Of a stretch of DNA of 64,000 nucleotides, positions 1 through 64,000 are shown piece after piece. How positions within the stretch are numbered: position 1 is the first letter of the stretch; each line of letters starts with the position of its first letter. The stretch spans positions 434,001-498,000 of the forward strand of contig NZ_JAKRWF010000002.1 in the NCBI RefSeq assembly GCF_022352215.1. Reading direction: 5' to 3'. Under the pieces are notes generated by a model that saw only the letters and a program-made list of their open reading frames with translations, was not told where the DNA came from and did no database searches. Source of the DNA: Flavihumibacter cheonanensis (GTDB lineage Bacteria > Bacteroidota > Bacteroidia > Chitinophagales > Chitinophagaceae). The position numbers and the translations under genes are program-made.

Positions 1-258
1 ATCAATGGTGTAGGAGGGCCTTGGTAAATGAAACTCAATATCTGTAGCCCGCAGCCGGTCAATTCCCTGGATAGCAAGCTTTGCCAGATGCAGGCGGTGA
101 TATTCATTTAAAAGACCATTGGAAGGTTTGAAAGGGTTCTGAGGTGATACTACCAGCCAGACCTGTTGAAGATCAGTCTGATAGGCCATCTGATGGGCTA
201 CGATACAGTGGCCTGTATGAATGGGGTTGAAGGAACCGAAATACAAACCGATTTTCAT
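1..258 (-). CDS. nadD: Nicotinate-nucleotide adenylyltransferase NadD, 5' part (cut by window edge)
   Basis: The minus strand is open from an ATG at 258 to the window edge and gives 86 residues with no stop. The N-terminus MKIGLYFGSFNPIHTGH carries the nucleotidyltransferase motif GSFNPIHxGH at residues 8-17, with both histidines that bind the nucleotide phosphates. A later SPQNPFK stretch also fits NadD. The enzyme adenylates nicotinate mononucleotide with ATP to give deamido-NAD in the cytoplasm. It starts 8 bases after the feoA stop, so the two are probably co-transcribed. About 100 C-terminal residues should lie outside the window. The family assignment is strong; only the missing C-terminus limits it. 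Confidence 0.93.
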   Translation of the reverse strand, partial: MKIGLYFGSFNPIHTGHCIVAHQMAYQTDLQQVWLVVSPQNPFKPSNGLLNEYHRLHLAKLAIQGIDRLRATDIEFHLPRPSYTID

Positions 259-266
259 GATCTGTA

Positions 267-491
267 TTAAAGTTCTTCTACAAAAATATTACGCGCCTCA
301 TCCAGGCGGAGGCTCAGGTTATAACCTGAAACAGTAATTGCTATGGGATCACCCAAAGGTGCAATCTGTTCAATCCTGATTTTTTCACCAGGTACACATC
401 CCATTTCCATCAACTTGAGAAAAATTTCATTGTTCTCAAAACTCTTGATGACGACCGTACGGCCGATTCCTATTTCTGATAATCGTTTCAT
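267..491 (-). CDS. feoA: FeoA-domain protein (ferrous iron transport accessory)
   Basis: This 74-residue protein is a single FeoA/SH3-like domain. The family signature is visible in LKLMEMGCVPGEKI, then APLGDPIAI and a C-terminal SLRLDEA. FeoA is a small cytoplasmic partner of the FeoB Fe(II) transporter, but no feoB is present here. Upstream in-frame ATGs at 521 and 557 exist. The start at 491 (MKRLSEIGIG) was chosen because it gives the usual length of about 75 residues and is preceded by GGAGAAGGAAAT. The gene is divergent from ybeY, whose promoter element lies at 522-529, and is followed closely by nadD. Confidence 0.85.
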   Translation of the reverse strand: MKRLSEIGIGRTVVIKSFENNEIFLKLMEMGCVPGEKIRIEQIAPLGDPIAITVSGYNLSLRLDEARNIFVEEL

Positions 492-521
492 ATTTCCTTC
501 TCCAAAACTACGATCGGCCAT

Positions 522-529
522 TAAATTTG
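522..529 (+). promoter_or_regulatory. Bacteroidota -7 promoter element upstream of ybeY
   Basis: TAAATTTG is an exact match to the Bacteroidota primary-sigma -7 consensus TAnnTTTG. It ends 11 bases before the ybeY ATG. No clear -33 TTTG is visible at the usual spacing. Confidence 0.5.
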
Positions 530-540
530 TTTTACGAATT

Positions 541-990
541 ATGGAAATGATGCACAAAGCTACCGATAATATCTCCTTTCATTACCAGGCCTCCGGATTT
601 AAGTTCTCTAATAGAACCCAGCTAAAAACTTTCCTGGCCACCCTTTTCAAGCGGGAGAAAAAAGCACTGGAGGAACTCAATTATATCTTCTGTACCGATG
701 ATTACCTTTTGGAGATCAACCGGAGCTTTTTACAGCACGATTATTATACGGACATAATCAGCTTTGAATTAGCCGAAAAAAAGCAACCCTCCCAGGGAGA
801 AATCTATATCAGCATAGATCGGGTAAAGGAAAATGCCCGGGAAATAGGAGAATCTTTTCAGCGGGAGTTACACCGGGTAATCTTTCATGGAGCCTTACAC
901 CTCTGTGGATACCGCGACAAGTCCGCAAAAGAGACCACCTTAATGAGGGCTAAGGAAAATGAGTACCTGGATCTCTACTTTAATAACTGA
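541..990 (+). CDS. ybeY: Endoribonuclease YbeY (rRNA maturation factor)
   Basis: This 149-residue protein belongs to the YbeY/UPF0054 metalloprotease-fold family, which acts in 16S rRNA 3'-end maturation and ribosome quality control. Visible signatures are HDYYTDIISFEL in the middle and the zinc motif HGALHLCGYRD near the C-terminus. The classical motif is HxxxHxxxxxH; here the third ligand position is Asp instead of His, which I believe is common in this phylum. The reading frame is open further upstream, but the ATG at 541 follows the promoter element and gives family length. Its 3' end abuts a parS site. Confidence 0.9.
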   Translation: MEMMHKATDNISFHYQASGFKFSNRTQLKTFLATLFKREKKALEELNYIFCTDDYLLEINRSFLQHDYYTDIISFELAEKKQPSQGEIYISIDRVKENAREIGESFQRELHRVIFHGALHLCGYRDKSAKETTLMRAKENEYLDLYFNN

Positions 991-992
991 CT

Positions 993-1008
993 TGTTCCAC
1001 GTGGAACA
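993..1008. other. parS site 1 (ParB-binding palindrome)
   Basis: TGTTCCACGTGGAACA is a perfect 16-bp palindrome and matches the near-universal chromosomal parS consensus (TGTTNCACGTGNAACA). It lies 3 bases after the ybeY stop, at the start of a 551-base gene-free stretch (991-1541). That stretch also holds the second site, a pyrimidine-rich tract and the mnmG promoter; I see nothing else in it. ParB binds parS to nucleate the origin segregation complex. parA/parB are not in the window. Confidence 0.85.
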
Positions 1009-1387
1009 TAAAGAATAGACGGTTACTATTCTCCCTGAGTGAAAGTTAATTGCTTTACTTATTCATACTTCAGTGAATTTTTTTGAGCAGCGTTAATTCT
1101 TAAGGAATGAGTATCGGCCACTTCAAAAATAACTTGTGGTACTGAGGGGCCACTTAACTGGAAAGCAGGCCTGCTTTTTAATTCAGATCATGTAGTAAAA
1201 ATTCCTGTTCTTTTAGTCACCAAACATTGACTAGCAGATATTCTACCAATCCTTGAAATTTACCATATCAAAATAAGGATTTCATTGCCTGGGTTCCAGG
1301 TTATAAATTGACCATGATATAAGAGCTTGCCACGGTTTACTTTATAGTTCTTTCTTGAAGGAAGCCTCTCTTTTCATTCATTATACG

Positions 1388-1468
1388 TCCCCTTCCACCT
1401 TTTTCCCTCTTCCATTCCTCCTTTATCCATCCTCCCTTTCCTTTGTTTCCTCTACTATTTACCCCTCC
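1388..1468 (+). other. Pyrimidine-rich tract between the two parS sites
   Basis: Only 8 of 81 bases on the plus strand are purines; the rest are C and T runs. The tract ends at the second parS site. It has no coding potential on either strand and is too long to be a simple promoter feature. Its role is unknown. It could be a protein-loading or structural element of the partition locus, or just a biased spacer. Confidence 0.6.
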
Positions 1469-1483
1469 GTTCCACGTGGAACA
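1468..1483. other. parS site 2 (ParB-binding palindrome)
   Basis: CGTTCCACGTGGAACA contains the same 14-bp palindrome as site 1 (1469-1482), with one change in the outermost base. It is 475 bp from site 1 and 59 bp upstream of the mnmG start. Confidence 0.82.
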
Positions 1484-1516
1484 TCATATTAATAACCACT
1501 GCTTACCTGAACTCTG

Positions 1517-1524
1517 TATTTTTG
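1517..1524 (+). promoter_or_regulatory. -7 promoter element of mnmG
   Basis: TATTTTTG matches TAnnTTTG exactly and ends 17 bases before the mnmG ATG. It lies 34 bases downstream of parS site 2, so ParB binding could affect this promoter. Confidence 0.55.
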
Positions 1525-1541
1525 CACCTTAAATCATTTGA

Positions 1542-3410
1542 ATGTTTCCTGAGTACGATGTTATTGTTGTGGGAGCCGGACATGCGGGTTGTGAAGCAGC
1601 TGCAGCCGCAGCTAATATGGGTAGCTCGGTTTTACTGGTAACCATGAACATGCAAACCATTGCGCAAATGAGTTGCAATCCTGCCATGGGTGGTATAGCA
1701 AAGGGCCAGATAGTACGTGAAATAGATGCACTGGGTGGTTATTCTGGCATCGTAACAGATCGCTCTACTATTCAATTCCGAATGTTGAATCGTTCAAAGG
1801 GTCCTGCTATGTGGAGTCCCCGAGCTCAGAACGACCGCATGCTATTTGCTGCAACCTGGAGAGAACTGCTCGAACAAACCAAAAAGGTAGATTTCTACCA
1901 GGATATGGTAAAGGGTTTACTTATTAAAGATGGCAGAGCAACTGGAGTTATTACCGGTTTAGGACATTCCATCCATGCCAAAGCCGTGGTTGTTACCAGT
2001 GGGACATTTCTGAATGGAATCATTCATATCGGGGAAAAAACCTTTGGTGGAGGGAGAGTAGCAGAAAAAGCAGCTACTGGTATTACCGAACAACTCGTTG
2101 AACTGGGTTTTGAAGCAGATCGATTGAAAACTGGAACACCGCCCAGGATAGATGGAAGAAGCCTGGATTACTCTAAAATGGAAGAACAGAAAGGAGATGA
2201 AAAGATTGTTGGATTTAGCTATCTACCTCAACCCCTGGTAAAAGCAGCCGATCAAAGAAGTTGCTTTATTACCTATACCAATAACCAAACCCATGAATTG
2301 TTGAAAACAGGATTCGACAGAAGCCCCATGTTCACGGGAAGAATTGAAGGAGTTGGTCCCCGCTATTGTCCCAGTATTGAAGATAAAATCAATCGATTCG
2401 CAGACCGCGAAAGACACCAGATCTTTGTTGAACCAGAAGGATGGAATACAGTAGAGATATATGTGAATGGATTCTCCACGTCTCTACCAGAAGATGTTCA
2501 GTATAAAGCACTCACTTCAATTCCAGGTTTTGAAAAGGCGAAGATGTTTCGACCGGGTTATGCCATCGAATACGATTACTTTCCACCAACCCAGTTAACC
2601 TATAGCCTGGAAACTAAAAAAATTCAGAACCTGTTTTTTGCCGGGCAAATCAACGGAACTACCGGGTATGAAGAAGCTGCCTGCCAGGGTTTGATGGCAG
2701 GAATTAATGCGCATCTTAAAATCAACCATTCTGAACCGTTCATTCTAAAAAGAAGTGACGCCTATATAGGTGTATTGATAGATGACCTTATATCAAAAGG
2801 AACAGAGGAACCTTATCGCATGTTTACCAGCCGGGCAGAATTCCGAACCTTGTTACGCCAGGATAATGCTGACCTACGCCTCACTGAGGCTAGCTACAGA
2901 ATGGGACTAGCCAGCCAGGAAAGAATGGATGCGGTTCGATTGAAAAAGGAACAAACCGAACAAGTTAAAAAAACACTCCAGGAATTCTCTTTTGAACCAG
3001 CTGAAATTAATCCTTACCTGGAATCCATTCAATCGGCACCCATTCAACAAAAACAAAAAGCAGCACAAATGCTGCTGCGACCAAATATCAGTCTGGCAGA
3101 ATTAAGCAAGGCTGTACCAAGATTTGAATCTAATCTGATTACCTTCAGAACTGAAGCTATCGAACAAGCGGAGATTCAGTTAAAATATGATGTGTATATA
3201 GAAAAAGAAAAGGAACTGGTGGGTAGAATGAACCAGATGGAAAACCTGGAAATTCCGGATAGTTTTGATTATTCAAAAGTTGCAGCAATTAGTAATGAAG
3301 CCCGGGAGAAACTAAAAAGAATCAAACCCAGAACCCTTGGACAGGCCAGTAGAATCAGTGGAATTAATCCAAGTGATGTACAAATCCTGATGGTCTATAT
3401 GGGCAGATAA
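1542..3410 (+). CDS. mnmG: tRNA uridine-5-carboxymethylaminomethyl modification enzyme MnmG (GidA)
   Basis: This 622-residue protein has the usual MnmG length. It opens with the FAD-binding motif VVGAGHAGCEAA (residues 9-20) and contains the signatures VGPRYCPSIEDK and GQINGTTGYEEAACQG. The C-terminal helical domain ends in SDVQILMVYM. With MnmE it installs the cmnm5 group on wobble uridine 34 of certain tRNAs, using FAD and methylene-THF. In many bacteria gidA sits next to the origin and parAB, which agrees with the nearby parS pair and DnaA boxes. It is transcribed alone and ends at a strong bidirectional terminator. Confidence 0.97.
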   Translation: MFPEYDVIVVGAGHAGCEAAAAAANMGSSVLLVTMNMQTIAQMSCNPAMGGIAKGQIVREIDALGGYSGIVTDRSTIQFRMLNRSKGPAMWSPRAQNDRMLFAATWRELLEQTKKVDFYQDMVKGLLIKDGRATGVITGLGHSIHAKAVVVTSGTFLNGIIHIGEKTFGGGRVAEKAATGITEQLVELGFEADRLKTGTPPRIDGRSLDYSKMEEQKGDEKIVGFSYLPQPLVKAADQRSCFITYTNNQTHELLKTGFDRSPMFTGRIEGVGPRYCPSIEDKINRFADRERHQIFVEPEGWNTVEIYVNGFSTSLPEDVQYKALTSIPGFEKAKMFRPGYAIEYDYFPPTQLTYSLETKKIQNLFFAGQINGTTGYEEAACQGLMAGINAHLKINHSEPFILKRSDAYIGVLIDDLISKGTEEPYRMFTSRAEFRTLLRQDNADLRLTEASYRMGLASQERMDAVRLKKEQTEQVKKTLQEFSFEPAEINPYLESIQSAPIQQKQKAAQMLLRPNISLAELSKAVPRFESNLITFRTEAIEQAEIQLKYDVYIEKEKELVGRMNQMENLEIPDSFDYSKVAAISNEAREKLKRIKPRTLGQASRISGINPSDVQILMVYMGR

Positions 3411-3414
3411 ATGA

Positions 3415-3464
3415 AAAGGGCCTAATTAATATTATTTTTATTTTTCATATTAATTAGGCCCTTT
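3415..3464. terminator. Bidirectional terminator between mnmG and the helicase gene
   Basis: Perfect 18-base arms AAAGGGCCTAATTAATAT (3415-3432) and its reverse complement (3447-3464) flank a T-rich 14-base loop. The hairpin sits between two convergent genes and can stop both transcripts. Confidence 0.85.
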
Positions 3465-3479
3465 AAATGCATCATCTGT

Positions 3480-4610
3480 TTATACCAATTCAGCTTTCCT
3501 GACAGGAATTTTCTTTCCAATCAATTTCTCAATATCTTTCAAATAGGCGCGTTCAGTAGAATCACAGAGAGATAAAGCAAAACCATTACGACCCGCTCTG
3601 CCCGTACGTCCAATGCGGTGTACATAGGTTTCGGGAATATTAGGGATTTCAAAATTGACAACAAAGCTTAGTTCATCAATATCTATTCCGCGGGCCGCAA
3701 TATCTGTTGCGACTAATGCAGTAATTTTTCCTTCTTTGAATTCAGACAAAGCACGTTGCCTTGCACCCTGGGTTTTATCCCCATGAATCGCAGCAGAACT
3801 GATTCCTGATCTGTGAAGGAATTTGGATAGTTTATCTGCTCCGTATTTTGTTCGCGTAAAAATCAATACACGGTCCGTATCCTCTTCTTTTAGAATAGGG
3901 ATCAAAACATCCTTCTTGGAATCCTTATCCAGGAACAATATTTCCTGGCGAACCAGTTCCGTCGTTGATGATACAGGATGAACAGCAACTGTTTCGGGTT
4001 GAACCAGCATACTATCAGCCAGCCTTTTGATTTCAGTGGGCATGGTGGCTGAGAAGAATAATGTTTGTCTTTTAACAGGTAACATCCGAACGATCCGCTT
4101 GACATCATGTACAAAGCCCATATCCAGCATCCTGTCGGCCTCATCCAGCACAAAGTAGCGGATGGTATCCAATGATAGTAAACCTTGCTGTACCAGGTCT
4201 AATAATCGTCCTGGCGTGGCAACCAGGATATCCACACCACGATTCAATTCCTGAACCTGCGGAACCTGTGATACCCCACCAAAAAGGGCAACACTTCGGA
4301 AAGGAAGATATTTTCCATAATCCCTGAAACTTTCCAGCACCTGGATGGCCAATTCCCGGGTAGGAGTTAAAACCAATACCTGGATGCCCCTAGCTTTAGT
4401 TGCATTCTTCCTGTCTTCTTCCATTAATTCCAAAACCGGAATGGCAAATCCTGCTGTTTTCCCGGTTCCCGTCTGGGCACAACCCAACAGGTCTTTACGT
4501 TGACGAATAATGGGAATAGCTTTACTCTGAATAGGGGTGGGGTTAGTATAACCCAAATCATTCAGCGCTCTTTGAATAGAGCCTGAAATAGCTAATTGCG
4601 AAAAACTCAC
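3480..4610 (-). CDS. DEAD-box ATP-dependent RNA helicase (RhlE-like)
   Basis: This 376-residue protein has the full helicase core: Q motif (NPTPIQSKAIP), Walker A AQTGTGKT, PTRELAIQ, TPGR, DEAD (VLDEADRMLDMGF), SAT, and motif VI HRIGRTGRAGR. The protein ends almost directly after the second RecA domain, so the long basic C-terminal tail of many RhlE/CsdA relatives is absent. Such enzymes unwind RNA in ribosome assembly and RNA decay, often under cold stress. A -7 promoter element 116 bases upstream predicts a long 5' leader, as seen for cold-shock helicase mRNAs. The exact orthology (RhlE, DeaD or RhlB) is not settled by motifs alone. Confidence 0.93.
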   Translation of the reverse strand: MSFSQLAISGSIQRALNDLGYTNPTPIQSKAIPIIRQRKDLLGCAQTGTGKTAGFAIPVLELMEEDRKNATKARGIQVLVLTPTRELAIQVLESFRDYGKYLPFRSVALFGGVSQVPQVQELNRGVDILVATPGRLLDLVQQGLLSLDTIRYFVLDEADRMLDMGFVHDVKRIVRMLPVKRQTLFFSATMPTEIKRLADSMLVQPETVAVHPVSSTTELVRQEILFLDKDSKKDVLIPILKEEDTDRVLIFTRTKYGADKLSKFLHRSGISSAAIHGDKTQGARQRALSEFKEGKITALVATDIAARGIDIDELSFVVNFEIPNIPETYVHRIGRTGRAGRNGFALSLCDSTERAYLKDIEKLIGKKIPVRKAELV

Positions 4611-4726
4611 GATAAAATTTTTAAATAAAAAATGAAGGCTAACTCAAGCCAGTGGCGTCTTAGAAACGAAACAACCAGCACGAGTAGGAGAAGAATTCGC
4701 AATAGCGGCTACGAGAATAAGAAATG

Positions 4727-4734
4727 CAAAGGTA
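4727..4734 (-). promoter_or_regulatory. -7 promoter element of the DEAD-box helicase, with long leader
   Basis: The minus strand reads TACCTTTG, an exact TAnnTTTG match. It lies 116 bases before the helicase ATG (4610). The intervening 4611-4726 has no ORF and would form a 5' untranslated leader of about 110 bases. Confidence 0.5.
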
Positions 4735-4769
4735 TCAATTAACAGCGGATTAAGCTGTTAAATTTAAAA

Positions 4770-5786
4770 TTAACCCCCTAATCCGGCAGCTTTACTGATT
4801 TCCAGCATCCGATCAATTGGTTTTTTAGCAGCCAGTCGTAATTGCTCATCCATTAGAATTTCAGGAGTTTCATATTCCATACACAAATACAATTTCTCCA
4901 GGGTGTTAAGTTTCATATACGGACAATCATTGCACGCGCAACTGTTATCAGGAGGGGCAGGTATAAAGGTTTTACCCGGACTAGCTTTTTGCATCTGATG
5001 CAGGATGCCTGTTTCAGTGGCCACGATATAGGCAGATGATGCATCCTGCTGTGTGTATTTCAACAATTGGGTGGTACTTCCAATAAAATCAGCTATCTGT
5101 AGCAGGGGTTCCTCACATTCCGGATGTGCAATCAACTTTGCTTCTGGATGACGCACTTTCAATTTGGTAATTTTTTCCAAACTAAAGATTTCATGCACCA
5201 TACAGGCGCCATCCCACAAAACCATATTTCTTCCTGATTTCTTATTCAGATAAGCTCCTAAATTTTTATCAGGCGCAAAAATGATCGGTTGATCAGCCGG
5301 TAAACTTTCAATGATCTTTTCTGCATTACTGCTGGTGCAAATGATGTCACTCAGCGCTTTAATATCAGCAGTACAGTTGATGTAAGAAATCACGATATGA
5401 TTGGGGTGTTGCTCTTTAAATGCACGAAACCTCTCAGCTGGTGCTGAATCAGCCAGTGAACATCCAGCATTTAAATCAGGCAGTAATACCTTCTTTGTTG
5501 GGTTTAAAATTTTAGCAGTTTCGGCCATAAAATGAACCCCGGCAAAAACGATGATATCAGCAGTTGTCTTTTCTGCTTGCTGCGCAAGACCCAGGCTATC
5601 CCCAATATAATCCGCTACATCCTGAATATCCGGCTCCTGGTAATAATGCGCCAGGAGAATCGCATTCTTTTCTTTTTTAAGGCGTTCAATCTCATGGAAT
5701 AAATCCAGCGTGGGGTCAATTTCTATATCCAGAAAGCCAACACGGGATACATTTTTTCTCGCTTCTTCCATGTTAATAACTGCCAT
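4770..5786 (-). CDS. nadA: Quinolinate synthase NadA
   Basis: NadA condenses iminoaspartate with dihydroxyacetone phosphate to quinolinate, the first committed product of de novo NAD synthesis, using an oxygen-sensitive [4Fe-4S] cluster. The 338-residue sequence shows [20 protein letters not shown] near the N-terminus, [11 protein letters not shown] (first cluster cysteine), GACMVHE (second) and [14 protein letters not shown] (third). Length and motif order are normal. No nadB or nadC is adjacent. It is divergent from ppiD across the origin candidate, so it would be transcribed away from the origin. Confidence 0.96.
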
Positions 5787-6366
5787 AGTATATAATATAT
5801 AATATTTTTAAAAAAATAACCTATTACTATTAGGGCTGTGGATATGGGGATAATATCTTTTAAATAAGTTGGAAATCTCAATATCATCAGCTTATCCACA
5901 GCTTTCCACATCTTACAAACCTACTGAATTCGGTTGATCATCGCAGTTTAGCCTGCTTATTCACAACAGTGGATTTCTATACCACTGTATAACAAAACTA
6001 CTACCTTCCTGTTAGTTCAGATTGAATAAATAAGCACTTGTTCCACTTCTGCCGAATCAATTTTACCCATGCCCTTACTTATTCAAAATCTATCCCCGAT
6101 TTAAAATTTCCAAAACCCGGCTTTTCCACCGATTTTTAAAGAGATCCACAAATACCTGTGAGTTTTAGTTTCACGATCCACGATTTATCGGTGAAAATAT
6201 GATTGGATATGCATTTTCATTGTTGAAAAAGGGGTAAAATCTGTGAAACAATTTGAAAAATTAATATACATTAAGTTTTTAATGTATTACGACCAATTCA
6301 TTCCGGTTGTACGACCGGATAGGTCTGAAAGGTAGAATTGAAGCGTATTTCCGGCTTTTTCCACAA
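5787..6366. other. Candidate chromosomal replication origin (oriC)
   Basis: This gene-free region between divergent nadA and ppiD starts with a nearly pure A/T block (5788-5820) that could be a DNA unwinding element. It holds DnaA-box-like 9-mers. TTATCCACA at 5892-5900 is exact. One-mismatch copies are TTATTCACA at 5957-5965, ATATCCACA on the minus strand at 5837-5845 and TTTTCCACA at 6357-6365. Weaker copies are at 5902-5910, 6122-6130 and 6142-6150. Two parS sites and mnmG lie within 5 kb on one side and dnaN about 5 kb on the other. dnaA itself is not in the window. The call rests on box clustering and context. Confidence 0.62.
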
Positions 6367-6397
6367 TTTGTTCATAAGTTGGAATTCCTTATTTTCG
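6367..6397 (+). promoter_or_regulatory. Probable promoter of ppiD
   Basis: TTTG at 6367-6370 is followed after 19 bases by TATTTTCG (6390-6397), one base off TAnnTTTG. This is the classical Bacteroidota -33/-7 spacing. The TTTG overlaps the edge of a DnaA-box-like sequence (6357-6365). Confidence 0.45.
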
Positions 6398-6443
6398 CTC
6401 CTCATTTTTTGAGTATAATATAATAGTATAATTAAATCGCACC

Positions 6444-8555
6444 ATGTCGATCATTCAAAACATCAGGGATAAGGCAGCCTGGCTTGTATTTATCATTATC
6501 GCGTTGAGTTTGCTTGGCTTTTTATTAATGGATTCTGTTTCAGGCGCCCGGGGTCGTGGAATCTTTGGTGGCAATCAAACTTCGCTTGGATCTGTAAACG
6601 GACAGGAAATTGATTATGTGGAGTTTCAGAAAAGATTGCAACTGCAGGAAAGTCAATTACAGCAGCAGGGTTATCCCATCAACGAAATGATGCGGCAAAA
6701 TATCCAGGAACAGGTTTGGAATCAGTTCATTGAAGAAAATGTTCTGGAAAACGAATTCAAAAAATTGGGATTGGCCGTAAGTAGCCAGGAATTAAATGAT
6801 ATTCTGTTCGGAGATAATCCTCCTGCTGATTTTCGCCAGCAGTTCACCAATGAAAATGGACAGTACGATGCGAATAAAGCCAAACAGGCAGTAGATGCTC
6901 TGAAAAAGCAGAAGAATGATCCGATGGCTAAAAATTTCACGGAGCAATACCTGCCTGCTCTCGCCAATTTCCGGCTTCGGGAAAAGTATACTGCCTTATT
7001 GGCCAATACTTATTACATTCCAAAATGGATGGCGGAAAAAACAGCTGCTGAAAACAGCCAGATTGCTGCTATCAAATTTGTAGCTGTACCATATAACACA
7101 ATCAGCGATAGCCTTCCCGAGGTAAAAGTTACCGATGAAGATATCACTGCATATATTTCTAAAAGAAAAGAAGAATTCAAGCAGGAAGCTTCCCGCAGCA
7201 TCAGCTATGTAAGTTTCAGTGCAGCTCCTACAACAGAGGACACAGCTGCAGTTCGTACCAACCTGGAAAACCTTCGCGAAGAATTCAGAAATGCCAGCGA
7301 TGCTGCCCAGTTTCTTACCAGGAACAATAGCGATGTTCCCTATTTTGACGGATATGTCCTGAAATCAAGATTACAGGTTCCAAATGCTGATACCATTCGG
7401 GAGCTTCCGGATGGAGCTGTTTACGGCCCATATATAGATGGTGGAAATTATGTAGTGGCTAAAATGCTGGGTAAACGCAGTCTCCCTGACAGTGTTAAAT
7501 GTCGCCATATCTTAATCAGTACGCAAACCAATACAGATAGTGTTGCCAAATCCCGAATTGATTCAATCGTTGGAGCTATCCGTGGAGGAGCCAGCTTTGC
7601 AGCCATGGCTGCACAATTCAGCGAAGATCCTGGAAGCAAAGACAACGGTGGTGAATATGATTTTGGTAGCCAGCAGATGGGTAATCTTGCCAAAGAATTC
7701 GCTGATTTCATTTTCTATGGTTCTACCGGCGAGAAAAAAGTTGTAAAAACTGATTTTGGTTACCACTATATAGAGGTATTAAATCAGAAAGGTTTTGAAC
7801 AAGCATACAAAGTAGCATACCTGAGCCGTCCTATTATGGCCAGTCAGCAAACGGAGAACACAGCTTCCGGTGCTGCTAACCAGTTTGCCGGAGAAAGCAG
7901 AAATGCAAAATCCTTTGACGAGAACGCAAACAAAAAAAATCTAACCAAGCTGATCGCCCAGGAAATCAAAGCAAATGATATCATGATTCCCGGACTTGGC
8001 TCTAGTCGCCAGTTGGTTCGTTGGGTAAATGAAGCATCTATCGGAGAGGTTTCTGAACCATTCAATATTGAGGATAAATATATTGTTGCGGTTCTTACAG
8101 AAATCAACAAGGAAGGTTTGATGTCGCCCGTGAAAGCCCGTGCGCTTGTTGAATTCCAGGTACGCAACCAGAAAAAAGCAGAAGTTATTAAAAAGAAAAT
8201 CGGAACTTCCAATACGCTGGATGCGGTAGCCGCTGCTACACAACAATCGGTATTGAGTGCTGATAGCGTTAAATTCTCTTCTCCCTTTATTCCAAATGTT
8301 GGGCAGGAACCTAAAGTGATCGGAGCTGCTTTTAACAAGGCCTATCAATCAGCAGTTTCTGCACCCATCGCAGGAAACGGAGCAGTGTTTGTTTTGAAAA
8401 CCGAGTCTGTTTCAGCAGTATCAGATGGTGGATTGAATGCTGAAGAGCAGCGCAAAATGATGATGCAGCAAATGCGTCAGTCAGCCGGTTTCCGCGCAGT
8501 TGACGCTCTTCGCAAAGCAGCTACTGTAAAAGACGAACGTGCCAAAGTGCTCTGA
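6444..8555 (+). CDS. ppiD: PpiD/SurA-type peptidylprolyl isomerase, membrane anchored
   Basis: This 703-residue protein has one N-terminal membrane segment (about residues 13-32, AWLVFIIIALSLLGFLL), followed by a SurA/PpiD-type N-terminal chaperone region. A PpiC-type rotamase domain at about residues 350-455 contains CRHILI, FSEDPGS, GGEYDFG and FGYHYIEVL. A second, degenerate rotamase-like region follows. It should act as a periplasmic folding factor for outer-membrane and secreted proteins, anchored in the inner membrane. Length and architecture match Bacteroidota PpiD homologues. It is a single gene with its own promoter and terminator. Confidence 0.9.
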   Translation: MSIIQNIRDKAAWLVFIIIALSLLGFLLMDSVSGARGRGIFGGNQTSLGSVNGQEIDYVEFQKRLQLQESQLQQQGYPINEMMRQNIQEQVWNQFIEENVLENEFKKLGLAVSSQELNDILFGDNPPADFRQQFTNENGQYDANKAKQAVDALKKQKNDPMAKNFTEQYLPALANFRLREKYTALLANTYYIPKWMAEKTAAENSQIAAIKFVAVPYNTISDSLPEVKVTDEDITAYISKRKEEFKQEASRSISYVSFSAAPTTEDTAAVRTNLENLREEFRNASDAAQFLTRNNSDVPYFDGYVLKSRLQVPNADTIRELPDGAVYGPYIDGGNYVVAKMLGKRSLPDSVKCRHILISTQTNTDSVAKSRIDSIVGAIRGGASFAAMAAQFSEDPGSKDNGGEYDFGSQQMGNLAKEFADFIFYGSTGEKKVVKTDFGYHYIEVLNQKGFEQAYKVAYLSRPIMASQQTENTASGAANQFAGESRNAKSFDENANKKNLTKLIAQEIKANDIMIPGLGSSRQLVRWVNEASIGEVSEPFNIEDKYIVAVLTEINKEGLMSPVKARALVEFQVRNQKKAEVIKKKIGTSNTLDAVAAATQQSVLSADSVKFSSPFIPNVGQEPKVIGAAFNKAYQSAVSAPIAGNGAVFVLKTESVSAVSDGGLNAEEQRKMMMQQMRQSAGFRAVDALRKAATVKDERAKVL

Positions 8556-8575
8556 GCATTGCGTTAAATATATAC

Positions 8576-8606
8576 AAGGGGATGCTTTCGGGTATCCCCT
8601 TTTTTA
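8576..8606 (+). terminator. Rho-independent terminator of ppiD
   Basis: AAGGGGAT (8576-8583) pairs with ATCCCCTT (8594-8601) around a short loop and is followed by a T run. Confidence 0.85.
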
Positions 8607-8612
8607 ATTTAC

Positions 8613-8620
8613 TAACTTTG
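8613..8620 (+). promoter_or_regulatory. -7 promoter element of the DUF2480 gene
   Basis: TAACTTTG is an exact TAnnTTTG match, just after the ppiD terminator and 35 bases before the next ATG. Confidence 0.5.
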
Positions 8621-8655
8621 TTCTCCCAAAGCTGTTAGTATCTAAAACAATTCAG

Positions 8656-9162
8656 ATGGCAGATCAGATTGTAAATAAAGTGGCTGAAAGTGGATTGATT
8701 ACACTCGACCTGGAAGTATACCTTCCCCGCGAAATAATTGTAGAATTTGACCTGGCGAATCACCTGTACATGGGCCTGATTCTGAAAGAAAAGGAATTCC
8801 GGGAAGCAATGAAACAATTGGATTGGGAGCAATACCGCGGAAAAATGGTAGCAGTTACCTGCACTGCAGATGCGATTATTCCCATGTGGGCCTATATGCT
8901 GGTGGTTAGCTATCTCCAACCGGTAGCTTCAGCTGTTTACCAGGGATCGGCTGCAGAATTTCGCAAGCAAGTTTTCCTCCATCGGCTGGCCACAATTGAT
9001 GCCACCGAATTTAATGATAAACGCGTGGTGATAAAGGGTTGTGGCGATCAACCTATTGGTGAGTATGCCTATTTTGAAATCACCCGGATCCTGTTACCGC
9101 ATGCAAAGTCGATCATGTATGGGGAACCCTGCTCCACCGTTCCAGTTTTTAAGCGCCGGTAA
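8656..9162 (+). CDS. DUF2480 family protein
   Basis: This 168-residue protein matches the Bacteroidota-specific DUF2480 family. Recognisable stretches are MADQIVNKVAESGLITLDLE, LKEKEFREAM and the central ADAIIPMWAYML. No signal peptide or membrane anchor is obvious and no catalytic motif is known. The C-terminal KGCGDQPIGEYAYFEIT stretch carries one of several conserved cysteines. The gene stands alone, between its own promoter and a palindrome shared with convergent kdsB. The function is unknown. Confidence 0.85.
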   Translation: MADQIVNKVAESGLITLDLEVYLPREIIVEFDLANHLYMGLILKEKEFREAMKQLDWEQYRGKMVAVTCTADAIIPMWAYMLVVSYLQPVASAVYQGSAAEFRKQVFLHRLATIDATEFNDKRVVIKGCGDQPIGEYAYFEITRILLPHAKSIMYGEPCSTVPVFKRR

Positions 9163-9167
9163 AAGCT

Positions 9168-9197
9168 GTCAGACAGATGTCTAGACACCTGTCTGAC
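9168..9197. repeat. 30-bp palindrome at the DUF2480/kdsB junction
   Basis: The arms GTCAGACAG (9168-9176) and CTGTCTGAC (9189-9197) flank the inner palindrome TGTCTAGACA (9178-9187). Only one position pair is unmatched. It covers the kdsB stop codon and its last few codons, and could terminate both convergent transcripts. The arm GTCAGAC equals the heptamer repeated at 24880-24914. Confidence 0.8.
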
Positions 9198-9918
9198 GTT
9201 TTAAAAATGCAGCAGCTTTCTCCAGGTCTTCCGGCGTATCAATATTAACGCCCAGGTAATCAGTTATCACCATTTTAAGTGGAATGCCATTTTCAAGATA
9301 CCGCAGGCATTCAATTTTTTCTGCTGCTTCGAGTGGCGTCATTGACCAGCCAGTGAAGTTCATGAGCGCCTGCTTGCGATAGGCATACACCCCCACATGT
9401 TCATACCAGGTTATTGCTTGCTCGGTACTACGTGGATAAGGAATCGGACTGCGACTGAACAATAAAGAATTACTGAACTTGTCCACTACCACTTTCACCA
9501 CATTCGGATTCTTCACTGCTTCCGCATCATGCATTTCCTGCATCAGCGATCCCACCTGAACAGCAGGGTCCTGAAAGGAGGCCAGTAATTTTTCCAGCGG
9601 TGCTCTTTTCACAAAGGGCATATCTCCCTGCACATTCAGAATGATATCCACCTCAATGTTCTCTACGATTTCTGCAATCCGGTCGCTTCCACTTTCGTGA
9701 GAACGCTGACTGCGATATACCTTCCCACCAATGGCTGCAATCTCAGCATCGATTACATCACTATCGGTTACCACACTTACTTCATCAAACAATCCGGTAG
9801 CCAGGGTATTTTCATACACTTTCCGGATGACTGTTGAGTTACCCAGTGGCTTCATCAGTTTTCCCGGAAATCTGGTGGCATCGTATCGAGCCGGAATCAT
9901 GGCAATGGTTTTCCCCAT
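9181..9918 (-). CDS. kdsB: 3-deoxy-manno-octulosonate cytidylyltransferase (CMP-KDO synthetase)
   Basis: KdsB activates KDO with CTP for lipopolysaccharide core synthesis, in the cytoplasm. The 245-residue sequence starts MGKTIAMIPARYDATRFPGK, the conserved nucleotide-binding loop. It also contains SGSDRIAE, NVQGDMPFV and a C-terminal VNIDTPEDLEKA. Length is normal. The last residues, RQTGV, are encoded inside a 30-bp palindrome, so the C-terminus may be slightly altered relative to homologues. It follows the sterol-desaturase gene by 28 bases in the same direction. It implies a KDO-containing outer membrane. Confidence 0.95.
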   Translation of the reverse strand: MGKTIAMIPARYDATRFPGKLMKPLGNSTVIRKVYENTLATGLFDEVSVVTDSDVIDAEIAAIGGKVYRSQRSHESGSDRIAEIVENIEVDIILNVQGDMPFVKRAPLEKLLASFQDPAVQVGSLMQEMHDAEAVKNPNVVKVVVDKFSNSLLFSRSPIPYPRSTEQAITWYEHVGVYAYRKQALMNFTGWSMTPLEAAEKIECLRYLENGIPLKMVITDYLGVNIDTPEDLEKAAAFLKRQTGV

Positions 9919-9946
9919 CAGTTGCTAATTTGTTCGCAAAGATGCA

Positions 9947-10765
9947 TCAATAATCGGTCTTGATCTTCTTATCAAAAGGAATCCTGAACTGATAGCCGAG
10001 ATCTTCATCAGTACGGTCGTCCAGTACATCTAAACCATATTTTAATTTTGCGGGATCCACATACCGGAAGGTTCCAAAAAGCCGGTCCCACACGGAGAAA
10101 ATATTCCCATAATTGGTGTCCGTTAGCGGTCGCTCAAAATGATGATGTGCCTTATGCATATTGGGTGAAACAAAAACCAGGCTGATCGGGTAATCCAGCC
10201 ATCGCGGTACGCGAATATTGGCATGATTAAAATGAGTGAAAAGTGCGGCACAACCGCGATATAAAAAATACAGCCAAACCGGAGTTCCAATGACCAAGAT
10301 CCCAATAATGGTACTGGTTTCCCGGAACAACCATTCACCAGGATGGTGCCGGGTTCCGGTAGTAACATCTACTTTGGTATCGCTATGGTGAACCATATGA
10401 AACTTCCACATGAACTTCACCTTGTGCATCAGCCAGTGTGGAATGTACTGGCCAAACAAATCCATAAAAAGCAGACCGATAAAAATCTGCATCCAGCCAG
10501 GCATGGCAATCCACTGCAGTAACCCAAACTCATTGGAAACAGCGAGACTGCAAAACCAGATTGTTACCAGGCCAAAAATCAGATTAAGCACCAGGGTGGT
10601 ACCCAGGAAAACCAGGTTCACGCCTGCATGCCGGGTTCGGTTAAACTGAAATTTGAAAAGTGGATAATAGCCTTCCAGCAACCAGAAAAAAATCATTCCG
10701 CCCATCAGGAACAGAATTCGATGAGCTGAAGGGATGGTTTCCCAATAGGTAAAAAAAGCTTCCAT
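9947..10765 (-). CDS. Sterol desaturase / fatty acid hydroxylase superfamily membrane protein
   Basis: This 272-residue membrane protein has about four hydrophobic segments and the eight-histidine di-iron signature of the superfamily: HWLMH, HMVHH, then HKAHHHF near the C-terminus, plus RHHPGEW. Members hydroxylate or desaturate lipid substrates using O2. The substrate here (sphingolipid, fatty acid or carotenoid) cannot be told. The ATG at 10765 (MEAFFTYWE) was preferred over an in-frame one at 10795. The upstream gene in the same direction is the DUF2007 protein, 97 bases away. Confidence 0.88.
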   Translation of the reverse strand: MEAFFTYWETIPSAHRILFLMGGMIFFWLLEGYYPLFKFQFNRTRHAGVNLVFLGTTLVLNLIFGLVTIWFCSLAVSNEFGLLQWIAMPGWMQIFIGLLFMDLFGQYIPHWLMHKVKFMWKFHMVHHSDTKVDVTTGTRHHPGEWLFRETSTIIGILVIGTPVWLYFLYRGCAALFTHFNHANIRVPRWLDYPISLVFVSPNMHKAHHHFERPLTDTNYGNIFSVWDRLFGTFRYVDPAKLKYGLDVLDDRTDEDLGYQFRIPFDKKIKTDY

Positions 10766-10862
10766 GTGCAGGCAATTGTTCTTACAAGTTACCAAAGCGG
10801 AAACAGGTTTGGAACAAGTGTAGAAGAATCTTGATTCAAATCATCTTATGCTACTTGCTGCT

Positions 10863-11264
10863 TCAGTTGAAACCCAGATCCGTAACCCGGTTACCGCAGG
10901 ACCTACAAATCACTTCTGAAGTAAACACGCTTTCTGCATTGCCTCTTAGTCGGGCAATCCAGCGATTCCACCAGTTCAGAGAAGTTACATGGGTGCGCCG
11001 TTCCAGTGCCTTCGCACCACAGGAGGGGCAGGGCAAGGTTTGCAAATAGGCATCGGTAGCTGCATCCAGCAGGGAGATTGCTTTGGAGAGGTCATCGTTC
11101 AGCACCATGAGTTTCATCCCGCCAATAGCCGGACTCAAAAATGGGTCAATAGTAACGGTATTTTCATCCTTGAGATGGCAATTGATCCCATGCTCTTTGA
11201 GCAGGTTCAGCTGAATATTTGCCTGGATATAATTGTCGTATGACCGGATCTGTACAAAATGCAT
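10863..11264 (-). CDS. DUF2007-domain protein with C-terminal zinc ribbon
   Basis: This 133-residue protein has an N-terminal putative signal-transducing domain (DUF2007): about 70 residues beginning FVQIRSYDNYIQANIQLNLL, with a GGMKLMV core. A C-terminal zinc ribbon follows, with pairs CPSCG and CRSCG about 35 residues apart. It is cytoplasmic and predicted to be a small binding or adaptor protein; no enzymatic motif is seen. It begins 15 bases after the dnaN stop, so it is probably co-transcribed with dnaN. The role is unknown. Confidence 0.8.
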   Translation of the reverse strand: MHFVQIRSYDNYIQANIQLNLLKEHGINCHLKDENTVTIDPFLSPAIGGMKLMVLNDDLSKAISLLDAATDAYLQTLPCPSCGAKALERRTHVTSLNWWNRWIARLRGNAESVFTSEVICRSCGNRVTDLGFN

Positions 11265-11279
11265 GAAGGAAAATCAGGA

Positions 11280-12395
11280 TCAGGCATTCAGCATCAGCGG
11301 CATCACCAGCATCAGGAGCTCTTCGTATTCATCTGCCTCCATGGGGCGAATGATACCGGCTTTGGTTGGGGTGGATAATTCCATCCGAACTTCATCGCTC
11401 TCGGCAGCATTTAGCATTTCAATCAGGAAACGGGCATTGAAAGCGATGGAAAGATCTTCGCCATCATACTGACATTTCATGCGTTCGTTGCCCTCGAAGC
11501 TGAAATCAATATCCTGCGCGGCCAGTTGCAATTCACTGCCGGAGATATTCAGAACAACCTGGTTGGTGCTTTTATTGGAGAATACGCTTACACGGCGAAG
11601 GGCACCCTGGAAATCGGACTTGCTGACAATCATTTTGTAGGGATTGTCAGCCGGGATCACTACTTTATAATCAGGGAAGCGGGCATCAATAAGGCGACAG
11701 CTCATCTGAGTATTACCATGTGTGACAAACAGATGATTGCTATTATAGCTGACTGTGATCACATCGTCGTTATCTGGCAATGCTGATTTCAGGATGTTCA
11801 GCGGCTTTTTTGGAACGATGAAGGAATCACCTTTGGGGCATTTTACATCTGTGCGTTTGTAGCGAACCAGGCGATGCGCATCGGTAGCCACGAACTGAAC
11901 AAAATTTTTATCCAGCTCAAAATACACACCCGTCATAGCCGGACGCAGATCATCATTGCTCACTGCGAACAATGTTTTATTGATGCCGGTAACCAATGCG
12001 CTGCTGGTCATTTCAAAAGAAGTGGTATCATCAGCAGATGGTTCTTTCGGGAAATTGTCGGGATTTTCACCCATTACCTTATACTTACCATTATCGCTGG
12101 TCATTTCGATACCAAAATTCTTATCGATATTGAAAGTAAGGGGCTGATCAGGTATGTTCTTGAGAGAATCAATCAGAATCTTGGCGGGAATACAAACCCG
12201 TCCATTTTCTTTCGCTTCGATATCCATCTGCACCCGCATAACCGTTTCCAGGTCGGTGGCCACCACATTCAATTTGTTCTTATCAATTTCAAACAGGAAA
12301 TCTTCCAGGATGGGTAAAACTGTATTGGCATTGATAACACCACTGATCTGTTGGAGCTGTTTCAATAAAGCCGATGAGCTAACGATGAACTTCAT
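11280..12395 (-). CDS. dnaN: DNA polymerase III beta subunit (sliding clamp)
   Basis: This 371-residue protein starts MKFIVSSSALLKQLQQISG and shows the three-fold clamp architecture, with VLPILEDFL early and ATDAHRLV in the middle. The C-terminal segment ends in LLMLVMPLML instead of the VVMPMRL typical of proteobacterial clamps. It encircles DNA and tethers the replicative polymerase. The frame is open upstream to 12590, but the ATG at 12395 matches the conserved family N-terminus. dnaN is about 5 kb from the proposed origin, without dnaA next to it. It is divergent from recX. Confidence 0.96.
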   Translation of the reverse strand: MKFIVSSSALLKQLQQISGVINANTVLPILEDFLFEIDKNKLNVVATDLETVMRVQMDIEAKENGRVCIPAKILIDSLKNIPDQPLTFNIDKNFGIEMTSDNGKYKVMGENPDNFPKEPSADDTTSFEMTSSALVTGINKTLFAVSNDDLRPAMTGVYFELDKNFVQFVATDAHRLVRYKRTDVKCPKGDSFIVPKKPLNILKSALPDNDDVITVSYNSNHLFVTHGNTQMSCRLIDARFPDYKVVIPADNPYKMIVSKSDFQGALRRVSVFSNKSTNQVVLNISGSELQLAAQDIDFSFEGNERMKCQYDGEDLSIAFNARFLIEMLNAAESDEVRMELSTPTKAGIIRPMEADEYEELLMLVMPLMLNA

Positions 12396-12419
12396 AAAAC
12401 GGTTGCGATTTATAAGGGA

Positions 12420-12427
12420 CGAAACTA
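12420..12427 (-). promoter_or_regulatory. Possible -7 element of dnaN
   Basis: The minus strand reads TAGTTTCG, one base from TAnnTTTG, 24 bases upstream of the dnaN ATG. The same T-to-C variant is seen before ppiD and the GT2 gene (22231-22238). Confidence 0.3.
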
Positions 12428-12547
12428 AGGAATTCCGGCCATTCTTAGATTGGGATATGGGGAAGATTGGAAAGGGCGGCCGGTTATTTTCGGGGAATCT
12501 TTCAAATTGGGTTTTTTCCTCATTACCGTAATGCGGAACTTTATAAA

Positions 12548-13039
12548 ATGTTGCAGGGAAAAAGACTGACTCCGGATCAGGCCTTACCAAAGGCGCGTCA
12601 TTTTTGTGGGTACCAGGAACGTTGCCACCAGGAAGTAAAGAATAAATTATTCAGCTTTGGCCTGAACCGCCAGGAAGTGGAAAACCTGATTGCTACTCTT
12701 ATTGAAGAGGATTATCTGAATGAAGAGCGGTTTGCCATTCAGTTTGCCGGTGGTAAATTCCGAATGAAAGGATGGGGCAGAGGCCGGATCAAAAATGAAT
12801 TGCAGCAAAGGCAGGTGAGTGAATACTGTATAAAAAAGGCGATGAAGGAGATTCCGGAGCCGGCATACCTTGAAACACTGGAGAAACTTGCCCGAAATCG
12901 GTGGGACAGTTTAAATGGAGAGGATAAATTTTCGCGACTACGAAAAACCCAGGATCACCTGCTGTATAAAGGATACGAATGGGACCTGATAAAAGAAGTG
13001 ATGAAAGGATTGCAATCCGGGCAAACTTCCGACGAATGA
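12548..13039 (+). CDS. recX: Regulatory protein RecX
   Basis: This 163-residue protein belongs to the RecX family, which inhibits RecA filaments and recombinase activity. It consists of tandem three-helix repeats; visible family stretches are RCHQEVKNKL, LIEEDYLNEERFAIQFAGGKFRMKGWG and YKGYEWDLI. The start at 12548 (MLQGKRLTPDQAL) was chosen over an in-frame ATG at 12467 because it gives family length. No recA is nearby. It is the first gene of a plus-strand run (recX, amidase, nagA, dps) with gaps of 13 bases, an overlap, and 12 bases. Confidence 0.9.
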   Translation: MLQGKRLTPDQALPKARHFCGYQERCHQEVKNKLFSFGLNRQEVENLIATLIEEDYLNEERFAIQFAGGKFRMKGWGRGRIKNELQQRQVSEYCIKKAMKEIPEPAYLETLEKLARNRWDSLNGEDKFSRLRKTQDHLLYKGYEWDLIKEVMKGLQSGQTSDE

Positions 13040-13052
13040 AGTAATTTCAGGT

Positions 13053-13916
13053 ATGTCAACCCTTACCATAACCACCATTCAATCTTCACTGCATTGGGAG
13101 GATCCAGCGGCTAATCGCCGGATGTTTGCCGAAAAAATTGATTCGGTTTCTGAAAAAATGGAACTGGTTGTTTTGCCGGAAGCCTTTACCACCGGCTTTT
13201 CCATGCAGCCCGAAAAGCTGGCCGAAACTATGGATGGCCCCACGGTTAACTGGATGAAATCCCTTGCTGCGCACAAAAGAATAATCCTTACCGGATCAGT
13301 TTTTATAGAGGAAGAGGGTCACTATTTCAACAGACTGCTCTGGGTTTTACCAAACGGACAGGTGGGTCATTATGACAAACGACATCGCTTTGCCTATGCA
13401 GGTGAGGACCAGCATTTCAGTGCCGGAAGCCGACGCTTTATTGCATCCGTCAAAGGTTGGCGCATATTTCTGCAAGTCTGCTACGACCTGCGTTTTCCGG
13501 TCTGGAGCCGGCAACAATCTCACCCGCCGGGGCGTGGTGCCACCCATCGCGGCGGAGTGCCATCCGCCGGGGCGGAATACCACCGGACGGGTGAGTATGA
13601 TTTGCTGATTACAGTCGCGAACTGGCCGGAGCGGCGCAATCATGCCTGGAAAACCCTACTCGCCGCAAGAGCTATTGAAAATCAATGTTATGTGGTAGGT
13701 GTTAACCGGGTTGGAGAGGATGGAAACGGGATCTATCACAGTGGCGACTCAATGATCCTGGACCCATTGGGAACCCCCCTTTACCAGAAGGAACATGGAG
13801 AAGATATTCATACGCTAACCCTTGACATATCCAATCTGGATAAAATCCGGCAGCAACTACCTTTTCTTCGCGATGCCGACGCATTCACTCTGTTAAATGA
13901 ATCACCTGATGCCTGA
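13053..13916 (+). CDS. Omega-amidase-like carbon-nitrogen hydrolase (YafV/NIT2 type) with an in-frame repeat insertion
   Basis: This 287-residue nitrilase-superfamily enzyme has the Glu-Lys-Cys triad in LVVLPEAFTTGF, HYDKRHRF and LQVCYDLRFPVW (Cys143). The last motif and ANWPERR are typical of omega-amidases, which hydrolyse 2-oxoglutaramate or 2-oxosuccinamate. Residues 156-181, rich in Pro, Gly, Arg and His, lie between the FPVWSRQQ helix and the YDLLI strand. From memory, relatives have only a few residues there. This stretch is encoded by a GC-rich palindromic repeat (13519-13595) in frame, with all catalytic parts kept. The 3' end overlaps nagA by 20 bases. Confidence 0.88.
   Translation: MSTLTITTIQSSLHWEDPAANRRMFAEKIDSVSEKMELVVLPEAFTTGFSMQPEKLAETMDGPTVNWMKSLAAHKRIILTGSVFIEEEGHYFNRLLWVLPNGQVGHYDKRHRFAYAGEDQHFSAGSRRFIASVKGWRIFLQVCYDLRFPVWSRQQSHPPGRGATHRGGVPSAGAEYHRTGEYDLLITVANWPERRNHAWKTLLAARAIENQCYVVGVNRVGEDGNGIYHSGDSMILDPLGTPLYQKEHGEDIHTLTLDISNLDKIRQQLPFLRDADAFTLLNESPDA
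13519..13595 (+). repeat. GC-rich palindromic repeat, copy A (inside the amidase gene)
   Basis: This 77-base segment is bounded by inverted ends CTCACCCG and CGGGTGAG; 58 of 77 bases are G or C, far above the flanking gene. Inside are short hairpins built from the blocks TCCGCC/GGCGGA and CACC/GGTG. The blocks GTGCCATCCGCC and GGCGGAGTGCCA recur in other copies. It keeps the reading frame open and contributes about 26 residues. Confidence 0.75.
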
Positions 13917-15021
13917 ACCAACCATCCACCATTTTGTCAATGGCCGCATTTTTACCGGCGAAACCTGGTTAAATGAAGCAATCATATCTGTTGAGGAAGA
14001 AAGAATAGTGGAAATTTCCCCTCATCCGCCGCGGCGGAGTGCCACTCCGCCAGGTCGGGTGCCACCCGACCGGTACAAGGATTTGCAGGGGGGTATGCTC
14101 GTGCCGGCCTTTATTGATGTGCAATTGTATGGTGGTGATGGCCAGCTTTTTGGTGTTCATCCTTCTGTGGAAGCCATCCGCGCCACAGTGGATTATTCGC
14201 GAAGAGGCGGAGCCCATCTGATCCTGCCTACTGTAGCAACCAATGATAATACCGTTGCGCTGGCTGCCATCGAATCAGTGAGGGATTATCTGAACCAGGG
14301 AGGTAAAGGTGTATACGGACTTCACCTCGAAGGACCCTTCCTGAATCCTGTTAAGCGGGGTGCGCATGTACTGGAGAAAATTCAATCGCCCTCCATGGAT
14401 AAACTACGTGCACTGGTTGAACCTGGCCGGGGTATCATTAAGATGATGACCATCGCACCGGAACTCTTTCAACCGGATCAGATTCAATACCTGAAAGATG
14501 CCGGTATTATTCTATCAGCGGGACATAGCAATGCAAGTTTTGAGGAGGCGAATAAAGGGTTTGACCTGGGGATTACTACCTGCACCCATTTATTCAATGC
14601 AATGTCGCCTTTGCAACACCGCGCCCCTGGATTGGTAGGCGCCATCCTGGCACATCCGACCATTGCCTCCAGCATTGTACCGGATGGATACCATGTGGAT
14701 GCAGTGGTAATCAAAATGGCCAAGCAGCTGATGGGGGAACGATTGTTCATTATTACGGATGCGGTTACAGAGAGCAATACCGGGAATTATTTGCACCAGT
14801 TGCGTGGAGATCATTACACATTACCGGATGGAACGCTTTCAGGATCTGCATTGACCATGCTGTCAGCGGTGCAGTTTTGTGTTAAAAAAGTCGGAATTTC
14901 AATAGAAGAAGCGGTACGAATGGCTTCCTTGTATCCTGCCAGGGTATTGGGTATTGAGAAAGAGTGGGGCAAACTGGCAGTAGGATACAGGCCGGAATGG
15001 TTTTGGATACCATCACTTTAA
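13897..15021 (+). CDS. nagA: N-acetylglucosamine-6-phosphate deacetylase with an in-frame repeat insertion
   Basis: NagA deacetylates GlcNAc-6-phosphate to glucosamine-6-phosphate during amino-sugar recycling. The 374-residue sequence has the amidohydrolase signatures PAFIDVQLYGGDG, LHLEGPFLNPVKRGAH, SAGHSNAS, CTHLFNAMSPL and the catalytic Asp in IITDAV. Residues 42-59, rich in Pro and Arg, sit between the N-terminal beta strand VEEERIVEI and DLQGGMLVPAF, where relatives normally have a short turn. They are encoded by a GC-rich palindromic repeat. The start at 13897 overlaps the amidase; an in-frame ATG at 13909 is an alternative. No nagB is adjacent. Confidence 0.93.
   Translation: MNHLMPEPTIHHFVNGRIFTGETWLNEAIISVEEERIVEISPHPPRRSATPPGRVPPDRYKDLQGGMLVPAFIDVQLYGGDGQLFGVHPSVEAIRATVDYSRRGGAHLILPTVATNDNTVALAAIESVRDYLNQGGKGVYGLHLEGPFLNPVKRGAHVLEKIQSPSMDKLRALVEPGRGIIKMMTIAPELFQPDQIQYLKDAGIILSAGHSNASFEEANKGFDLGITTCTHLFNAMSPLQHRAPGLVGAILAHPTIASSIVPDGYHVDAVVIKMAKQLMGERLFIITDAVTESNTGNYLHQLRGDHYTLPDGTLSGSALTMLSAVQFCVKKVGISIEEAVRMASLYPARVLGIEKEWGKLAVGYRPEWFWIPSL
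14023..14073 (+). repeat. GC-rich palindromic repeat, copy B (inside nagA)
   Basis: Three nested or adjacent palindromes are visible. The 14-mer TCCGCCGCGGCGGA spans 14025-14038. Arms GGCGGAGT/ACTCCGCC lie around a GCC loop (14033-14051). Arms GGTCGGGT/ACCCGACC lie around a GCC loop (14053-14071). The 14-mer is shared exactly with copy E (50488-50501). The insertion is read in frame as part of nagA. Confidence 0.8.
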
Positions 15022-15033
15022 AAAAATACTTCT

Positions 15034-15510
15034 ATGGCAAAGTTGAATGCAATCGGTCTGGATGAAGCCAAAGCGGCTGATCTGGCCGGAAGACTGAATA
15101 CCCTACTCGCCAACTATTCCATATTTTATCAGAATACGCGAGGTTATCACTGGAATATCAGAGGCGAAAAATTCTTTGAACTGCATGTAAAATTTGAAGA
15201 ATTATATAATGATCTCCTTTTAAAAATTGATGAGATCGCTGAGCGTATACTCACGCTTGGATTTTCACCGGCACATAATTATTCCGATTATCACACGATG
15301 GCTACGATTAAAGAAAGCAGGGAAGTAGCGGATGGTATGAAGGCGGTGGAAAATATCCTGGGCTCTTTTCAAACGATTATTGGCCTGCAGCGTGAGCTGT
15401 TGAAAGTATCTGAAGATGCTAACGATGAAGGAACGAACGCACTCATGAGCGATTATATCCGGGCACAGGAAAAACTGGTTTGGATGTACTCAGCGTTTTT
15501 GAATAATTGA
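15034..15510 (+). CDS. dps: Dps-family ferritin-like DNA-binding protein
   Basis: This 158-residue Dps/miniferritin has the ferroxidase-site signature TRGYHWNIRGEKFFELHVKFEELYNDLLLKIDEIAERI at about residues 35-72, with the His, Asp and Glu ligands in place. Dps forms a 12-mer shell that oxidises Fe(II) with peroxide and protects DNA. The N-terminus is short and not strongly basic, so DNA binding is uncertain. It is last in the recX-amidase-nagA-dps run, 12 bases after nagA, and may also have its own stress promoter. Its stop is 1 base from the stop of the convergent next gene. Confidence 0.92.
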   Translation: MAKLNAIGLDEAKAADLAGRLNTLLANYSIFYQNTRGYHWNIRGEKFFELHVKFEELYNDLLLKIDEIAERILTLGFSPAHNYSDYHTMATIKESREVADGMKAVENILGSFQTIIGLQRELLKVSEDANDEGTNALMSDYIRAQEKLVWMYSAFLNN

Positions 15511-15511
15511 T

Positions 15512-18500
15512 TTAGCGGATCAATAAAAAACTTCCCTTTTTCTGTTGCAAGGATTGGCCATTGAGCTGGTATTGTATATTGAAAAGATAATTCCCGCTGT
15601 TTTGTTCCACTCCATTTATAGAGCCATCCCATCCGACAGAGGGGTTATTCGTGCTGAAAACTTTCTGCCCGAATCTATTAAAGATTTGAAGTGAGTAATA
15701 AGTTACTTCTCCATAAAGTAGCGGACGAAAACGATCGTTTCTGCCATCCCGGTTAGGTGTGAATGCATTGGGAACATATAAACCAAACATGCACTGTTTC
15801 TGAACAATAGAAATTGTATCTGTGCCAGTACAATTATTAAAATCTGTAACTGTTAAACTATAAGTTCCTGGTTTGCTGATAGTGATATTATTGTTGTTAC
15901 TTCCGGTATTCCATGAATAGGATTTATATTCTCCAGCGGGCAACAGAAACAATTCCTGGTATTGACATATGCTGCTATCCTCTCCCAAAAATCCTTTTGG
16001 AACGGATACGATGTTGGTTATAAAAGTTGTATCAGAACCCAAACATCCATTCTGATCCTGTACCGAAACCCAATATTTTCCGGGATTGTTTACCAGTAAA
16101 GAAGTTGAACTGGAATTATCCTGCCAGGTGTATCGTGAAAATCCTGCACCCGGGCTTAGTAATCTTTCTTCCCCCTCACAAAGGATGGAAGTTTTATCCA
16201 GGATAGGACGAGGCCTGGCAAATACATTCAAAATAGTAGCAGTATCTGCTACCTCGCAACCATTTCTATCAAAAGCACGAAGGATATATGTACCAGCCGT
16301 TTTCGCAATAATATTTTTTTCAAAAGAACCAGTGTTCCACTGATAGTTATCAAATGAGTTATCAGCAGTAAATTCAGCTTGCTCTCCTTCACATAAAACG
16401 GTATCCTCACCAATGAAAAGGGCAGGTTGGGGGTGAACTGCAATTGATAATTCATCCTGGTAGCGGCACCCACCAGCGGCAATACCAGTAAAATAATATA
16501 CAGCTGGCTCGGTTGCTTTTATTGACAAATTTGCAGCGTTTCCAACCAAATTGCTATTGATATCGAGCCACTGAAACTGTTGCAAACTGTCTGGTGCAAA
16601 AAAGCTCAAAGTTGTTCCAACACATACAACCGTGTCTTTGGCAAAATCAATTCTTATTGCAGATCTGATATCTACAATTATAGTATCAGTTTGATAATTA
16701 TTGCAATAGTCAACTCCTGTAACCCAATACTTTCCACCTGACTTAATTGAAACAGAGGCTGATTGTTCACCTGTAGACCAGGAAATAGATTTATACTTGC
16801 CAGGAACTTCTAGCGTCAACGTGGTTCCTTCACAAATACTGGTATCAGGTCCCAGTTCCAGTGTTGGAGGAAGTTCGCCAATTGGCCTGGTGATAAAAGA
16901 GTCAATGATTGGAACACAGGTTCCTTTCAAAAAAGCGAATATTTTTTGTTCTGCCAGTTGTGTGAATCGAACTGAGATGGAGTTATCTGTACGGCTTACT
17001 TCTTCTGCACCGTCTGGTAAATTCCAGGAAACAGTTTGCACACAATTTTCGTTTCTATCTGCGGTGTAGGTGTAAATACCTGACAGGTTACAAAAAGTTT
17101 CAGGACCTCTAATATTAATAAAACTGCAGGAATCCAGATAATCTCTGCATTCCTTATCAAAGTATTTTACCTGGGGATATTCTTCAATCAAATCCAACGT
17201 AGAATTTTCAACTGAAATGGAAGAATTGGAATATTCATAGTTAATAAAATCCGTGGCTTTTGGAATGGCAGTTTCCACTACTTCGTATCTACCCGCATAA
17301 TAAGCACAAATTTTGGTATCCTGATTGAAATCAGGATCAAATCGCTGAATGGTCAGTTTATTATTGGTAGCAAATGGATCCAGTCCTTCTCCTGCTGAAC
17401 TGCCCATAATCATCAGGGAACCGTCTGTGCCAACTGCCCCCATTCCCTGCGTGATTCCAATGTTATATTTAGTGCGATCCCAGAGAAGTTTAAAGTCTTT
17501 ATCAAATTTAAATACGAAAGAAGTGGTACGATCAATATTAGGAAAGCTGATATTCATACTTTGAAGCTGAACATAAAACTCGTTATCATCAATTACTCTA
17601 ATCCCAAATTCACTAGGAAAATATTTCTCATATTCATCTCGCAGGCGAACGGATTTTTCAATGTTTGCATCGGTATCTAAATAAGCAATTGTGGTTAGGT
17701 AGTAGGGTTCGGGAGGCTTGATGTAGGTTCCAGTCATAAGTAATCGGTCACCCATTTTCGCGACACTAAAAACCTGCAGAAAGTCCGTTTCATTTCCAAA
17801 TCGCTTAACCCATTCTATTTCACCGGTAGAAATATTAATTCGTACCAACACCGAAACACTTCTTGAAGTCGGGGATTCAAAATCAGAACCACCGAAGAGA
17901 ATTGGAATAAAGATTGAGTTGCCGACTACTGCGGGTTCATAAATAATAGTATTAGTAAGATTGTGTAATTCTGTAAACCGGAGCTTTTTGTTCCAAATAA
18001 CATCTCCATTAGTGCTGAACTTTGTAATAACTGTTCCTTTGGTGACATCATTTCTTGACAGATGGATAAAAGAATTATCGGGCAAGATGGTTGTTTTAAG
18101 GGGATACAGAAATTGACCATTTTGACTTATCTTTTTCGTCCAGACTTTAGTTCCATTATCAAGTAATTTAAAAAGGCCACTCTCCCCAAAGCCCCAAACT
18201 CTCGTATAGGCCCCCATATTTATACCGTTTCCAGTGCTGTTCACATAATTAATTTCAAAAGCATGATCTGTTTTATAACCCCAATTCACACAGCCCTCTT
18301 TTGTAATATTTACCAGCAAGGATTGTTCAAAAACCACTTTATTTCGGGAGGCCAGCAAATATCCTTTTTCTTCCGTGTTAGATATCGACCTGGGTAAATG
18401 ATATCCGTAATTGTTTCCCACCCAGGCACCCATATTAGGCTTCCCGACAGGAATCCTTCCGGGCTTGAATATCATTTTTGTTACGGTGTCACTGCACACT

Positions 18501-18784
18501 CCATTGGTTGCAATCAGCGTAAAATAATGATATCCAGCCTTAAGAATTCCAATAGGCTGAAAATTATCATAGAATATTTCCGGGTACTGCGAAGTGCTTG
18601 TTTTGAAAGATGTAAAGTTTTTACTCGTGTTTACCACCCGATGAACCGATACACCACCCATATAATCTGTGATGGAGTCTACCTGAATTTCAAAATCAGC
18701 TATAACCTGGCAATCTGTAGATTGAGCCCTGCTTAGAATTGGATAGAATAAGGTTAATAAAAGAAAAAAGATCCAGATCTTCAT
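15512..18784 (-). CDS. Large secreted protein with PKD/Ig-like repeats and a type IX secretion (CHU_C) C-terminal domain
   Basis: This 1090-residue protein has a signal peptide (MKIWIFFLLLTLFYPILSRAQS). Residues up to about 550 form a long beta-rich, propeller-like region. Several tandem cysteine-containing repeats of about 85 residues follow, each with a core like LGPDTSICEG, WSTG and a GxYxV strand. The last 85 residues, from PNAFTPNRDGRNDRF to the end, are the gliding-motility-associated (type B) sorting domain recognised by the type IX system. The protein should be exported and attached to the cell surface or released. The ligand is unknown. It is a single gene, convergent with dps. Confidence 0.9.
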   Translation of the reverse strand: MKIWIFFLLLTLFYPILSRAQSTDCQVIADFEIQVDSITDYMGGVSVHRVVNTSKNFTSFKTSTSQYPEIFYDNFQPIGILKAGYHYFTLIATNGVCSDTVTKMIFKPGRIPVGKPNMGAWVGNNYGYHLPRSISNTEEKGYLLASRNKVVFEQSLLVNITKEGCVNWGYKTDHAFEINYVNSTGNGINMGAYTRVWGFGESGLFKLLDNGTKVWTKKISQNGQFLYPLKTTILPDNSFIHLSRNDVTKGTVITKFSTNGDVIWNKKLRFTELHNLTNTIIYEPAVVGNSIFIPILFGGSDFESPTSRSVSVLVRINISTGEIEWVKRFGNETDFLQVFSVAKMGDRLLMTGTYIKPPEPYYLTTIAYLDTDANIEKSVRLRDEYEKYFPSEFGIRVIDDNEFYVQLQSMNISFPNIDRTTSFVFKFDKDFKLLWDRTKYNIGITQGMGAVGTDGSLMIMGSSAGEGLDPFATNNKLTIQRFDPDFNQDTKICAYYAGRYEVVETAIPKATDFINYEYSNSSISVENSTLDLIEEYPQVKYFDKECRDYLDSCSFINIRGPETFCNLSGIYTYTADRNENCVQTVSWNLPDGAEEVSRTDNSISVRFTQLAEQKIFAFLKGTCVPIIDSFITRPIGELPPTLELGPDTSICEGTTLTLEVPGKYKSISWSTGEQSASVSIKSGGKYWVTGVDYCNNYQTDTIIVDIRSAIRIDFAKDTVVCVGTTLSFFAPDSLQQFQWLDINSNLVGNAANLSIKATEPAVYYFTGIAAGGCRYQDELSIAVHPQPALFIGEDTVLCEGEQAEFTADNSFDNYQWNTGSFEKNIIAKTAGTYILRAFDRNGCEVADTATILNVFARPRPILDKTSILCEGEERLLSPGAGFSRYTWQDNSSSTSLLVNNPGKYWVSVQDQNGCLGSDTTFITNIVSVPKGFLGEDSSICQYQELFLLPAGEYKSYSWNTGSNNNNITISKPGTYSLTVTDFNNCTGTDTISIVQKQCMFGLYVPNAFTPNRDGRNDRFRPLLYGEVTYYSLQIFNRFGQKVFSTNNPSVGWDGSINGVEQNSGNYLFNIQYQLNGQSLQQKKGSFLLIR

Positions 18785-18841
18785 TATTTCCGTGACGATT
18801 AGCGTCTAATGTACTCTATATGAGTAAAATATCATAGTGTT

Positions 18842-20347
18842 TTACTGAGAATTTGTTATCAAGACCCTTACAGCTTCCACTTTCAGGTCACGGTTTTCGA
18901 TAAGCGATTGGCGGGTTGGTTTTATTTCTATATCCGGAAGTACACCCCGCCCATCCTTAACAGCAGTTGAATCAATCACCAATCTGAATTTCGGTAATCG
19001 AAAGCGTATACCGGTTTCAGGTAACCGAACATCAGGTATCAGCCAGGCAGAGTTTCCATAAGCAGCGCCACCGGTTTCTTCTCCTATCAGGGTAACATTT
19101 TTTTGCCCTTTTACCTTGGTTGCGAACAGCGCTGCCGCAGAAAAGGAATTGGGTCCGGTTAGCACATATACATTGCCGCTATAGTGATTTCTTTTTGAAG
19201 GCCTAAATGTTTTCCGCTCGAAATATCCAAAATGATAATGACCATCTGATTTTTTTCGGGTGATAAAATGCATGAGTCCGCCAATTAATCCATTGTAACG
19301 AATCATATTTTTAAAGCTGCTTTTTCTTGTTACTGCATAAAGAGAATCTGCAATTTTGAAGGGTTCGCTTACAATCTTTCTGGTCAGGAAAGTGGAGTGT
19401 GCCACATTTCCCCCGCCATTGCTCCGAATATCAACAACCAAATGTTGGATGTTCTCTTTTTTTAGCGTACTAAAGGCAGCTGATAAAAAGGATCGCAACT
19501 GATAACCATTGTTAAACGTATTAATGGTAAGATAGCCAGTGGAAAGTCCGGTATCTATTTGTAATGAACGCGCGCGGTCCAATGACCTGGCTCTTTGCTC
19601 CCTGCGTTTCCAGGGTTTCACAACTTCCGGTACAATCGGCTTTTTGACCGAATCTTTTTTTGGTGGTTCAATTAAACGAAAGGACATTAATTCCTCTTTA
19701 CCGGTACTATCCAGGTAGCCAAGCTCATAGGTATTGGAATACCCTGCCACCAATCGTAACCAACCCCCGAAGGCGCCACGATTGCTGAGTGTCTGCATCA
19801 GGTACTGCACATTATTTCCATCAGATGGTATGTGCCGGGCCAGGCTATCAACTATTTTCTTAATCGGCACCTTATTTAAACTGGTTAGAATGGTACCTCT
19901 TTTTACCAGCAGGTTACCTTTCTGCAAATTGTTATTGATGACAATGGTATCATTATCAAGAGCCTTAATCGTAATCGGGAATTGGGGTAACCTGGCGGTG
20001 TCTAAAAACCGGAGAAACTTCCTTGAATACCGGGTACTGGTATGACCGCATTTTACTTTCGCGATTACATAACTTAAGACTGATCTGAACTGTGGCTCAG
20101 TCATGGAATCTGTCAGCTGCCGATACCCCCAGTCAAAATAATAATCCATGCTGTCTTTCGGAGTGTACCAATACAAACTGGGATGAGATTCCTCCAGAAC
20201 AGACCTGAATAACTTATAATCCTTTTTTAATTGATCTGGCGCATAGGGTTCTGATGGAGACCATTTTGTACCTGATACAGCACAACTCTGCAGCAGGGCC
20301 ACAAAACACCCGAAGAACAGAAAATTCCAAAGGAAAAAGTTACGCAT
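18842..20347 (-). CDS. S41 family peptidase, lipoprotein
   Basis: This 501-residue protein has a lipoprotein signal ending in LLQSC (Cys22). A helical N-terminal region begins LKKDYKLFRSVLEESHPSLYWYT, and the C-terminal protease domain has LVVDIRSNGGGN, GPNSFSAAALFA (candidate nucleophile Ser) and LIGEETGGAAYG. S41 (tail-specific/CPBP-like) peptidases cleave C-terminal regions of secreted proteins; the substrate here is unknown. A low-complexity basic stretch around KPWKRREQRARSLDRARS lies in the middle. It begins 21 bases after thiL and is probably the last gene of the suhB-thiL-S41 unit. Confidence 0.88.
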   Translation of the reverse strand: MRNFFLWNFLFFGCFVALLQSCAVSGTKWSPSEPYAPDQLKKDYKLFRSVLEESHPSLYWYTPKDSMDYYFDWGYRQLTDSMTEPQFRSVLSYVIAKVKCGHTSTRYSRKFLRFLDTARLPQFPITIKALDNDTIVINNNLQKGNLLVKRGTILTSLNKVPIKKIVDSLARHIPSDGNNVQYLMQTLSNRGAFGGWLRLVAGYSNTYELGYLDSTGKEELMSFRLIEPPKKDSVKKPIVPEVVKPWKRREQRARSLDRARSLQIDTGLSTGYLTINTFNNGYQLRSFLSAAFSTLKKENIQHLVVDIRSNGGGNVAHSTFLTRKIVSEPFKIADSLYAVTRKSSFKNMIRYNGLIGGLMHFITRKKSDGHYHFGYFERKTFRPSKRNHYSGNVYVLTGPNSFSAAALFATKVKGQKNVTLIGEETGGAAYGNSAWLIPDVRLPETGIRFRLPKFRLVIDSTAVKDGRGVLPDIEIKPTRQSLIENRDLKVEAVRVLITNSQ

Positions 20348-20368
20348 GCAAACTGGTACTGATTCCGT

Positions 20369-21403
20369 TTATTGATCTTTAAACGCATTCCAGCCTTGTG
20401 CCGTGATGCGGAATTTATTTCCGCCTTTTGTAAGGATATGCGATCCTTCTGCTGCATCGGTCATATATCCAACCACACTGATCTGTTCATTTAATACCAG
20501 TTTATCGTATTCGGATTGCGGGATGGTAAACAGCAGTTCATAATCTTCCCCACCACTTAATGCACAGGCTGTTGGGTCCAGCCCGAATTTAAAGGCGGCC
20601 ATCCGGCTGTCTTCGTGAATAGGGATTTTTTCTTCATACAATACACAACCCAGTGAACTCTGCTTACAGATATGCAGTATTTCGGAGCTGAGCCCATCAC
20701 TAATATCCATCATAGCTGTTGGACGAATCTCATTCTCTGCAAGAAACGCGATGATGTCTTTTCTGGCTTCCGGTTTCAGCAAACGTCCAACAATGTATTG
20801 TTCATTTTCAAGATCAGGCTGAATCTTTGGATTTTCCAGGTAGATCTGGCGCTCGCGTTCTAATAAGGTCAACCCTAAAAAGGCGCCACCCAAATCACCA
20901 CTTACACAAACCAGGTCACCTTTCTGAGCGGTTGAACGCTGTACAAACTGATCCGGGTTAACTTCCCCGAGAGCAGTAACACTGATGACGAAACCACTGC
21001 GCGATGTTGAAGTATCGCCTCCGATCAGATCCACCTGATAGCGTTCGCAGGCTGCATATACTCCTTCATAAAACTCCTCCAGCGCTTCTACACTGAACCG
21101 GTTACTAACAGCAATGCTTAGGGTAATTTGAGTAGGAGTGGCGTTCATCGCATAAATATCACTGAGGTTAACCACTACCGATTTATAACCCAGGTGTTTC
21201 AGCGGTGTATACATCAAATCAAAATGCACGCCTTCCAACAACATGTCGGTTGTGATGACAGTTTGTTTTCCAAAATGATCAATGACTGCGGCATCGTCCC
21301 CCACACCCAAAATGGAGGAAGCATTTGTAAATTCTATATTTTTCGTCAGGTGATCGATCAGGCCGAATTCACCCAGACTGGAGATTTCTGTTCTTGTTTC
21401 CAT
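20369..21403 (-). CDS. thiL: Thiamine-monophosphate kinase
   Basis: ThiL phosphorylates thiamine monophosphate to the active cofactor thiamine diphosphate with ATP. The 344-residue protein shows the family motifs GVGDDAAVI, TTDMLLEGVHFDL, NLSDIYAMNATP, GGDTSTSRSG, MDISDGLS and GGEDYELLFT in the right order. Length is normal. It starts 6 bases after the stop of the inositol-phosphatase gene upstream, so the two are almost certainly co-transcribed. Other thiamine genes are absent from the window. Confidence 0.95.
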   Translation of the reverse strand: METRTEISSLGEFGLIDHLTKNIEFTNASSILGVGDDAAVIDHFGKQTVITTDMLLEGVHFDLMYTPLKHLGYKSVVVNLSDIYAMNATPTQITLSIAVSNRFSVEALEEFYEGVYAACERYQVDLIGGDTSTSRSGFVISVTALGEVNPDQFVQRSTAQKGDLVCVSGDLGGAFLGLTLLERERQIYLENPKIQPDLENEQYIVGRLLKPEARKDIIAFLAENEIRPTAMMDISDGLSSEILHICKQSSLGCVLYEEKIPIHEDSRMAAFKFGLDPTACALSGGEDYELLFTIPQSEYDKLVLNEQISVVGYMTDAAEGSHILTKGGNKFRITAQGWNAFKDQ

Positions 21404-21409
21404 TTGTGA

Positions 21410-22189
21410 TTAGTTTATGTCGCCATTGACCCAACGTAAAAGATCCTCATGCAGTTTTCCATTGGATGCCACAATAAAGGGCTGGTAGGGAGAGTAATAG
21501 GTTCCTGCAAAATCCGTCACTTTTCCGCCCGCTTCTTCCACCATCAAAAAGCCCGCTGCACTGTCCCAGGCATTCAGCTTATGTTCAAAGAAACCATCAA
21601 ACCGGCCGGCTGCCACCCAGCAGAGATCAATTGCAGCAGAGCCCAATCGCCTAACAGGTACGCCTCTACGTATAAAACGTTCGAAACATTCAAGCGGACC
21701 ATTTGGCATATCCAGGAAGGTATAGGGGAAACCGGTTACCAGGCAACTGCTTGCCACATCAGTTTTATTTGAAACATGGATGGGCTTGCCATTGAGAGTA
21801 GCACCTTTGCCTTTTTCAGCCAGAAAAAACTCATTCAGGATGGGATTATAAACCGCACCCATGGTCATGATTCCATCCACTTCCAGTCCAACACTCACAC
21901 AACAAATGGGAATTCCATTGGCAAAATTGATGGTACCGTCAATAGGGTCAATAATCCATTTATAAGGCGAGGGACTTGCCATTTCGCCCGACTCTTCACT
22001 CAAAATGAAATGATCCGGGTATTGTGTCTGAATCACCGCGATGATGGCTTTTTCAGCTGCGTGGTCTGCTTCCGTTACGAGGTTATTTACGCCTTCCTTG
22101 TTGGAAATGGCCAGGTCTTTCTGGTTGAAAAAACGTTCGAGCTCCGCTGCTCCGGCCCGGGTGGCCTTGATAAGGGTTTCCAATAACAT
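21410..22189 (-). CDS. Inositol monophosphatase family protein
   Basis: This 259-residue protein has the metal-binding motifs of the family: EESGE (metal Glu), WIIDPIDGTINFANG (Asp-Pro-Ile-Asp-Gly-Thr) and LNAWDSAAGFLMVEEAGG (third metal Asp). It is a Mg-dependent, Li-sensitive sugar or inositol phosphatase of the SuhB/CysQ group. The exact substrate cannot be decided from sequence. It is the first gene of the unit with thiL and the S41 peptidase. A -7 element ends only 4 bases before its ATG, so its mRNA may be leaderless. Confidence 0.92.
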   Translation of the reverse strand: MLLETLIKATRAGAAELERFFNQKDLAISNKEGVNNLVTEADHAAEKAIIAVIQTQYPDHFILSEESGEMASPSPYKWIIDPIDGTINFANGIPICCVSVGLEVDGIMTMGAVYNPILNEFFLAEKGKGATLNGKPIHVSNKTDVASSCLVTGFPYTFLDMPNGPLECFERFIRRGVPVRRLGSAAIDLCWVAAGRFDGFFEHKLNAWDSAAGFLMVEEAGGKVTDFAGTYYSPYQPFIVASNGKLHEDLLRWVNGDIN

Positions 22190-22193
22190 CGGA

Positions 22194-22201
22194 CAAAGCT
22201 A
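22194..22201 (-). promoter_or_regulatory. -7 promoter element of the suhB-like/thiL unit
   Basis: The minus strand reads TAGCTTTG, an exact TAnnTTTG match 4 bases before the ATG at 22189. Transcription would start at or almost at the start codon. Confidence 0.5.
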
Positions 22202-22242
22202 AGCCACTGAGCCGATAAAAAAATTACCAATAAATTCGTGGG

Positions 22243-23331
22243 ATGCAGGTATCAGTGGTCATCGTCAACTACAATGTTTGTTATTTCCTGGAGCTTTGTC
22301 TCCATAGCCTGCAATTGGCGATGGCTAACCTGGAAGCTGAGATCATCGTGGTTGATAATGCTTCAACGGATGAGAGTCGCCAGTACCTTCCACTACGGTT
22401 TCCTGCCGTTCAGTTTATCTGGAATGATACCAACCTTGGTTTTTCAAAAGCGAATAACATCGGGGTGGCTGCAGCCAGGGGCAAATATGTTCTGATCCTC
22501 AATCCGGATACCCTGGTACCAGGAAACTGCCTGACTGCCGCCCTTGAATTTTTTGCCACCCATCCAGATGCAGGTGCTCTGGGTATGCGCATGTATGATG
22601 GCCATTTTCGATTCCTGCCTGAGTCGAAAAGAGGTTTTCCCACATTGGCAACTGCCTTTTTTAAATTAAGCGGACTCATTCACCTGTTTCCAAAGCATAG
22701 GCTGATTTCCAGTTATTACCTTGGCCATCTTTCGGCGGACTATATTCAAGAAGTGGAGGTGTTGGCAGGGGCTTTTATGTTTATCCCCAGAGAAATCTAT
22801 TTACGGGTAGGAGGGTTTGATGAACGCTATTTCATGTATGGGGAGGATATTGACCTGAGTTACTCCATCGCCAGTGCTGGTTATCGAACTTATTATTTAC
22901 CGGAACCGGGGATTATTCACTTTAAGGGAGAAAGCACCCTTCGAACCGCAGCGAATGCCCGGCATTTTTATGAAGCCATGTTACTCTTCCGGCAAAAATA
23001 TGGGAACCGGGTATCTTTCCTGAGCCGGGCCCTGGCAGAAGCAGCAATCGCGGCCCGAACCCTGCGAGATAAAGTCAGAAGCAAAAAGTCTATTCGCCCT
23101 GAAAAGGAATTTCCATCCCGGGCAGCTTATAGGATCTGCCGGGAACTTTCTGCTTATAACCCGGATCAACCCTGTCTTTTTGTGCTGGGGGATGGTATCC
23201 GGCTGGAGGAACTTTTCACAGCATTGAGGCGACAACCTCCCCGCGCACCCATTCGATTTAAGTGGAAAAACAGCGATGTTTGGATAGGAAGTGATGATCC
23301 GGATGAAAAGGGGGAAATTATACGGGAATAA
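22243..23331 (+). CDS. Glycosyltransferase family 2 protein (rhamnosyltransferase-like)
   Basis: This 362-residue protein has a GT-A fold N-terminal domain with VSVVIVNYNV, EIIVVDNASTDES, NLGFSKANNIG and LILNPDT (metal-binding region), then a central GGFDERYFMYGEDIDLSYS. This pattern is typical of rhamnosyl or related transferases of surface-polysaccharide synthesis. The C-terminal 100 residues are basic and poorly conserved, with no membrane anchor. It is divergent from the suhB-like gene, with TAAATTCG (22231-22238, one mismatch to the -7 consensus) just upstream. The sugar donor and acceptor are unknown. Confidence 0.9.
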   Translation: MQVSVVIVNYNVCYFLELCLHSLQLAMANLEAEIIVVDNASTDESRQYLPLRFPAVQFIWNDTNLGFSKANNIGVAAARGKYVLILNPDTLVPGNCLTAALEFFATHPDAGALGMRMYDGHFRFLPESKRGFPTLATAFFKLSGLIHLFPKHRLISSYYLGHLSADYIQEVEVLAGAFMFIPREIYLRVGGFDERYFMYGEDIDLSYSIASAGYRTYYLPEPGIIHFKGESTLRTAANARHFYEAMLLFRQKYGNRVSFLSRALAEAAIAARTLRDKVRSKKSIRPEKEFPSRAAYRICRELSAYNPDQPCLFVLGDGIRLEELFTALRRQPPRAPIRFKWKNSDVWIGSDDPDEKGEIIRE

Positions 23332-23332
23332 C

Positions 23333-23340
23333 TACTTTTG
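23333..23340 (+). promoter_or_regulatory. -7 promoter element of the GH3-like gene
   Basis: TACTTTTG matches TAnnTTTG exactly. It begins right after the stop of the glycosyltransferase gene and ends 29 bases before the ATG at 23370. Confidence 0.5.
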
Positions 23341-23369
23341 TTCTTCATCCTAATTGCAGACACACCCGA

Positions 23370-24911
23370 ATGGCCCTTATTGAAATTACCTTACCTAAAA
23401 CGATTGTCAAAGCGCTCCGCCTGCCGGAAAGTTCTCCGCGCAGGCAGCAGCTTAAAGTGCTGAAGAAACTGTTGAAGAAGGCCCGTTTTACGGAATTCGG
23501 CCAGCATTACCGGTTTGATGAGATCCTGCTCAGCAAACATCCGGGTAAGAAGTTTCAGCAGATCGTACCGAGTCACGATTATAATTCCATCTATAAAGAA
23601 TGGTGGCATAAGACGCTGGAAGGAAAGCAGGATATCTGCTGGCCGGGCAAGATCAAATATTATGCGCTTTCATCCGGCACATCTGAATCGGCCAGTAAAT
23701 ATATTCCGATCACAGAAGATCTGCTGGCTGGAAACCGGATCATCATGATCAAACAGTTGTTTTCATTAAGACATTATAATAATATCCCCTTTGGCAATTT
23801 GCGCAAAGGCTGGCTTATGCTGGGGGGCAGCACCCAGTTGCAGAAAGCACAGGGATATTATGCTGGTGATTTGAGTGGCATCACCGCCAAAAAAGTTCCC
23901 TTCTGGTTCACCCCTTTTTATAAGCCAGGCAAGAAGATCGCCAAGATGACCGACTGGAACGACAAGATTGAAGAGATTGTTGAAAATGCACCGGACTGGG
24001 ATATCAGTTTTGTGGTGGGAGTACCCGCCTGGATCCAGATGTGCATGGAAAAAATCGTAGAGCGGTATAAGCTGAAAACGATCCATGATATCTGGCCCAA
24101 CCTCTCCTTTTTTGTACATGGTGGGGTCTCTTTTGAACCCTATAAAAAGGGATTTGAAAAACTGTTGGCAAAGCCCCTCACGTATATCGAAACCTACCTG
24201 GCATCAGAAGGGTTTATTGCATACCAGGACCGGCAGTTTGCAAAGGGAATGAAGCTTAGCATCAATGATCATATCTTTTTTGAGTTTGTACCATTTGATG
24301 ATGACAATTTCGATTCAGAGGGTAATCTCTTGCCTAATCACAAGGCCTATATGATCCATGAGGTGGAAGCGGGAAAGAATTATGCAATCCTGCTTAGCAC
24401 AGCAGCCGGAGCCTGGCGCTACCTGATTGGAGATACCATCCGGTTTACAGATGTCGATCGTTGTGAAATTGTAATTACCGGCCGGACCAAACACTTCCTC
24501 AGCCTGGTTGGAGAGCATTTAAGCGTAGACAACATGAACCGGGCACTAAAAATGGCGGCAGAGGACCTGAATGTTTCCATTCCGGAGTTTACGGTGGCGG
24601 GTGTTCCGCACGGAACATTTTTTGCACATCACTGGTATGTGGCATCCGATGATCATGTGGATGCAGAACTGCTGCGGGTCAAGATTGATCAGTATTTAAA
24701 GGATCTCAACGACGATTATGCAGTAGAAAGAAAAAGCGCCCTTAAAGAAGTATTGCTGGATGTATTACCGGAAGATCGTTTTCTTGATTTCATGAAATCG
24801 AAAGGAAAGGTTGGCGGACAACATAAATTTCCCCGGGTGCTGAAGGGACAAATGTTGCAGGACTGGCAATTATTTGTAAGTGAGACGTCAGACGTCAGAC
24901 GTGAGAAGTGA
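23370..24911 (+). CDS. GH3 auxin-responsive-promoter family protein (acyl-adenylate-forming)
   Basis: This 513-residue protein belongs to the GH3 superfamily, named after plant amido synthetases that adenylate carboxylic acids. Visible family motifs are the ATP-binding loop YYALSSGTSESASKYIP, the middle YLASEGFIAYQ and GDTIRFTDVDRCEIVITGRTKHF. Bacterial members are common in Bacteroidota but their substrates are unknown. The C-terminus SETSDVRREK is encoded by a degenerate heptamer repeat and is probably not part of the conserved fold. Its stop lies 4 bases from the stop of convergent corA. Confidence 0.9.
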   Translation: MALIEITLPKTIVKALRLPESSPRRQQLKVLKKLLKKARFTEFGQHYRFDEILLSKHPGKKFQQIVPSHDYNSIYKEWWHKTLEGKQDICWPGKIKYYALSSGTSESASKYIPITEDLLAGNRIIMIKQLFSLRHYNNIPFGNLRKGWLMLGGSTQLQKAQGYYAGDLSGITAKKVPFWFTPFYKPGKKIAKMTDWNDKIEEIVENAPDWDISFVVGVPAWIQMCMEKIVERYKLKTIHDIWPNLSFFVHGGVSFEPYKKGFEKLLAKPLTYIETYLASEGFIAYQDRQFAKGMKLSINDHIFFEFVPFDDDNFDSEGNLLPNHKAYMIHEVEAGKNYAILLSTAAGAWRYLIGDTIRFTDVDRCEIVITGRTKHFLSLVGEHLSVDNMNRALKMAAEDLNVSIPEFTVAGVPHGTFFAHHWYVASDDHVDAELLRVKIDQYLKDLNDDYAVERKSALKEVLLDVLPEDRFLDFMKSKGKVGGQHKFPRVLKGQMLQDWQLFVSETSDVRREK

Positions 24912-24921
24912 GAGGTTAGAA
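24880..24921 (+). repeat. Degenerate heptamer tandem repeat at the GH3-like/corA junction
   Basis: Five heptamers in a row read GTGAGAC, GTCAGAC, GTCAGAC, GTGAGAA and GTGAGAG, followed by a weaker GTTAGAA. The array covers the last codons and stop of the GH3-like gene and the stop codon of corA. Confidence 0.8.
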
Positions 24922-26046
24922 CCAGCCGCGTTTGCGGAAAAGCCACAACATATAAATTGGGACGATTAGCATCAGCACTACGGCAATGTAAAAACCATTT
25001 TCATGATGCAGGTAGGGGATGCGGTCGAAGTTCATACCGAAAATACCTCCAATTACGGTTGCGGGCGCCAGTAAACAGGTCACAATCGCCATTACTTTCA
25101 TCACCTCATTCATTTTCAGATTTACATTGTTAATGTAGAGATCCTGCATGTTCACCATCACATCGCGGTAGTTTTCGCAGAGGTCATTGGCCTGCATGAT
25201 ATGATCGTAAACATCTTTGAAATATTTGGTGGTGCGGTCATCCAATAAATCACTTTCACTCCGGATGATACCATTCACCAGGTCCCGAACCGGAGCAATA
25301 TTCCGCTTCAGAACTATCAGTTCTTTTCTGAGCGAACTGATTCTTGCCAGTGCCCGGTTATTGGTACTTGCAATTACCTGCTCTTCCAGGTCTTCAATCC
25401 GTTCTCCCAGTTTTTCCATTACAATGAAGTAATTGTCCACGATCATATCCAGCATAGAATAACAGAGATAGTCTGCCGAGCGCTGGCGGATCTTGGAATT
25501 GCTCATGCGGAGTTTATCGCGTAAGGGATTAAATACATCCCGGGATGCATCCTCCTGGAAGCTGATAACAAAATCCTTTCCCAGTACGATGCTGATCTGT
25601 TCTTGTTCTACTGTTCCTTTGATTTCATTGAAATAAAGCATGTTTAGCAAACAGAAAAGTACATTGTCCACTTCGTCCATTTTGGGGCGCTGCTGAATGC
25701 TGAGAATGTCTTCAATTAATAGCTGATGGATATCAAAATGTTGACAGATTGCTTCGACATCAGATTTCCTGATTCCATCCACATTGATCCAGCTAATTCG
25801 ATTGCTTTTCAGGAACTGGAAGCAGGGTTCAACACTGTTGAACTCATGCTCTTCCATAGCCTGCGCATTGTAATCGTATACATATGTTCTAACCTCCCGG
25901 GCTTCTTCCCGGTGCGGTAGCACAGTAGGATTTATTTTCAGGATCTGTTTGGTTCGGTCTGTTCCAAACAGGTTTTTAATCCCGAGATAACGCAGGTATT
26001 TTTTAGTTGGCTTGGTAATGGCGGTTTCAATGGTCTTGCGTATCAT
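24916..26046 (-). CDS. corA: CorA-type magnesium/cobalt transporter
   Basis: This 376-residue protein has the long cytoplasmic N-terminal domain and two C-terminal membrane helices of CorA. The hallmark pore motif GMN is present in GGIFGMNFDRIPY, followed by the second helix and a basic tail RKRGWF. CorA pentamers conduct Mg2+ (and Co2+ or Ni2+) across the inner membrane. Length and architecture are normal. A Zn-exporter role (ZntB type) is the main alternative and cannot be excluded. Its stop codon overlaps a heptamer repeat shared with the convergent GH3-like gene. Confidence 0.93.
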   Translation of the reverse strand: MIRKTIETAITKPTKKYLRYLGIKNLFGTDRTKQILKINPTVLPHREEAREVRTYVYDYNAQAMEEHEFNSVEPCFQFLKSNRISWINVDGIRKSDVEAICQHFDIHQLLIEDILSIQQRPKMDEVDNVLFCLLNMLYFNEIKGTVEQEQISIVLGKDFVISFQEDASRDVFNPLRDKLRMSNSKIRQRSADYLCYSMLDMIVDNYFIVMEKLGERIEDLEEQVIASTNNRALARISSLRKELIVLKRNIAPVRDLVNGIIRSESDLLDDRTTKYFKDVYDHIMQANDLCENYRDVMVNMQDLYINNVNLKMNEVMKVMAIVTCLLAPATVIGGIFGMNFDRIPYLHHENGFYIAVVLMLIVPIYMLWLFRKRGWF

Positions 26047-26068
26047 GAAACAAGGATTTCAAAATAAA

Positions 26069-26100
26069 AAAGCGACCCGCCATGCGAGCCGCTTTAAAAA
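26069..26100 (-). terminator. Terminator of the lipoprotein gene
   Basis: Twelve-base arms at 26069-26080 and 26084-26095, with two mismatches, surround a 3-base loop. On the minus strand the hairpin is followed by a T run, which fits termination of the gene at 26120-26782. Confidence 0.75.
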
Positions 26101-26119
26101 TACAATATATCGTGCGTTA

Positions 26120-26782
26120 TCAGTTTACATCTTTGCAGGTGCACTCGTCACAACAACCGGTGCTGTAAGTCATATTGTAATACCAGCGACCCTGGGTTCT
26201 GATAGGTCCGTCAGCAAGGCAGTTTCCTCCCCATGCAGTTTCGCCTTTCTTTTTTGCAATTGCGTCTACATGAACATATACATACAAGCCTTTACCACTG
26301 CAATCCAGTTTACCAGAGGTTTTGATTGAGGAGAAAGGAATAGTAACGGTGTACCATGTATAGGAAGGATCCACTTTTAACTTATAAGGAAACTGACCAG
26401 GGATCGGAGTTCCTTTATTGGTTTGAGGAAGATCCACCAGGTTGTCACCAACCCAGATTTTCACGTTTTCAGAAACATCCTGAAATCCTTCCAAAGAATT
26501 GATAACTACATACAGATTGTTGTCGTCATTTCCGATAACTACTTTTCCTGTAATAATGGTTTGTCCGGCCCACAGGCAAAAATCCCGGGTTTTACAGAAG
26601 GTAATTGCACTGGCTGTGTTGGATGCGGTTCCAACGACCCCTTCCATAGTTGCAAAAGAATTTGTTCTTTCCGTTCCGTTATCCGGCTCTGCGGATTTCT
26701 GACAAGAACTAATAAATAACATAGAAGCCGTTAGGGCAAACAGGGCAATAGCGCCGCGCATGAAAGCAGGAAATAGTCGCAT
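26120..26782 (-). CDS. Unrecognised lipoprotein with Cys-rich C-terminus
   Basis: This 220-residue protein has a lipoprotein signal with Cys27 in MLFISSC. The mature part contains CLWAGQTIITGKVVIGNDDNNLYVVI, a pattern (AGQ...G.V.V.ND..NLYV) that I recall from secreted Bacteroidota beta-sandwich proteins of unknown role. The tail GCCDECTCKDVN has five cysteines in twelve residues, next to an aromatic RWYYNMTY stretch; it could bind metal or form disulfides. It is a single gene with its own terminator. The function is unknown. Confidence 0.75.
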   Translation of the reverse strand: MRLFPAFMRGAIALFALTASMLFISSCQKSAEPDNGTERTNSFATMEGVVGTASNTASAITFCKTRDFCLWAGQTIITGKVVIGNDDNNLYVVINSLEGFQDVSENVKIWVGDNLVDLPQTNKGTPIPGQFPYKLKVDPSYTWYTVTIPFSSIKTSGKLDCSGKGLYVYVHVDAIAKKKGETAWGGNCLADGPIRTQGRWYYNMTYSTGCCDECTCKDVN

Positions 26783-27020
26783 AAAATTACAAGTTTAGAG
26801 TGTTTAATAGAATAGCTCTCAAGGCTATTGGAAGGATGGGTATTCAACGGATAGCGACTGTCTCAGGATGCCAAAATCAAAATAGGATTTCCCTACTGGG
26901 GTTACTGGGTAAAATAAACCCAGAAACAAAGCAAATACAAATTTTTAATATATCCTAGTATTTGGATAAAGTTTCGAGCAATGTAACAGGATCAAGTAAT
27001 TTTACGTTTCTGAATTCGCA

Positions 27021-27659
27021 ATGATTGACGCACTGATTAAAGGATTGGCACTGGGGAGCATTCTGGCATTATCCGTCGGACCTGTCATTTTTACCATTAT
27101 CAAACAAAGTTTGAACAATGGGAGAGAGGGTGGGTTCAGTTTTGTGGCGGGGGTATGGCTCAGTGATATCCTGTTGATCGTTATCAGTAATGCGTTTTCA
27201 GAGTGGGTGAAAGCGCTCCTTCAATACAAACAGGCTATTGGCTATATAGGCAGTATATTTCTGATCGGCATGGGGCTTTTTTATCTTTTTCTTAAAAAAG
27301 TGCAACTGGCTCAGCAGGCAAATGGCGAGGAGCAACGTTTTCGTAAAAGAGACATGGCCAAGATTTTTACTTCTGGATTTTTGATCAATAGCCTCAATCC
27401 AAGTGTGCTGCTTTTCTGGCTGATCAATGCTACTACTTTTGCACTGACGCATTCTTTCCGCGATCGCGTATTAATCTTTACTGTTTGCATGTTATTCAAT
27501 ATGCTGGCAGATGCGTTGAAAGTATTACTGGCAGGAAAACTTCGTAAAAAGCTGACTATCCACAACCTTTCCCTTGTAAATAAAATTTCGGGCGTAATAT
27601 TGGTGGGATTTGGTGTGGCACTGTTATGGGGCATCGCATTTCACCTGGAGACTGTCTGA
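27021..27659 (+). CDS. LysE family amino-acid exporter
   Basis: This 212-residue membrane protein has about six hydrophobic segments and the LysE/RhtB family start LALGSILALSVGPVIFTIIKQSLNNGREGGFSFVAGV, where the GP after the first helix is conserved. A conserved NSLNPSVLLFW is also present. These proteins export amino acids or related metabolites across the inner membrane by proton antiport. The substrate is unknown. The 238 bases upstream (26783-27020) hold no gene. A secreted hypothetical protein follows 15 bases later. Confidence 0.88.
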   Translation: MIDALIKGLALGSILALSVGPVIFTIIKQSLNNGREGGFSFVAGVWLSDILLIVISNAFSEWVKALLQYKQAIGYIGSIFLIGMGLFYLFLKKVQLAQQANGEEQRFRKRDMAKIFTSGFLINSLNPSVLLFWLINATTFALTHSFRDRVLIFTVCMLFNMLADALKVLLAGKLRKKLTIHNLSLVNKISGVILVGFGVALLWGIAFHLETV

Positions 27660-27674
27660 ACCTAAATTGATTCC

Positions 27675-28238
27675 ATGCGCGGTTTATTTATTTTGTTAGC
27701 AGTTTTGGCTGCGTCTACTTCCGGCTTCAGCCAGATGAGCGATTTCATTTCGCTCAAAAGAAGCAATAACCGCCATGTAGCCAGTTACTTCAAAGGAAGC
27801 CGGATTGAATTACAGCATGTCAATGGTCAGGTAATTAGTGGCCCTATTGAAGATGTCAGAAATGATTCTGTCTTTGTTCGGCAGTGGCACATTGTTAGTT
27901 ATATCACACAATTGGGTACTTCCAAAGTAGATACACTTGGTTCTATGGTGTATGGATTTCATTACCAGGAAATCTTTCGGATTTTTCATGATAAAAGACA
28001 AAGCTGGGGTTTTGTCAGGAATGGAACCATTTTTATGATTGGCGGAGTTGGTTATATAGTATTGAATGTTTTAAATGGCTGGTATCGAAAAGAACCGATT
28101 GGAGATGCAGATAACCTGAAATCCCTGGCTATTGCCGGTGGAGTTGCCGGAGGTGGTTTTTTATTGAATCGCCTGCACCGGTACCGCGAAAAAAATGGCA
28201 AAAAGTACAAGATCCAATATATAAAAATGACAAACTGA
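27675..28238 (+). CDS. Hypothetical exported protein
   Basis: I do not recognise this 187-residue protein. It starts with a signal peptide (MRGLFILLAVLAASTSGFSQ). About 100 residues with a beta-rich character follow, such as IELQHVNGQVISGPIEDV, which looks like a small SH3-like barrel. Two hydrophobic stretches near the C-terminus, FMIGGVGYIVLNVL and LAIAGGVAGGGFLL, probably span the membrane. The tail is basic (YREKNGKKYKIQYIK). It sits between the LysE gene and mtgA, and co-transcription with LysE is likely. Confidence 0.7.
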   Translation: MRGLFILLAVLAASTSGFSQMSDFISLKRSNNRHVASYFKGSRIELQHVNGQVISGPIEDVRNDSVFVRQWHIVSYITQLGTSKVDTLGSMVYGFHYQEIFRIFHDKRQSWGFVRNGTIFMIGGVGYIVLNVLNGWYRKEPIGDADNLKSLAIAGGVAGGGFLLNRLHRYREKNGKKYKIQYIKMTN

Positions 28239-28290
28239 GCAGCCATCTCATTTTCCCTATATTGCAGCCGCAACAATTTTTGGATCTTTC

Positions 28291-29004
28291 GTGAAGACAA
28301 AAGGATTAATCCCACGCATAGGCCGATTTCTTAAAAAACTACTGCTCATCCTGGTGATCGGGCAATTCCTGTATATCCTCCTGCTGAAATGGATCAATCC
28401 CCCCATTACTGTTACACAAGTTTCCAACTGGGTGAGTGGCTACGGACTAAAAAGGGATTATGTAGATTTTGAGGAAATGTCTTACTATGCAAAACTGGCG
28501 GTTATTTCTTCCGAAGACCAGTTGTTTGCCGATCATTCTGGTTTTGATTGGAAAAGCATCGAAAAAGCGATGAAGTACAATGAGAAAAAACCCAATCGTG
28601 TTCGCGGGGCAAGTACCATTAGTCAACAGGTTGCAAAAAATGTATTTCTATGGCAGGGCCGCTCCTGGATCAGGAAGGGACTGGAAACCTATTTTACCTT
28701 TATGATTGAACTGATCTGGGGTAAAAAGCGAATCCTGGAAATGTATCTGAATGTGAGTGAAATGGGTCCCGGCATCTTTGGCATTGAAGCAGCTTCTCAG
28801 GCTTATTTTAAAAAACCCGCTTCCAAACTGAATAAATCCGAAGCAGCGAGAATAGCGGCCTGCTTGCCAAGCCCCAAAAAATACAAAGTGCAGCCCGCCA
28901 GTAAATATGTAGCAGGCAGAGGCTGGATCATCCAGCGTCAGATGAATAATCTGGCAGGCGATGAAGAAATCAAAGCGATTATCGGCACCAATTCCAGGAA
29001 TTAA
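28291..29004 (+). CDS. mtgA: Monofunctional peptidoglycan glycosyltransferase
   Basis: This 237-residue protein has an N-terminal membrane anchor (LLLILVIGQFLYILLL) and one GT51 domain. Motifs seen are SSEDQLFADHSGFDW (catalytic Glu), RGASTISQQVAKN, KKRILEMYLNVSEMG and EAARIAACLPSPKKY. It polymerises lipid II into glycan strands and has no transpeptidase domain. The best start is a GTG at 28291; no ATG lies in a suitable place. Its stop directly abuts the stop of the convergent glycosyltransferase gene. Confidence 0.94.
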   Translation: MKTKGLIPRIGRFLKKLLLILVIGQFLYILLLKWINPPITVTQVSNWVSGYGLKRDYVDFEEMSYYAKLAVISSEDQLFADHSGFDWKSIEKAMKYNEKKPNRVRGASTISQQVAKNVFLWQGRSWIRKGLETYFTFMIELIWGKKRILEMYLNVSEMGPGIFGIEAASQAYFKKPASKLNKSEAARIAACLPSPKKYKVQPASKYVAGRGWIIQRQMNNLAGDEEIKAIIGTNSRN

Positions 29005-30690
29005 TCAGTTGACCTCTATTAGTATAGCCGGACTATTCTGAGAATAAAGATTAGGGAGGGAAGTAGCGATCCCCAACTTCAAGATATACTCACCCGGCTG
29101 AAGTGAAATATTTTCACTGCTGGTCAAAAACAGCGTAGTTTCCTGCAGCCGGGAGGGTGTGAGTGATAAACGCTGTACCATAGATTTACCCACAAACAGG
29201 TCGGCCACCAATTGATTGAGTTGACCTGAACCGTTCAGCAATTGCTGAAGCGCACTTATGGAGTTTTTATCCACTTCAACAGTGAGTTGCACTGGTTCCC
29301 CCTTTTTAAAACTGGCAGGTTTTTCTGACAAGCTTAATCTGATATGGGAAAAGGATTGGAGTTTGTCAATAACAAGCGCTGGTGTGATTCCTCTTGGTGT
29401 TGGAATTTCAAATGAGTTCTCAATTGTTCCCAGGTCTTTGTCTACTATCAGTACTTTTCTGTTCTGCCATTCTTTTTCAATGGGCCAGAAATTATAATTG
29501 TTCCTGCGGTAATAGGTGGTATTGATTGCGAAACTGGTATCTCCTGAATAGAACCAGTATTTGGAAGGACGCTGATAACTGTTTAGAAATACAATCGGCA
29601 GTCCATTTGATTTCTCTTTAATGGCTTTGACCCATTCCTGGTTTCCATGCATTTCATCCTTGAATATGCGGGTAAGACCTTTAATATCGGTCAGCATGTA
29701 TACCCTTACCAGTACCACTAATACCAGTGAAGGTACAAGGAGTTTGAAGATCCACCTGCGTTGGGACAGGTTTTCGGTTATCCATGCATGTGAAAGTATA
29801 ATAACAGGAATCAGTGCGGGAACCGTCCAGTTGGCTTCCACCCTGCCTTTCAGTGTACTGATCAAAAAGAAGCCATAAAACCCCCACATGCTCCACTGAA
29901 GTGCACGTGCCAGCAGGTCAGTGGTTTTATACCTGTTGGCTGCTCTTAATAATAGGAATCCGATTAATGGTCCAGCCAGCAGAATCTGGCCGGCCACATA
30001 TTCGAGGGTGAAGGCAAATTGATAGGCCGGTGCATTTCTTTCCTTGAGGTGATAGGATACAGAGGGAAAATCATGCTGGTATTGCCAGTATAAATGCGGA
30101 AAGAATAACAGCACACCTGTAATTACGGCTATCCAGGCCCGTGGATTAATTACAAGTTTCCAGTTGCTGAATATGGTAAATAATATAATAAGTATTCCAT
30201 GGTATTTACTGTAAAGCATGCCAGCCATCACGATTCCAAGGAGCAGTCCCTGTAACCAGTTGTCCTGTTCCAGGAAACGTTTGTATTGCCAGAAAAACAG
30301 CGCAGTAAAAAAAGTAAGTGGAATATCCGGTACGGCAAGAATACCTCCAATTTGGAGAACACCCATTGAGGCGGTCAATCCATAAAACAGGAGATCATCT
30401 TTTTTGATCAGCAACTGGTGCACCAGCCAGAGGGTGGCGGTATTCATGAGTGCCATCATCAGGCGAACACCCAGTTCATTTGGAAAAATCTGGTAACCCA
30501 ATTTAATCAAAACTGCGATCATGGGAGGATGATCGAAATAGCCCCAGGCAGGATATTGACTGTAAACCCAATAGTAGGCTTCATCATGCAACAGCTCGGT
30601 GCCGTAGGACTGAACCAGGTTGATGATTAACCAGCCGATATAAAACCAGGCAGCCGGCCTACTGCGAATGGAAGAGGTCAATACATTCAT
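29005..30690 (-). CDS. Glycosyltransferase family 39 (ArnT/PMT-like) membrane protein
   Basis: This 561-residue protein has about ten membrane helices and a soluble C-terminal region of about 170 residues. The PMT-like motif HDEAYYWVYSQYPAWGYFDHPP lies in the first periplasmic loop, with the catalytic-type Asp. Such enzymes move sugars from polyprenyl-phosphate to lipid A, glycans or proteins on the periplasmic side. A -7 promoter element at 30709-30716 places the transcript start after the upstream ATG at 30711, which supports the start at 30690. The substrate is unknown. Confidence 0.87.
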   Translation of the reverse strand: MNVLTSSIRSRPAAWFYIGWLIINLVQSYGTELLHDEAYYWVYSQYPAWGYFDHPPMIAVLIKLGYQIFPNELGVRLMMALMNTATLWLVHQLLIKKDDLLFYGLTASMGVLQIGGILAVPDIPLTFFTALFFWQYKRFLEQDNWLQGLLLGIVMAGMLYSKYHGILIILFTIFSNWKLVINPRAWIAVITGVLLFFPHLYWQYQHDFPSVSYHLKERNAPAYQFAFTLEYVAGQILLAGPLIGFLLLRAANRYKTTDLLARALQWSMWGFYGFFLISTLKGRVEANWTVPALIPVIILSHAWITENLSQRRWIFKLLVPSLVLVVLVRVYMLTDIKGLTRIFKDEMHGNQEWVKAIKEKSNGLPIVFLNSYQRPSKYWFYSGDTSFAINTTYYRRNNYNFWPIEKEWQNRKVLIVDKDLGTIENSFEIPTPRGITPALVIDKLQSFSHIRLSLSEKPASFKKGEPVQLTVEVDKNSISALQQLLNGSGQLNQLVADLFVGKSMVQRLSLTPSRLQETTLFLTSSENISLQPGEYILKLGIATSLPNLYSQNSPAILIEVN

Positions 30691-30708
30691 GCTGCATGCT
30701 TTCAACCA

Positions 30709-30716
30709 CAAAAATA
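30709..30716 (-). promoter_or_regulatory. -7 promoter element of the GT39-like gene
   Basis: The minus strand reads TATTTTTG, an exact TAnnTTTG match, 18 bases before the ATG at 30690. It overlaps the alternative ATG at 30711 and so argues against it. Confidence 0.5.
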
Positions 30717-30723
30717 GGGGAGC

Positions 30724-31281
30724 TTAGCCGGCAAGCAAGTTATCTATTATGCGGATAGCCATATTTGTGCGGTCTTTTCCGAGTCCGAATACTATGGACC
30801 AACCGGTAGATTGTCTTTGCAGTATATCATAATAATGCTGGAATAACTTATTCCGGCGTTCCTGATCGGGATATTCACGAAGTTTATCATAGGTCCAGGG
30901 CAGGTCAGTTTGCATTAACAGGTAATGATCATATTTCCGCCTTACCACTTCATTCAGGATAAAGGGATCACATCTATCAAAAACAAATTCCGACCAAACC
31001 TGCATCACCATCATATCGGTGTCTACAAACAGGAGGGATGGCTGATTACCAGAGGCTTCCTGCAGCGCCTGGCTTGTTTGTTCTTCCAGTTCCAGCTGTC
31101 CCTTTGCGATGGTGACAAGATCTTCATAGGTATAGGGACGATTCAGCTCAGCCAGGAATTCTCGAGCATATTCCGGTACCCAGGCAGTTGGGAAATGATT
31201 GGCATAATGCTGTGAGAGTTCCTGTGAGAGGGTGCTTTTCCCTGTTGATTCAGGGCCCACGATCACAATTTTCTTCATCAT
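30724..31281 (-). CDS. NadR-type nicotinamide riboside kinase (AAA_28 ATPase)
   Basis: This 185-residue protein is a P-loop kinase with Walker A GPESTGKS at residues 10-17, then EYAREFL, a Walker-B-like LLFVDTDM, and the lid-region DLPWTYDKLREYPDQERR. This is the ribosylnicotinamide kinase domain of NadR without the adenylyltransferase and repressor parts. It would phosphorylate imported nicotinamide riboside to NMN. The gene overlaps pnuC in a TAATG, which supports a joint role in salvage. It may start at either of two adjacent ATGs. Confidence 0.88.
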   Translation of the reverse strand: MMKKIVIVGPESTGKSTLSQELSQHYANHFPTAWVPEYAREFLAELNRPYTYEDLVTIAKGQLELEEQTSQALQEASGNQPSLLFVDTDMMVMQVWSEFVFDRCDPFILNEVVRRKYDHYLLMQTDLPWTYDKLREYPDQERRNKLFQHYYDILQRQSTGWSIVFGLGKDRTNMAIRIIDNLLAG

Positions 31282-31910
31282 TAGGTCGGCAATTTACTGC
31301 TTTGACTTTTACGTTTCCAAGATTGGAGTCCGGAAATGGCCAGCAGGGTAAGAATCACAAACTGAAAGCCTGTGAATACATATCCCTTTGAATAGTAGAG
31401 AGGCACGGATGCAATATCTGTAATGATCCACCAGTACCAGCTCTCTACTTTTTTCCTCGCCATCAGCCACATACCAGTGTAGGCACTGGCACTGGCGAAG
31501 GCATCCGCCCATGGAATAGCTTCCGGGGCGAATTCTTTTTTCAACCAGGTCAGACTGACGAAAAGAACCGCATAAAAAAACAGAAAAAACAGGATCTGGT
31601 TCAGCCAGTCGCGCCGATTGGACCGGGTTATGCTGAGTTCCGGCCGGTGATCAGGTGTTTTTTTTGCCCACAACCACCAGCCATATATACTCATGATGGT
31701 ATAGTATAAGTTAACGCTTGCTTCACCATATAAGTGTCCTTTGACACTCAGGTAGATAAATATGGTGGTGCTGATCAGTCCAACCGGGTAAAGTAGAATA
31801 TTTTCATTCCGGCTATATAAAACACTGGCAATACCTGTAATTACCGCAATGAATTCAAGTGCGGATGTTTGCATCAGGCCAGTCAGGAATTGCTCCCAGA
31901 TTGTTTCCAT
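31281..31910 (-). CDS. pnuC: PnuC-type nicotinamide riboside transporter
   Basis: This 209-residue membrane protein has about seven hydrophobic segments and PnuC signatures: EFIAVITGIASVLYSRNENILLYPVG, YYTIMSIYGWWLW near the middle, and the conserved ESWYWWIITDIASVPLYYSKG near the end. PnuC transporters let nicotinamide riboside (or a related vitamin) enter by facilitated diffusion, with trapping by phosphorylation. The adjacent NadR-type kinase supports nicotinamide riboside over thiamine (PnuT). The stop codon shares a base with the kinase ATG. Confidence 0.9.
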   Translation of the reverse strand: METIWEQFLTGLMQTSALEFIAVITGIASVLYSRNENILLYPVGLISTTIFIYLSVKGHLYGEASVNLYYTIMSIYGWWLWAKKTPDHRPELSITRSNRRDWLNQILFFLFFYAVLFVSLTWLKKEFAPEAIPWADAFASASAYTGMWLMARKKVESWYWWIITDIASVPLYYSKGYVFTGFQFVILTLLAISGLQSWKRKSQSSKLPT

Positions 31911-31956
31911 CCCCTAAAAATGCGTCAGAATTTTTAGATTGCCGGAAATTGTTTGC

Positions 31957-33087
31957 ATGAAAATAGCTGTTTTAGGGGCTGGTATGGTAGGCAGAACGAT
32001 CGCTATGGACCTTTCAGATCGCCATGAAGTTTATTCATTTGACAGGGATGAGGCAGCCCTGCAATTGTTACATCGCAAGGCACCTGCTGTAAATACGCAG
32101 GTTGCGGATCTTACTAACTATTCATCCTATCCTTCCTTGCTGGAAGAGGTGGATCTGGTAGTTACTGCTGTACCCGGGTTTATGGGTTTTCGGGTACTCG
32201 AAGCCGTTATAAACTCTGGAAAGTCAGTAGTTGATATTTCCTTTTTCCCGGAAGATGCGCTTCAGCTAGATGCCCTTGCCAAATCAAAGGGAGTTACTGT
32301 AGTTACGGATTGCGGGGTTGCCCCGGGCATGGGAAACCTGATCCTTGGCCGGTATAATGAAGAAATGAAGGTGAACCGGTTTGAATGTTATGTAGGCGGA
32401 CTGCCGCAAATCCGCAAAAAACCGTTTGAATACAAGGCACCGTTTTCTCCGGTGGATGTGATTGAAGAGTATACGCGTCCGGCCCGCCAGATGGAAAATG
32501 GCCGCATAGTAACCAAGCCGGCGCTTTCGGACAGAAGCCTGATGGATTTTGAGGGTATAGGAACCCTGGAAGCTTTTAATACGGATGGATTGCGTTCTCT
32601 TCTCTATACCATGGCACATATCCCGGATCTGAAGGAGCAGACACTTCGTTATCCCGGACATATCGATTTAATACAGGCTTTACAGCTGGCAGGGTTTTTT
32701 AGTGAGGAAAAGATGGAGATTGCAGGGCAGCTTATATGTCCACTTGATTTTAGCTCAGCGCTCTTGTTCCGGCAATGGAAACTAGGGGAAGAAGAGGCAG
32801 AGTTTACTGTAATGCGGGTAATTGTAGAAGGAGAAAAGGAAAAGCGTCCGATGCGGGTGGAATACAACCTGCTTGATCAGTATGATCCCGTAACGAAAAC
32901 ATCCTCCATGTCGCGCACAACAGGTTATACCTGCACGGCTGTTGTGGAACTGGTGGCAACGGGGCAATTCACCGAAAAGGGAGTGTTCCCACCTGAGTGG
33001 GTTGGTCGCCACCCTGATTGTTTTGAATTTATTCTACGATACCTAACCAATAGGGGTGTAAATTGGAAAGCCATTATCAACCATTAA
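31957..33087 (+). CDS. Saccharopine dehydrogenase family protein
   Basis: This 376-residue protein begins with a Rossmann nucleotide-binding motif, MKIAVLGAGMVGRTIAMDL, and continues with the saccharopine dehydrogenase family pattern: VVDISFFPEDAL, VTDCGVAPGMGNLILGRY and a central YVGGLPQIRKKPFEYKAPFSP. Members reduce or oxidise lysine-pathway or opine-type intermediates with NAD(P)H. Lysine catabolism is one possibility, but no lysine-ketoglutarate reductase gene is near. The ATG at 31957 was chosen over an earlier non-ATG start. osmC follows after 10 bases. Confidence 0.85.
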   Translation: MKIAVLGAGMVGRTIAMDLSDRHEVYSFDRDEAALQLLHRKAPAVNTQVADLTNYSSYPSLLEEVDLVVTAVPGFMGFRVLEAVINSGKSVVDISFFPEDALQLDALAKSKGVTVVTDCGVAPGMGNLILGRYNEEMKVNRFECYVGGLPQIRKKPFEYKAPFSPVDVIEEYTRPARQMENGRIVTKPALSDRSLMDFEGIGTLEAFNTDGLRSLLYTMAHIPDLKEQTLRYPGHIDLIQALQLAGFFSEEKMEIAGQLICPLDFSSALLFRQWKLGEEEAEFTVMRVIVEGEKEKRPMRVEYNLLDQYDPVTKTSSMSRTTGYTCTAVVELVATGQFTEKGVFPPEWVGRHPDCFEFILRYLTNRGVNWKAIINH

Positions 33088-33097
33088 AACAAGTACT

Positions 33098-33508
33098 ATG
33101 ATTCGCAAAGCAACTGCCGTTTGGAACGGCTCCGGAAAAGAAGGAAAAGGACATCTCACTACCCAGAGTGGCGTATTGAGTGAAACGCAATATTCATTTG
33201 GATCCCGCTTTGAAAGCGGTATTGGTACGAACCCGGAAGAACTGGTAGCCGCAGCACATTCAGGCTGTTTTACCATGAAACTGAGTTTTGTACTGGGTGA
33301 AGCCGGCTTTACCCCTACCTCCCTTGAAACAAACTGTGCCATTACTTTTGAGAACGGTGCTGTTACCAAATCGCACCTGACAGTAAAAGGGGTGGTTCCG
33401 GGAATCAGTGCAGAACAATTTCAAGCCTGTGTTAAAGATGCGGAGCAAAATTGCCCCATCAGCAAGTTGTTGAATACTTCTATTAGTTCTGAAGCAACAC
33501 TTGGATAG
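33098..33508 (+). CDS. OsmC-family peroxiredoxin-like protein
   Basis: This 136-residue protein has the OsmC/Ohr family core. The two redox cysteines lie in AAAHSGCFTMKLSFVLGE and AEQNCPISKLL, and SGIGTNPEELVAAAHS precedes the first. These proteins reduce organic hydroperoxides. An OsmC rather than an Ohr assignment is suggested by the N-terminal strand pattern KATAVWNGSGKEGKG. The last 26 bases overlap the end of the convergent NRAMP-like gene. Confidence 0.93.
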   Translation: MIRKATAVWNGSGKEGKGHLTTQSGVLSETQYSFGSRFESGIGTNPEELVAAAHSGCFTMKLSFVLGEAGFTPTSLETNCAITFENGAVTKSHLTVKGVVPGISAEQFQACVKDAEQNCPISKLLNTSISSEATLG

Positions 33509-34649
33509 TTGTCCAGGTTAGCAAAGCGGCTATCAACCATCCCACAACTTGTAAGCTCCCGGGGTGTTGGTAGCTGCTTTTTTTATTTCCAACAGCTACT
33601 AATAAGATAACCAGTGAAACAGGAAGGATGATGCCATTTATCAGTCCTGCCGCCAATAATAACTGCACCGGCTTTCCCCAGAACAAAAAGAATATGGCAG
33701 AACTAATAATAAATAGTTGTATTCCTTTTTCAGGCTGTTTGTCCAGCCAGGGCAAATAGGTCCTTGCAAAGGAGATCGAAGTATATGCGGAACCGAGTAC
33801 AGATGTTACTGCTGCACACCACATAACGATACCGAATAACCGAAATCCGGTTTCTGCTGCTGCCTGTCTGAATACCTCTGCGGATGGATTTCCTGATGCA
33901 GGCAGTAATCCCCTGCTTGCAACACCCAATGCGGCAAGAAACAAGAGATAACGCATTATCGAGGCTGTCAAAATTCCGGTAATGGCTGATCTCCTCACCG
34001 TCTTCAGCGTAATCTCTTCTGTTTTTGAGGCTTCCAGTATTCGGTGCGCCCCGGCAAAACAGATATATCCTCCAACAGTTCCTCCCACGATGGTAAGCAA
34101 AGCTTTGTAATCAAACCTGCTGGGCAGTACGGTTTGTATGGCAAGTTCTCCAAGTGGCGGTGAAGACGATACAGCAACATATCCGGTTAAAATGATCATA
34201 CATATGCCCATCCATTTAACAGCCTGATCCATAAATGGCAGTGCACGCTGCCTGCTCATCATCAGCAGCAGGATGAATCCTACGCTGATGGCTGCACCTA
34301 TTCGGTTAGGGATCCCTGTTATAGTTTCTAATCCCAGTCCCGCTCCGGCAATATTCCCGATATTAAAAGCAAATCCGCCCGTTACGATCAGCAGTGCCAG
34401 CACTTTCCCTAATCCAGGTAATAAGGAATCCGCCACCTGGTTGGCAGTTTGCCGGCGGGCAAAGATGATCTGCCATACATTGAGCTGAACACCTATGTCG
34501 AGCAGAATGGATACCAGGATGATGCAACTGAAGGAAGCAAGTAACTCCTGTGTGAATACGGTGGTTTGAGTAAGAAAACCCGGACCGATGGCTGAAGTTG
34601 CCATCAGGAAAGCTGCTGCCCAAAAGCCGGATGAAGTTTTATTCTTCAT
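33483..34649 (-). CDS. NRAMP-like transporter of the 5-oxoprolinase cluster (YcsG type)
   Basis: This 388-residue protein has about eleven membrane helices and resembles the NRAMP superfamily, as does YcsG, which neighbours ycsF and kipI/kipA in Bacillus. The first helix reads SAIGPGFLTQTTVF where metal transporters have DPGN. The sixth-helix region GGTVGGYICFAGAHR has no metal-binding MPH. Classical Mn/Fe transport is therefore doubtful, and uptake of 5-oxoproline or another solute is possible. It overlaps pxpA by 4 bases (ATGA), so it belongs to the pxp unit. Confidence 0.85.
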   Translation of the reverse strand: MKNKTSSGFWAAAFLMATSAIGPGFLTQTTVFTQELLASFSCIILVSILLDIGVQLNVWQIIFARRQTANQVADSLLPGLGKVLALLIVTGGFAFNIGNIAGAGLGLETITGIPNRIGAAISVGFILLLMMSRQRALPFMDQAVKWMGICMIILTGYVAVSSSPPLGELAIQTVLPSRFDYKALLTIVGGTVGGYICFAGAHRILEASKTEEITLKTVRRSAITGILTASIMRYLLFLAALGVASRGLLPASGNPSAEVFRQAAAETGFRLFGIVMWCAAVTSVLGSAYTSISFARTYLPWLDKQPEKGIQLFIISSAIFFLFWGKPVQLLLAAGLINGIILPVSLVILLVAVGNKKSSYQHPGSLQVVGWLIAALLTWTTIQVLLQN

Positions 34650-35365
34650 GCAGGATTGGACAGTTGCAGAAATTCATGAATGCTTTTCGCCAGTTCAACC
34701 GCGGTCGAACCATCGCCATGGATGCAAAGTGTAGCTGCTTTCAGGGGAATCCAGTTGTCTTCAATTGTTCGTACCCGTTGATTTAGGAGAATCTCTTTCA
34801 CCTGTTGAAGCACTTCTTCCTTATTTTGAAGTACTGCGTTTGGTAACTGCCTCGATGCTAATTCTCCGGATGCAGTATAACGACGATCAGCAAACGCTTC
34901 TTCTTTCACTGTCAGACCGGCTTCCTTTCCCAGTTTTGCCAGTACACTATTGCTGAGGGCGTACAATTGAAGGGTAGGATTGAAACTTTTTATAGCAGTA
35001 ATAATGGCTGCTGCTACTATTGGATCTTTTGCTGCCTGATTGTAGAGCGCTCCATGAGGTTTGACATGTTTCATGGGGTAATTGTGAAACCTGCAAAGTG
35101 CATCAATGGCGCCCAGTTGATAGAGTATCAATGTAACTAGTTCGGCTGCAGGCAGCTGTTGTTCTGTTCTTCCAAAGTTTGCCCGATCATTCCAGGATGG
35201 GTGGGCTCCAACCTGAACCCCCAGTTTTTTAGCCAATGCAATGGTGTTTGAAATTTCAACCGGGGATCCGGCATGCAGTCCGCAGGATATATTCGCAGCA
35301 TGTATAAAGGGAAGTATGGATGCATCTGTTCCTGTGCCTTCCCCAAGATCGCAGTTGAGTTCCAT
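34646..35365 (-). CDS. pxpA: 5-oxoprolinase subunit A (LamB/YcsF family)
   Basis: This 239-residue protein shows the LamB/YcsF family signatures: MELNCDLGEGTGTDASILPFIHAANISCGLHAGSP at the N-terminus, VGAHPSWNDRANFGR, HVKPHGALYNQA, EEAFADRRYTASGEL and LCIHGD near the end. PxpA works with PxpB and PxpC to hydrolyse 5-oxoproline (pyroglutamate) to glutamate with ATP, removing an unavoidable glutamine-breakdown product. Gene order on the minus strand is pxpB, pxpC, pxpA, transporter, with overlaps or small gaps. Confidence 0.95.
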   Translation of the reverse strand: MELNCDLGEGTGTDASILPFIHAANISCGLHAGSPVEISNTIALAKKLGVQVGAHPSWNDRANFGRTEQQLPAAELVTLILYQLGAIDALCRFHNYPMKHVKPHGALYNQAAKDPIVAAAIITAIKSFNPTLQLYALSNSVLAKLGKEAGLTVKEEAFADRRYTASGELASRQLPNAVLQNKEEVLQQVKEILLNQRVRTIEDNWIPLKAATLCIHGDGSTAVELAKSIHEFLQLSNPA

Positions 35366-35376
35366 CCGGTAGCTGT

Positions 35377-36348
35377 TTAGGAGAAATAAAGATAATAGTC
35401 GCGTTTGAGCTGGAGTAATTGCTTTTCTCTTTCGAATAACAGGGTTTCTGCATCCGAAAGCGCAATTTTTTTGAAATTAATGGTGCTTCCCGGAGGCTTT
35501 TGGGCTGCGAGGTGAATATCTACAGCTGCAACCTGACCAATCCTTGGGTACCCGCCGGTGGTTTGAGCATCTGCCATCAGTAATAATATTTGTCCATCCG
35601 GACTAACCTGCATTGTTCCGGGCAGCACAGGCTGGGATAACAGCTCTCCGGATCCTTCACGTTCCAGTTGGGGTCCCTGAAGCCTAAAACCCATGCGGTT
35701 GGATGCGAGCCCCAACTGGAAACCAGTTTGCTCCAGTAAAAGCCTGGATTCTTCAGTGAACCAGGTATACTCTGGTCCAGGAAAAAATCGAATCTCCTGC
35801 TGAGCATAATTTGGGGTGATTGCCGGACTAAGGCGAACCTGGCCACTTAGCTTTGATAGATAATGCATAATATGTTGGCCATCTTGCTCCGGGAAATGGG
35901 AAACAGGAAGATGATCACCAGGTTGAAGCACCTTACCATTCAGACCGCCAATCTTTGATGGCAAATGAGTAGACCGGCTATCAAATTGCGGTTTTGTACG
36001 GATGCCACCATGGATAGACAGATAAGCAAATCCAACCTCGCGGGGAAAGAGCTGGAGAAATTCACCCTCTTTAACAAGGAAGGGTTGCCAGTAGGCAACA
36101 GGTCGTCCACTCACAAATCCTTCATAGCCTTTACCAGTAAGTGCTACCAGGCTGGTTCGACCAAAACTGGCGGAAAAAGCACCATTACTTACTTCCAGGC
36201 AGGCAGCCGAGTCTTCATTTCCGACTAACAGGTTGCCTATACGCGATGCGAGAGAATCCATGCATCCACTGGTGGGTATACCCTGGTTTCGGTGACCAAA
36301 TCGACCCTGGTCCTGAATGGTGGAGATACCGGTTTTAAGGATTCTCAT
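35377..36348 (-). CDS. pxpC: 5-oxoprolinase subunit C (KipA-type, biotin-dependent carboxyltransferase domain)
   Basis: This 323-residue protein belongs to the KipA/allophanate hydrolase subunit 2 family. Motifs are TIQDQGRFGHRNQGIPTSGCMD near the N-terminus, AYLSIHGGI, FFPGPEYTWF, SNRMGFRLQGP and QTTGGYPRIGQV. It supplies one half of the ATP-dependent 5-oxoprolinase. The start overlaps the 3' end of pxpB by 14 bases, which indicates translational coupling. pxpA follows after 11 bases. Confidence 0.94.
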   Translation of the reverse strand: MRILKTGISTIQDQGRFGHRNQGIPTSGCMDSLASRIGNLLVGNEDSAACLEVSNGAFSASFGRTSLVALTGKGYEGFVSGRPVAYWQPFLVKEGEFLQLFPREVGFAYLSIHGGIRTKPQFDSRSTHLPSKIGGLNGKVLQPGDHLPVSHFPEQDGQHIMHYLSKLSGQVRLSPAITPNYAQQEIRFFPGPEYTWFTEESRLLLEQTGFQLGLASNRMGFRLQGPQLEREGSGELLSQPVLPGTMQVSPDGQILLLMADAQTTGGYPRIGQVAAVDIHLAAQKPPGSTINFKKIALSDAETLLFEREKQLLQLKRDYYLYFS

Positions 36349-37066
36349 GCTGGTTCAGGTATTGAAAGGTATTGGAATCAATAGGCGTAAATCGTACGCT
36401 GTCACCTGGTTTGAACAGGCAACTATTCTGATCGGAGGGGTTAAAAACGGAAAGGGGAGTCCGGCCAATGATTTGCCATCCGCCCGGAGAAGTATTTGGA
36501 TAAATCCCTGTCTGTTGCCCGGCGATGCCCACTGAACCTGCTGGCACCTGCAGAGCAGGAGTGGCTTTTCGCGGCATGGCAAGTGAATCGGGGAGCAGGC
36601 CCATGTAGGCAAATCCCGGATTAAAGCCAATCATGAATACATACCAATCCTGGGAGCAATGAGCTTCGATGATGGATTCCGGATGGGTCTGGTGGTAACT
36701 TGCAACGGCTTGAAGATCTGGTGCCATAGAGCCTTCATAGCAAACAGGAATAAGGTGGTGGGTCGCATCCGGAAGGGCTATTCTGTTATCTCCTGAATTT
36801 AGAGTAAGCCTCTTTTGAATTTCTTCATGAACAAAGGCCAGCGGGGAGCGCTGGCCTTCTAAAAAAAGTCGAGCCGGGTTAAAAAAAACCGTTAGGCTGT
36901 TGTATGTTATAGAACTGTCCAGGAATCCGCAGAATTGGTCCTGGTGGAAAACCTGCTGCAGTTGAAGTAGTTGCTGGTGGGCTGGTATAGAAATCTCCCT
37001 GCCATGTTCAATGGTAATGGCTGATTCAGCAATCGGGTAAATATGGAAGGAGTCTTCCTTTGCCAA
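36335..37066 (-). CDS. pxpB: 5-oxoprolinase subunit B (KipI-type)
   Basis: This 243-residue protein belongs to the KipI/allophanate hydrolase subunit 1 family. Motifs are LIPVCYEG, FMIGFNPGFAYMGLLPDSLAMPRK, VPAGSVGIAGQQTGIYPNTSPGGWQIIGRTP and the late FKPGDSVRFTPI. Its N-terminal region is the cyclophilin-like part. In Bacillus, KipI also inhibits the sporulation kinase KinA, a role not expected here. It lies 10 bases after the nfuA-like gene, so the pxp unit may be read from the promoter at 37693. Confidence 0.94.
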   Translation of the reverse strand: MAKEDSFHIYPIAESAITIEHGREISIPAHQQLLQLQQVFHQDQFCGFLDSSITYNSLTVFFNPARLFLEGQRSPLAFVHEEIQKRLTLNSGDNRIALPDATHHLIPVCYEGSMAPDLQAVASYHQTHPESIIEAHCSQDWYVFMIGFNPGFAYMGLLPDSLAMPRKATPALQVPAGSVGIAGQQTGIYPNTSPGGWQIIGRTPLSVFNPSDQNSCLFKPGDSVRFTPIDSNTFQYLNQHENP

Positions 37067-37076
37067 AATGCCTGTT

Positions 37077-37673
37077 TTATTCTGCTTCTGCCACTACCTC
37101 TTTTACTTCGGGAATCATTCGTTTCATCATGCCCTCAATACCTGCCTTCAGGGTGATCATGCTGCTGGGACAACCACTGCAGGATCCCTGCATCATCAGG
37201 TTCACCACACCATCCTGGTAGCTTTTGAACTGGATAGCACCACCATCCATTTCAACTGCTGGTTTCACATAGTTTTCAAGCAATTCTTTGATACGCTTCA
37301 CTACATCATCGTCATCCGCACTTACTTCATTACTTCCCTGGGGCTTCAATGCCGCAATCTCTTCCTCATTCACAACCACCTTGCCTTCTTCCAGGTAGTC
37401 TTTCAGGAATTGGCGGATGGAAGGAATAACATCACTCCATTCAGTTTCCGGAGTTTTGGTAAGTGTTACAAAATTGCTGGCGATAAAAACGCTTTTTATA
37501 AATGGAAAGCCGAAAAGTTCCATAGCCAGCGGAGAAGCTTTGGCGCTCTCCATATCTGGCAGATCAATGCTGCGGCCTGGATACAGAAGTCTATTGGCTA
37601 CAAACTTCATAGTCTCCGGGTTCGGAGTCATTTCTGTATAAATGCTGATAACAGGATTTCCAGTCTTGATCAT
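37077..37673 (-). CDS. NfuA/NifU-like Fe-S cluster carrier
   Basis: This 198-residue protein has an N-terminal Nfu_N domain (TEMTPNPETMKFVANRLL) and a C-terminal NifU domain with the cluster-binding CxxC in MMQGSCSGCPSSMITLKAGIE. An acidic linker (SADDDDVV) joins them. Nfu proteins hand [4Fe-4S] clusters to client enzymes. Length and domain order match Bacteroidota homologues. It is upstream of pxpB by 10 bases and has an exact -7 element 19 bases before its ATG, so it probably leads the transcript. Confidence 0.93.
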   Translation of the reverse strand: MIKTGNPVISIYTEMTPNPETMKFVANRLLYPGRSIDLPDMESAKASPLAMELFGFPFIKSVFIASNFVTLTKTPETEWSDVIPSIRQFLKDYLEEGKVVVNEEEIAALKPQGSNEVSADDDDVVKRIKELLENYVKPAVEMDGGAIQFKSYQDGVVNLMMQGSCSGCPSSMITLKAGIEGMMKRMIPEVKEVVAEAE

Positions 37674-37692
37674 AATTCAACACGTTTAACTG

Positions 37693-37700
37693 CAAAAATA
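37693..37700 (-). promoter_or_regulatory. -7 promoter element of the nfuA-like/pxp unit
   Basis: The minus strand reads TATTTTTG, an exact TAnnTTTG match 19 bases before the ATG at 37673. Confidence 0.5.
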
Positions 37701-37757
37701 ACAAATGCCAGCCGGGTATGTTTGTGAATTTAGGAAAACTTATGAAGGAAGGCTGAC

Positions 37758-38150
37758 TTAATGAGTACAATCGCTGGTATGGCAATGATTGGCCCTGCGA
37801 CAAAGCTGATAATTTCGGAAATGGGCATAAACGATAGCGATCACTGCCGGAACCAGGAACCAGAGTTGCCATTCATGCCATAGTTGTTTGGCCAGGAGCA
37901 ACAGAATTCCGATTCCGAAGAGGATATAGGGACTTGCTTTATGATGGTGTCTTTTGTATCCATGCCAGAGTGCATTTGCTCCGATAATAAAAGCGATGAG
38001 GATCATTAAATACTCAAAGGCTTCATTATCAATGATATTAGTTCCAAAAATGGGAAGACTTGTGAGAATTAAAGGCAATACTGCACAGTGAATGGCACAG
38101 GCTATGGAGGTTGCTATACCCAGGGCGTCCCAGTTAATCTTAAATGACAT
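37758..38150 (-). CDS. MerC-domain membrane protein
   Basis: This 130-residue protein has about four membrane helices and the MerC signature IATSIACAIHCAVLPLILT in the first helix, with paired cysteines for metal binding. MerC proteins carry Hg(II) or, in Bacteroidota, probably other metals. A His-rich stretch (YKRHHHKASP) and a C-terminal CRRANHCHTSDCTH add further ligands, which suggests zinc or copper handling. It is divergent from SCO1 and the Fur-family gene. A palindrome between -7 element and upstream region (38172-38186) may be its operator. Confidence 0.87.
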   Translation of the reverse strand: MSFKINWDALGIATSIACAIHCAVLPLILTSLPIFGTNIIDNEAFEYLMILIAFIIGANALWHGYKRHHHKASPYILFGIGILLLLAKQLWHEWQLWFLVPAVIAIVYAHFRNYQLCRRANHCHTSDCTH

Positions 38151-38157
38151 CGGACGG

Positions 38158-38165
38158 CAAAAGTA
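38158..38165 (-). promoter_or_regulatory. -7 promoter element of the merC-like gene
   Basis: The minus strand reads TACTTTTG, an exact TAnnTTTG match 7 bases before the ATG at 38150. The palindrome at 38172-38186 lies directly upstream, within the -7/-33 spacer. Confidence 0.55.
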
Positions 38166-38171
38166 AACAGA

Positions 38172-38186
38172 TGCAACTTTGTTGCA
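38172..38186. promoter_or_regulatory. Candidate Zur/Fur-type operator in the merC promoter
   Basis: TGCAACTTTGTTGCA is a perfect inverted repeat with 6-base arms and a 3-base centre. It sits between the -7 element and the expected -33 position of the merC promoter, ideal for repression. The Fur-family gene at 38948 encodes an obvious candidate regulator. Confidence 0.5.
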
Positions 38187-38202
38187 AAATAATTTTTACT
38201 TT

Positions 38203-38264
38203 CACCGGACGGGTGGCATCGGTCGGGAGGCATCCGCCGAAGGCGCATGACACCGGTCGGGTGG
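38203..38264. repeat. GC-rich palindromic repeat, copy C (merC/SCO1 intergenic)
   Basis: This copy contains CACCGGACGGGTGGCATC, then GGTCGGG, CATCCGCC, and ends CACCGGTCGGGTGG. The blocks match copies A, B, D and E. It lies immediately upstream of the SCO1 -7 element (38276-38283), so it occupies the place of the -33 region. Confidence 0.72.
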
Positions 38265-38275
38265 TGGAAGAATCG

Positions 38276-38283
38276 TAAATTTG
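38276..38283 (+). promoter_or_regulatory. -7 promoter element of the SCO1-fur unit
   Basis: TAAATTTG is an exact TAnnTTTG match, ending 5 bases before the ATG at 38289. The transcript would be nearly leaderless. Confidence 0.5.
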
Positions 38284-38288
38284 CGGGT

Positions 38289-38936
38289 ATGAATAAGAAG
38301 TCATTATTTTTCCTGGCGTTTTTTGCCGTGCTCTTTGTAGGGTTTGTGTTTGCCATGAGCAAGCTGCTGCCAGGATTCGGGGAGGTTAAAATGCCGGTAC
38401 TGAGTTATGTTCAACCTTTCCGGTTCAATGATCAGTATGGAAATTCCTTCAACCAGGAGAAGGTACAGGGTAAGGTTTATGTAGCGGAATACTTTTTCAC
38501 AACCTGTCCGGGTATTTGTCCGAAGATGAATAACAACATGAAAAAAGTATTCGAGACATATAAGAACAATCCTGATTTCATGATCTTATCGCATTCGGTG
38601 GATCCTGCAACTGATACAGTAGCAAGGATGCGGGTGTATGCAGATTCTATGGGTGTCAACAATGCCAACTGGTTTTTCCTAACCGGTCCGAAAGACAGTT
38701 TATACCTGGCAGCACGGGTAAGTTATTTACTGGATGATCCTAAAAACAATAATGAATACATCGAGGACCAGTTCATCCATACCCAGTTTTTTGCATTGGT
38801 TGACCGTGCCGGCCGGGTTCGTCGAATATATGATGGCCTGAAAAAGGAGGAAGTAGATCAGATGATTGAAGACATACCTGTTTTATTGAAGGAGCCTCAA
38901 ACCGACGCCTCCCGTTTGCCAAAGACAACTTTCTAA
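38289..38936 (+). CDS. SCO1/SenC family protein (copper chaperone for cytochrome oxidase)
   Basis: This 215-residue protein has an N-terminal membrane anchor (LFFLAFFAVLFVGFVFAM) and a thioredoxin-fold domain with the copper motif CxxxC in YFFTTCPGICPKM and the distal His in IHTQFFALVD. SCO proteins deliver copper to the CuA site of cytochrome c oxidase or act as thiol reductases in the periplasm. The ATG at 38289 follows the promoter and gives a proper anchor. The Fur-family gene follows by 11 bases. Confidence 0.93.
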   Translation: MNKKSLFFLAFFAVLFVGFVFAMSKLLPGFGEVKMPVLSYVQPFRFNDQYGNSFNQEKVQGKVYVAEYFFTTCPGICPKMNNNMKKVFETYKNNPDFMILSHSVDPATDTVARMRVYADSMGVNNANWFFLTGPKDSLYLAARVSYLLDDPKNNNEYIEDQFIHTQFFALVDRAGRVRRIYDGLKKEEVDQMIEDIPVLLKEPQTDASRLPKTTF

Positions 38937-38947
38937 TAACGTACACT

Positions 38948-39364
38948 ATGCAGGAAGCCGTACAGGATATTTTGAAAAAAAATCAGTTGAGCATCACCGG
39001 TAGTCGGGTTAAGATTCTCGAATTATTCCTGGAACAGCAGGGAGCTCTTGCTCACGGAGATATCGAACGCAGAACTGGTGAGAAGTTTGATCGTGTTACT
39101 GTTTATCGGACGCTTCAGGTATTTCTGAACAAAGGTATCATACATTCTATTCCTACATCAGATAATAGTGTGTTGTATGCATTGTGCAAAGATGATTGTG
39201 GAGAAGGTCATCACCACGATAATCATGTTCACTTTGTATGCGATGCGTGTGGAACTACTATGTGCCTGGATGATGTAACGGTACCGGCTATACGTTTACC
39301 AAAAGGTTTTAAGTTTAACCAGATTCAGGTCGTTGTAAATGGAAGATGCAAAGACTGCAATTAG
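38948..39364 (+). CDS. Fur-family transcriptional repressor (Fur/Zur type)
   Basis: This 138-residue protein has an N-terminal winged helix (SRVKILELF, RRTGEKFDRVTVYRTLQVF) and a C-terminal metal and dimer domain with GHHHDNHVHFVCDACGTTMCL and a final CKDC. The His cluster and two CxxC pairs fit a Zn structural site plus a regulatory metal site. Fur (iron) and Zur (zinc) cannot be separated by motif. Its neighbours, a merC-like gene and SCO1, point to zinc or copper handling. It is co-transcribed with SCO1 and ends at a weak terminator. Confidence 0.92.
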   Translation: MQEAVQDILKKNQLSITGSRVKILELFLEQQGALAHGDIERRTGEKFDRVTVYRTLQVFLNKGIIHSIPTSDNSVLYALCKDDCGEGHHHDNHVHFVCDACGTTMCLDDVTVPAIRLPKGFKFNQIQVVVNGRCKDCN

Positions 39365-39379
39365 AATTAGTTCAAAAAT

Positions 39380-39413
39380 AAAGCCCCGATGTAGACACAC
39401 CGGGACTTTTGGT
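39380..39413 (+). terminator. Terminator after the Fur-family gene
   Basis: The arms AAAG-C-CCCG (39380-39388) and CGGG-A-CTTT (39401-39409) form a hairpin with one mismatch, followed by T-rich bases. Confidence 0.6.
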
Positions 39414-39555
39414 TAAGGCTCTGATTAGTAGCTATTTTAAGAATCTGTTCGGATTCGTAGTATCTTTCTAAGTGTTTTCTTGTACAAATATATTGTTATA
39501 AATCATACTTTTCAAATTTTACCCATACCCTAATGTGGGTATTTTTTTGGACTGT

Positions 39556-41271
39556 TTAAAGTTTTACCATCTCGGAAGCTACAAAGTCCATCAATGTTTT
39601 AACACGGGTGGGTCCCAGGTCAAACGGTATGCCGGCAGCCTGGTACAATTCAGGCAGCGTACGGGTTCCTCCCAGGGCAAGAGCCCGGCTATAATTGTCA
39701 AGAGCTTCTTCCTTGTTCTCCTTAAACTGCATCCACATGCCAATCGCTCCAAGCTGCGCAATTCCATATTCAATGTAGTAAAAGGGAACTTCGAATAAAT
39801 GAAGCTGACGCTGCCAGCTATATTTCCTGAATTCCTCCAACCCGCTTAGGTCCAGCACACCAGTTGAAAACTCATCATTTATTTCCATCCATTTTGCAGC
39901 ACGCTCTTCAAGCGTATGTTGCGGGTTTTCATACACCCAATGCTGGAACTTATCAATGATGGCGATCCAGGGGAAAATGGTAATCACTCTTTCCAGCTGG
40001 TGTTCTTTTGCCCGTTTCAGTTCTTCAGAATTGTTAAAAAAACTGTGCCAGTAATCCATACTGAATAACTCCATACTCATACTTGCCACTTCGGCAATTT
40101 CCATCGGGTATTCCTTAAATGATGAAAGCCGCAGTGGGTGGGCAAGAAAGCTATGAATCGCATGTCCGCCTTCATGTACCATGGTGGTAACATCGTGCAT
40201 TTGTCCGGCTGCGTTCATAAAAATAAAGGGCGCACCACTCTCTGCGAGTGGACAATTATACCCACCTGGGGCTTTTCCTTTTCTGCTTTCGAGGTCCAAA
40301 TGCCCCATCTTTTTCATGGTAATGAGGCATTCAGCAAATAAAGGGCGAAGCTGTTGAAAACAACTGATCGTTTTTTCCAGCAACTCTTCGCCTGTTTTGA
40401 ATGGATGAAGTGGTTCAACACCGGCTGGTTCTGCTTCGGTATCCCAGGGTCGAAGGGTATCCAATCCCAGTTTTTCCTTTTTCTTTTTATAGATTTCAGC
40501 AACGAGTGGAACTACATGCTGTTTTACAGCATCGTGGAATGCGAAACAATCCTCTTTGGTATAATCAAAGCGGCCCATTTCTGCGAATTTATAATCGCGG
40601 TAATTGGCGAACCCCGCATTTAGTGCTACCTGGTGGCGTTTCTGAACTAATCCAGTGAACAATTCATTTAACTGGTTGCGATCCTGGTAACGGCGCTCCT
40701 GAATACTCCTGTAAACCGCTTCCCGCTTGCTTCTGTCAGGATGCTCCAGAAATTTGGAAGCTTGCTGCAGGGTATATTCTTTGCCATCCACCGTAACGCT
40801 CATCTTTCCGGAAATGACTCCATATTGTTGGGCCATCACCGATAAATCAGCTTGTAATGGAATATTTTCTTCCCGGTAAAGATCAATTGATTTCTTAACT
40901 GAACGCAGGTAGGTAAAATACTCTTTCTGATCGAGTGCTTTGGTATATTCATTGCTGATCAGCTTTCGGTTCAGCTGATCGGCATAGGGCTGGATTTTCG
41001 GCTGAATCTCCATCACAAAAAAAGTGAAAGCCTCTTCCAGCTCCTTATTTTCCGTATCACAGGTCATCCGGATCTGTCTCCAGCAGGCGTCTTCACTAAC
41101 CGCAGCTTCCAGTTCACTGCTGTCTGCCAGCCATTTTTCCAGTTCATCCAAAGAGTGAATGGGCCGGTCAAGCAGGTCTTTAAAATATGGTTCCAACGTT
41201 TCCCAGCTACTAACCGTAAAGTCAGACGGCAGGAAATGCCTGGGAGTTTTCTGAATATTGGCGATCGACAT
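39556..41271 (-). CDS. M3 family oligoendopeptidase
   Basis: This 571-residue protein is an M3-type (PepF/thimet-like) zinc peptidase. The zinc motif HEXXH is in TTMVHEGGHAIHSFLAHPLR and the third ligand Glu in PMEIAEVASMSMELF. It cleaves short peptides in the cytoplasm. The frame extends upstream through the end of the DUF5606 gene, but the ATG at 41271 (MSIANIQKTPRHFL) gives normal family length and follows the DUF5606 stop by 10 bases. Co-transcription with DUF5606 is likely. Confidence 0.93.
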   Translation of the reverse strand: MSIANIQKTPRHFLPSDFTVSSWETLEPYFKDLLDRPIHSLDELEKWLADSSELEAAVSEDACWRQIRMTCDTENKELEEAFTFFVMEIQPKIQPYADQLNRKLISNEYTKALDQKEYFTYLRSVKKSIDLYREENIPLQADLSVMAQQYGVISGKMSVTVDGKEYTLQQASKFLEHPDRSKREAVYRSIQERRYQDRNQLNELFTGLVQKRHQVALNAGFANYRDYKFAEMGRFDYTKEDCFAFHDAVKQHVVPLVAEIYKKKKEKLGLDTLRPWDTEAEPAGVEPLHPFKTGEELLEKTISCFQQLRPLFAECLITMKKMGHLDLESRKGKAPGGYNCPLAESGAPFIFMNAAGQMHDVTTMVHEGGHAIHSFLAHPLRLSSFKEYPMEIAEVASMSMELFSMDYWHSFFNNSEELKRAKEHQLERVITIFPWIAIIDKFQHWVYENPQHTLEERAAKWMEINDEFSTGVLDLSGLEEFRKYSWQRQLHLFEVPFYYIEYGIAQLGAIGMWMQFKENKEEALDNYSRALALGGTRTLPELYQAAGIPFDLGPTRVKTLMDFVASEMVKL

Positions 41272-41281
41272 AAGCAATAAA

Positions 41282-41890
41282 TTATTCTTCTGATTTTTTC
41301 TTGCGGGCCGTTTTCTTAGGTTTTTCTTCTGTTGTTTCAGAATCAGTCGCCTCTTCTGCTGCTTTTTTAGGAGCTGCTTTTTTCTTAGCCTTTGGTTTTT
41401 CTGTCGCCGCATCCTCCTCTGACGGGTCAACTTCTTTCTTCACCGCTTTTTTGGCTTTTGCCGGAGCCTCTTCTTCCACCACCGTTTCTTCTTCCGGAGC
41501 TGCGGCTTCTGAGAGTTTGAACTCTATGTTGTTTTTGTCGATGATTTCAAACCATTTCACCATTTTCTTCATATCGCTGGCGTAAACCCTTTCGAAATCC
41601 ATATCTGGATAGGTAGCCTCAAAATAGGCCTTCAATCCATTACCGTCTTTTACGTCCGGAAGCTTTGTTCCGCTGGCTTTCATGGATTTGAATATTTCAA
41701 CCAGGTTGATATTGTCACGTTTTGTATAAATCTCAATACTCTCCAGGTGAGAGAAATTATGCTTGCGGGAAGACACGAACTTGGTGGATTGATCCTCCAG
41801 GGAACGTACAATCGCTCCGTCCGTTTTACTGGCTACTAACTCAAACAATCCGGGTAATCCGGTTACGGCAATGATTCTGTTGTATTCCAT
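41282..41890 (-). CDS. DUF5606-domain protein with Lys/Ala/Glu-rich tail
   Basis: This 202-residue protein has a conserved N-terminal DUF5606 domain of about 140 residues (MEYNRIIAVTGLPGLFELVA, VSSRKHNFSHLESIEIYT, YASDMKKMVKWFEI). A low-complexity tail of alternating KKA, EEA and PK blocks ends KKTARKKKSEE. The tail resembles nucleic-acid-binding histone-like tails. The function is unknown. An upstream in-frame ATG at 42034 lies inside the response-regulator gene and would add unrelated sequence encoded by repeat D, so 41890 is preferred. Confidence 0.85.
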   Translation of the reverse strand: MEYNRIIAVTGLPGLFELVASKTDGAIVRSLEDQSTKFVSSRKHNFSHLESIEIYTKRDNINLVEIFKSMKASGTKLPDVKDGNGLKAYFEATYPDMDFERVYASDMKKMVKWFEIIDKNNIEFKLSEAAAPEEETVVEEEAPAKAKKAVKKEVDPSEEDAATEKPKAKKKAAPKKAAEEATDSETTEEKPKKTARKKKSEE

Positions 41891-41930
41891 ATCTTCAAAA
41901 TTGTAAGGGAGGTGCAAGATAAAACAATTT

Positions 41931-41946
41931 TGCCACCCGACCGGTG
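41931..41946. repeat. GC-rich palindromic repeat, copy D (short)
   Basis: TGCCACCCGACCGGTG matches one module of copies B and E. It lies in the 61-base gap between the response-regulator gene and DUF5606, just after the regulator's stop codon. Confidence 0.6.
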
Positions 41947-41951
41947 AAGGC

Positions 41952-42701
41952 TCAGGCATCCAGCCATTCCTTAAAGGTGGCTGTCTGGTCGGCACTGATG
42001 ATGATTTCCTCCGGTGCCTGAGGAAACAATTCAACCTGTAATTTTCCTTTACCCACTGTTTTCAGCTTTTTTATGGCATTTATATGAGCAAGGTATTGCC
42101 GGTTCAGTCGGAAAAAATGGGCGGGATTCAATTCTTTCTCAATTTCAGAAAGGGATTTATCCAGCAAATAACGCTGACCGCCTGTATCTACCAGGCAAAT
42201 CATTTTATGGGCAGCATAAAAAAATGCGATTTCTTCGGTTTTCAGTGTGATATAATCAGCACCTCGTTTAATCAACCACCTCTTTTTGTAAACCTCAGGG
42301 TTTTTATGATACCGTTGTAGTTGCTCGAGCGAATGGGAAAAATGCAATTTTAATTGCTCGTATTTCTGAATTGAAGCAGCCAGCTTTTCTTTTGAAACCG
42401 GTTTCAGCAGGTAATCAATACTGTTATGTTCAAATGCTTTCTGCCAGTATTCGTCGTAGGCGGTACAGAAAATAACCGGGCAATCGAGCCGGATCTCTTC
42501 TAAAATCTGGAAGGATTGTCCATCTGTTAGCTCAATGTCCATAAAAATAAGATCCGGCTGTTCATGTGTTTTCAGCCATTGAATGGACTCGTTTACTGTT
42601 GCCAGTAAGGCGATTGGCTCAAGGTCCGATCGAATTGCTGCCAGTGCTTCGATCAGTCGCTCCGCTGCAGGCGTTTCATCTTCTATCAGTATAATTTTCA
42701 T
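41952..42701 (-). CDS. LytTR-family response regulator
   Basis: This 249-residue protein has a receiver domain (residues 1 to about 120) with the acidic pair in LIEDE, the phosphorylation Asp in DLIFMDIEL and the Lys in YLLKPVS. A C-terminal LytTR DNA-binding domain follows (YITLKTEEIAFFYAAHK, FFRLNRQYLAHINAI). It starts 1 base after the histidine-kinase stop, so the two form a two-component pair. Targets are unknown; regulators of this type often control surface or adhesion genes. Confidence 0.93.
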   Translation of the reverse strand: MKIILIEDETPAAERLIEALAAIRSDLEPIALLATVNESIQWLKTHEQPDLIFMDIELTDGQSFQILEEIRLDCPVIFCTAYDEYWQKAFEHNSIDYLLKPVSKEKLAASIQKYEQLKLHFSHSLEQLQRYHKNPEVYKKRWLIKRGADYITLKTEEIAFFYAAHKMICLVDTGGQRYLLDKSLSEIEKELNPAHFFRLNRQYLAHINAIKKLKTVGKGKLQVELFPQAPEEIIISADQTATFKEWLDA

Positions 42702-42702
42702 A

Positions 42703-43803
42703 TCAGCGAAGGGTTAGTAAGGGTAAACGGACAGAAAAGTGAGTATTATTTTTATCAATTGAAACTGGTCTGGAGGTAATCAGCCTGAACCGTTCAATCA
42801 GATTATTTAATCCAATACCATTGGATTGCCGAACTTTTTTTTCGCGTACTTCATTAGTAATAAGCAATTCACCACCTGATTCCTGAATTTCAATCAGCAG
42901 TGGTTGCGACTTGGAAAACTCATTGTGCTTGATAGCATTCTCAATCAGAATCTGAAGTGAAATAGGGGGTAATACAAATTGATCTGTACTTGATGCCGGA
43001 ATGTTTTTATTAACCAGAATATTATCGCCAAAGCGGATTTTGAGCAATGCAATATAGTTATCCATAAAGTCCAGTTCTTCCTGTAATAAAACAAGGTCGC
43101 GCGACTTGTTTTGTAAGATATATCGGTAAACATCCGCCAGGGTATCATTAAAAACCTGGGCTTTGTGGGGATCCGAGCTGATGAGGTGACTCAATGTATT
43201 GAGTGAATTAAACATGAAATGCGGATCGATCTGGTTCTTGAGGGCCTGCAGTTCAGCTTCTGCCCGGGCTCTTTCCAGTGTAGCATTTCTTAGTATTTCT
43301 GATTCAGATTCCTTGACCAGGAATACGGTTTCATATACATGCACTATAAAAATTACGGATATCAGAATGATGAGGCTGTTGTTCCAGATAGTATTCCAGT
43401 TGATTTCTCCCTGAAGAAAAAGATGATACCACCCAACCAGCAGCAATACAGTAACGGGTATAGTAAAAAAAGGAATCACCATTAGAAGAGCAAGGATTTT
43501 CTTTACCGGCTGGTTGAACCAATTGAAATAAGAGCGTAGTGTGAATAGCAGGAATCTGTTGCCTTCCCAGATGATCAGTGCAATTCCAATGGTGTAGAGA
43601 TAACTTAACTTGATCTGCAGGAGGCTGAATTGGTGATGCGGTACCAGGGACGTAACCAGGGGGATCACTATTCCGCAAAATGGTATCAGGATCACACGGA
43701 ATCCCACATCGTTGATCCTGCTTTCTTTTTCAGGAAGTTTTGTCGGAAAAAAATCGGCTTTGGTCGCCCTTGCTTCCGGGTTCATGCTGGTTGTCTTGGT
43801 CAT
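42703..43803 (-). CDS. LytS-like sensor histidine kinase (His_kinase/HATPase)
   Basis: This 366-residue protein has about four membrane segments in its N-terminal half (VILIPFCGIVIPLVTSLV, YLYTIGIALIIWEG, ILALLMVIPFFTIPVTVLLL, NSLIILISVIFIVHVYET). The phosphoacceptor region NQIDPHFMFNSLNTLSHLI follows, then an ATP-binding domain with LLIENAIKHNEF and GIGLNNLIERF. The long upstream frame to 44127 runs through the divergent DUF1761 gene; the ATG at 43803 fits the domain layout. It pairs with the LytTR regulator. Confidence 0.92.
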   Translation of the reverse strand: MTKTTSMNPEARATKADFFPTKLPEKESRINDVGFRVILIPFCGIVIPLVTSLVPHHQFSLLQIKLSYLYTIGIALIIWEGNRFLLFTLRSYFNWFNQPVKKILALLMVIPFFTIPVTVLLLVGWYHLFLQGEINWNTIWNNSLIILISVIFIVHVYETVFLVKESESEILRNATLERARAEAELQALKNQIDPHFMFNSLNTLSHLISSDPHKAQVFNDTLADVYRYILQNKSRDLVLLQEELDFMDNYIALLKIRFGDNILVNKNIPASSTDQFVLPPISLQILIENAIKHNEFSKSQPLLIEIQESGGELLITNEVREKKVRQSNGIGLNNLIERFRLITSRPVSIDKNNTHFSVRLPLLTLR

Positions 43804-43843
43804 TGTGAAATTAGACAATAGTTTAGGAATCAAAACAGCTAAT

Positions 43844-44257
43844 ATGGACATGAGTAGCATCAATTGGCTGGCCGTTCTGGTAGCCGGTCTCTCTGCCTTT
43901 GTAGTAGGCGGAATATGGTATTCACCCGGATTATTTGGTAAAGCCTGGATGAAAGAATCCGCATTAACCGAAGAGCAGATCCGGGCTGGTAACAAAGGAA
44001 AAATCTTTGGATTCACTGCCCTGTTTTCCCTGATTATGGCTGCCAATTTGGGCATGTTCCTGGTAGACAGCGCAGAAATAAAAACAGATCTGACATGGGG
44101 TGCAACAGCTGGATTTTTAGCCGGCATCTGGACCTTCTGTGCTATTGCTATTCATAGCTTATTCGAATTGAAATCCTGGCGGTATATCCTGATCAATGGC
44201 GGTTACTCTATTGTTTCTCTTACTCTTATGGGGGCTATAATAGGTCTCTGGCGATAA
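43844..44257 (+). CDS. DUF1761-domain membrane protein
   Basis: This 137-residue protein has four membrane helices and the DUF1761 signature NWLAVLVAGLSAFVVGGIWYSPGLFGKAWMKE at the N-terminus. The function is unknown. The ATG at 43844 (MDMSSINWLAV) was chosen; the frame is open further upstream but overlaps the divergent kinase gene. It heads a plus-strand run of five small genes with gaps of 11 to 25 bases, probably one operon. Confidence 0.87.
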   Translation: MDMSSINWLAVLVAGLSAFVVGGIWYSPGLFGKAWMKESALTEEQIRAGNKGKIFGFTALFSLIMAANLGMFLVDSAEIKTDLTWGATAGFLAGIWTFCAIAIHSLFELKSWRYILINGGYSIVSLTLMGAIIGLWR

Positions 44258-44268
44258 AACCCAAACAT

Positions 44269-44649
44269 ATGACACATTCAATCAGCTGGTTCGAGATCCC
44301 TACAAATGATCTCGCCCGTGCGCAACAATTTTATGAAACCATACTCGGACTGGAACTGATTCCTATGGATATGCCGGGTATACAGATGCGGATGTTCCCT
44401 GTTCCGGATCAAACCTACATAAGCGGGGCACTTTCCTATGCACCGGATTTTTATCAACCTCAGTCCAATGGTACCCTTGTTTATCTGAATGCCAACCCGG
44501 ATGTACAGCATATACTGGACAGGGTCGAAGCAGCAGGCGGAAAAATCATTGTCCCGAAAACCGAAATAAGTCCGGATATTGGCTTTATGGCTGTTATTTA
44601 TGATACCGAAGGCAACCGGGTGGCCTTCCATTCGGTTCCGGTTGGATAA
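44269..44649 (+). CDS. VOC family protein (glyoxalase/dioxygenase superfamily)
   Basis: This 126-residue protein has the paired beta-alpha-beta-beta-beta fold of the vicinal-oxygen-chelate family: HSISWFEIPTNDLARAQQFYETILG at the start and GFMAVIYDTEGNRVAFHS at the end. Members bind a metal and act as lyases, isomerases or dioxygenases, or serve as resistance proteins. The substrate cannot be told. It is second in the DUF1761 run, 11 bases from both neighbours. Confidence 0.88.
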   Translation: MTHSISWFEIPTNDLARAQQFYETILGLELIPMDMPGIQMRMFPVPDQTYISGALSYAPDFYQPQSNGTLVYLNANPDVQHILDRVEAAGGKIIVPKTEISPDIGFMAVIYDTEGNRVAFHSVPVG

Positions 44650-44660
44650 ATTTTTTTACA

Positions 44661-45161
44661 ATGTCAAACCATGACTGGAGCAAATTCACAGTACGGATAA
44701 ATGTACGTGCACGTAGAAGTGATTTATATGATGCCTGGACAACCAAAGCTGGAATGGAATACTGGTTTCTTCGCAAGTGTGAGTTTGTGGATGCTAAAGG
44801 ATATATCCTCGATGAGGAAGAAACAATCCGTACGGGATGTACCTATAGCTTTTATTGGCATGGATATGCCGACGAAGTGGTTGAAAAAGGTGAAATCCTG
44901 GAAGCCAATGGTCAGGACCGGCTTGTTTTCCGGTTTGGGAAAGCCGGTATCTGTACTGTTCGCATTTTAATGGCGGGAGATGAGCAGATAGTAGAAATCG
45001 AGCAGTCGGAAATACCAACAGATGAACATTCGCAATTCCAATATTATGTTGGATGTAAGACTGGCTGGACTTTTTACCTTACCAATTTGAAAAGCCTGTT
45101 TGAAGGTGGCATTGATTTAAGGAACCGGGATGTTAATCTTCAGGACATGCTAAACTCATAA
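44661..45161 (+). CDS. SRPBCC-domain protein (AHSA1-like)
   Basis: This 166-residue protein has the SRPBCC/AHSA1 ligand-binding fold: VRINVRARRSDLYDAWTTKAGMEYWFLRKCEF at the N-terminus and CKTGWTFYLTNLKSLFEGGIDLR at the end. Such proteins bind hydrophobic ligands or act as chaperone cofactors. No catalytic residues are evident. It is third in the run, 11 bases after the VOC gene. A shared promoter at 5' of DUF1761 is likely. Confidence 0.87.
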   Translation: MSNHDWSKFTVRINVRARRSDLYDAWTTKAGMEYWFLRKCEFVDAKGYILDEEETIRTGCTYSFYWHGYADEVVEKGEILEANGQDRLVFRFGKAGICTVRILMAGDEQIVEIEQSEIPTDEHSQFQYYVGCKTGWTFYLTNLKSLFEGGIDLRNRDVNLQDMLNS

Positions 45162-45186
45162 TCGTCAGACACCTTCTTCACATCAT

Positions 45187-45642
45187 ATGAAACTGTACTT
45201 CTTTATTTTGGTTGCGTTCAGTTTGAAGCAGGATACCGGTCCTTTTGAACAATTAAAACAACTGGAAGGTTGTTGGCAAAGAATTGGCACATCAGTACCG
45301 GAATACGAGGAATGGAAAATCCGGGATTCGTTTTCAATGGTCGGACGGATGTATAAAGTAAATGAAGGGGATACCCTGGTTTCTGAAGAAATACTTCTCA
45401 TTCAAAATCAACAACAGGTTTTTTATCAGGCAAAAACATTTAATCAACCGGAGCAGGAGCGTGTCAGTTTTCGGTTGACTGGATATCAAAACGGATCCTA
45501 TTTTTTTGAAAATCCCAAACATGATTTTCCACGAAGAATTGTCTATAGTTTTAAAGGATCGGACTCGTTGCATGCATGGATTGATGCAGGAGATAACAAT
45601 GCATCCACCCGTGTCGACTTTCATTTTAAAAGAGTAAAATAA
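45187..45642 (+). CDS. DUF6265-like protein
   Basis: This 151-residue protein has a conserved N-terminal LKQLEGCWQR and a central FENPKHDFPRRIVYSF, which I recall from the DUF6265 family of small beta-barrel proteins. A short hydrophobic start (MKLYFFILVAFSL) suggests export, though it is short for a signal peptide. The function is unknown. It lies 25 bases after the SRPBCC gene and 24 bases before the TolB-like gene. Confidence 0.78.
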   Translation: MKLYFFILVAFSLKQDTGPFEQLKQLEGCWQRIGTSVPEYEEWKIRDSFSMVGRMYKVNEGDTLVSEEILLIQNQQQVFYQAKTFNQPEQERVSFRLTGYQNGSYFFENPKHDFPRRIVYSFKGSDSLHAWIDAGDNNASTRVDFHFKRVK

Positions 45643-45666
45643 GACGTAAGCCCAAAACAGGTTCAT

Positions 45667-46599
45667 ATGAAAATTTTAGTACTGGTTTTCCTTTGCACCT
45701 TTTCCTGGATTTCAGCTGAGTCGCAGGATTTCAGCATCGCTTATAATGTATATGATACAGTTCAAAAAGATTATGAAGTTTATATAATGGATGCCGATGG
45801 TCGCAATAAAAAGAATCTTAGTAACCGGAAGGCCGTTGACTGGACATACCATGCAGATGGACAAACGATTTATTTTATCAGCGACCGGGATACATGCAGC
45901 CGATGTTTTTTCCTATATAAAATGAATCCGGATGGATCTGGATTGAAGAAAATAAGTGACCTGCAATTGGAAGATTCCTGGATGGATAATTTTGGAAATA
46001 CCATGCTTGTTAGTGCAAGAAAGGGCCCTGCCATTCGTTTCCAACTGGCAACTATTGACCTTGTATCCGGTTCTTTTAAGTGGTTGACAAATGATACCGC
46101 CTCCTATTTTAACGATCCGGTTTTTGTTGAAAACGGAAACCGGATCGCATACAGATTTCGTCAGCATCGCAGGGACCAGCAGGAAATCATAGAAATCTGG
46201 ATCATGCAACGGGATGGAACAAACCGACAGCAGTTAACAAGATATCCCTCTTCGGATACAACTGCTAAGTGGTATAGTTATCATGCCGGAGCACCCCGTT
46301 GGAACGCAAAAGAACAGTTTATCAGTTATCAATCATTCCGCAAAGGTCAGTATCAGCTATATGCTATAACACCTGATGGGAAAAAACAGTGGCAACTAAC
46401 CATGGGTGAACAGAATGCAGGCTGGCATGACTGGACTGCCGATGGTAACTGGCTTGTAGCAGATATAACGGATAGTAGTAACCGGAGATATGACATCGGA
46501 ATTAAACAGGTTAATGAAACGACTTTCAAAGCACTCACAGGAATCAATGACTGGAAAACCAACCTTGCTCCGGTTATTGTTGAAAAACGTAAACCCTGA
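45667..46599 (+). CDS. TolB-like beta-propeller protein, exported
   Basis: This 310-residue protein has a signal peptide (MKILVLVFLCTFSWISAESQ) and several WD40-like/PD40 repeats, such as IYFISDRDTCSRCFFLYKMNPDGSGLKKIS and IWIMQRDGTNRQQLTRYP. These are found in TolB-type propellers. It should sit in the periplasm and bind a protein or sugar partner. No catalytic motif is seen. It is last in the five-gene run and converges with pfkB. Confidence 0.82.
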   Translation: MKILVLVFLCTFSWISAESQDFSIAYNVYDTVQKDYEVYIMDADGRNKKNLSNRKAVDWTYHADGQTIYFISDRDTCSRCFFLYKMNPDGSGLKKISDLQLEDSWMDNFGNTMLVSARKGPAIRFQLATIDLVSGSFKWLTNDTASYFNDPVFVENGNRIAYRFRQHRRDQQEIIEIWIMQRDGTNRQQLTRYPSSDTTAKWYSYHAGAPRWNAKEQFISYQSFRKGQYQLYAITPDGKKQWQLTMGEQNAGWHDWTADGNWLVADITDSSNRRYDIGIKQVNETTFKALTGINDWKTNLAPVIVEKRKP

Positions 46600-46612
46600 A
46601 ACAGGGCTGACG

Positions 46613-47539
46613 CTACTGGTTACTTAGCCAATCAAAAAGGCGATCTGCATCAATCCTTTGAAACAACTGGGTTCCCGGATTCATGGTCGCAGCTGTTCCG
46701 CAAGCCACTCCATATCGAATGATATCAGCAGGATCAGCATTTTTCCAGATCTGGTAGCACATTCCGGCAACCATGGAATCACCGGCGCCAACTGTACTCT
46801 GCTTTTTTACTGTTGGAGCCGGGACACGAATCACCTGGTCTTTGTTAACCAATATGGCACCCTGAGCACCCAAAGAAACTGCTACCATCCTGCAGGATCC
46901 TTTTTTCAGCAGTCTCTGTGCTGCTTCCACCACCTGATCTGTTTCCAATGCCGAAACTCCGGACAATTGACTCAATTCATTCAGATTTGGCTTTACCAGG
47001 TAAACGCCAGCGGCCACCGCCAGTTCCAGAGGTTTGCCGGAACAATCAATTATAGTTTTGGCTCCCAGCTCATTGGCAAGTGTTACCAATCGTGCATAGA
47101 AATTATCCTTGAATCCGGGAGGCAGACTGCCGCTTCCTACAATAATTTTCGGAGCAACCGGAAGATTTCTGATAGCACTAAGAATGTCTTCTTCAATTTC
47201 CGGTTGAAGGGTTGGTCCGGGTAATACAAATCGAAACTGGTTATTGCTTTGCTCTTCAAGGACCACTATATTCTCCCGGGTTTCTCCTGGTATTTGAATG
47301 GTATGGTAAGAAATTCCTTCTTCCCGAAGGCAGGCTTCCAGCTGCTTTCCATTAAAACCACCACTGGTAATCAGTGCCTTATTTGGCGCTCCTAATCGTT
47401 GGAGGCCTTTGCTTACATTAATCCCTCCGCCTCCTGCTTCCACCACCATATCACTGCACCTGAGTTTTTTTTCAGGAATCAACTGGGTTGTTCGAGTACT
47501 TTTATCAACTGCCGGATTCGGTGTTACAGTAAGGATCAT
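46613..47539 (-). CDS. pfkB: 6-phosphofructokinase II-like kinase (PfkB family)
   Basis: This 308-residue protein resembles E. coli PfkB along its length: TLTPNPAVD-type N-terminus, KLRCSDMVVEAGGGGINV, FRFVLPGP, IIVGSGSLPPG, VKPNLNELSQLSG, VVSLGAQGA and the catalytic STVGAGDSMVAGM. It phosphorylates fructose-6-phosphate, or possibly fructose-1-phosphate or tagatose-6-phosphate, since the family is mixed. The match to the E. coli minor phosphofructokinase is the basis for the symbol. It begins 5 bases after the DsbA-like gene's stop. Confidence 0.82.
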   Translation of the reverse strand: MILTVTPNPAVDKSTRTTQLIPEKKLRCSDMVVEAGGGGINVSKGLQRLGAPNKALITSGGFNGKQLEACLREEGISYHTIQIPGETRENIVVLEEQSNNQFRFVLPGPTLQPEIEEDILSAIRNLPVAPKIIVGSGSLPPGFKDNFYARLVTLANELGAKTIIDCSGKPLELAVAAGVYLVKPNLNELSQLSGVSALETDQVVEAAQRLLKKGSCRMVAVSLGAQGAILVNKDQVIRVPAPTVKKQSTVGAGDSMVAGMCYQIWKNADPADIIRYGVACGTAATMNPGTQLFQRIDADRLFDWLSNQ

Positions 47540-47544
47540 GGCAC

Positions 47545-48198
47545 TTAATTTTTATTCAGGTCAGCCAATACCGCTTCGATACGTTGAATAAAACTTGCTT
47601 CATCGGTATATCCGCGAGCCAGCATAAAGAATTTGCTTTCGCTGACCTGCATCAGTACACAGGGATACCCGGTGACCTGTAACTGTTTACAAAGCTGAAA
47701 CTCATAATAGGCTTTCTCTTTATATTCTTCGGAGCCCAGCTTTTGGTAGAAATCATCCGCGTCAAGATTATACTTCTCCAATAGATGGCGGTAGGCCTCG
47801 TTATCACAAAGATCCCTGCCTTCAAAATGCAATGCATACTGTAAATCGGAAGCGAATTCAACCTGTTGATCCGGATAAATATCTTTGAAAATGCACAGTG
47901 CAATAGCCGGTTTTTCCGAATTCGGGTACCAATCACTCAAATCGGGATTAAAAATATGCCAGAGATAGTCTTGTCCGAACCGGATACCGGTTAATTCTTC
48001 CACTGACTTATAAGCATCAGCAATATATCCGGCCATAATACCAATATGCCTTGGCTGGTCAGGTAGGATCATACCACCGGATAATACTTCGAACCCAACC
48101 CGGTCGGAATAGAGTTTATGGATTTTTTTGATAACCGGACTAAAACCATAGCACCATCCGCAATAAGCATCGTAGCAATAATAAAGTACAGGGGTCAT
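47545..48198 (-). CDS. DsbA-family thioredoxin-fold protein (FrnE-like)
   Basis: This 217-residue protein has the thioredoxin-type CxxC in YDAYCGWCYGFSPVIKK at residues 10-26 and no signal peptide, so it is probably cytoplasmic. Its helical insertion and the late cis-proline-type GYPCVLMQ fit the FrnE/DsbA-like group, which includes polyketide and oxidative-stress oxidoreductases. The substrate is unknown. It is upstream of pfkB by 5 bases and probably co-transcribed with it. Confidence 0.88.
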   Translation of the reverse strand: MTPVLYYCYDAYCGWCYGFSPVIKKIHKLYSDRVGFEVLSGGMILPDQPRHIGIMAGYIADAYKSVEELTGIRFGQDYLWHIFNPDLSDWYPNSEKPAIALCIFKDIYPDQQVEFASDLQYALHFEGRDLCDNEAYRHLLEKYNLDADDFYQKLGSEEYKEKAYYEFQLCKQLQVTGYPCVLMQVSESKFFMLARGYTDEASFIQRIEAVLADLNKN

Positions 48199-48307
48199 GC
48201 TGCAAATTACCAGCTTTCAGCGGGACTTTCACTGACTATTAATGAGATCTTAACAACCGAACCGTTTGTACCTGGGTTATTGTTTAACTTACAGCAAAGC
48301 TGATTTT

Positions 48308-49828
48308 ATGGAAAATGCAACAATCGAAGTAAGGAATTTAACAATGGCGGATTACCAGGAATTGAAAGAATCCATGATTGAGGCCTATGCCAGCATGGGC
48401 GGACAATACTGGGGCGAGGAATCCCTGGCCAAGCTCATTAAGAAATTTCCGGAAGGTCAGATCTGTGTAACACTCGACGGTCGTGTGGTGGGATGTGCCC
48501 TCACCCTTATAGTTAATTTCAACCGGTTTGGTGACACCCATTCCTACCGCCAGGTTACGGGTAATTATACCTTTGACACACATGATCCGCAAGGGGATGT
48601 TCTTTATGGAATTGAGATGTTTATCCATCCTGAGTTTCGTGGATTGCGGTTGGCCCGGCGTTTATACGAGGCCCGTAAAGTATTGTGTGAAAACCTGAAT
48701 CTGCGGGCCATTGTTGCAGGTGGCAGAATTCCGGGATATGGAAAGTACGCGGAAGATATGACGCCGCGCGAATACCTGGAAAAAGTCAAGCGCCGGGAAT
48801 TACATGATAGTACGCTTAGTTTTCAGCTGGCAAATGATTTCCAGATTAAAAAAGTGATGCAGCATTACCTGCCCGAGGACAGGGAATCCCGCGGTTATGC
48901 AACCCTGTTAGTATGGTACAATGTATATTATGAACCAAACCGAAATGCGCTGAACCTGCGGAAGGATTTTGTCCGTATCGGATTGGTTCAATGGCAAATG
49001 CGGCAATATGCAACATTAAAGGATATGATGGAGCAGGTTGAATATTTTGTGGACGCGGTAAGTGATTACAATTCTGATTTCTGCCTGCTGCCTGAATTGT
49101 TCAATGCTCCTTTGATGGAACAGTTTAATCATCTGCCCGGGCATGCAGCGATTCGCGAGCTGGCTGCATTAACACCTGATATCGTAGATGCTCTTTCCAA
49201 ACTGGCCATCTCGTATAATGTGAATATCATCGGTGGTTCCATGCCTTCCATCCGGGATGGAGAGTTATACAATACATCTTATTTCCTGCATCGGAATGGC
49301 CGAATTGACTTTTACGACAAAATCCATCCTACACCTTCAGAAGAATATGAATGGGCCATAAAAGGCGGGGATAAAATCCAGGTAATTGAAACGGATGCTG
49401 GTAAGGTTGGTGTGTTGATCTGTTATGATGTAGAGTTTCCGGAGTTATCAAGACTATTAGCTGATCAGGGTATGCAGATATTATTTGTTCCTTTTTTAAC
49501 GGATACACAAAATGCGTATAACCGGGTACGTTATTGTGCTGCGGCGCGGGCAATCGAAAATGAATGTTTTGTTGCGATTGCCGGAACGGTGGGTAATCTG
49601 CCTAAAGTGCATAATATGGATTTACAATTTGCGCAGTCAGCTGTACTGACTCCTTCTGATTTTGCTTTTCCGGTGAATGGCATTAAAGCGGAAGCTACAC
49701 CCAATACGGAAATGATCATTGTGTCAGATGTGGATCTGACCCTTTTATCGGAATTGCATGAATATGGAAGTGTGACTACCCTGAAGGACCGTCGCCATGA
49801 TCTCTATGAGCTGAAATTACTCAAGTAG
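48308..49828 (+). CDS. GNAT acetyltransferase fused to carbon-nitrogen hydrolase
   Basis: This 506-residue protein has two domains. The first (about residues 5-210) is a GNAT N-acetyltransferase with IEMFIHPEFRGLRLARRLYEARK as the acetyl-CoA loop. The second (about 225-500) is a nitrilase-type hydrolase with Glu in CLLPELFNAP, Lys in FYDKIHPTPSEEY and Cys in VLICYDVEFPE. This fused architecture is known in several bacteria, but the substrates are not. An amide might be hydrolysed and the product acetylated, which is inference. The ATG at 48308 was chosen over one at 48266. Confidence 0.9.
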   Translation: MENATIEVRNLTMADYQELKESMIEAYASMGGQYWGEESLAKLIKKFPEGQICVTLDGRVVGCALTLIVNFNRFGDTHSYRQVTGNYTFDTHDPQGDVLYGIEMFIHPEFRGLRLARRLYEARKVLCENLNLRAIVAGGRIPGYGKYAEDMTPREYLEKVKRRELHDSTLSFQLANDFQIKKVMQHYLPEDRESRGYATLLVWYNVYYEPNRNALNLRKDFVRIGLVQWQMRQYATLKDMMEQVEYFVDAVSDYNSDFCLLPELFNAPLMEQFNHLPGHAAIRELAALTPDIVDALSKLAISYNVNIIGGSMPSIRDGELYNTSYFLHRNGRIDFYDKIHPTPSEEYEWAIKGGDKIQVIETDAGKVGVLICYDVEFPELSRLLADQGMQILFVPFLTDTQNAYNRVRYCAAARAIENECFVAIAGTVGNLPKVHNMDLQFAQSAVLTPSDFAFPVNGIKAEATPNTEMIIVSDVDLTLLSELHEYGSVTTLKDRRHDLYELKLLK

Positions 49829-49836
49829 TTTACAAA

Positions 49837-50439
49837 TTACGTGTATTTCCAGTTGCGGTTTTTGCCATCTGCGATCCATTCCACTGCCTGGTCGATTCGT
49901 TTCTGTCGGGTGGCATCGGTTTTCGCTTCTGTGATCCATTCAATGTATTCTTTCCGGTGACTATAGCTGAATTTATCAAAGACCTCCCAGGCGCGATGGT
50001 TTTTCCGTAGCGCCTGTTCAAATGCGGGAGGAAGCATACATTCTTTGTGGTTGGAGGTAGTTTTGCGTGGAAGTTTAATACCCTGTTCGTTGAGCAGCAT
50101 GGCCTCCTGAAGTAGTGTGGTGAAGTGAACAGGAAGATCGTCGATCGATTTGATAGGACCGAGATGCCCCATTGACTTTTCTTCCCGGGCATTTTGCAAT
50201 AAAGTAGGATCCTTCATCAGGGCTGCCTTCCAGAAGGTGAATGCGCAATGGTTCTTAAAACCTGCGAAACTGCAAAGCACTTCGTTTTTGTATTCAAAAT
50301 GCGGCATGCCCCATTTAACAGTTTCTTTGACCTCCGGGCAGGTCCTGTGAATTTGCTCCCTTATATGCAGCAGGATGGGCTGGGCAAAAGGCTGAGCTTT
50401 TGCTATGTAATCGTCGATGCGGGAGTCCAACTGCGGCAT
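49837..50439 (-). CDS. YdeI/OmpD-associated family protein
   Basis: This 200-residue protein has an N-terminal DUF1801 domain (KWGMPHFEYKNEVLCSFAGFKNHCAFTF) and a C-terminal YdeI-like domain with the conserved SHRKEYIEWITEAKTDATRQKRI and GKNRNWKY. In E. coli, YdeI is tied to stress resistance, but the molecular role is not established. It ends 8 bases from the stop of the GNAT-hydrolase gene, in convergent orientation. Confidence 0.85.
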   Translation of the reverse strand: MPQLDSRIDDYIAKAQPFAQPILLHIREQIHRTCPEVKETVKWGMPHFEYKNEVLCSFAGFKNHCAFTFWKAALMKDPTLLQNAREEKSMGHLGPIKSIDDLPVHFTTLLQEAMLLNEQGIKLPRKTTSNHKECMLPPAFEQALRKNHRAWEVFDKFSYSHRKEYIEWITEAKTDATRQKRIDQAVEWIADGKNRNWKYT

Positions 50440-50469
50440 ATCCTAATTTACGCAAATTCCCTGATTCCA

Positions 50470-50507
50470 GCCACCCGACCGGTGCCATCCGCCGCGGCGG
50501 AGAGCAC
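50470..50507. repeat. GC-rich palindromic repeat, copy E (polA/YdeI intergenic)
   Basis: The block GCCACCCGACCGGTG (also in copies B and D) is followed by CCATCCGCCGCGGCGGAG, whose 14-base palindrome TCCGCCGCGGCGGA (50488-50501) is identical to the one in copy B. It fills most of the 71-base gap between the polA stop and the upstream YdeI start. Confidence 0.78.
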
Positions 50508-50510
50508 TTT

Positions 50511-53342
50511 TTAGTGAGCTTCGAGCCAGTTGGTGCCCTGGCCAACTTCAGCAATTACCGGAACCTCATTGGGCAGCGGCAGGGCTGATTGCATACATTC
50601 CAGTATCAGGGGTTTTAGCTGATCCACTTCATCCTTTCGTGCATCAAAAACCAATTCATCGTGCACCTGCAGGATCATTTTGCTTTTAAGTCCGGCTTTT
50701 TTTATGGCAGCATGCAGTGATGTCATGGCAAGTTTGATCATATCAGCCGCAGATCCCTGGATGGGCGAGTTGATGGCGTTGCGTTCTGCAAATCCGCGGA
50801 CGGTAAAATTAGAGGAGTTGATATCGCGTAACCAGCGTTTTCGTCCCATCAGGGTTTGAACATAGCCATGTTCTTTGGCGAAATTGACTGTTTCGTCCAT
50901 GTATCGGGTAATTCCGCTGAATTCCTTTTTATAGTTATCTATTATTTCTTTGGCTTCTGTTCTGGAGATTCCCAGGTTATCAGCCAGGCCAAATGCACCT
51001 TGTCCATAGATTATACCGAAATTGACGCTTTTGGCTTTACGGCGCATGTCTTTGGTAACATCCGCTTCATCGATACCATACACCTTGGCAGCAGTTGCAG
51101 TATGAATATCTTTTCCCTGGCGGAACGCTTCACACATATTCGGGTCACCACTAATGGCTGCGACGATACGTAATTCTATTTGTGAATAATCAGCTGAAAG
51201 CAGGATATGCTCACTGTCTCTGGGGATGAATGCCTTTCTGATTTCCTTGCCTCTTTCAGTACGGATAGGAATATTCTGCAGGTTTGGATTATTACTGGAC
51301 AATCTTCCTGTAACAGCGACTGCCTGTGCATAGGAAGTGTGAACCCTACCTGTTTTGCGGTTGATCATGAGTGGAAGGGCATCCACATAGGTTGATTTGA
51401 GCTTGGTTAACTCGCGGAAGGCCAGGATATCATCCACAATTGGGTTTTGCAATGCAAGTTTGGCCAACACATCTTCACCTGTGGCATATTGTCCGGTTTT
51501 GGTTTTTTTGGCTTTGGGGTCAAGTTTCAGTTTTTCAAACAGCACTTCTCCTAATTGTTTGGGGGAAGCCAGGTTGAAGCGAACACCTGCAGCCGCATAC
51601 ACTCTCTCCTCTGCTGCTTTTGAATCTTTATCCAGCTCTTTCGAGTAGTCGTTTAAAAAGTCCGTATCTACTTTAATTCCTTCATATTCCATATCCGTCA
51701 ACACCTTAACGAGGGGGTTTTCAACTTTTTCGAAAACGGATTTCACTTCCAGGGATTCCAGCAGGGGAACAAATTTCTGTTTTAACTGAAGGGTGATATC
51801 TGCATCCTCGGCGGCATATTCCTTGATTTTTTCCAGCTCAACATCCCTCATATTTCCCTGGTTCTTCCCTTTTTTGCCGATCAGTTCTTCGATGTGGATC
51901 GGCTCATAACCCAGGTATTTGGTGCTGAGCAGATCCATACCACGCTTTCCTTCAGGCTCTATGACATAGTGAGCCAGCATGGTGTCGAACAGTTTACCAC
52001 TTAGTTCGTAACCATACCATTTCAGGATAAGTAAATCGTATTTGATGTTTTGGCCTACCCATGTTTTGGCCGGGTCCCTGAAAAGGGGATTAAACTGGTT
52101 TAAAATACTTTTTGTTTTGACCTGGTCAGCCGGACAGGGAACATAATAACCGGTATGAGGCTTAACTGAAAAAGAGAGGCCTACCAGTTCGGCATCGTTT
52201 GCATCCAGGCTGGTGGTTTCCGTATCAAAGCAGATTTCCGGCTCTGCTGATAATACTTTGATTAATGCTTCAATAGCATCTGAACCTTCCACCAATTCAT
52301 ATTGATGGGGGGTATTTTGGATGTTTTTATCAACAAAATGGCTCGAATTGCCGTCAGAATCATCTGATTTCTCAGAATTTATCTGACTAACGCCATTATT
52401 TGGCGTAGTAACAACATTGCCAAATAAATCAGTTTGAACCGATTGATTCGCTTGTGTAACAACCTGGATATCTTCACCAAGAATGCGTTTGGCAACTGTT
52501 TTAAATTCCAATTCAGTGAAAATTTCTTTCAGCGCTTCCCGATTCCAGTCTTTCAACCGGAAGTCTTCCTCATGAAATTCTACCGGGACATTGGTGATGA
52601 TGGTTGCCAGTTTTTTGGACAGGATGGCGGCATCTTTTCCGTTCCGCACTTTTTCTCCCAAAGCTCCTTTTATTGAATCAGCGTTGGCCAGAATGTTTTC
52701 AAGTGTGCCATATTCATTTAACAGCTTGGAGGCGGTTTTTTCACCCACACCTGCAATACCTGGTATATTATCAACGGCATCTCCCATCAATCCCAGCATA
52801 TCAATTACCTGGTCAACGGAACGTATATTCCATTTTGAACAGACTTCTTCCGGACCTAAAATTTCAATATCTCCACCCTGGTAACCTGGTTTGTATATTT
52901 TGATTTTATCAGAAACCAATTGACCATAATCTTTATCAGGTGTTACCATGAACACTTCATAGCCGGCGGTAGCGGCCTGTTTGGATAGTGTGCCAACTAC
53001 ATCATCTGCTTCAAAACCATCCAACTCCACAACGGGGATATTAAAACCACGAATGATTCGCTTGATATCAGGTATGGCAAGAAGCAGGTCTTCCGGAGCT
53101 TCCTGGCGATTGGCCTTATAATCTGTGAAATCAGTATGACGTTCGGTAGGGGCCTGGGTATCAAAACAAACCGCCATATGGGTGGGGTGCCGGTTATTTA
53201 TCAGTTCCAATAAAGCATTCGTAAAACCGAATTGAGCATTGGTGTTCTTACCCTGGGTGGTGATACGCGGACTGCGGATGAGTGCATAATAGGCTCTGAA
53301 AATCAGGGCCATCGCGTCGAGCAGAAATAGTCTTTTGTCCAT
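50511..53342 (-). CDS. polA: DNA polymerase I
   Basis: This 943-residue protein has all three domains: an N-terminal 5'-3' exonuclease (RLFLLDAMALIFRAYYAL, DGFEADDVVG, VTPDKDYGQLV), a 3'-5' exonuclease at about residues 370-540 with an intact first motif (CFDTETTS), and the polymerase (DYSQIELRIVA, RRKAKSVNFGIIYG, LQVHDELVF). It removes RNA primers and fills repair gaps. Proofreading residues look intact. A -7 element ends 4 bases before the ATG. Confidence 0.97.
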   Translation of the reverse strand: MDKRLFLLDAMALIFRAYYALIRSPRITTQGKNTNAQFGFTNALLELINNRHPTHMAVCFDTQAPTERHTDFTDYKANRQEAPEDLLLAIPDIKRIIRGFNIPVVELDGFEADDVVGTLSKQAATAGYEVFMVTPDKDYGQLVSDKIKIYKPGYQGGDIEILGPEEVCSKWNIRSVDQVIDMLGLMGDAVDNIPGIAGVGEKTASKLLNEYGTLENILANADSIKGALGEKVRNGKDAAILSKKLATIITNVPVEFHEEDFRLKDWNREALKEIFTELEFKTVAKRILGEDIQVVTQANQSVQTDLFGNVVTTPNNGVSQINSEKSDDSDGNSSHFVDKNIQNTPHQYELVEGSDAIEALIKVLSAEPEICFDTETTSLDANDAELVGLSFSVKPHTGYYVPCPADQVKTKSILNQFNPLFRDPAKTWVGQNIKYDLLILKWYGYELSGKLFDTMLAHYVIEPEGKRGMDLLSTKYLGYEPIHIEELIGKKGKNQGNMRDVELEKIKEYAAEDADITLQLKQKFVPLLESLEVKSVFEKVENPLVKVLTDMEYEGIKVDTDFLNDYSKELDKDSKAAEERVYAAAGVRFNLASPKQLGEVLFEKLKLDPKAKKTKTGQYATGEDVLAKLALQNPIVDDILAFRELTKLKSTYVDALPLMINRKTGRVHTSYAQAVAVTGRLSSNNPNLQNIPIRTERGKEIRKAFIPRDSEHILLSADYSQIELRIVAAISGDPNMCEAFRQGKDIHTATAAKVYGIDEADVTKDMRRKAKSVNFGIIYGQGAFGLADNLGISRTEAKEIIDNYKKEFSGITRYMDETVNFAKEHGYVQTLMGRKRWLRDINSSNFTVRGFAERNAINSPIQGSAADMIKLAMTSLHAAIKKAGLKSKMILQVHDELVFDARKDEVDQLKPLILECMQSALPLPNEVPVIAEVGQGTNWLEAH

Positions 53343-53346
53343 ATAA

Positions 53347-53354
53347 CAAAGATA
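53347..53354 (-). promoter_or_regulatory. -7 promoter element of polA
   Basis: The minus strand reads TATCTTTG, an exact TAnnTTTG match 4 bases before the polA ATG. The predicted transcript is leaderless or nearly so. Confidence 0.5.
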
Positions 53355-53397
53355 GGGTTATGAAAAAGAGCAGAGCCGCAAGGGCAAACATTGCCAA

Positions 53398-54624
53398 TCA
53401 GCGTAAGAGGGAAAGTTTTTGCAATAGATCGGCCAGGGATATTATTGAACAATTGATGGTGGCAAGACTATCGGAAGGTAAATCATTAGGTTGCCCTCCA
53501 CGCTCTTCCTGTTGATTTACCCGAACTATGTAGTTTTTTTTAGTGGGCAGATCCGACAGACAATTTCTTAGTGCCCTGTTAATCAAGGGAATACTTCCTG
53601 TTTGGATCAAAACAGCGATAGCTGGCATTTCGCTGCCAGCTGATAACTTTTCTTTTTTAGTTATAACAAGTTGAATTTCAGCGGCATGCTGAGTGCGGTA
53701 GTAATACATCTGATATTTATCTGGAAGGATTTTGGCAATTTCCTCGATAACATATCCTTCCCAGGAGCCGGCCTGGCAGGTGGACTTACTCAAAGCACGT
53801 AATGATTGAATGCCCAATAAATGGTGCAGGATTCCTGAATCACGGACATAAATCTTAGGTGCTTTAGCCAACCGCTTTTTGTTTGCTCCTGGTAATGCAG
53901 GAAGCAAACGAATAAAAAATGAGGCCTCCAGAAATCGTATATACCTCAGCACCGTTGGACCTGAAATTCCCATTGCTCGGGCTAGCACCTGAAAATTTAA
54001 AATGCTCCCATTCAGTTGAGCAATTAACTCAAGACATCTTCTAATTTTATTTCTGTCAAGCTGATGTCCGACTATGGGAACCGAATCAGCCGAAACAAGT
54101 AGGTCCAGAATCCGTTCTGCACGATTTCCCATTACCCGATTTGAAGGAGCAGAGATAAAACCTGGAAAACCACCTTTCAGCCAATGCTGCCAGATAATTG
54201 CTGATTTGTTGAACTTAAGCGAAAGTAATGAGCCTGGAAAAACCTCTTGTAGAATAAATTTTTTTGGAACCTGGAAAAATCTGAAAACTGTCTGAAATCC
54301 AAAATCGGTTGATAAAATGAATTTTGGCTGGTTTTTGAATTTGGATGTAAAAAGTTTTATATCTACCAAAATTGACGGCATACAATCAATTGATTCAATA
54401 AAAATCAATTCTTTGGTATGAGCGGAAAAAAATAAATCCGGATGAATAATTCTGCGCCGATCCATTGATTTTGATAAATCGATGATCAAAATCTTCTTAC
54501 GCAACTGTTTTGCGATTTGCTCCGCTAAAATTCTTTTGCCTACTAAAACGGGTCCCTGAAGGACTAAAATTTGATTCTGCCTGAAAATCCGGCTAACTGC
54601 CAGGTTTAAAGTTGCCTTAACCAC
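53398..54624 (-). CDS. AAA_14/DUF4143-type protein with degenerate active sites
   Basis: This 408-residue protein has the layout of the widespread AAA_14-DUF4143 family: P-loop region, Walker B, winged helix (LARAMGISGPTVLRYIRFLE) and a C-terminal nuclease-like DUF4143 (SWEGYVIEEI, YYYRTQHAAEIQLVI). Key positions are altered. Walker A reads GPVLVGKR where the family has GKT or GKS. Walker B reads LIFIESID instead of FLDEIQ. The DUF4143 motif has IQL where most relatives have VDF. Members are often linked to mobile or defence genes. This copy may have lost ATPase activity. Partners are unknown. Confidence 0.82.
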   Translation of the reverse strand: MVKATLNLAVSRIFRQNQILVLQGPVLVGKRILAEQIAKQLRKKILIIDLSKSMDRRRIIHPDLFFSAHTKELIFIESIDCMPSILVDIKLFTSKFKNQPKFILSTDFGFQTVFRFFQVPKKFILQEVFPGSLLSLKFNKSAIIWQHWLKGGFPGFISAPSNRVMGNRAERILDLLVSADSVPIVGHQLDRNKIRRCLELIAQLNGSILNFQVLARAMGISGPTVLRYIRFLEASFFIRLLPALPGANKKRLAKAPKIYVRDSGILHHLLGIQSLRALSKSTCQAGSWEGYVIEEIAKILPDKYQMYYYRTQHAAEIQLVITKKEKLSAGSEMPAIAVLIQTGSIPLINRALRNCLSDLPTKKNYIVRVNQQEERGGQPNDLPSDSLATINCSIISLADLLQKLSLLR

Positions 54625-55041
54625 GCTTTAGGTGAAATTTAATTGAGTAAATTTAATATAATATATTAGTATTTCTCAAATAATTTTTAGTACTAATTTC
54701 CTTTTCCAGTTAATAATTAGCCGTGTATTACACAAAAAATACGCTCTTTAGCGATCTAAATACCAGCTTTTATAACGCACTTAAAAAGTGTGCAAATAAT
54801 AAATGTTCAAGCTATTCGGATCAATGTTTTTTAGGTAATAAATAATCTATTGAAATATTTATTTCCAGTTCTTTAAATCTTATAATCAATAATCATTCCA
54901 TCCGACTGTAATCCAGATCTGTAAAGGGTTTCTAGATAATAATAGCGGCATTAACATTTTAATGGGAAAATTCTGGCACAATGATTGGATTTACTTATCT
55001 GTTATCAAACAATTCATTTATCCAATTTAAAAATCAGTAGT
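54625..55041. other. AT-rich intergenic region
   Basis: No ORF, RNA gene or exact TAnnTTTG element was recognised in these 417 bases. The region is strongly AT-rich, with runs such as TTAATATAATATATTAG at its left end, and could hold divergent promoters for both neighbouring genes. Confidence 0.6.
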
Positions 55042-55359
55042 ATGAAAAAGTTACAAATGACCGCAATGGCACTGGGAATCGCAACCGTAAGCCTGTTTTC
55101 TTTTAAAGATGTCAATACAGCAACTGTAAAAGGGACTGTGAGTCCTGCAGAAGGCGCTACCCAGGCTTGGGCTTTATCCACGTCTGACACAGTAAAAGCA
55201 CCTGTAGCAAACGGAGCTTTTGAGCTTAAAAACCTCAAAGCAGGTACTTATCAGATTATAATTGAGGCAGTTGCTCCTTATAAGAATACAGCCAAGGATG
55301 GTGTAGAAGTTGCGGAAGGTGCTACTGTTGATGTCGGCGAAATCAAGCTGAATCAATAA
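55042..55359 (+). CDS. Small exported protein with carboxypeptidase-regulatory-like domain
   Basis: This 105-residue protein has a signal-like start (MKKLQMTAMALGIATVSLFSF) and one CarboxypepD_reg-like beta-sandwich domain: VKGTVSPAEGATQAWAL, then GAFELKNLKAGTYQIIIEA and the late VDVGEIKLNQ. Single domains of this type occur as periplasmic or secreted proteins. The function is unknown. It is a single gene with its own strong terminator 45 bases downstream. Confidence 0.82.
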   Translation: MKKLQMTAMALGIATVSLFSFKDVNTATVKGTVSPAEGATQAWALSTSDTVKAPVANGAFELKNLKAGTYQIIIEAVAPYKNTAKDGVEVAEGATVDVGEIKLNQ

Positions 55360-55403
55360 GCCAAATTCGTGCTCATTGAGTACGGATGTGCTACCTTGAG
55401 TAT

Positions 55404-55436
55404 AACCGGTTTCGCTACGGCGAACCGGTTTTTTTA
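55404..55436 (+). terminator. Rho-independent terminator of the small exported protein gene
   Basis: AACCGGTT-T-CGC and GCGAACCGGTT form a hairpin (55404-55430) with a one-base bulge, followed directly by T5 and more A/T. It separates this gene from the GH123 gene. Confidence 0.85.
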
Positions 55437-55524
55437 TAGCAAACGTTTGCGTCAATTCGCCTGGGAGCAGGAGGTTTTACAATTATTGAGGGTATCTTTC
55501 TTTTCTCAACTAATGGGAATTTTT

Positions 55525-57273
55525 ATGAACCTCCTGATTTCCTTCAGATTGCTAACTATCAGCAGTTTATTCTTACTGTTTCTATCAGCCTGCTCACCGC
55601 ATGGTGAGGCTGGTTTTTTTTCTTCAGATATCCGGCTGGTTGAATCTGTTCCAGGTCCCTGGGATTCGACAAACAATCCAATTCTGAAGAATGGTCAGGT
55701 TATACTTGCTTCGACTTTGTTTTCAGAAAAACTGCTGAAACCAACATATCAGTTAAATGCATGGAAAGGGGAACGTGTACATGTACAGGTAGTAATGAAA
55801 ACCAAGGCTGGAAAGGAAAAGAATAGATTTTCACTGAAAGTTTCTCCATTAGTTAATGAAAATGGCGATGAGATTACTGCATCTAATATATCAGTTCGAC
55901 AGATAACGTATGTATTAACAGATGAATATCGTAGCGGATGCGGATACCGTCCGGACTCTTCAGCTTTTTATACTTCAACTGTAACTGATCCCCTTATTCC
56001 GAATGCTGAACCTGTTCTATCAGCAGACAGTCTGGCCTATTTCTGGATTAGCATTCAAGTACCCCAAGATGCACAACCTGGTATTTACCAGGCTGCTGTA
56101 AATACCAGCAATAATGTAAAACTGGATCTTGAATTGACTGTCAATTCGAGGACCTTACCACCACCATCTGACTGGACCTTTGATCTTGATCTTTGGCAAC
56201 ATCCGGCAGCCATTGCCCGAGTTCACAATGTTCCTTTGTGGTCTTCAGCGCATTATGAAAAGATGCGGCCTTATTATGAACAACTGGCGGCAGCCGGACA
56301 AAAAAATATCACAACATCCATTGTACATGAGCCATGGGGTCATCAGACTTTTGATGATTTTCCTTCATTGATCAGATGGATAAAAAAAACCGACGGGAGC
56401 TGGTCTTATGATTTTTCCAGATTTGATGAATATGTAGAATTTGTAATGAGCTGCGGTATAAACAAGCGGATTAATTGTTATTCCATGATTCCCTGGAAAA
56501 TGATGGTTCGTTATTATGATGAGTCAACGCAGCGGGACACCAGTATTGCAACCGAAATAAACACACCTGCTTACGTTGCAACCTGGAAACCTATGCTGGA
56601 AGCTTTTACCAATCATCTGAAGCAAAAAAACTGGTTTGGCATTACTTCTATTGCCATGGATGAACGACCTATGCCTGCTATGAAAACAGCCATTGCTCTT
56701 TTAAAATCGATTGATCCATCCTGGAAAATTGCATTGGCAGGGGATTATCATCCCGAAATTGAAAAAGAAATATTCGACTATTGCGTTGCTTCGAGATGGA
56801 GCCTCGATAGTTCAATTCTGCATCGCAGAAAGGATGAAAAACGTCCAACAACTTTTTATACCTGCTGCACTGAAGCCTTTCCAAATGGTTTTACATTCTC
56901 GCCCCCGGCTGAACATGTATTCCTGGGTTGGTTTGCCCAGGCTAAGGGCTTCACTGGATATTTAAGATGGGCTTATAATAGCTGGACCAGAGATCCTTTC
57001 AACAACAGTCGATATACCGCCTGGCCCGCTGGCGATACCTACCAGATTTATCCGGGCCCTTCAAGCAGTATCCGATTTGAAAAACTGGTTGAAGGCATCC
57101 AGGATTTTGAAAAAATCAGGATACTAAAGGAGGAATGGTCAAAATCCAACCAGCAGGAAAAACTTATTCAGCTAAAACAGCTGCTTGACAAAATTGAAAT
57201 AGCGAAGCTGGAAAAACAATCTGCACAATCCCTTATCGGAGAAAGTAAAATGCGATTATTGGAATTGCAATAA
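55525..57273 (+). CDS. GH123-type glycoside hydrolase (DUF4091), lipoprotein
   Basis: This 582-residue protein has a lipoprotein signal ending LLFLSAC. A beta-rich N-terminal half is followed by a TIM-barrel domain with YEQLAAAGQKNITTS, INKRINCYSMIPW and the Asp-Glu pair in IAMDERPMP, as expected for the catalytic pair of GH123 beta-N-acetylgalactosaminidases. A later GYLRWAYNSW is also conserved. The ATG at 55525 was chosen because it gives the lipoprotein signal directly. The substrate is probably a GalNAc-containing glycan; that is an inference. The metallophosphoesterase follows by 10 bases. Confidence 0.86.
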   Translation: MNLLISFRLLTISSLFLLFLSACSPHGEAGFFSSDIRLVESVPGPWDSTNNPILKNGQVILASTLFSEKLLKPTYQLNAWKGERVHVQVVMKTKAGKEKNRFSLKVSPLVNENGDEITASNISVRQITYVLTDEYRSGCGYRPDSSAFYTSTVTDPLIPNAEPVLSADSLAYFWISIQVPQDAQPGIYQAAVNTSNNVKLDLELTVNSRTLPPPSDWTFDLDLWQHPAAIARVHNVPLWSSAHYEKMRPYYEQLAAAGQKNITTSIVHEPWGHQTFDDFPSLIRWIKKTDGSWSYDFSRFDEYVEFVMSCGINKRINCYSMIPWKMMVRYYDESTQRDTSIATEINTPAYVATWKPMLEAFTNHLKQKNWFGITSIAMDERPMPAMKTAIALLKSIDPSWKIALAGDYHPEIEKEIFDYCVASRWSLDSSILHRRKDEKRPTTFYTCCTEAFPNGFTFSPPAEHVFLGWFAQAKGFTGYLRWAYNSWTRDPFNNSRYTAWPAGDTYQIYPGPSSSIRFEKLVEGIQDFEKIRILKEEWSKSNQQEKLIQLKQLLDKIEIAKLEKQSAQSLIGESKMRLLELQ

Positions 57274-57283
57274 ACAAATTAAA

Positions 57284-58270
57284 ATGGTAAAGAAATATTC
57301 CCGCAGAAGGTTCCTCGAGAACAGTATGCTCGCTGGTTTTGCTCTTTCTATACCAACAGCTGCAATGGCTGTTGTAAAAAGCCTGGGAACTACTACAAGT
57401 ATTGGCCTGATTGCTGATTTACACCAGGATATCATGCATGATGGAGCACAACGGCTGTATTCTTTTCTGCACGCTATGAAAAAAGAGAAACCGGATGCGT
57501 TATTTCAACTAGGCGATTTTGCTTATCCGGCTGATAAAAATAAAGGAGTTATTGAAGCCTATAGAAATGCACATTCTAAAGCATATCATGTGATCGGGAA
57601 CCATGATACTGATAATGGGCATACAATTGAAGAATGTATTAAAGTGTGGGGTATGCCACACCGTTATTATGCAGTAACAGTGAATGGAATCGTATTCGTG
57701 GTTCTTGATGGAAATGATAAAGGCTCTCCGTCCTATCAGGGGGGATATCCATCTTTTATTAATTCAGAACAAACGAGCTGGCTGCAACAACAATTAAGTA
57801 CGGCAAATCTTCCGGTTATAATCCTATCGCATCAACCACTTGGAGGGGTAATGGCAATTGATAATGCTTTTGAAATACAGGGCATATTAGACCAACACAA
57901 AGAAAAAGTTCTGCTCTGTATTAATGGACATACTCATTTGGATGCAGCTTATTTCTTGAATGGTATACCTTATGTACATATTAATTCAGCCTCTTATTTC
58001 TGGGTAGGGGGTAATTTTAAACATGAGAGTTACGATACTGATGTACACCTGCAATATCCGTGGATAGCCAGCACCTGTCCTTATGAATCAGCGCTTTATA
58101 CTACACTTACTATCCACCCTGATAAAGGTCAGATAAGGATTGCAGGAAGGAAGAGCCGTTGGAAAGGCCCTTCCCCAGAAATGTTGGGCTATACGCCCTC
58201 GTATCGCCTGGAAACATCTTCCTCTATTGCACCCGTTATTTCGAAACGATCGATTAAAAAATTAGATTGA
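57284..58270 (+). CDS. Metallophosphoesterase, Tat-exported
   Basis: This 328-residue protein begins MVKKYSRRRFLENS, a twin-arginine signal, followed by a hydrophobic stretch. The metallophosphoesterase core has ADLHQD, QLGDFAYP, IGNHDT, LSHQP and INGHTHLD in order, giving the two-metal site. It should act in the periplasm on a phosphate ester, perhaps a phosphorylated sugar released by the neighbouring GH123. Its last 9 bases overlap the end of the convergent GreA-like gene. Confidence 0.89.
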   Translation: MVKKYSRRRFLENSMLAGFALSIPTAAMAVVKSLGTTTSIGLIADLHQDIMHDGAQRLYSFLHAMKKEKPDALFQLGDFAYPADKNKGVIEAYRNAHSKAYHVIGNHDTDNGHTIEECIKVWGMPHRYYAVTVNGIVFVVLDGNDKGSPSYQGGYPSFINSEQTSWLQQQLSTANLPVIILSHQPLGGVMAIDNAFEIQGILDQHKEKVLLCINGHTHLDAAYFLNGIPYVHINSASYFWVGGNFKHESYDTDVHLQYPWIASTCPYESALYTTLTIHPDKGQIRIAGRKSRWKGPSPEMLGYTPSYRLETSSSIAPVISKRSIKKLD

Positions 58271-58693
58271 TTCAACCGGGTTCACCACTGATAAGATAAA
58301 ATAGTAACGATTCCCTTTAGGAGTTGGCCAGATAAGCTCGTCTCCGGATTGCATACCCCATAAGGCGGCTCCCATTGGCCGGAACACATTATCATTATGA
58401 ATTGCAGTTGCACCCGATTCCGGAAGGTTCAACCGATAACTTATATTCTGTTTTGCCACCCGATCACGCAATAAGATGGTGGATTGAATTCGTGCCACCC
58501 CATTTGGAAAATTTATGCCATCTAAAATGGAGGCAGTTTGAATTTTCTTTTTTAACGTATCGATTTCCGGCCATTGCGGATGATGTGACATCAAATATTC
58601 AATCAAGACCACATCATCTTTTAATAGAACAATCGGAAGTGGATGCAATAAAGGGGTCCTGCCGTTGGATGACGGCTTAACAGCTTGTTTCAT
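58262..58693 (-). CDS. GreA/GreB-type elongation factor-like protein (Rnk-like)
   Basis: This 143-residue protein has a short N-terminal region (PIVLLKDDVVLIEYLMSH) and a GreA/GreB C-terminal FKBP-like domain (YRLNLPESGATAIHNDNVFRPMGAALWGMQSGDELIWPTPKGNRYYFILSV). The long coiled-coil of GreA that enters the RNA polymerase secondary channel is missing or very short, as in Rnk. It probably binds RNA polymerase without transcript-cleavage activity. It overlaps the metallophosphoesterase end by 9 bases. Confidence 0.82.
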   Translation of the reverse strand: MKQAVKPSSNGRTPLLHPLPIVLLKDDVVLIEYLMSHHPQWPEIDTLKKKIQTASILDGINFPNGVARIQSTILLRDRVAKQNISYRLNLPESGATAIHNDNVFRPMGAALWGMQSGDELIWPTPKGNRYYFILSVVNPVESI

Positions 58694-58708
58694 ATGTATT
58701 GTTTTAAG

Positions 58709-59197
58709 TTATTCGTATTGTTCGAGACTCAATTCTTCGAACTGTTTGAGCATATTTATTTTTCTCTTCCAGTACGCAGCTTTACGAACCAGTTGAGTTG
58801 CGTCGAGGTGGTGATCTGTTTTTCCAGAATAAAATCCAAGTTGAATCAGTGATTGATCTTTTAATCGGCACAATAAATGAATGCCCTCAATGATTCTGTT
58901 TTCATTGAATTGTTTTTCCAGAGAACACTGATCAAGTTCCTCAATCAATAGAATCTGGTGTTTGTAATGATTACCAATAAAGTGCATATAAAGAACAGCT
59001 CCCTGTTGGTAATCAATTCCTATAACCCGATCACTGAAAAATTCAAATAAGTCCATTTTAAGTCCGGTGCTGCGGCATAAGGCCTGAAATTGCGCGGTTT
59101 GCTGGTGTTGTTTGATACGAAAATTCCAGATAACCCTGAATAATAGCAGCACCAGGCCAATTGCCAGAAAGGCAAAGGCCAGGTATTCCCATTGCAT
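58709..59197 (-). CDS. Hypothetical membrane-anchored protein
   Basis: I do not recognise this 162-residue protein. It has one N-terminal membrane segment (YLAFAFLAIGLVLLLFRVIW), a basic stretch, and a cytoplasmic part with mixed helix and strand character (FFSDRVIGIDYQQGAVLYMHF, HLLCRLKDQSLIQLGFYSG). No known domain motif is visible. It precedes the GreA-like gene by 15 bases and is probably co-transcribed with it. Confidence 0.7.
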   Translation of the reverse strand: MQWEYLAFAFLAIGLVLLLFRVIWNFRIKQHQQTAQFQALCRSTGLKMDLFEFFSDRVIGIDYQQGAVLYMHFIGNHYKHQILLIEELDQCSLEKQFNENRIIEGIHLLCRLKDQSLIQLGFYSGKTDHHLDATQLVRKAAYWKRKINMLKQFEELSLEQYE

Positions 59198-59251
59198 TTT
59201 ACTTGTATTTAAAGGAAAGAAAACGGATCAGAAAAGATCCTGTTAAAGGAT

Positions 59252-59286
59252 AAATCCCCGACTAGCAGTCGCCAATCGGGGTATTT
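59252..59286. other. Hairpin in the divergent region before GH95
   Basis: CCCCGA (59256-59261) and TCGGGG (59276-59281) form a stem that extends with AAAT/ATTT. It is flanked by T-rich bases on the plus strand. It sits in a 289-base gap (59198-59486) between divergent genes, where no terminator is needed. It could be an attenuator or leader structure for the GH95 gene. I see nothing else in that gap. Confidence 0.5.
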
Positions 59287-59486
59287 GTATTAAAGTCCTT
59301 GTACGTTGAGAAGTAATAAATCATTCCTTGCGAATATAGGCCTGTAAAATGGAATCAATCCCTAGTGATTTGTTAAGAAGACAAATAGAGGTTTCTCCAA
59401 TTCTGTGAAGATTTAGGTGAAAACGGGCGAAAAATTCCAACTTAAATAAAAAGCCTGCAAATATCTTTAAGGTCAATTGTTTCCAT

Positions 59487-61991
59487 ATGAATACATGTTT
59501 TCGGCTTTTTGTTTTTACAGCCCTGCTGGCATTACCATTTTCTGGTAGTACCCAAACAGATGCTTCAACAATGAATGGTAGTACAACAGCCCATACTATT
59601 CGATTTGACCAACCAGCCAAAAATTTTACAGAAAGTGCTCCGATAGGAAATGGTCGTATGGGTCTAATGCAATTTGGAAATCCAAACAGGGAACGATTGG
59701 TGCTGAATGAAATATCTATGTGGTCTGGCGGCCCGCAGGATGCAGACCGGGAAAACGCACATCAATACCTCAAAACCATTCAGGAGCATTTATTGGCAGG
59801 CAGGAATAAAGAGGCCCAGGCATTGTTAATGAAAGAGTTTGTTGCCAAAGGCCCAGGATCCGGATTTGGAAACGGCGCCAATCAAAAATATGGCGCCTAT
59901 CAGATATTGGGCGACCTGCTATTAACCTGGCAGGATACCACAAAACCAGTTACTGCTTATAGTCGGGAACTTGATCTTACAACTGCAGTTGCACGTACCC
60001 GTTATACCCGTGATAGTGCAACCATTACCGAAGTATGCTGGGCAGATTTTTCGAATGATATCCTCTGGGTAAGAATTCATAGTTCAAAACCCGGTGCGAT
60101 AAACCTTTCGCTGGATGTATCCAGAAAGGAGAATGCCATATCCAGGGTATCGGGAAGTATGCTGTTAATGCAAGGGCAATTACCAAGTGGAAAAGATAAG
60201 GGTTTGCGATTTGCAGCAGTTGTGCAACCGGAAATCATTGGTGGTACAATTCGGCAAATAACTATGGGGAATCGCCCGGTATTGAGTATTGAAAATGGAG
60301 ATGAACTGATTATTAAAATTTCAGCAGCTACTGATTATGATTATGCGAAGTTTGGAATTACCGGTAAAGATCCATTACCAACTGCGCTGGCTTATCTGAA
60401 AACAAACCTCAACTACAATTCAGCACTTGAAAAAAACAGGGTTGTTTACTCCGGCTATTATCAACGTAACCAATGGTCCATGCCTGAAAATCCGGAAGTA
60501 CAACGATTAACTACGCAACAACGACTTGAACGTTATGCAGCTTCCTCTCATGAACCAAAACAAGGTGTTCGGTTACAACGGGTAGATCCAACCCTGCCCG
60601 TTCTCTATTATAATTTTGGACGTTACCTGTTGATTTCATCCTCCAGGCCAGGCATACTTCCTGCCAATTTACAGGGACTATGGGCAGAGGAATACCAAAC
60701 ACCCTGGAATGGAGATTACCATCTCAATATCAATATCCAGATGAATTACTGGCTGGCTGAAACAACCAACCTTTCGGATCTGGCAGATCCGCTGTTTCGT
60801 TTTACAAAAGCACTGGTTCCGAATGGTCAGAAAACAGCAAAAGCTTATTACAATGCCAATGGCTGGACAGCCCATGTAATATCAAATCCCTGGTTATATA
60901 CATCACCTGGAGAAGGAGCTTCATGGGGATCTACTCTTACTGGGGGTGCCTGGCTGTGTGACCACATCTGGGAACATTTTCGATTCACCAGGGACACCTC
61001 CTTTTTACGTGAATACTATCCCGTATTGAAAGGAGCGGCTCAATTCCTCCAATCTATTTTAATTGAATCACCCCGGCATGGGTACCTGGTTACGGCACCC
61101 TCCAACTCTCCGGAACATGCCTATATAATGCCAAATGGATTCAGCGGTAACACGGTAATGGGTCCTACCATGGATATGCAGATAACGCGTGAACTATTCA
61201 ATGCCTGTGTGCAGGCAGCAGCCATCCTGAACACCGATGAAGGATTTAGAAAAGAATTGGAGGGCCTTATACCACGACTGGCACCCAATAAAATCGGTGC
61301 TGCCGGCGACCTGAATGAATGGCTGGATGATTGGAAAGATGCGGAGCCGAAGCATCGTCATGTTTCACATCTTTATGGCCTTCATCCTTATGATGAAATT
61401 ACCCCCTGGGCAACCCCTGAACTGGCTGCTGCTTCCCGGAAAACACTGGAACAACGGGGCGATGATGGAACCGGCTGGAGTAAAGCCTGGAAGATTGCCT
61501 TTTGGGCGCGACTTGGAGATGGTGATCATGCCAATAAATTGGTGAAAGGATTATTGAGTCCGGCTACCAGCATGGGTACCAATATGACTAGCGGAGGGGG
61601 CGTCTATGCCAATCTGTTTTGTGCCCATCCGCCCTTTCAGATTGACGGAAATTTTGGGGGTACAGCAGGAATGGCTGAAATGCTGCTGCAAAGTCATGGA
61701 AAGGAAACTGCTATCCGGTTTTTACCCGCACTACCTACCCATCCCGATTGGGAAACGGGTACCATGAAAGGATTAAGTGCCCGGAATGGATTTGAGGTTG
61801 ATATATCCTGGGAGAAGGGCCGCCTGTTAAGTGCGGAAGTACTTTCCAAACTAGGAGGAACCTGTAAAATCTGGCTGCCAAAAGGAAAACGAATCACCAG
61901 TGAATCCGGAACAACAATAGCCTCTTCACAAAACCAGGATCGGATCGTGGAATTTAAAACGGTCAAAGGAAGGCGTTACCTTGTCAGATAA
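59487..61991 (+). CDS. GH95 family alpha-L-fucosidase (or alpha-L-galactosidase), exported
   Basis: This 834-residue protein has a signal peptide ([20 protein letters not shown]). The GH95 start pattern is [31 protein letters not shown]. The (alpha/alpha)6 barrel contains [19 protein letters not shown], whose paired Asn activate the catalytic water, [12 protein letters not shown], and [20 protein letters not shown] with the catalytic Asp. It removes terminal 1,2-linked fucose or galactose from glycans. No SusC/SusD pair is near, so it is an orphan enzyme or part of a dispersed locus. Confidence 0.92.
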
Positions 61992-62045
61992 GTACCAGCT
62001 CGAAGGAGAATGTCGTAAATTAGCGCCGCAAGCAAACCAATCGAC

Positions 62046-64000
62046 ATGATCCAAGAACTGCAGCAACTGGGCCGACTATTAGAAGGTGAGTTGTATTATG
62101 ATGCTGCGATGCGTACCCTGTATGCGACGGATGCTTCTGCTTACCGTGAACTGCCACTGGCGGTGGCTATTCCCAAACATGAGCAGGATATCAAAACATT
62201 GATCGCATTTGCGAGAAAATATAAAACATCCCTGATTCCAAGGACAGCAGGAACCTCTCTTGCAGGCCAGGTGGTGGGATCCGGTATCGTGGTGGATGTA
62301 TCCCGTACATTCACAAAGATCCTTGAATTAAATAAAGAAGAAGGATGGGTTCGGGTTCAACCGGGTGTAATCAGGGATGAGTTGAACCTGTTCCTTAAAC
62401 CGCATGGACTGTTTTTCGGTCCGGAAACCAGTACTGCCAACCGCGCGATGATCGGAGGTATGGTGGGCAATAACTCCTGTGGTTCCAATTCAGTGGTATA
62501 TCGTAGTACGAGAGAACATTTACTGGAAGTAAAAGCCATCTTAAGTGATGGTTCGGAAGCAGAATTTAAAGCACTCAGCCTGGATGAATTTCATGCCAAA
62601 TGCGAAGGTGACCGTTTGGAGAACCAGATCTACAGAAAAGTTCGCAGCTTATTGAGTGATTATAACAACCAGGAAGAAGTCCGCAGAGAGTTTCCTAAAA
62701 AGACAGTTGAAAGAAGAAATACAGGCTATGCAGTCGATCTGTTACTGGATACCGCACCCTTCACTGCCGGTGAGCCGGATTTTAATTTCTGCTCGCTGAT
62801 TGCGGGATCAGAAGGAACCCTTGCTTTTCTTACAGAAATCAAATTGAATGTAGTTCCTCTTCCTCCCAAAGAAATCGGGTTGCTTTGTGTGCATTTCAAT
62901 ACGATTGATGAATCCCTCCGAGCGAACCTGATCGCCTTAAAATATCGTCCGAGTGCAAGTGAACTGATTGATCATTATATCCTGGAATGTACCAAGCAGA
63001 ACCGCGAACAAATGCAGAATCGCTTTTTCGTGCAGGGTGATCCTGGTGCGATCCTGGTGGTGGAGTTTGCCAGAAATTCAAAAGAAGAAATCGAAAAAGA
63101 TGCCGCCGCTTGCGAGGCTGAAATGCGGGCCGCGGGATTGGGTTATCATTTTCCTTTATTGTTTGGAGCAGATACAAAAAAGATCTGGACACTACGCAAA
63201 GCTGGACTCGGACTGCTTTCCAACTTGCCGGGTGATGAAAAAGCAGTGCCCGTGATTGAGGATACAGCAGTGGATGTAGAGGACTTGCCAGCTTTCATCA
63301 GGGAATTCAATGAAATACTTACAAAGCATGGATTGTATTCTGTGCATTATGCACATGCAGGCTCAGGTGAATTGCATTTAAGACCTATTTTAAATCTCAA
63401 GACAGCTGAAGGCAACCGGATGTTCCGGGTGATTGCTGAAGAGATTGCGACCCTGGTAAAAAAATACAAGGGCTCCTTAAGTGGAGAACATGGTGATGGA
63501 CGATTGAGAGGGGAATTTATCAAACAGATGGTAGGAGAGAAGAATTACCTGCTGCTGAAAGAAATCAAAAAAGTGTGGGATCCGGAGCATATTTTCAATC
63601 CGAATAAGATTGTGGATACACCACCGATGGATACCATGTTGCGGTATACACCCGGACAACAAACACCTGCTTTTAAAACCGTATTCAGGTATTATAACCA
63701 GGATGTATTACAACATGCGGAGCAATGTAATGGATCGGGAGATTGTCGCAAGACACATTTGAGCGGAGGAACGATGTGCCCATCGTATATGGCTACCCGA
63801 AATGAAAAAGATACGACCAGGGCCAGGGCAAATATCCTTCGTGAGTTTCTGACTCATTCAGATAAAGCCAATCGGTTTGATCATGAAGAGATAAAGCAAG
63901 TTATGGATCTCTGTTTAAGTTGTAAGGCTTGTAAAACTGAATGCCCGTCCAATGTGGATATGGCAAAACTGAAGGCCGAATTCCTGCAGCAATATTATGA
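62046..64000 (+). CDS. FAD-binding oxidase with Fe-S domain (D-lactate/glycolate dehydrogenase type), 5' part
   Basis: The frame is open from the ATG at 62046 to the window edge (over 650 residues). The N-terminal FAD domain has PRTAGTSLAGQ, RVQPGVIRDELN, MVGNNSCGS and AGSEGTLAFLTEIKL. The cap domain ends SGEHGDGRLRG and IFNPNKIVD. A first cysteine set is in CNGSGDCRKTHLSGGTMCPS and a second in LCLSCKACKTECPSNVD, giving 4Fe-4S clusters. This resembles YdiJ-like proteins of about 1,000 residues. TAAATTAG (62016-62023), one mismatch to the -7 consensus, lies upstream. Confidence 0.88.
   Translation, partial: MIQELQQLGRLLEGELYYDAAMRTLYATDASAYRELPLAVAIPKHEQDIKTLIAFARKYKTSLIPRTAGTSLAGQVVGSGIVVDVSRTFTKILELNKEEGWVRVQPGVIRDELNLFLKPHGLFFGPETSTANRAMIGGMVGNNSCGSNSVVYRSTREHLLEVKAILSDGSEAEFKALSLDEFHAKCEGDRLENQIYRKVRSLLSDYNNQEEVRREFPKKTVERRNTGYAVDLLLDTAPFTAGEPDFNFCSLIAGSEGTLAFLTEIKLNVVPLPPKEIGLLCVHFNTIDESLRANLIALKYRPSASELIDHYILECTKQNREQMQNRFFVQGDPGAILVVEFARNSKEEIEKDAAACEAEMRAAGLGYHFPLLFGADTKKIWTLRKAGLGLLSNLPGDEKAVPVIEDTAVDVEDLPAFIREFNEILTKHGLYSVHYAHAGSGELHLRPILNLKTAEGNRMFRVIAEEIATLVKKYKGSLSGEHGDGRLRGEFIKQMVGEKNYLLLKEIKKVWDPEHIFNPNKIVDTPPMDTMLRYTPGQQTPAFKTVFRYYNQDVLQHAEQCNGSGDCRKTHLSGGTMCPSYMATRNEKDTTRARANILREFLTHSDKANRFDHEEIKQVMDLCLSCKACKTECPSNVDMAKLKAEFLQQYY

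Follow-up and report, generated by a model that had tools for sequence, protein, structure and literature searches.

A modular palindromic repeat family in Flavihumibacter and the single-copy RAYT transposase that likely drives it

Results

Palindromic copies within and between genes

The window, a 64,000-nucleotide stretch of the Flavihumibacter cheonanensis genome, contains five palindromic stretches (copies A to E), all present where a sequence-only reading had placed them. Copies A and B are contained in reading frames and copies C, D and E are intergenic, which bears out that reading's description of a modular palindromic family entering both genes and intergenic DNA. The features are listed below, with strand given for the genes.

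13053..13916, + strand: carbon-nitrogen hydrolase (YafV/PRK10438 type; amidohydrolase), containing copy A
13519..13595: copy A, composite, in frame in the amidohydrolase gene; comprises a second-type unit (13563-13576) and a type T unit (13581-13593)
13897..15021, + strand: N-acetylglucosamine-6-phosphate deacetylase (nagA), containing copy B
14023..14075: copy B, in frame close to the nagA N terminus; decayed inverted units follow a second-type unit (14025-14038)
38203..38264: copy C, between a MerC-domain gene and a SCO1/SenC gene that diverge; type T (38203-38215) and type A (38251-38263) units with decayed units in the middle
41931..41946: copy D, a single type A unit at 41934-41946, immediately after the stop codon of a gene for a LytTR response regulator
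50470..50507: copy E; type A unit at 50472-50484 and second-type unit at 50488-50501; 3 bp past the DNA polymerase I stop

The composition of the copies had been described as far above that of their surroundings, and the GC fraction is indeed 0.725 at 13520-13599, versus 0.436 for the whole window. The 14-base palindrome TCCGCCGCGGCGGA, said to be identical in copies B and E, occurs unchanged in both (14025-14038 and 50488-50501). Sequence blocks had also been proposed to be shared by all five copies. This held in part: TGCCACCCGACCGGTG appears in copies B, C and E as near-versions or as its reverse complement, but the exact 16-mer occurs just once on the + strand, at copy D, and copy A has a unit of the other subtype (13581-13593). 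The DNA of copies A and B folds with z-scores of -3.2 and -3.6, respectively. Copy A lies in a variable loop of 25 residues, compared with five residues in the related genome G195; at the insert, the carbon-nitrogen hydrolase homolog in the PDB (2e11) has 16 residues fewer. An Rfam scan of the window returned no family at its threshold.

Unit and module architecture

The unit of the family is CACCSGWCSGGTG, a 13-bp imperfect palindrome with the consensus CACC-S-G-W-C-S-GGTG that constitutes one hairpin module. Modules stack in both orientations via a GTG-S-CAC junction at a pitch of 14 bp, the spacer being C or G in 149/149 junctions examined; GTGG is present within every junction in this form. 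The arm-GCC-arm pattern pointed out earlier is the junction of two adjacent units (GTG-C-CAC), the true unit being 13 bp. A second hairpin unit, TCCGCCnnGGCGGA, is sometimes attached to the 13-bp units. Tandem and inverted units together make up modular arrays, in which inverted unit pairs are the common form. The copies had been described as differing in the number and order of their hairpin modules; copy D consists of one unit. By definition, CACC and GGTG form the two ends of the unit; TT and AA mostly frame the elements, with T on the left flank and A on the right. Clean doublets fold strongly, and the 27-bp doublet is open in all six frames. Hairpin versions include type T, type A and CACCCGTCGGGTG.

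Thirty simulations of the window with a first-order Markov model gave 0 matches to either module pattern (observed, 5 and 3), so the matches are not due to chance. A gapped pattern for one supposed module arrangement gave 0 matches.

A repeat family essentially restricted to one genus

Further copies, whose absence would have counted against the sequence-only reading, are plentiful: across the 4.84-Mb genome, CACCSGWCSGGTG has 127 exact sites and TCCGCCNNGGCGGA has 8, with 0 for the reversed control in each case. When 195 genomes of the family were surveyed, the four sampled from the genus gave 127, 144, 21 and 0 sites; among the other 191, 22 had one or two sites and the rest none, like the control. 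The repeat family is thus essentially restricted to the genus of the window (Flavihumibacter, Chitinophagaceae). The 128 elements of the present genome comprise 98 that are intergenic, 26 in open reading frames and 4 unclassed. This is a high-copy, mainly extragenic palindrome, as is required of a REPtron.

A RAYT gene at a fixed locus

The search for a REP-associated tyrosine transposase gene (RAYT) elsewhere in the genome, proposed with the first description of the copies, found one that is flanked by the repeat. The encoded protein (A1) has the motifs HYH (NHYH) and YIHRNP. Its match to the NCBIfam model REP_Tyr_transpos (NF047646) has an E-value of 4e-14, with scores (52.6 and 45 bits) below the cut-off of 80; scores against PF01797 (cut-off 23) were 21.4 bits for the protein of the present genome, which is below the cut-off, and 24.4 bits, with significant E-values. 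Used as a profile, RAYT matched PDB entry 4er8, 'TnpArep', with an E-value of 0.027. PF01797 alone detected the gene in 4/15 genomes of the genus, and a profile made from those four detected orthologs in 8/15, one per genome.

In all eight genomes with an ortholog, RAYT lies between the same two neighbor genes, and palindromes of the local genome's version are found on both sides of it (8/8); in G198, for instance, the version adjoining the gene is ACCCGSCGGGT. RAYT has a dN/dS of 0.08 and is therefore under constraint. In G195 and G203 the gene has been lost and one repeat scar remains. Such a single-copy gene, at one locus and with several losses, fits a vertically kept gene rather than a spreading insertion sequence. 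Exact-module counts were 21-240 in the seven genomes with an intact RAYT gene and 0-34 in the eight without (p = 0.001), in a comparison that involves related genomes, of which two have a completeness of 55% and 75%, and a pattern that may miss diverged versions. Two genomes count against the transposase as driver: G195, which still has 34 sites without RAYT, and G108, which has only 21 with it. RAYT is nonetheless the likely driver of the repeat family.

Turnover at orthologous slots

The suggested check for empty sites turned up empty or near-empty ones: in near relatives, most orthologous sites either have no element or contain different modules. Conservation of the stretches at matching sites in distant relatives, which would have counted against the sequence-only reading, was not seen. 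Copy B has other content in G008, G195, G202 and G203, and the content of copy C differs in G008, G195 and G202. Copy D is common to G008, G195 and G202 and absent in G205. Copy E is absent in G202; in G008 and G195 it is either degenerate or has other content. Identity reached at least 0.8 in 4/43 comparisons of orthologous slots, as against 153/214 in 3'-intergenic controls. The other suggested check, for target duplications, established none, nor did a clear insertion border emerge; in the one clean case, element 32, TCA stands on either side of the insert, too little to be called a duplication.

In all six comparable slots, the present genome (G000) has type T in place of the older type A. 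One of these is in the asparagine synthase gene (asnB), where the slot is filled in G000, G195 and G202 and decayed in G201, with type T in G000 only. The asnB slots of G000 and G195 differ at 7/41 bases, which is not above neutral divergence (dS 0.31-0.35, from two genes); that the differences share a direction, toward the local consensus, suggests replacement. From one species to the next, the repeats seem to be rewritten at their existing sites.

Discussion

We propose, with a probability of about 0.82, that these stretches belong to a family of the repetitive extragenic palindrome (REP) type, which a single cognate HUH/Y1 transposase, RAYT, disperses and maintains in trans. The transposase would bind, in single-stranded form, hairpins of the type found in its own genome, excise or copy them, and insert them, mostly just 3' of genes where they are tolerated. 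Some insertions in tolerant coding loops would survive in frame because the doublet is 27 bp long and open in six frames. RAYT and repeat would co-evolve, and RAYT would drive the replacement in this genome, where the new subtype T occupies slots of the older subtype A.

It is improbable that the hairpins are instead host regulatory elements, i.e., terminators or stabilizers of mRNA 3' ends that are held by selection and only incidentally linked to a transposase. Their strong folding as clean doublets would suit such a role, as would their positions: the median distance of intergenic elements is 9 bp to the closest 3' end of a gene (n = 79) and 50 bp to the closest 5' end (n = 72), and 26/98 classified intergenic elements are in convergent gaps, versus 161/844 gaps in the background. 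However, the presence and content of orthologous slots change far faster than in the 3'-intergenic controls, the order of the flanks (T left, A right) is the reverse of that in an intrinsic terminator, copies occur within open reading frames, and repeat abundance tracks RAYT. Flank order, turnover and the RAYT link argue against an intrinsic terminator as the sole explanation. The elements may have gained a role in transcripts later.

We give equally little credence to the idea that template switching during replication, together with homologous gene conversion between copies, generates and alters the palindromes, so that replacement would not need RAYT. Modular arrays of tandem and inverted units would be expected from such events, and the few differences in the shared asnB slot, being within neutral divergence, are compatible with them. 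In F. stibioxidans, moreover, at least 10 complementary bases extend beyond the core in 7/49 multi-unit elements (cross-paired control, 0.17%). But the excess is slight in G202 (3/20 at ≥6) and absent in G008 (1/26) and in the present genome (0/10), and this idea leaves unexplained both the local repeat version flanking RAYT in 8/8 genomes and the low counts in genomes without an intact RAYT. Complementary outer flanks had appeared by eye to be a general feature; the cross-paired controls left a clear excess only in G205 (9/49 at ≥6 nt, 7/49 at ≥10).

A functional-peptide role was reportedly once proposed for Rickettsia palindromic elements. That the in-gene copies here are selected as peptides, with intergenic copies as by-products, is very improbable: in-frame copies do occur in the carbon-nitrogen hydrolase, NagA, asparagine synthase, MnmE, HemW and other proteins, but only 26/128 elements are in called reading frames although ~90% of the DNA is called coding, frames and peptides differ among copies, and G205 and G179 likewise have a long hydrolase loop, free of repeat-derived sequence.

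RAYT–repeat pairs are already known in other bacteria. As in REP/RAYT systems (REPtrons, TnpA_REP), a single-copy HUH/Y1 gene is flanked by palindromes that recur in the genome, transposase and repeat co-vary, and the repeats are mostly extragenic and near gene 3' ends. Canonical REPs have a GT[AG]G outer foot. Unlike them, the present family has this foot at the outer ends in 4/116 elements and lacks it in 112/116; it is also distinguished by 13-bp units stacked with a single C or G as spacer, by the second hairpin unit that joins them and by many in-gene copies. This modular build is unusual among RAYT–repeat pairs.

Another close system is TnpA_Y1 subclass 2.6, which the relevant portion of PMC6006769 equates with Bertels group 5 and describes as mostly from Bacteroidetes, with flanking 'atypical secondary structures' that lack GT[AG]G and have copies elsewhere in the genome. 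The host phylum, the flanking atypical palindromes with genomic copies and a similar protein length agree with this subclass; by signatures rather than by tree, NHYH and YIHRNP differ from the NH[LIV]H and YIH[QN]NP of its table. REPINs resemble our family in that inverted unit pairs are common (PMC3116915 and PMC8049555, in part), but the units here are 1 bp apart, whereas REPINs have a longer spacer (71 bp between ends in one group, according to the section of PMC3116915 concerned). Rickettsia palindromic elements (RPE), the analogy first drawn for these copies, and other intragenic REPs likewise enter genes in frame, singly or grouped, but have a CGTC or GTAG end tag, in the account excerpted from PMC3733652, that is absent here; the likeness to RPE lies in behavior, not sequence, and REP/RAYT is the closer kind. 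In the portion of the Flavihumibacter paper PMC4575449 consulted, 'palindromic' appears only in a reference title on CRISPR.

A tentative and somewhat doubtful extension of the RAYT-based reading is that resident repeats are landing pads, at which the transposase would swap old copies for new in occupied slots. A change in the RAYT–repeat pair would then sweep the genome in place, even in housekeeping genes, amounting to transposase-driven concerted evolution with GTG-S-CAC as a hidden GTGG guide.

For the questions of how REPs spread and why bacteria retain domesticated transposases, the genus is a natural comparison: one transposase locus has been kept, broken or lost in sister species, the repeat subtypes are clear, and there are slots with replaced content. 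It is also a further lineage whose housekeeping enzymes contain such repeats in frame, and it makes directly testable whether RAYTs overwrite resident repeats.

The repeat unit and its distribution

All five GC-rich stretches named in the sequence-only reading are present where it placed them; GC content is 72.5% at 13520-13599 against 43.6% for the whole window, in keeping with the contrast in composition that it had noted.

13519-13595, copy A, in frame in a CN hydrolase gene
14023-14075, copy B, in frame in nagA
38203-38264, copy C, between genes
41931-41946, copy D, between genes
50470-50507, copy E, between genes

Seen alongside genome-wide matches, these stretches turn out to be built on an imperfect palindrome of 13 bp, CACC-S-G-W-C-S-GGTG, with two subtypes in the window's genome (G000) and a second unit as frequent partner.

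Units of the repeat family
Type A unit (G000): CACCCGACCGGTG or its reverse complement
Type T unit (G000): CACCCGTCCGGTG or its reverse complement
Second unit, frequent partner of the 13-bp unit: TCCGCCnnGGCGGA

The genome-wide search that the earlier reading had proposed found 127 sites of the 13-bp unit in the 4.84-Mb genome and 8 of the second unit, with no sites for either reversed pattern; Markov simulations of the window gave no module matches. At the loci examined, a first-type module (allowing up to 2 mismatches) lay within 35 bp of 10 of 12 distinct copies of TCCGCCnnGGCGGA, versus 92 of 8280 random places.

Across 195 genomes of the family (Chitinophagaceae), the four sampled from the window's genus held 127, 144, 21 and 0 sites; among the other 191, 22 had 1 or 2 sites and the rest none, close to the reversed control. 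A doublet scan of named species gave at least 98 stretches, with 80 loci among the matches listed; records among these were from Flavihumibacter stibioxidans, F. fluminis, F. solisilvae and two Flavihumibacter without a species name, as well as a MAG labelled Flavipsychrobacter and an unclassified Bacteroidota MAG. The part of the literature covered by our search contained no description of the Flavihumibacter 13-bp repeat family. The repeats are a real, genus-restricted family of repetitive extragenic palindromes (REPs) with its own REP-associated tyrosine transposase (RAYT).

Units stack at a pitch of 14 bp. The spacer was C or G at 149 of 149 junctions in 116 distinct multi-unit elements (152 of 152 when three elements at record ends are included), so that every junction reads GTGGCAC on one or other strand. 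TT preceded 61 of the 116 elements and AA followed 64, with both in 46. A doublet spans 27 bp and has no stop codon in any of the six reading frames. Folded as DNA, the two doublets flanking the transposase gene described below form stems of 14-15 bp (z -7.1 and -7.9). The z values were -3.2, -3.6 and -2.6 for copies A, B and C, and the folds of D and E were not significant. In F. stibioxidans (loci L033, L041, L091 and others), at least 10 complementary bases extend beyond the core on either side in 7 of 49 multi-unit elements (cross-paired control 0.17%), and some of these outer arms resemble further hairpin units. Two converging ORFs of the window are separated by an inverted repeat at 3406-3473 (27-nt arms with 85% complementarity and a 14-nt spacer), which probably serves as a terminator in both directions and has no relation to the family.

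Elements inside genes

A crude longest-ORF model, which called about 90% of the DNA coding, placed 26 of 128 elements within ORFs; several of these, copy D among them, probably reflect ORFs that are not real or N termini called too far upstream. The median distance of intergenic elements to the nearest gene 3' end was 9 bp. Family searches support the window hosts CN hydrolase and NagA and, elsewhere, MnmE, HemW, asparagine synthase, a beta-lactamase2/polysaccharide-deacetylase protein, a PMT_2-domain protein and a SNF2 helicase, with weak support for a LuxE-like protein. At locus L092 of F. stibioxidans (2951-4201 and 4462-4908), a HemW-like gene carries several in-frame elements, and close by is a RAYT-like match that is remote, with 31-36% identity. 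The RQQ-EYD loop of CN hydrolase has 25 residues in the window, 5 in G195 and 23 in G202 (G-numbers denote genomes of the 15-genome genus set). Since the loop is also long where it lacks repeat-derived sequence (17 residues in G205, 24 in G179), it is a tolerant one. Judging from the open frames, repeat-encoded peptides would be made. Intragenic REPs, Rickettsia palindromic elements included, are reported in PMC3733652.

A transposase gene flanked by the palindromes

Searching the 15 genus genomes with Y1_Tnp gave four weak matches, two above the family cut-off and that of G000 below it; in each case a copy of the local palindrome lies on either side. A profile built from these four identified eight orthologs at E 1.5e-80 or better, all eight with palindromes on both sides. 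The sequence-only reading had suggested looking for a RAYT elsewhere in the genome, and this palindrome-flanked RAYT-like gene answers to it.

Palindromes flanking the transposase gene, by genome
G000: type T
G008, G202: type A
G205, G204: CACCCGTCGGGTG
G200, G108: related or shorter forms
G198 (gene with an internal stop): ACCCGSCGGGT

The protein has 191 aa and the motifs NHYH and WYIHRNP. Its match to NCBIfam REP_Tyr_transpos, with E 4e-14, falls under the curated cut-off, and the sole PDB match of its profile is 4er8, 'TnpArep' (E 0.027). Between G000 and G008, dN was 0.113 and dN/dS 0.082, versus 0.048 and 0.036 (dN) and 0.050 and 0.043 (dN/dS) for two neighbour genes; the transposase is under constraint, but is evolving faster than these neighbours. 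TnpA_Y1 subclass 2.6 is described in PMC6006769 as mostly from Bacteroidetes; its flanking structures are atypical, have no GT[AG]G and are found again elsewhere in the host genome. The signatures tabulated there for this subclass are unlike those found here, and we therefore do not file the transposase in it.

The genus also has a second, remoter clade of RAYT-like genes (loci L214, L215, L217, L218, L221; E about 1e-31 to 1e-22), near which lie palindromes built on TGTCTGACA/TGTCAGACA or CGTCTGACG/CGTCAGACG; these probably make up a second REP/RAYT system. Family-wide, RAYT-like genes at E 1e-20 or better occur in 41 of 195 genomes (other genera, e.g., loci L277, L278, L280, L283, L285), and many, not all, of 27 flank pairs (L277-L303) have their own palindrome on both sides.

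An M14-peptidase-like gene, so named from sequence only, lies upstream of ggt in all 15 genus genomes, and the transposase sits between the two in 8. G195 and G203, which with about 91% DNA identity are the closest to G000, lack the transposase and retain one repeat scar at the locus; G196 has a 53-residue remnant, and no trace was found at this locus in G179, G197, G199 or G201. Exact-module counts were 127, 184, 48, 48, 144, 240 and 21 in the seven genomes whose gene is intact; the other eight, G198 with its broken gene included, had 34, 1, 2, 0, 0, 0, 11 and 16 (Mann-Whitney p = 0.001, the genomes being related to one another). The sample includes G203 (55% complete) and G204 (75%), and the exact pattern suits some repeat versions better than others.

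Turnover at orthologous slots

G195 and G008 are both collinear with the window. Site D is common to G000, G008, G195 and G202; the other four copies have different content or are missing in at least one relative, and at copy A G203 is nearly identical to the window. Comparison of orthologous loci, also proposed from sequence alone, showed turnover at element positions (slots): in 43 comparisons over the stretches examined, some slots being counted from both sides and partner modules called at up to 2 mismatches, 4 had an identity of at least 0.8, 20 had no module in the partner and 19 a different module. For controls, this identity was reached by 153 of 214 element-free 3'-intergenic windows and 84% of 1960 random windows.

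Wherever a type T slot of G000 had a classifiable partner, the partner was closer to type A (7/7 comparisons at 6 slots, two of them the transposase flanks; 5 against G008, 2 against G195); the remaining type T comparisons comprised 6 without a module, 1 tie and 1 skipped for distance. Among the first 50 G000 sites listed, type T occurred as 14 multi-unit and 6 single elements and type A as 1 and 7, respectively (p = 0.011); this count leaves aside a mixed element and a further variant. Type T thus looks young and type A old.

The asparagine synthase slot holds three type T units in G000, three type A units in G195, three type A units with different borders in G202 and a single decayed unit in G201; the loop has no unit in 9 other orthologs. 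G000 and G195 differ at 7 of 41 bases, which is not above neutral divergence as gauged by dS in ggt and the M14-like gene (0.31-0.35). It is the common direction of the changes toward the local consensus, not their number, that suggests replacement here. REPINs are treated in PMC3116915 and PMC8049555, in the accessible portions of which no in-place overwriting of repeats was found.

The main alternative is that recombination among copies, instead of the transposase, lies behind subtype replacement. Going by TnpA_REP proteins that have been studied, the transposase, the inferred driver, would recognize hairpins of the type found in its own genome while these are single-stranded. At the GTG-S-CAC junction, GTGG lies directly ahead of a CACC stem on one strand and could act as a guide, the role of the outer-foot tetranucleotide in canonical REPs. 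Most surviving insertions would be those at the ends of genes or in loops that tolerate them. The apparent in-place replacement of one subtype by another is the most interesting point, and one that can be tested with sister genomes.
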